From Syntrophobacterales bacterium (GTDB lineage Bacteria; Desulfobacterota; Syntrophobacteria; BM002): a stretch of 12,753 nt of DNA. Shown here one piece after another: positions 1 through 12,753 of this stretch (positions are counted from its first letter, which is position 1; each line of letters starts with the position of its first letter). The position numbers and the translations under genes were made by a program. A model generated the notes under the pieces. That model had not been told where the DNA came from and ran no database searches. It was given only the letters and a program-made list of their open reading frames with translations. The stretch is taken from the NCBI GenBank assembly GCA_030613915.1, contig JAUWKY010000021.1:1-12753 (forward strand), written 5' to 3'.

Positions 1-11
1 AACGCAGAAAA

Positions 12-151
12 CAGAGGTAGGAGATCAGAGGTCAGAGGTCAGAAAGCAACCTGTAACATATAACGTATAACATATAACATCTCTTACTGTTCACCGTTCA
101 CCGTTCACCGTTTACCATTTACGATTCGACCAATCGACAAATTAACGAATG
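12..151. repeat. Degenerate heptanucleotide array upstream of ybgC
   Basis: The segment splits into 20 consecutive 7-nt units in one register. From position 12 these include CAGAGGT, AGGAGAT, CAGAGGT, CAGAGGT and CAGAAAG; from 54 TAACATA, TAACGTA, TAACATA and TAACATC; from 89 GTTCACC three times, then GTTTACC and ATTTACG. After about 124 the units (ATTCGAC, CAATCGA, CAAATTA) are only weakly related, so the true 3' edge is uncertain. At least three unit families follow each other without a break in the 7-nt step. The array occupies the space where a promoter and ribosome binding site for ybgC would be expected. Function unknown. Confidence 0.85.
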
Positions 152-595
152 AACGAAATGACTGAACCGTTTCGTGCAGAGCAGCGGGTTCTTTACGGCG
201 ACACGGACTCCATGGGAGTAGCCTATTACGCCAATTATTTGAGATGGTTTGAGATCGGTCGCACAGAGCTTTTCCGGAGGGTGGGAAGTACGTATCGACG
301 ATTGGAAGAGCAGGGTTGTTTCCTTCCTGTCTATGAGGCCTATTGTCGTTACCACAATCCTGCCCGCTATGACGATATCATTCGTATCGAAACCACCTTT
401 TCCTTTGCCGGAAAAGCAAGACTGCGTTTCGACTATGTGCTCCTGCACAAAGACAACGGGGCGGTCCTGGCTGAAGGATACACCGTGCATGTCTGTACTG
501 ACAAGGATGGCAAAGTACTCAAGCCCCCAGTTGAGTTAAAGCAGCTTCTTAAGGAAATGGAAGAAATGGCTAGAAGCGAGGGTAGTAAGAAGTAA
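149..595 (+). CDS. ybgC: YbgC/4HBT-family acyl-CoA thioesterase
   Basis: This 148-residue protein has the usual length of a single hot-dog-fold (4-hydroxybenzoyl-CoA thioesterase family) enzyme. Such enzymes hydrolyse acyl-CoA thioesters in the cytoplasm, and in proteobacteria YbgC is often linked to tol-pal and envelope lipid metabolism. The N-terminal motif YGDTDSMGVAYYANYLRWFE (residues 16-35) matches the family active-site signature with its conserved Asp; Tyr-Tyr stands where many YbgC proteins have Tyr-His. The start is uncertain: ATG 149 and ATG 158 (Met4) are both possible and neither has a clear Shine-Dalgarno sequence, because a 7-nt repeat array runs almost to the start codon. No tol or pal gene lies in the window, so the substrate cannot be inferred from neighbours. 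hisA follows after 49 nt on the same strand. Confidence 0.88.
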   Translation: MNEMTEPFRAEQRVLYGDTDSMGVAYYANYLRWFEIGRTELFRRVGSTYRRLEEQGCFLPVYEAYCRYHNPARYDDIIRIETTFSFAGKARLRFDYVLLHKDNGAVLAEGYTVHVCTDKDGKVLKPPVELKQLLKEMEEMARSEGSKK

Positions 596-644
596 TTAGC
601 GGTTTCTGAGAACAATGGAACGACGAGCGAAGTGAGTCGGCGAC

Positions 645-1385
645 ATGTTGATCATTCCAGCCATTGATTTGAAAGAAGGGAAATGTGTGCGGTTGGAGCG
701 GGGAGAAATGTCAACCGCCACCATTTATTCCGAGGACCCTGTAGCTACAGCCCAACGGTGGGAGGCTGAAGGGGCTCAATTGCTGCACGTGGTAGACTTG
801 GACGGTGCATTCGCCAAAGAACCCAAGAACCGTGAGGCCATCGCCGCCGTCGTGCAATCGGTAGACGTTCCAGTTCAATTAGGCGGAGGGGTGCGCACGG
901 TCGAAACTCTATCTGCCTATTTGGAACTTGGGGTTGAGCGCGTGGTGATTGGAACTGCCGCCCACAGTAATCCGGAATTGTTGGTGCAGGCGTGTGAGAG
1001 ATTTCCAGGGAAGGTGGTCCTCGGGATAGACAGCCGCAAGGGTCGAGTTGCCGTTGAGGGCTGGAGCAAAACCACTGAGATGGGTTCAGGGGAGCTTGCG
1101 GCCAGATTTGACAACCTGGCCCTGGCAGCTATCGTCTACACTGATATCTCGAGGGACGGCATGCAGACCGGTCCAAACGTCGAAGCAACCCGACAGTTGG
1201 CCCGGTCAGTGAGTACTCCTGTGATTGCCTCAGGAGGTGTGGGCAGCCTCGAGCACATCAGGGCACTGCTGCCGCTTGAACGAGACGGGGTGGTGGGGGT
1301 GATTGCCGGCCGGGCTTTGTATGCCGGGAGCGTGGATTTGGGCGAAGCCATCGCCTTGGCAAAAGGCAAAGCGCAAAGAGCATAG
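645..1385 (+). CDS. hisA: Phosphoribosylformimino-5-aminoimidazole carboxamide ribotide isomerase (HisA)
   Basis: HisA catalyses the Amadori isomerisation of ProFAR to PRFAR, the fourth step of histidine synthesis, on a cytoplasmic (beta/alpha)8 barrel. The 246 residues match the normal length. Visible signatures are the N-terminal IIPAIDLKEGKCVRL with catalytic Asp8, the phosphate-binding LGGGVR (residues 79-84), GIDSRKGRVAVEGW with the second catalytic Asp129, the YTDISRDGMQTG loop and the second phosphate motif ASGGVGS. It stands apart from other his genes here: ybgC precedes it and the rpsU operon follows. The ribosome binding site is weak. The last residues (GKAQRA) and the TAG stop are encoded by 7-nt repeat units (GCAAAGC, GCAAAGA, GCATAGC), so a repeat array appears to have replaced or extended the native C-terminus. 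Confidence 0.96.
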   Translation: MLIIPAIDLKEGKCVRLERGEMSTATIYSEDPVATAQRWEAEGAQLLHVVDLDGAFAKEPKNREAIAAVVQSVDVPVQLGGGVRTVETLSAYLELGVERVVIGTAAHSNPELLVQACERFPGKVVLGIDSRKGRVAVEGWSKTTEMGSGELAARFDNLALAAIVYTDISRDGMQTGPNVEATRQLARSVSTPVIASGGVGSLEHIRALLPLERDGVVGVIAGRALYAGSVDLGEAIALAKGKAQRA

Positions 1386-1455
1386 CGCCTGGCGTGAGTG
1401 GTAATAGGTTGACTACGGCAGGTGTAACGCTTTGCGCCATGCGCTATGCGTTATT
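1366..1455. repeat. Inverted pair of heptanucleotide arrays overlapping the hisA 3' end
   Basis: The left arm has the 7-nt units GCAAAGC (1366), GCAAAGA, GCATAGC and GCCTGGC. The right arm has CGCTTTG (1428), CGCCATG, CGCTATG and CGTTATT. The arms are opposed: 1380-1394 and 1435-1449 are complementary at 14 of 15 positions, giving a hairpin with a 40-nt loop just after the hisA stop. It has no adjacent T-run, so it is not a classic intrinsic terminator, but it could protect the hisA mRNA 3' end. The left arm lies partly inside hisA. Confidence 0.8.
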
Positions 1456-1467
1456 CTGACTTTTACG

Positions 1468-1495
1468 TTGACAATTTATTAAGAAAAGCTAAAAT
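1468..1495 (+). promoter_or_regulatory. Sigma-70 type promoter of the rpsU-yqeY-mutS2-dnaG-rpoD operon
   Basis: A perfect -35 TTGACA (1468-1473) is followed by a 16-nt AT-rich spacer and a -10 of TAAAAT (1490-1495). The start of transcription is predicted near 1502, giving a leader of about 139 nt before rpsU. It sits downstream of the hisA-associated repeat pair, which suggests the operon is transcribed independently of hisA. Confidence 0.8.
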
Positions 1496-1501
1496 TGTAG
1501 G

Positions 1502-1640
1502 TTTAAGTGCTCAGTTTCACAGCCATAGATGGCTAGACTTTTTGAAGGGGGGGATGGCTTGATGCCATTTTAGTCTGTCTGCAGAAGGGTTCCAGCCGAC
1601 AGGACGCCCACTCATACCCAGGTGAAGGGAGGGTGGGGGA
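1502..1640 (+). promoter_or_regulatory. Structured 5' leader of rpsU, possible attenuator
   Basis: The leader holds four short complementary segments: AGCCAT (1521-1526), ATGGCT (1529-1534), ATGGCT (1554-1559) and TGCCAT (1563-1568). Adjacent pairing gives two small hairpins, each followed by Ts (1539-1543 and 1568-1571). The first segment can pair with the third instead, and the second with the fourth, so alternative folds exist. A third small stem joins CTGTC (1575-1579) to GACAG (1598-1602). A strong purine-rich ribosome binding region (GGAGGGTGGGGGA) ends directly before the ATG. Regulation, for example by S21 itself, is inference only. Confidence 0.4.
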
Positions 1641-1844
1641 ATGCCGAATGTAGTGGTCAAATCGAGAGAATCGTTTGAAGCTGCTCTCAGACGTTTTAAA
1701 AAAGAATGTCAAAAGGAGGGCATCCTTTCCGAGGTCCGCAAGAGAAAACATTACGAGAAACCCAGTGTTAGGAAGAAAAGGAAAGCACTGGCTGCTAAGA
1801 GGCGGGCGCTGAAGCGGATGCGCAAGTTGGGACAAAGACAATGA
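1641..1844 (+). CDS. rpsU: 30S ribosomal protein S21
   Basis: This 67-residue, strongly basic protein starts [20 protein letters not shown] and continues with the S21 pattern of a central [18 protein letters not shown] stretch and an Arg/Lys-rich tail. E. coli S21 has 71 residues. S21 binds the 30S platform near the anti-Shine-Dalgarno end of 16S rRNA and aids initiation. It is the first gene of the operon, behind the promoter at 1468-1495 and a strong ribosome binding site. Its TGA stop overlaps the yqeY ATG (ATGA, 1841-1844), which indicates translational coupling. rpsU heading an operon with primase and the primary sigma factor is the classic macromolecular synthesis arrangement. Confidence 0.96.
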
Positions 1845-2287
1845 GTCTCCAGGAGCAAATTAGTGCAGCTTTAAAGGATGCCATGCGGGCGAGGGATGAG
1901 GTCAAAATGGCCACCCTGCGCCTTGTGCTTACTGCCATCAAGAACCGGGAAAAAGAGGCTCGCAGCCTCCTTGAGGATCAAGAGGTGATCTCGGTTATCA
2001 CCACCCAGATCAAACAGAGGCGAGAATCCATAGAGCAATATCGCCAAGCCGGCAGGGAGGATTTAGCCCAAAGGGAAGAGAGCGAACTTCAGATATTGCA
2101 AGGTTATATGCCGGAGCAGGTCTCCGAAGAAGAAATATCAAACACACTTGACGAGATTATCGCCGAGGTAGGTGCTGTCAGCATGAAGGACATGGGTAAA
2201 GTAATGAAGGCAGCCATGGCCAAGCTGGCGGGCAAGGCAGAGGGCGGGGCGATAAATGCAATGGTCAAGGAAAAACTTTCGAGCTGA
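1841..2287 (+). CDS. yqeY: GatB/YqeY domain protein
   Basis: A 148-residue protein with the full length and pattern of the YqeY family: an N-terminal helical half ([20 protein letters not shown], then [10 protein letters not shown]) and a C-terminal tail domain containing [18 protein letters not shown] and [13 protein letters not shown]. The C-terminal half resembles the tRNA-binding tail of the GatB subunit of Glu-tRNA(Gln)/Asp-tRNA(Asn) amidotransferase. The role of the free protein is not settled; a tRNA-related function is inferred from that similarity. The start overlaps the rpsU stop by 4 nt. The position between rpsU and the primase/sigma genes is common for this family. Confidence 0.94.
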
Positions 2288-2289
2288 CT

Positions 2290-2350
2290 CCGGTTTCTCA
2301 ACAAGAACCATTTCTCACTTCGCTTTTCCTTCAAAGGTGAGAGAACCCGG
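2290..2350 (+). promoter_or_regulatory. Hairpin in the yqeY-mutS2 gap
   Basis: CCGGTTTCTC (2290-2299) and GAGAACCCGG (2341-2350) are complementary at 9 of 10 positions. Inside the loop, TCTCAC (2313-2318) can pair with GTGAGA (2337-2342), slightly overlapping the outer stem. No T-run follows, so it looks like an mRNA processing or stability element rather than a terminator. Function is unproven. Confidence 0.35.
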
Positions 2351-2379
2351 CCTTCGGTCTCTCCCCGACATGGAGTGAT

Positions 2380-4827
2380 ATGGATCACCAGTCTCTTCGT
2401 GTCCTTGAATTTCCGCATGTTCAGAGCTTTCTGTACTCACTCGCCTTCACTGACCCGGGACGGCAAGCAACGACACAGGTCCGTCCGAGCGCGGACCGAG
2501 AGCAAATCCAAGTTTGGCTTGATCAGGTAACCGAACTCAAGGAATACCTGCAAATAGGCAATCCACTCCCTCTTGGTGGTATCCATGAGCTGGAGCCGAT
2601 TATCGATAGACTCAGGAGCACCGGGGAAGTTTTGTCGCCGGCCGAGCTTCTTGAGGTAGCAGAGACCGCAAAGGCGGCTCGCACCCTCCAGCAGTTGGTG
2701 AGCAGTTGCGAACCACGGTACAGCAGGCTGGCCGAATTGTTGGACAATCTGCAGCCAATTCCGGAGTTGGAAAAGAAGATCAGCCGCGCCATTGCCCAGC
2801 GGGGTCATATAAAAGATGGGGCAAGTCCGGAGCTTTCGCGAGTTAGAAAAGAAATTGGTGAGCTGCGCAAAAGGCTCCAGGCGGAACTCACTGAAGTTCT
2901 TGAGAGGCAGGCTTCACAGAAAACGCTCCGGGAGAAGCTCATCACCGTCCGTAACGACAGGTTGGTAATCCCTCTTCGAAGCGACGCCAAAGGGGCGCTG
3001 GAAGGCATAGTTCACGATACTTCCCACAGTGGTGCCACCTGTTTCGTGGAACCACTGTCTGTTGTCCCCCTCAACAACCGGCTGAGACAAGGCCGTAGTC
3101 GAGAAAGGGAAGAAGAGGCTCGCATTCTCCGGGAATTAACCGATGCGGTGATAACTGCAGCGGAGGTGCTCCTTCATAACGAGCGCTGGCTGGGGGTTAT
3201 TGACTGCGTGCACGCCAAGGTCCGATTGAGTTCTCTCCTCCTTGCCCGTGCACCCAAGTTGAATGACGGCCTCAGGATGCGGCTGCAGCAGGCTTCCCAT
3301 CCTATTCTAGCATTACAGGAACGGGCGCAGAAGACGTCTACTCTACCGGTCGAACTGGCTGAGATGGTGTCGGGGGCTGAACTTACAGAAACTCGAAAAT
3401 CTGATCACATCGAAGTTGTGCCCATTGATCTGCATCTCGATGAAAAGCAGAAGACCTTGATTATCAGCGGTGCCAACACCGGTGGTAAGACGGTATCTCT
3501 CAAGACTTTGGGTCTTCTTGGAGTCATGGTCCAGGCCGGACTGCACGTCCCGGTTGCTGATGGCAGCGAATGGCCGGTGCTCACAGGCATATTTGCCGAA
3601 ATAGGTGACGAACAGGACGTGAGGGCTCACCTGAGCACATTCTCGGCTAAGGTCCAAAGATTGGTGCACATGCTGAAGCAGGTGGACAACCGATCTCTTG
3701 TCCTGCTGGACGAAATCGGCACAGGAACCGATCCAGCAGAGGGGGCTGCCCTGGCCCTGGCTGTACTGGACCAATTCCGTGGCCGCGGCGCTTTTGTGGC
3801 TGTTACCACGCACTACCACCTGATTAAGGCTTACGGCATGCTCCATCAGGGGGTGGAGAATGTGTCGGTGGCTTTTGATGAAGAGAACAGCCGGCCTACC
3901 TATCAGTTGCGTTATGGTCGTCCCGGCACCAGCAACGCCTTTGAGATCGCTGCCGACCTTGGCATGCCACCGAAGATTATCGAAGAGGCAAGAGACCATC
4001 TGGATCCCGGCGAAGGTCAGACCATTGACCTTATCAAGCAACTGACTGAAGCCTGGGACAGAACCAGGAATGAAGAAGAAAAACTTATACTCCAGCAACA
4101 GCGGTTGGAATTGGCCGAGGCGAGTTTGGCCCGGGAACGTAAAGGCTTTGTCCAATCTCGAGAAGAGATTCTCAGTGAACTGAGACAGCAGAGCGAGGGC
4201 ATGCTCACTGAGGCTGAAAAAGAGCTGAAATCGGGAATAGCCAGCTTGCAACAGGGCGGAATGCGTAAGGCGATGGCAGTCCGAAAGAAGGTCAGGGAGA
4301 TCAGGGAAGAGCTTAGTTCTGCACTGGAGTCGCAAAGCGAGCGAGAGGACAAAGGAGTGATGCCCTCTGCGGAAGGGCAGCTGGTGCGTTTGCGAACCGT
4401 GGGTGGCAGGGGTACCTTGCTCAAGATCAAGGACCATGGGCGCCGTGCAGAGGTGCAAATGGGTCCAAAGCGTGTGGAAGTTGACATGGAATCCCTGGAA
4501 CTCCTTCCAGACGAAAAGAGTGCGAGCGCTAGAGCGCATCGATCCAACTCCATTAGAGTTTTTCGCCAGGAGCCTGAAGCCTGCCAGCAACGGCTGCATC
4601 TGGTCGGTCTTAGGGTTGATGAGGCAATCCCCTTACTGGACAAAACAATTGATCGGGCGATACTGGATGGTTACAACCAGATCCATGTTGTTCATGGACA
4701 CGGCACCGGGAGACTTCGCCAGGCGGTGCAGGAATTCCTCACTGAGCATGCTATAGTCAAAGGATTTCACGCCGAGAAACAGGGTGCTGGAGGCACCGGG
4801 GTTACGGTTGTAGAACTCAAGGACTGA
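2380..4827 (+). CDS. mutS2: MutS2 ATPase with Smr nuclease domain
   Basis: The 815-residue length and domain order fit MutS2. An N-terminal helical core/clamp region is followed by the MutS-type ABC ATPase with Walker A GANTGGKT (residues 364-371) and Walker B LVLLDEIGTGTDP (Asp444-Glu445). A long charged coiled-coil stretch (about 540-660), a KOW-like region (about 670-710) and a C-terminal Smr domain follow. The Smr domain carries LHLVGLRVDEA (739-749) and HGHGTGRLR (from His772). MutS2 lacks the mismatch-recognition domain of MutS. Family members have been shown to limit recombination by acting on branched DNA or, in Bacillus, to bind and split collided ribosomes. The ribosomal neighbours fit the second role but do not prove it. 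The start is ATG 2380 with GGAG at 2372-2375, a rather short 4-nt spacing. A repeat-filled gap follows. Confidence 0.95.
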   Translation: MDHQSLRVLEFPHVQSFLYSLAFTDPGRQATTQVRPSADREQIQVWLDQVTELKEYLQIGNPLPLGGIHELEPIIDRLRSTGEVLSPAELLEVAETAKAARTLQQLVSSCEPRYSRLAELLDNLQPIPELEKKISRAIAQRGHIKDGASPELSRVRKEIGELRKRLQAELTEVLERQASQKTLREKLITVRNDRLVIPLRSDAKGALEGIVHDTSHSGATCFVEPLSVVPLNNRLRQGRSREREEEARILRELTDAVITAAEVLLHNERWLGVIDCVHAKVRLSSLLLARAPKLNDGLRMRLQQASHPILALQERAQKTSTLPVELAEMVSGAELTETRKSDHIEVVPIDLHLDEKQKTLIISGANTGGKTVSLKTLGLLGVMVQAGLHVPVADGSEWPVLTGIFAEIGDEQDVRAHLSTFSAKVQRLVHMLKQVDNRSLVLLDEIGTGTDPAEGAALALAVLDQFRGRGAFVAVTTHYHLIKAYGMLHQGVENVSVAFDEENSRPTYQLRYGRPGTSNAFEIAADLGMPPKIIEEARDHLDPGEGQTIDLIKQLTEAWDRTRNEEEKLILQQQRLELAEASLARERKGFVQSREEILSELRQQSEGMLTEAEKELKSGIASLQQGGMRKAMAVRKKVREIREELSSALESQSEREDKGVMPSAEGQLVRLRTVGGRGTLLKIKDHGRRAEVQMGPKRVEVDMESLELLPDEKSASARAHRSNSIRVFRQEPEACQQRLHLVGLRVDEAIPLLDKTIDRAILDGYNQIHVVHGHGTGRLRQAVQEFLTEHAIVKGFHAEKQGAGGTGVTVVELKD

Positions 4828-4877
4828 GCGCAGTCCGCTCCGCGCCCTGCGCAGCTAGCAGCAGACAGCATGTATAT

Positions 4878-5120
4878 TTCGGATTTCGGATTGCGGATTT
4901 AACTCGTCCTCGTTCTTGATATCGAGCAATGGAAGTTGATGGAAATTACAAATAACAAATCACAAATAACAAACAAATATCAATGACCGAAATTCAAAAT
5001 TCCAAACCCTTGCATCATATTAATAAAAGAGAATTCTAAACATGTTTTGGTTATTGGATTTTGGAATTTGAGATTTATTTGTAATTTGGTGCTTGAGATT
5101 TGGGATTTCGGATTTCAAAA
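4878..5120. repeat. Three heptanucleotide arrays in the mutS2-dnaG gap
   Basis: The first array, 4878-4898, is TTCGGAT, TTCGGAT, TGCGGAT. The second, 4949-5004, is CAAATAA, CAAATCA, CAAATAA, CAAACAA and then decayed units ending AATTCAA, AATTCCA. The third, 5044-5120, has eleven 7-nt units in one register, from GTTTTGG, TTATTGG, ATTTTGG to TTGAGAT, TTGGGAT, TTCGGAT, TTCAAAA. The second and third arrays are opposed: AAATTACAAATAA (4943-4955) has an exact inverted copy at 5075-5087. The 35-45 nt between them include TTGCAT at 5010, a possible weak -35, but no convincing promoter. The gap before 4878 holds only a short GC-rich hairpin (4828-4833/4847-4852) without a T-run. Confidence 0.8.
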
Positions 5121-5144
5121 AAAAAGCAGAAAACAGAGATTCTA

Positions 5145-5175
5145 CTGTGGGAGCGGCTTTCAGCCGCGATTCGAA
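5145..5175. repeat. REP-like palindrome
   Basis: A short GC-rich word beginning CTGTGGGAGCGG contains the perfect hairpin GCGGCT (5153-5158), loop TTC, AGCCGC (5162-5167), and ends CGATTCGAA. Its form resembles the GTGGGAGCGGCT-type repetitive extragenic palindromes found in many copies in several proteobacterial genomes. Only one copy occurs in this window, so repetition here is not shown. Confidence 0.5.
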
Positions 5176-5216
5176 CAACTTCTACGCCTATTACGATTTC
5201 AACGATTTACCTATTA
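5172..5216. repeat. Nonanucleotide array before dnaG
   Basis: Units of 9 nt follow each other: CGAACAACT (5172), TCTACGCCT (5181), ATTACGATT (5190), TCAACGATT (5199) and TACCTATTA (5208). The unit closely matches the TCTACGATT series at 12532-12567 upstream of ispF. The array ends 25 nt before the dnaG start. Confidence 0.7.
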
Positions 5217-5229
5217 CTTTAATCGCCAT

Positions 5230-5235
5230 GGAGGG
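5230..5235 (+). promoter_or_regulatory. Ribosome binding site that fixes the dnaG start
   Basis: GGAGGG lies 6 nt before ATG 5242. It decides the start: the reading frame is open further upstream to 5047, but that extension only translates the intergenic repeats. Confidence 0.85.
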
Positions 5236-5241
5236 CGATTA

Positions 5242-7062
5242 ATGGGCCAGATCAACCGCGAGATAATCGAAGAAGTTCGAGCCGCAGCCAATATAGTGGA
5301 TGTTGTAGGCTCCTATATCTCCCTCCGTAAGCGGGGGAAAAATTATTTGGGACTCTGTCCTTTTCATGGCGAAAAGGAGCCCTCATTTACAGTGAGTGAT
5401 GAGAAACAGATTTTTCACTGCTTTGGCTGTGGGGCCAGTGGTAGTGTTTTCGATTTCCTCATGCGCTCGCGCAACCTCTCTTTTGCTGAAGCGGTAAAAG
5501 AACTGGCCAATCGCTTCTCAATTCCTCTACCGCAACGGCAGGAGACAGGGCGGGCAAAAAGGATGAGTGAACTGGCCGAGCGCTTACGTCACGTTAATGA
5601 ACTCGCTGCTGCTTATTTCAACCAGGTGTTGCTTGACAAGGGTACTGGGGAGATGGCGTTGGCATATCTCCAGAGTCGGGGCATGGGGCCGGAGGTTATC
5701 CAGGATTTCCAGCTAGGCTATGCGCCACAAAGTTGGGATGGGTTGAAACGTTTTCTCCTCAGCAGGAAAGTGGACCTGAAAACAGCGGTTCAGGCCGGGT
5801 TACTGGTGAAGAAGTCCGAGAGGGACTGCTACGACCGATTCCGACATCGACTGATGTTTCCCATCAAGGACATGCGTGGGCGTACCGTTGCTTTTGGCGG
5901 CCGAGCTTTGGATGAAGAAAACCCACCCAAGTATCTCAACAGCCCTGAAACGCCCATATTTCACAAAGGACGAACCCTCTACGGTCTGGCCACGGCCAGG
6001 GAGGCGTGTCGGCAACATAAAGAGGCTTTGGTGGTGGAGGGCTACTTTGATCTTCTAGCACTCTACAACCAGGGAATACAGCAGGTGGTCGCGCCTTTGG
6101 GCACCGCACTTACCCTCCACCATGTCCGGCTGCTGAGCCGGCTGGCACCTCAGGCGGTGTTGGTTTTTGACGGAGATCAAGCGGGCATGAGGGCGGCCAT
6201 GCGCAGTCTGGAGTTTTTTCTGAGAGAAAAATTGCCTGCTCGCCTTTTGGCCTTGCCTGAGGGGATGGATCCTGACGACTTTTTGGCCAGGGAGGGTAGG
6301 GAGCCATTTGCCTTGCTGTTGGAAGAGGCTCGGCCCCTTATGGAGATTTTTCTTGAACAGTCCCTTGCCGAATATGACGGCTCGGTGGAGGGCAGGCTCA
6401 AGGTTGTCCGCCAGGTGACTCCGATGCTGAAGTTGCTGGACTCGCGCGTAACCCAGGAGGGCTACTTGCGAATGCTGGACCAAAGGCTAGGGGTGAGTGA
6501 AGAAGTACTGAGGGCGGAATTGGGCTTGGACCGTACATCCAGGGTGAGGACCGCAAGGGGACTGAAGCCGGACCGGGGCACACGGATTCCCGCCTGGGAG
6601 GAAGAGATTGTCCGTATTTTGGTTCATTATCCCAACTGGATTCCAGTGCTTGAAAAAAGTTCCGCTTTGGATAATTTTCAAGTAAATCCCTGGGTGGAGG
6701 TTGCAGGACTTTTGAGTAAACACTATCAGGAAGGTGGAAACCTGGCCCTAAGTGGGTTATTAATGGACCTACAAGACGATGACCTCAAAAATGTGATAAG
6801 CGGATGGTCACTGGAATCGAGCCCATGGCGAGAGGAGGAGGCCCACGCTCGTCTGCGGGAATATCTTGAGGGAATCGGTTCCAGAAGACGGCAATTACAG
6901 GATGAGCTGAAACGGCTGAGGGAGGAAATCCGAACTGCCGAGCGCAGCCAGGATCAGACTCGCATTGCGGAGCTTCTGGCGGAGTTGCAGGCTAAGAAGG
7001 TGGCCTTGTTGGCTAAAGAGGCCAATGATAAAGCGAACCTTTCCAAGGGGGAGATGGTTTGA
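5242..7062 (+). CDS. dnaG: DNA primase
   Basis: DnaG makes the RNA primers for replication and works with the DnaB helicase. The 606 residues are close to the family norm (E. coli 581). Near the N-terminus is the CHC2 zinc finger, with Cys39, His42, Cys60 and Cys63 in [12 protein letters not shown] and [10 protein letters not shown]. The catalytic TOPRIM domain follows, with Glu266 and Asp270 in VVEGYFDLL and Asp310/Asp312 in FDGDQAG. Residues of about 430-606 are less conserved and helical, as expected for the helicase-binding domain, and end in a charged coiled-coil-like segment. The start is set by GGAGGG at 5230-5235. The TGA stop overlaps the rpoD ATG by one base, so the two are coupled. 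The gene belongs to the rpsU operon although a 414-nt repeat-rich gap separates it from mutS2. Confidence 0.97.
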
Positions 7063-8831
7063 TGGCTAAAAAAAGCAATATGGAAGATCTTAGGCGGCTT
7101 ATCTCGATTGGCAAAGAAAAGGGATACCTTACCTATGACGAGGTGAATAGTGTCCTGCCTGACGAGCTCGTATCCTCGGAGAAGATCGACGACATGATGA
7201 TGATTTTCGATGAGATGGACATTGAGATCGTCGATTCCTCTCAACAGGCAAAGATGCTCAAGGAAAAGATCGAGAAAGATGGCGAGGCCAGCGAAGAGGA
7301 AGATCGAGCCCTGCCATTGGATGATGATAGCGGAGGCAGGGTGACTGACCCGGTCAAAATGTATCTTCGCGAGATGGGCATGGTCTGTCTCTTGACCAGA
7401 GAGGGAGAGGTAGAGATAGCCAAGCGGATCGAACGGGGCGAGGAGGAAGTGATTGACGCCATTATTGCCACCCCGATTGGTGTTCGCGTGATTCTTAACT
7501 TGCGTGAGAAGATCGCTCTAGAGAAACTGAGGGTCCGTGACGTCCTAAAAAATCTGGACGAGGATTTTGAAGAATATAGCAGTGCGAAGGAAGACAAGGA
7601 GAAGGAAAGGTTACTTGAGTTACTGGAGGAAATTCAGCAGCTGTATGAAGAAAACCTCAAGATGGAGGAGTTCATCCTGACAAGCAGTGCTGAAGGTAAA
7701 TCACGGGAAGCAGATGAGGAAGCCCTGCGGGTCAGCAAGGAACGCATTGCCGAGTTGCTCAAGAACCTGCGTTTGGAGAGGCGGCAGGTGGACAGGATTG
7801 TGAGCAAACTGCGGAGTTGTGTGGAGAGAATAGAGAAAGGCGAGCGGGAGATCGAGCAGTGCATGATCCGCACCGGTAAGCCAGTTCAAGAACTTCGTCG
7901 CCTTTTCCGACATGTAAAGAGCAAGCCTGATTCATTGGCCAAAATCGCCAAAGATCTTGGCCTTAAGCCAGATGAATTCTTAGAGATGGAAAAAACTATC
8001 AAGAACGGCCGGCGCCGCATGCGGCGGATTGGTCAGGAAGCCAAAATGGATGTCCGCAGCTTGAAGCAAATTATGCGTCAAGTTGACGCGGGTGAGCTCA
8101 AAGCCAAAGAGGCAAAGAGGGAGTTGGTGGAGGCCAACCTGCGGTTGGTGGTAAGCATAGCCAAAAAATATACCAACAGAGGGCTACAGTTTCTTGACCT
8201 GATTCAGGAGGGGAACATCGGCCTGATGAAGGCAGTGGACAAGTTTGAATATCAGCGGGGCTACAAGTTCAGTACCTACGCCACCTGGTGGATCCGCCAG
8301 GCGATTACCAGGGCCATTGCCGACCAGGCCAGAACCATTCGCATTCCTGTGCATATGATCGAGACCATTAATAAACTCATCCGGACATCACGATACCTTG
8401 TTCAGGAATTGGGGAGGGAGCCAACACCTGAAGAGATAGCTGATAAGATGGAATTTCCCTTGGAGAAGGTGAGGAAGGTTCTGAAGATTGCCAAAGAGCC
8501 CATCTCACTGGAAACTCCCATCGGCGAGGAGGAAGACAGCCATCTAGGTGATTTCATTGAAGATAAAAAGGTAACATCTCCAGTGGATGCGGTCATCAAT
8601 CTGAACCTCTCTGAGCAAACGCGCAAAGTGCTTTCCACCCTGACCCCCCGAGAGGAAAAGGTGCTGCGCATGAGGTTCGGCATAGGGGAGAAGGCGGATC
8701 ATACTCTAGAGGAGGTGGGCCAAGATTTTCTGGTAACCAGGGAGCGTATCCGGCAGATCGAAGCCAAGGCCCTGAGAAAGCTTCGACACCCCAGCCGGCG
8801 CAAGAAACTCAAGAGTTTTATTGATAGCTGA
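7062..8831 (+). CDS. rpoD: RNA polymerase primary sigma factor (sigma-70, RpoD)
   Basis: This 589-residue group 1 sigma factor directs RNA polymerase to housekeeping promoters. Region 1.1 lies at about 7-58. Region 1.2 begins near 95 ([12 protein letters not shown]). A long, highly charged non-conserved region of about 130-350 follows, typical of proteobacterial RpoD. Regions 2.1-2.4 span about 355-433 ([41 protein letters not shown]). Region 3 spans about 434-510 and region 4 about 524-589, with [18 protein letters not shown] and the helix-turn-helix [20 protein letters not shown]. The start chosen is ATG 7062, which overlaps the dnaG TGA and has AAGGGGGAG 8 nt upstream; a TTG at 7059 is less likely. 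The well-preserved regions 2.4 and 4.2 agree with the TTGACA/TATAAT-like promoters seen at 1468 and 8908. Confidence 0.98.
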
Positions 8832-8907
8832 TGACAGCGTTGGAGCTGGGAGAAAGGAATCGAAGCCGGGCGGCGGCGGGGAGACAACAACCGCGGGGAT
8901 ATTTCCC

Positions 8908-8936
8908 TTGACAAAGAAGATTGCGGCCCATATATA
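8908..8936 (+). promoter_or_regulatory. Strong sigma-70 promoter of the tRNA unit
   Basis: TTGACA (8908-8913), a 17-nt spacer and TATATA (8931-8936) make a near-consensus promoter about 77 nt after the rpoD stop. Transcription should start near 8943, leaving a leader of about 60 nt with a small hairpin (ATACC 8957, GGTAT) before the mature tRNA. No clear intrinsic terminator separates rpoD from this promoter. Confidence 0.85.
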
Positions 8937-9003
8937 AACAAAACTCCCGGCGACAAATACCGTTGAATGGTATTGAAATCATTATCTTGGAGGTGGAGGC
9001 AAA

Positions 9004-9079
9004 GGGCCCATAGCTCAGCTGGCAGAGCCACCGGCTCATAACCGGTCGGTCCCTGGGTCGAATCCAGGTGGGCCCACCA
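9004..9079 (+). tRNA. tRNA with CAT anticodon (Met elongator or Ile2), CCA encoded
   Basis: A 76-nt cloverleaf folds cleanly. The 7-bp acceptor stem is GGGCCCA/TGGGCCC, the D stem GCTC/GAGC, the anticodon stem ACCGG/CCGGT with loop CTCATAA (anticodon CAT), the variable loop 5 nt, and the T stem CCTGG/CCAGG. CCA is encoded. It is not the initiator, since base pair 1-72 is G-C and the anticodon stem lacks the three G-C pairs beside the loop. The C4-G69 and C5-G68 pairs are compatible with a tRNA-Ile2 whose C34 becomes lysidine through TilS, so Met and Ile2 cannot be separated with certainty. The T-loop reads GTCGAAT: G replaces the nearly universal T54. Confidence 0.93.
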
Positions 9080-9084
9080 GTTAC

Positions 9085-9246
9085 TGCTTATGAAGATTGG
9101 AGTCAAACCAGAGCGTGAATTTTCTCGACCCGTTGAGAGGAAGATATGGCTTCTCGGCGGGGAACAGGGATCGGTCCCGCAATCTGAGGCCGAAATTCCG
9201 AGAGACTCGGAAAAAAGGGTGCGCCACACAGGCTGCACCCTTTTTT
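9085..9246 (+). ncRNA. Possible structured RNA downstream of the tRNA
   Basis: The stretch between the tRNA and the terminator has no convincing coding sequence but several adjacent hairpins: GAAG/CTTC (9140-9153), GCGGG/CCCGC (9157-9180) enclosing GGGA/TCCC, and TCCGAG/CTCGGA (9197-9211, loop AGA). It would be transcribed from the tRNA promoter and end at the strong terminator. It may be a processed trailer or a small RNA; I do not recognise the family. Confidence 0.3.
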
Positions 9247-9247
9247 T
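9211..9247 (+). terminator. Rho-independent terminator of the tRNA unit
   Basis: AAAAAAGGGTGC (9211-9222) pairs with GCACCCTTTTTT (9235-9246), the loop can be extended by GCC/GGC, and the run of Ts continues to 9247. The A-run makes it potentially bidirectional. It is the clearest intrinsic terminator in the window. Confidence 0.92.
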
Positions 9248-9317
9248 GTGCCAAGGTTGGGAGCCAATCCTATGGTTGGGCCAACATCAAAATCGCTTGG
9301 TTCAAGGGAACGTCCCT

Positions 9318-9397
9318 GGAGTACCGGAGTCATGGAGTACCGGAGTCATGGAGTACTGGAGTGATGGAGTATTAGAGTGATGGAGTATTAGAGTGAG
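9318..9397. repeat. Octanucleotide array (GGAGTNNN)
   Basis: Ten 8-nt units run in register: GGAGTACC, GGAGTCAT, GGAGTACC, GGAGTCAT, GGAGTACT, GGAGTGAT, GGAGTATT, AGAGTGAT, GGAGTATT, AGAGTGAG. The alternation also gives five 16-nt units. An inverted relic (CTCCATTACTCCATT) lies at 9568-9582. Confidence 0.9.
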
Positions 9398-9430
9398 AAG
9401 CATTCCAGATAACAAGTCACAATCACTAAG

Positions 9431-9530
9431 GTTTCAGTGTTCAGGTTTCAGTGTTCAGGTTTCGGCTTTTTTGTTTCTCTTCCCTGACACCTGAAACCTG
9501 ACACCCAAATGACACCCGGCACCTGAAAGC
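9431..9530. repeat. Opposed heptanucleotide arrays
   Basis: The left arm is GTTTCAG (9431), TGTTCAG, GTTTCAG, TGTTCAG, GTTTCGG. The right arm is CCTGACA (9483), CCTGAAA, CCTGACA, CCCAAAT, GACACCC, GGCACCT. CAGGTTTCAG (9442-9451) is an exact inverted copy of CTGAAACCTG (9491-9500). A T-rich loop lies between the arms. With the octamers at 9318-9397 and their inverted relic at 9568-9582, the gap forms a nested palindrome. Nothing else is recognisable between 9248 and 9590. Confidence 0.85.
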
Positions 9531-9601
9531 CTGAGATTTGGTGTTTGGAATTTGTTATTTCCAATGCTCCATTACTCCATTTGAGAATAGGGAGGAATAC
9601 C

Positions 9602-10339
9602 TTGCAAGAGACGTTACAATTACTTATTGAGCTTCAGGAAATCGAAGGAAAGATCAAGATTCTTGCGGAGCACAAAGCTCGCGCTCCCAAGGAGATCGCC
9701 GCGCTGAAAAAGAAAGAAAAGGAGGCTGAGGCGAGGCTGGAAGACAAAAAGATGATACTGCAGTCTGGGAAGAAATTGCGGCGGGATCTGGAGGTAGAGG
9801 TGGAGGACCTAGAAGGGCGAAAAACCAAAAGCAAGCAGAAGCTTTTGGAGGTCAAGAGCAACAAGGAGTATCAGGCCAGCTTGAAAGAGATCGACGACAT
9901 TGAAGAGCTTGTGCGAGGGCGTGAAGACCAGATCATCGAGCAGATGGAGAGCGCCGATGATCTGGATAGGCAGATCCGGGAGCACAAGCTGTTGGTGGTC
10001 GAGGCCAGCAAGAAACTAAAAGAGGAGGGTGCCCAGCTTGAAAAGGAGGCGAAGAAGGCAGATGCGCTGATTATGAGTCTTGAAGAACAGAAAGAGCAGC
10101 TCAAACCCAAAATTCCTTCAGATTTGCTGAAAAAGTACCGATTTCTAAGAGATAAAAGAGCTGGTGTGGCGCTGGCCCCGGTGAACAGAGGCACCTGCGG
10201 GGTTTGCCACATGAACTTGCCCCCGCAGACCTTTATCGATTTGCAAAGAAATGAAAAAATGATGAACTGTCCCAATTGCCTGCGGATTATTTATTGGACA
10301 GGTCACGAGGCATATAAGCAGTCGTCCCAGTTGGAGTAG
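9602..10339 (+). CDS. Coiled-coil protein with C-terminal C4 zinc ribbon (DUF164/CT398-like)
   Basis: The start is TTG 9602, chosen because GGAGG (9591-9595) lies 6 nt upstream and the family-like N-terminus QETLQLLIELQEIEGKI begins there; the frame upstream to 9545 translates repeats. The 245-residue product has a long Lys/Glu-rich antiparallel coiled-coil hairpin (about 5-180) and then a four-cysteine zinc ribbon, CGVC (Cys199, Cys202) and CPNC (Cys223, Cys226), in the context GTCGVCHMNLPPQTF and MMNCPNCLRIIYW. This matches the bacterial zinc-ribbon family that includes chlamydial CT398/CdsZ. The biochemical role is poorly known; nucleic-acid or protein-complex scaffolding is inferred from the fold. 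rnhA follows after 18 nt, so the two are probably co-transcribed, and RNase P RNA comes next. Confidence 0.9.
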   Translation: MQETLQLLIELQEIEGKIKILAEHKARAPKEIAALKKKEKEAEARLEDKKMILQSGKKLRRDLEVEVEDLEGRKTKSKQKLLEVKSNKEYQASLKEIDDIEELVRGREDQIIEQMESADDLDRQIREHKLLVVEASKKLKEEGAQLEKEAKKADALIMSLEEQKEQLKPKIPSDLLKKYRFLRDKRAGVALAPVNRGTCGVCHMNLPPQTFIDLQRNEKMMNCPNCLRIIYWTGHEAYKQSSQLE

Positions 10340-10357
10340 GGAAAGGGATTTACGTTA

Positions 10358-11014
10358 ATGGGTTCAAGAATCGCACTTGATCGTCAGCGGCTCATTCGGG
10401 TTCTCGAGCTGCTGGGTGAGCGTTTGCCCACTGAGCTACTCCGAGCCGAATTTCCCGATCTTACCAGGAAAGATCTGCGCAGCCTCTTCCAGGCTGTCGC
10501 CGAACACCTACGTTGCTGTGAAGAATGGACTGACCCTGCGGCTGATAGCCAGGAAGGGGGGCCCGGCACGCGAATGATGAGTGTTTCTCTTTACTGCGAT
10601 GGAGCTTCAAGGGGCAATCCGGGTCCCTCCGGAGCAGGAGTGGTCCTTCTGGATGAGAAGGGTGAACAGGTTTTTGAACTAAGTCGCTATCTCGACAATG
10701 GCACTAATAACGAAGCAGAATACCGGGCCCTTGTAAGGGGACTGGAGGCTGCGGCAGACCTGGGTGTCAAGCGGATTGAGATATTTTCGGACTCTGAACT
10801 GGTGGTGAGACAGTTAAGCGGAAAGTATAAGGTACGCAATCCTCGATTGCGGTCATTGTTTGACCAGGCCGTGTCAAGATTGCAGCAGTTTGACGATTAT
10901 GCTATTTTTCATGTAGGCCGTGAACTGAATCAACAGGCTGATCGGTTGGCGAATGAGGCCATAGATCGTGGCCTGCAGGGGGGAGATAGAGAGACATATC
11001 GCTTGGTGCGGTGA
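10358..11014 (+). CDS. rnhA: Ribonuclease HI with N-terminal extension
   Basis: The RNase H domain fills residues of about 74-205. It has the four metal-binding acidic residues: Asp81 in YCDGASRGNPGPSG, Glu119 in NNEAEYRAL, Asp145 in FSDSELVVRQL and Asp195 in NQQADRLANEA. It cleaves the RNA strand of RNA-DNA hybrids, which removes primers and R-loops. The domain is of the compact type (LSGKYKVRNPRL) and lacks the basic handle region of E. coli RNase HI. About 72 extra N-terminal residues (RQRLIRVLELLGERLPTELL onward) look helical and are not the classic HBD domain. ATG 10358 has a rather distant GGGAAAGGG. A restart at Met73/Met74 (10574) would give the bare catalytic domain. The TGA stop (11012-11014) touches the first base of the RNase P RNA closing stem. 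Confidence 0.93.
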   Translation: MGSRIALDRQRLIRVLELLGERLPTELLRAEFPDLTRKDLRSLFQAVAEHLRCCEEWTDPAADSQEGGPGTRMMSVSLYCDGASRGNPGPSGAGVVLLDEKGEQVFELSRYLDNGTNNEAEYRALVRGLEAAADLGVKRIEIFSDSELVVRQLSGKYKVRNPRLRSLFDQAVSRLQQFDDYAIFHVGRELNQQADRLANEAIDRGLQGGDRETYRLVR

Positions 11015-11416
11015 GAATAGAGTAGGTCAAATGATCGCTGCCTCGTGCTTGCCGTTTTTCGGCGGCCGGGGGAGAGGAAAGTCCGAGCTCCATAGGGCAA
11101 GGTGCTGGGTAACGCCCAGTCCCGGTGATGGGAAGGAAAGTGCCACAGAAAGCAGACCGCCTCGGGAAACGTTTGTTTCCCGAGGTAAGGGTGAAACGGT
11201 GAGGTAAGAGCTCACCAGCTCCGGTGGTGACATCGGAGGCTCGGCAAACCCCACTTGGAGCAAGACCAAATAGGAGAGCGTTGAGGGTGGCCCGCCCAAG
11301 CTCTCGGGTAGGTCGCTGGAGGCTGCGAGTAATCGTGGTCCTAGATGAATGATCATTGTCCATTGGGGAGTGATCCCCGAAGGAAACAGAACTCGGCTTA
11401 TGACCTGCTCTATTCT
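11014..11416 (+). ncRNA. rnpB: RNase P RNA, bacterial type A
   Basis: This is the catalytic RNA of RNase P, which matures tRNA 5' ends. Hallmark conserved blocks are present in order: GAGGAAAGTCCGAGCTCCAT (about 11074), GGTAACGCC (11107), the GAAAGTGCCACAGAAAGCAG block, GTAAGGGTGAAACGGTGAGG, GGTAAGAGCTCACCAG, GGAGCAAGACCAAATAG (about 11257), CCTAGATGAATGATCATTG (about 11340) and CAGAACTCGGCTTATGACC. The closing P1 helix pairs 11014-11029 with 11401-11416 (16 pairs, one G-U). The P12 hairpin is an 11-bp stem, CCTCGGGAAAC/GTTTCCCGAGG. The ends are set by P1 and are approximate. The 5' end coincides with the rnhA stop, so any own promoter lies inside rnhA; I see no consensus one there. Confidence 0.97.
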
Positions 11417-11425
11417 CTTTTTTTT
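11401..11425 (+). terminator. Terminator formed by RNase P RNA P1 and a T8 run
   Basis: The 3' strand of P1 (11401-11416) is followed by a C and eight Ts (11418-11425). The mature closing helix plus T-run would act as the transcription end of rnpB, although its 5' strand is nearly 400 nt away, so efficiency is uncertain. Confidence 0.55.
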
Positions 11426-11452
11426 GTCTACAGAATCCTCATGCCCCTATTA

Positions 11453-11650
11453 ACCCTAATGTTGCATACCTACAACGGTAAAAACCGCTGCGCTCGCGTG
11501 ATAGTCCCGCCTTTGGCGGGACGGCTGTGCTCGCCTCGGACAGGACTTCACGTACGGTTAAGTACGCCTCGTCCTGTCCTAGCCTGTGCGCAGCCACATC
11601 TGACGCACTCTTGCGCGTTTTTCCTCGACATAGGTATGCAACATTAGGGT
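11453..11650. mobile_element. MITE-like non-autonomous element with 20-bp terminal inverted repeats
   Basis: ACCCTAATGTTGCATACCTA (11453-11472) is repeated exactly, inverted, at 11631-11650, giving a 198-bp element. Weaker complementarity continues inward (AAAACCGC... against ...GCGCGTTTTTC). Inside are a hairpin GTCCCGCC/GGCGGGAC (11504-11522) and a larger stem GGACAGGAC (11538-11546)/GTCCTGTCC (11571-11579) that encloses CGTAC/GTACG (11551-11566). No transposase is encoded, so it would be mobilised in trans. An abutting target duplication is not evident; CCCTATT occurs at 11445-11451 and again at 11659-11665, but the second copy is 8 nt from the repeat end. It fills most of the rnpB-ispD gap. 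Confidence 0.75.
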
Positions 11651-11684
11651 AAACCCATCCCTATTTCCGAAGCGTAGAACAGTT

Positions 11685-12380
11685 ATGCGTGTTGTTGCCA
11701 TAATTCCAGCCGCTGGTGAGGGACGACGTTTGGGTGGAACTGTTGAAAAGCAGTTTCTGCATCTGCAAGGAATTCCTGTTCTCGCCCACACACTTGAAGT
11801 GTTTGATAAGAGCCCTGAGGTTGACGGGGTGGTGCTGGTGGTAGCCCCGCAACAGCGCCAAACCCTGAAGGAGCGTGTTCTCGGACCCTATCCTTGTCGT
11901 AAGTTGCTCGGGGTGGTGGACGGTGGTTCGGAACGTCAAGATAGCGTGGCCCGTGGGCTCGAGGTAGTCCCAGGTGATTGCGAACTGGTTGTAGTTCATG
12001 ACGGCGTGCGGCCACTCGTAAGTGTCGATCTACTGGGGGCAGTGCTGGAGGCCGCCAATCGCCATGGTGCCGCACTAGCAGCCGTACCCGCAGGTGACAC
12101 TGTGAAAAGGGCTAAAGAGGAAGTGGTGGTTGAGACCTTGGAACGCGAAACCATCTGGTTGGCGCAGACGCCCCAGGCTTTTCAAGCCAGCCTTTTGCGG
12201 TTAGCGTATGAGAAGGCTTCCCGGGATAAGATGATGGTCACTGACGATGCTGCCCTGGTGGAAAGTCTGGGAGTTTCGGTGCATTTGGTCCCGGGATCTC
12301 CGGAGAATATCAAGGTCACTACGCCAACAGACCTGGTGGTGGCGGAAGCGATTCTTGCTCATAGGGAGGGGAGACAGTAG
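11685..12380 (+). CDS. ispD: 2-C-methyl-D-erythritol 4-phosphate cytidylyltransferase
   Basis: IspD transfers CMP from CTP to MEP, giving CDP-methylerythritol in the non-mevalonate isoprenoid pathway. The 231 residues match the family. Visible motifs are the CTP-binding IIPAAGEGRRLGG (6-18) with Lys22 in EKQFL, HDGVRPLV with Asp106 and Arg109, GDTVK with Thr139 or close by, QTPQAF (161-166), TDDAALVE (187-194) and GSPENIKVTTPTDL with Lys210. There is no strong Shine-Dalgarno before ATG 11685. The gene stands 34 nt after a MITE-like element; no convincing promoter was seen. The TAG stop is followed within 2 nt by a 7-nt repeat array. ispF lies downstream, and ispD/ispF adjacency is common, including fused forms. 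Confidence 0.96.
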   Translation: MRVVAIIPAAGEGRRLGGTVEKQFLHLQGIPVLAHTLEVFDKSPEVDGVVLVVAPQQRQTLKERVLGPYPCRKLLGVVDGGSERQDSVARGLEVVPGDCELVVVHDGVRPLVSVDLLGAVLEAANRHGAALAAVPAGDTVKRAKEEVVVETLERETIWLAQTPQAFQASLLRLAYEKASRDKMMVTDDAALVESLGVSVHLVPGSPENIKVTTPTDLVVAEAILAHREGRQ

Positions 12381-12382
12381 GA

Positions 12383-12487
12383 AGAGGTCAGAGGTCAAGA
12401 AATCAGAGGTCAGAAGGCAGAGGTCAGCAGGCAGCCAGCAGCGGGCAGTGTCGTTATCCGTTATTAGTTATTCGATTTCGGAAGATC
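12383..12487. repeat. Heptanucleotide array after ispD
   Basis: Fifteen 7-nt units in one register: AGAGGTC twice, AAGAAAT, CAGAGGT, CAGAAGG, CAGAGGT, CAGCAGG, CAGCCAG, CAGCGGG, CAGTGTC, then GTTATCC, GTTATTA, GTTATTC and decayed GATTTCG, GAAGATC. The CAGAGGT family is shared with 12-46, and the GTTAT family is the complement of the ATAAC units at 54-81. It begins 2 nt after the ispD stop. Confidence 0.85.
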
Positions 12488-12513
12488 TGTCGCTATGAGT
12501 TGCCTTGACGACT

Positions 12514-12615
12514 TGTAGGATTCTTAAGACTTCTACGATTTCTACGCCTTCTACGGTTTCTACGATTTACTGCTTACTGCTCACTGCTCACTGATTACCG
12601 ATTACTATTTGACTT
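12514..12615. repeat. Nonanucleotide then heptanucleotide array before ispF
   Basis: Units of 9 nt (TCTACGATT 12532, TCTACGCCT 12541, TCTACGGTT 12550, TCTACGATT 12559, with decayed units before them) pass directly into 7-nt units: TTACTGC (12567), TTACTGC, TCACTGC, TCACTGA, TTACCGA, TTACTAT. The latter belong with the TTCACCG units at 90-116. The array ends 25-32 nt before ispF. Confidence 0.85.
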
Positions 12616-12639
12616 ATCTTTGAACGTGGAACCCAGAAT

Positions 12640-12753
12640 ATGATACGAGTAGGATTCGGATACGATGCGCATCGGTTGGTGCCGGGTAGGCCTTTGATTC
12701 TTGGCGGTGTGGCTATTCCGTACGACCATGGTTTAGATGGCCACTCAGATGCT
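12640..12753 (+). CDS. ispF: 2-C-methyl-D-erythritol 2,4-cyclodiphosphate synthase (N-terminal part)
   Basis: Only the first 38 codons are in the window; the frame is open at the end. The sequence has the diagnostic N-terminus [20 protein letters not shown], with metal-binding Asp9 and His11, and then GLDGHSDA, the start of the motif that carries the next active-site residues. IspF converts CDP-ME 2-phosphate to the cyclic diphosphate MEcPP in the same pathway as IspD. ATG 12640 fits the family N-terminus; the upstream GTGGA is a modest ribosome binding site. A 259-nt repeat-filled gap separates it from ispD. Confidence 0.95.

Follow-up and report, generated by a model that had tools for sequence, protein, structure and literature searches.

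How do the ends of an element keep a period yet not a sequence? The question is raised by a 12,753-nt stretch of DNA (the window) at the start of contig C318 of a Syntrophobacterales genome, where gaps between genes carry degenerate tandem arrays. A cassette with one small gene between facing arrays may give the puzzling heptamer repeats of bacteria a source. Heptamer excess, the TAACTGA repeats, the short tandem repeats of cyanobacteria (STRR) and how 23S intervening sequences (IVS) arose are each treated as unexplained in the relevant passages of PMC4692102, PMC4679880, PMC2670836 and PMC4990558, and one family of array-armed elements could tie the four together. Throughout, G, L and C label genomes, IVP loci and contigs of the window's own genome.

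The 7-nt step in the window gaps

Nine of the 12 gaps in the window (>40 nt) were each compared with 200 dinucleotide shuffles at lags 3–21. Strong 7-nt self-match was found in five of the nine: 1–148 (lag-7 excess z = +9.4), 1386–1640 (z = +2.3, with a best segment equalled in 0/200 shuffles), 4828–5241 (z = +7.8), 9083–9602 (z = +3.3) and 12381–12640 (z = +8.1). No lag-7 excess was seen in gaps 596–644, 2288–2379, 8832–9006 and 11421–11684. These results confirm an earlier note on this DNA, which had reported 7-nt-step arrays in five gaps and proposed lag autocorrelation against shuffles as a check. The shorter sections of other step that it described are also real, with 8/16-nt periodicity at 9317–9396 and 9-nt periodicity at 12531–12568, and the units do differ from gap to gap, as it had said. 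The short, weak array at 1366–1455 enters the 3′ end of hisA (645–1385) with its left part. Assembly error, of which the note had warned, is ruled out as the cause, because single-contig genomes and complete plasmids carry the same kind of array.

PF05635 genes mostly lie between facing arrays

The gene tested was PF05635 (23S rRNA-IVP, annotated as “four helix bundle protein”; here IVP). Arrays of 7–9-nt step adjoin it on at least one side at 153 of 167 loci, and on both sides at 114, in four sets with unlike thresholds. Among relatives (30 of 31 loci usable) they were present on either side at 29/30 loci and on both at 22/30, with arrays of other steps at 2/30; for many phyla (78 of 80 usable) the counts were 68/78, 49/78 and 10/78. 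Cyanobacterial plasmids gave 18/18, 13/18 and 6/18, at a threshold of 9 within 150 bp (instead of 11) and for 18 regions hand-picked from 58 match rows, some from related plasmids. A fourth set, 41 of 56 PF05635 matches not taken before, gave 38/41 on either side and 30/41 on both. PIN genes, used as a control in the same set of genomes as the relatives, had arrays on either side at 5/30 and on both at 0/30, and positions 900–1200 bp away at the loci of the many-phyla test at 8/61 and 0/61.

The array-armed IVP cassette is therefore widespread in bacteria, beyond this genome. The arrays had been read as peculiar to it, which is not borne out, as the same kind occurs in many phyla. The parallel drawn with cyanobacterial heptamer repeats is supported, because all 18 plasmid PF05635 regions have 7–9-nt arrays, albeit at the lower threshold. 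IVPs have a median pI of 9.2 (n = 25), and the PF05635 crystal entries 2gsc and 2rld contain five chains each.

Unit, order and step of the arms

The two arms of a cassette have a common, locus-specific unit in inverse orientation, usually in an order that is not mirrored. The inverse match between left and right averaged 25.8 in the relatives (10.8 for mismatched pairs) and 20.7 in many phyla (10.2 for mismatched pairs), where 59/78 loci exceeded the 95% point. In the fourth set it was above control in 16/41; the mismatched 95% point was high there (24.8), as members of one genus have units in common. Little match (score 4 or less) was seen between the best arrays on either side in 7/62 cassettes. 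The G-rich strand of each arm runs 5′→3′ toward the gene on both sides: read as the 5′ arm, 7-nt arms had G>C in 109/125 and G<C in 15/125.

Exact inverted repeats as ends were not supported by a unit-order shuffle, which has little power for short arrays: order was mirrored at p ≤ 0.05 in 3/62 loci (median p 0.66). Such polarity, a unit common to the arms whose order mostly is not, and the presence of several units in series within one gap are what would be expected if a telomerase-like enzyme with a short RNA template extended both 3′ ends of a break and the cassette were sealed between them. Through the homology of PF05635 to Avd of diversity-generating retroelements (DGRs), described in part of PMC10053308, the family would be connected with a reverse transcriptase system. 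Order would also be lost if an ancestral inverted repeat underwent slippage, and L160, L180 and L022 seem to retain some order, albeit as many loci as expected by chance; we regard templated extension as improbable.

Neither a common circular motif nor nested shells could be claimed. Step-7 units reached 2.07 bits (control maximum 2.02), steps 8 and 9 fell within controls, and arrays outside the arms of IVP cassettes exceeded the 95% point in 5/69 cases, a negative result.

What, then, do step and unit follow? Step is clustered across the tree of IVP proteins (17 changes against a shuffled mean of 22.1, 0/200 as low), with a contribution from near-copies. A protein that reads spacing, one of the suggestions of the earlier note, may lie behind the step. 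Unit was compared with protein in pairs without homologous outer flanks, in DNA or encoded protein (median 2.3 kb per locus). At protein similarity of at least 0.6, unit similarity was >0.7 in 23/138 pairs (mean 0.555), compared to 11/1583 (mean 0.442) at protein similarity <0.2, and 0/500 permutations gave as strong a link, although the overall correlation is weak (Spearman 0.14). The result held when these wider flanks and protein matches replaced a first filter, which for 39 loci reached only about 150 bases beyond the arms on each side. For example, L307, L325, L027 and L327, from G003, G005 and two sites of G008, have GCATAGA/GCATAGG arms and proteins 82–86% alike. The claim that only the period is common therefore does not hold, since arms pair inversely and unit follows protein subfamily.

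Array length changes by whole units, as had been anticipated: indels of 8, 7 and 14 nt occurred in arrays of step 8, 7 and 7, respectively (3/3), among four near-identical cassette pairs of 14, one without an indel, the other 10 being too diverged. An extra 7-nt unit in L017 relative to L020 was seen by eye only and was dropped; the aligner placed the gaps elsewhere, and L017 is followed on its right by a run of N. The earlier idea of a process that copies in fixed steps is insufficient in its pure form, because it leaves the gene between the arms unaccounted for. The whole-unit indels fit neutral slippage, in which heptamers expand owing to the footprint of the replicative polymerase and IVP genes merely land in or stay near arrays. 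Parts of PMC4692102 describe an excess of heptamers among the simple repeats of many bacteria and a proposal that the polymerase footprint is the cause, and gene-less arrays greatly outnumber IVP genes in the window's genome. We nevertheless consider neutral slippage unlikely. One footprint does not fit steps of 8 and 9 nt, the arms have a common unit in inverse orientation, and unit and step follow protein subfamily at sites without homologous flanks. Moreover, seven other IVP-bearing genomes (G009, G010, G013, G020, G029, G038 and G039) have arms at their IVP genes and no other lag-7 array in the 15–58 kb sampled from each.

Inverted arms within the window

Three of the window gaps have arrays paired as inverted arms, a pairing missed in the earlier note. 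At hisA, a 5′ arm (1358–1394, + strand; unit GCAAAGCGC/GCATAGCGC, step 7) overlaps the 3′ end of the gene, and its inverse, a 3′ arm, lies at 1428–1454 (− strand). They pair at 1380–1394/1435–1449, a 15-nt core that is 93% complementary, and resemble the arms of IVP cassette L321 of sister species G006 (unit similarity 0.73 and 0.83).

In gap 4828–5241, a TTCGGAT array (4876–4899, + strand, step 7) is like the GATTGCG arms of IVP cassette L309 (0.85). A CAAATAA/AAATTCC arm (4943–5006, + strand, step 7) is complementary to stretches in 5060–5111, with 100% pairing at 4943–4955/5075–5087; the inverse arm lies at 5045–5116 (− strand), together with a TTCGGAT segment in direct orientation relative to 4876–4899. 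Neither 4943–5006 (best 0.53) nor 5047–5137 (best 0.40) has a close genus IVP arm. Adjoining these arrays, at about 5145–5180, is what we take to be a REP-like hairpin; REP/RAYT systems comprise 20–40-nt palindromes and a Y1 transposase.

Gap 9083–9602 has an outer and an inner pair. The outer 5′ arm (9317–9396, + strand; TGGAGTAC, step 8) is similar (0.80) to the arms of L322 in G006, the same cassette as L317 at a homologous site in G007. The unit of the outer 3′ arm (9560–9581, − strand; CTCCATTACTCCAT, step 8) is identical at 8/8 positions, in inverse orientation, to 9318–9394, and the arms pair at 9348–9368/9560–9580 (81%). The inner arms (5′, 9429–9463, + strand, AGGTTTCAGTGTTC, step 7/14; 3′, 9483–9512, − strand, CCTGAAACCTGACA, step 7) pair at 9423–9451/9484–9512 (29 nt at 76%, 19 nt at 84%), and 9433–9505 has no close genus IVP arm (best 0.54).

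Short palindrome aside, no inverted pair was found in gap 12381–12640, which carries a CAGAGGT/CAGCAGG array (12383–12448, step 7), a TTCTACGAT array (12531–12568, step 9) and a TTACTGC array (12567–12606, step 7; best scored match L320, 0.62), all on the + strand. By eye, the CAGAGGT/CAGCAGG units are arm units of IVP cassettes L305, L017, L020 and L320, and the TTACTGC array is like arm GTAAGCAGTAAGC of L340, a cassette from another genus. We set these matches aside as they score only 0.45–0.62; despite the likeness, the whole stretch 12383–12472 reaches only 0.45 to L305. Nor was an inverted pair found in gap 1–148, where the contig start cuts a step-7 cluster of CAGAGGT (12–43), TAACATA (54–80) and GTTCACC (89–116). 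This cluster resembles none of the genus IVP arms closely (0.39), and GGTGAAC/GTTCACC recurs in the yqeY–mutS2 gap of G002, where it forms the inner arms of a palindrome without a gene. Overall, 4/10 window arrays are close in unit to IVP arms of sister species and 6/10 are not (0.39–0.62).

Arrays across the genome and its genus

We scanned 143 kb of the window's genome (the window and contigs C1–C20 of 351; threshold 11) and three first-order Markov copies. Lag-7 segments numbered 40, against a mean of 1.0 in the copies, with 8 against 0.7 at lag 8 and 11 against 0 at lag 9; lags 5, 6, 10 and 11 gave 0, 3, 1 and 0. Extrapolation from the 143 kb gives several hundred arrays, against two PF05635 matches in this genome (79% complete), and among these matches no gene was found on C318.

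Sixteen genomes with a PF05635 match had 100 lag-7 arrays in 617 kb, while ten without had one in 352 kb (lags 5, 6, 10 and 11 summed to 19 and 8, respectively). Of the 100, 94 are in the window's genus and six in G019. Array abundance is a trait of the window's genus, so this contrast is confounded by kinship, as is the correlation of array density with IVP count (26 genomes, Spearman 0.49, p 0.011). Among gene-less arrays of the genus, only 25/96 exceed the 95% control in their match to an inverse partner (about 5 expected), with polarity 17:8, and 4/15 pairs of neighbouring called arrays in the window's genome are inverse partners (3.8% at random). That genome's own arrays (n = 55) have similarity of at least 0.75 to genus IVP arms in 27%, compared to 11% for arms from other phyla.

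In the orthologous gaps compared, sister species lack the arrays or have other units in their place. At one site in four sister species, G003 and G006 have different IVP cassettes, G005 and G002 are gene-less, and GCGCTATG-type remnants lie at the right edge. Since arrays are absent or replaced in this way, neither site nor unit is conserved, which argues against the arrays being sites for a regulator that binds RNA or DNA, the role suggested for the TAACTGA repeats of Beggiatoaceae, near start codons there (part of PMC4679880). Such a role, which would leave the association with a gene unexplained, seems very unlikely.

Equally implausible to us is that the IVP gene is an ordinary operon gene, such as a CRISPR accessory, with the arrays as its own terminator or attenuator hairpins. 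IVP genes do lie in the sense direction within operons (75:6 by crude ORF calls; 14/31, 12/80, 5/18 and 13/30 loci could not be judged) and they recur in cas loci, as we observed and as part of PMC3936711 describes. Their host operons are unrelated (cas, ribonucleotide reductase, Tra/Trb and secretion genes), the four-species site has two different IVPs or none, and a terminator needs neither tandem structure nor unit sharing. We did not retain sense orientation as proof that the route is at the RNA level, since PIN genes show the same tendency (7:2).

A proposed origin of the window gaps

We think it probable that the window gaps hold derivatives of array-armed IVP elements that lack the gene, and that these elements are related to 23S intervening sequences. 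The arrays would be arms of one family of small insertion elements, in most cases remnants or derivatives from which the gene is missing. Against this weigh the two PF05635 matches set beside several hundred arrays, none of them on C318, the seven IVP-bearing genomes without further arrays, the small share of gene-less arrays with an inverse partner and the six window arrays without a close unit match. A full element would span about 0.5–1 kb, with a single ORF of about 120 codons, a mostly basic PF05635 protein, between two facing arrays with units of 7 nt, less often 8 or 9. How such elements move and what sets their step we infer as follows. The arms would travel with the element. With a common repeated unit they could pair in any register, and the insert would be looped out of the transcript in a long hairpin open to RNase III cleavage, as is the case for 23S intervening sequences; insertion inside operons would then be tolerable. 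Slippage by whole units may keep each array homogeneous while the unit drifts, and an IVP oligomer bound to the arms may thereby hold the step. Loss of the gene and repeated insertion at the same sites would produce the mixed arrays of the genus.

Elements of this kind could give PF05635 a context. The four-helix-bundle genes near cas and DGR loci that feature in parts of PMC3936711, PMC10910872 and PMC10053308 may have been inserted there and not belong to those systems.

Comparison with known systems

The cassettes are closest to 23S rRNA IVS, which, in the portions of PMC4990558 and PMC11270868 that describe them, have a PF05635-type (S23) ORF flanked by complementary ends that pair into a long stem, a sporadic distribution and a suspected mobile or selfish nature. 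Cassettes have both ORF and complementary ends; the window gaps have the ends and no ORF. Unlike IVS, cassettes have arms built of tandem arrays with a short step and a unit specific to the locus, and ORF-less derivatives are abundant in one genus. In the IVP loci scanned, flanks of up to 1.5 kb had no match to ten 23S/16S motifs (up to two mismatches). The IVP of one 23S IVS is probably not made in vivo, according to a passage of PMC4990558, which counts against our reading.

STRR of cyanobacteria, GGGAATC of Xanthomonas and TAACTGA of Beggiatoaceae likewise have a step of 7 and are mostly intergenic. The window arrays are, like STRR, degenerate tandem heptanucleotides between genes, although not confined to filamentous cyanobacteria, their kind occurring in many other phyla. 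Xanthomonas has 70 and 75 neighbouring repeat pairs on opposite strands, convergent (PMC4692102, in part), which resemble the facing arms of IVP cassettes. In contrast to cassettes, the parts of these papers available name no gene between arrays, with one or two units each. The same portion of PMC4692102 locates most of the Xanthomonas repeats at gene junctions common to two genomes, and finds few repeats paired in a Nostoc strain and none on its plasmids; we count all three against our reading.

MITEs and other terminal-inverted-repeat elements are similarly short, gene-less and intergenic with inverse ends. Cassette ends differ in being arrays of mostly unmirrored unit order rather than inverted copies (3/62), and PF05635, no known transposase, is the only gene seen. 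CRISPR arrays, with 20–50-nt repeats and unique spacers, differ from arrays of period 7–9 without spacers. A search of open-licence PubMed Central (a scope without preprints) found, in the text portions returned, no paper that connects PF05635 or PDDEXK_3 with tandem arrays. Diversity-generating retroelements combine a reverse transcriptase with template and variable repeats.

More tentatively, and with rather less confidence than in the origin of the window gaps, we suggest that these systems may point to an unnamed class of mobile elements in bacteria and archaea. Its ends would be self-renewing short-step arrays, whose step (7, 8 or 9) is dictated by a small Avd-like protein that forms oligomers and whose unit drifts or is rewritten. 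A second family would share this layout, with inverse 8–12-nt arrays around a nuclease-type gene (PDDEXK_3, GxxExxE), and the footprints of the class would be 23S IVS and the orphan heptamers of cyanobacteria, Xanthomonas, Beggiatoaceae and the window's genus.

Results

The earlier note had described arrays in five window gaps with a 7-nt repeat period (the step) and differing repeated sequences (the units). These arrays are real. Self-match at an offset of 7 nt (lag 7) exceeded that of 200 dinucleotide shuffles in five of the nine intergenic gaps tested and did not exceed it in the remaining four (three gaps shorter than 20 nt were left out), and Tandem Repeats Finder recovered the arrays alike. 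Inverse pairing of arrays as facing arms was seen in three gaps. From translations of their open reading frames, we take the genes between which the gaps lie to be housekeeping genes: a ybgC-type thioesterase gene, hisA, rpsU, yqeY, mutS2, dnaG, rpoD, genes for a zinc ribbon protein of the C4 type and for a protein of RNase H type, ispD and ispF. tRNA-Met and RNase P RNA are also present. A 143-kb sample of the window's own genome (2.25 Mb, 79% complete, 351 contigs) showed lag 7 to be by far the strongest, followed by 9 and 8. This genome contains two matches to PF05635 (23S rRNA-IVP, "four helix bundle protein"; hereafter IVP). The first is flanked by GGTTGGA arrays on one side and inverse CCTCCAA arrays on the other; the second is cut by a contig end, and a GTTCGAT array follows the gene.

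PF05635 was matched in 30 of 40 genomes, including the window's own. Among relatives (31 loci fetched, 30 usable), an array of step 7–9 lay within 400 bp of the gene on at least one side in 29/30 loci and on both sides in 22/30, and other steps were found in 2/30. PIN genes drawn from this search set served as a control and had arrays on either side in 5/30 loci and on both sides in none of the 30. A further set, comprising 41 of the 56 previously unfetched matches from the 40-genome search, gave 38/41 and 30/41. The best 80 loci among the matches listed in a scan of GTDB contigs came from many phyla, archaea and CPR included; 78 were usable, with arrays on either side in 68, on both in 49 and other steps in 10. 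As a control, flanks of these GTDB loci 900–1200 bp away gave 8/61, 0/61 and 8, respectively. Cyanobacterial plasmid regions (18, hand-picked from 58 hit rows) gave 18/18, 13/18 and 6 at a lower threshold. Pooling the four sets, which have unlike thresholds and flank lengths, places arrays on at least one side in 153/167 loci and on both sides in 114/167.

The two arms of such a cassette (one small gene between facing arrays) are inverse, as the left/right match within one locus was far above that between different loci. The step was callable in 91 of 111 loci, and was 7 in 67, 8 in 19 and 9 in 5. When read as 5' arms, 7-nt arms contained 0.33 G and 0.12 C, with G exceeding C in 109 of 125 arms (several per locus) and falling below it in 15. 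On each side, therefore, the G-rich strand is directed toward the gene. The data also allow a bolder reading, in which templated repeat addition would build the arms; these facing G-rich ends are so far the one point that speaks for it. The order of unit variants was not mirrored between arms beyond chance (3/62 loci at p ≤ 0.05), and in 7/62 the top-scoring left and right arrays had no common unit. Of four pairs of near-identical cassettes, one differed by an indel of 8 nt in an array of step 8, two by indels of 7 and 14 nt in arrays of step 7, and the fourth had no array indel.

Both step and unit are tied to the protein. Step clusters on the protein tree, which has 87 rows, few columns and many unresolved forks. 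Among pairs of sites whose flanks are not homologous, unit similarity exceeded 0.7 in 23 of the 138 with protein similarity of at least 0.6, and in 11 of the 1583 with protein similarity below 0.2; the mean unit similarity of the protein-similar pairs was matched by 0/500 permutations. The earlier interpretation is partly supported: the period is shared, but it is not all that is shared, as step and unit go with the protein. GCATAGA/GCATAGG arms accompany proteins 82–86% alike in relatives G003 and G005 and at two sites of G008 (loci L307, L325, L027 and L327), and no pair of these had homologous flanks among 2.5–5.4 kb. These loci come closest to evidence that arms move with the cassette.

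How do the window arrays relate to these cassettes? Four of the ten have units close to sister-species cassette arms: TGGAGTAC resembles the arms of locus L322 (0.80), GCGCTATG and GCGCAAAG those of L321 (0.83 and 0.73) and TTCGGAT those of L309 (0.85). For the other six, the best unit similarity to IVP arms of the genus was 0.39–0.62. Across 55 arrays of the window's own genome, 27% had a similarity of at least 0.75 to IVP arms of the genus and 11% to equal numbers of arms from other phyla. An inverse partner scoring above the 95% control was present for 25/96 gene-less lag-7 arrays of the genus. In ten genomes lacking PF05635 matches, one lag-7 array was counted in 352 kb, and in sixteen with a match 100 were counted in 617 kb. 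Of these 100, however, 94 belong to the genus of the window and 6 to G019, so having an IVP is not enough to make a genome rich in arrays. Overall, the window looks like it carries the gene-less form of a PF05635-linked array element.

Orthologous window gaps were compared in up to eleven relatives. A two-layer palindrome occupied the yqeY–mutS2 gap only in G002, and another was present in the ybgC–hisA gap of G007 and absent from the window. By eye, the gap preceding the gene for the zinc ribbon protein contained TGGAGTAC/AGGTTTC arrays in the window, TTTCGGA in G007, TGGAGTAC in G008 and no arrays in G004, and the terminator and ribosome-binding region were kept despite these changes. Another site carried different IVP cassettes in G003 and G006 and gene-less states in G005 and G002, with GCGCTATG-type remnants at its right edge. 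Within the genus, therefore, units change and sites are used more than once.

Other elements were also noted. In the same relatives, PDDEXK_3 (GxxExxE) genes (28 of 30 loci usable) had step 7–9 arrays on either side in 16, on both sides in 5 and other steps in 7, with a left/right inverse match of 19.8 vs 11.7. They often sit between inverse arrays of step 8–12 (L052–L081), and units such as ACCGCAGAG or ACAGGAT are shared between several loci. These are a possible second cassette family. A palindromic insert at window 11447–11660, with ends like TTAACCCTAATGTTGCATACCTA and arms (11450–11488/11615–11653) 79% complementary, lacks a 7-nt step and has no counterpart in the orthologous G001 gap (473 vs 670 nt); it resembles a MITE or IS remnant. 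The surroundings of a REP-like hairpin (GTGGGAGCGGCTTTCAGCCGCGATTC, window about 5100–5190) are much alike in the ispD–ispF gap of G001, and so represent a piece common to unrelated gaps. Inserts whose ends resemble TAGCCCGGATATTTCATGAAT (L133, L139) are another small element of the genus; in G001 the insert is upstream of the tRNA, and in G004 it is downstream of the RNase P RNA. One 16-kb contig (L335, G038:C197) has three PF05635 and four PIN-domain matches near each other, and may be a cassette cluster. In a single-contig genome, a run of Ns adjoins the IVP gene on its right flank (L017), perhaps an unassemblable array or a masked stretch.

Discussion

The association is established at the level of the element: a gene, inverse arms, a shared unit, and a correspondence of both step and unit with the protein. 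Mobility of the element, binding of arms by IVPs and the account given here of the step are proposals. We propose that the element moves together with its arms, and that arms with a common repeated unit could pair in any register, so that the insert would be folded out of the host transcript. The model here is the 23S intervening sequences, by analogy; PMC4990558 describes these as having the same type of ORF between complementary ends, and as being cut by RNase III. Whole-unit slippage, together with a putative step-sensitive binding protein, would keep the period constant as the unit drifts. Most IVPs are basic (median pI 9.2, range 6.0–9.8, n = 25), both IVP crystal entries have five chains, and homology of PF05635/IVP to Avd is noted in a passage of PMC10053308. 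These features fit nucleic-acid binding by an IVP oligomer.

The association of PF05635 with inverse short-step arrays is widespread, and within the literature searched it has not been reported: no published link of PF05635 genes to tandem arrays was found in open-licence PubMed Central, preprints excluded. In three cyanobacterial plasmids (L289, L297 and L299), PF05635 genes with adjoining arrays lie between cas6 and cas4 (two) or cas10 and cmr3 (the third), and are probably insertions into CRISPR operons. PMC3936711 describes PF05635 genes at cas loci as a function associated with CRISPR-Cas. Bacterial heptamer repeats themselves are known, and stand without explanation in the relevant sections of PMC4692102, PMC4679880 and PMC2670836. 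These sections describe GGGAATC repeats in Xanthomonas, where two genomes contain 70 and 75 convergent pairs, and GGGGA(C/T)T repeats in Nostoc that are mostly unpaired and not on the plasmids (PMC4692102); TAACTGA repeats shared by Beggiatoaceae, cyanobacteria and members of the Bacteroidetes such as Gramella and Aequorivita (PMC4679880); and a hairpin-forming STRR in Nostoc (PMC2670836).
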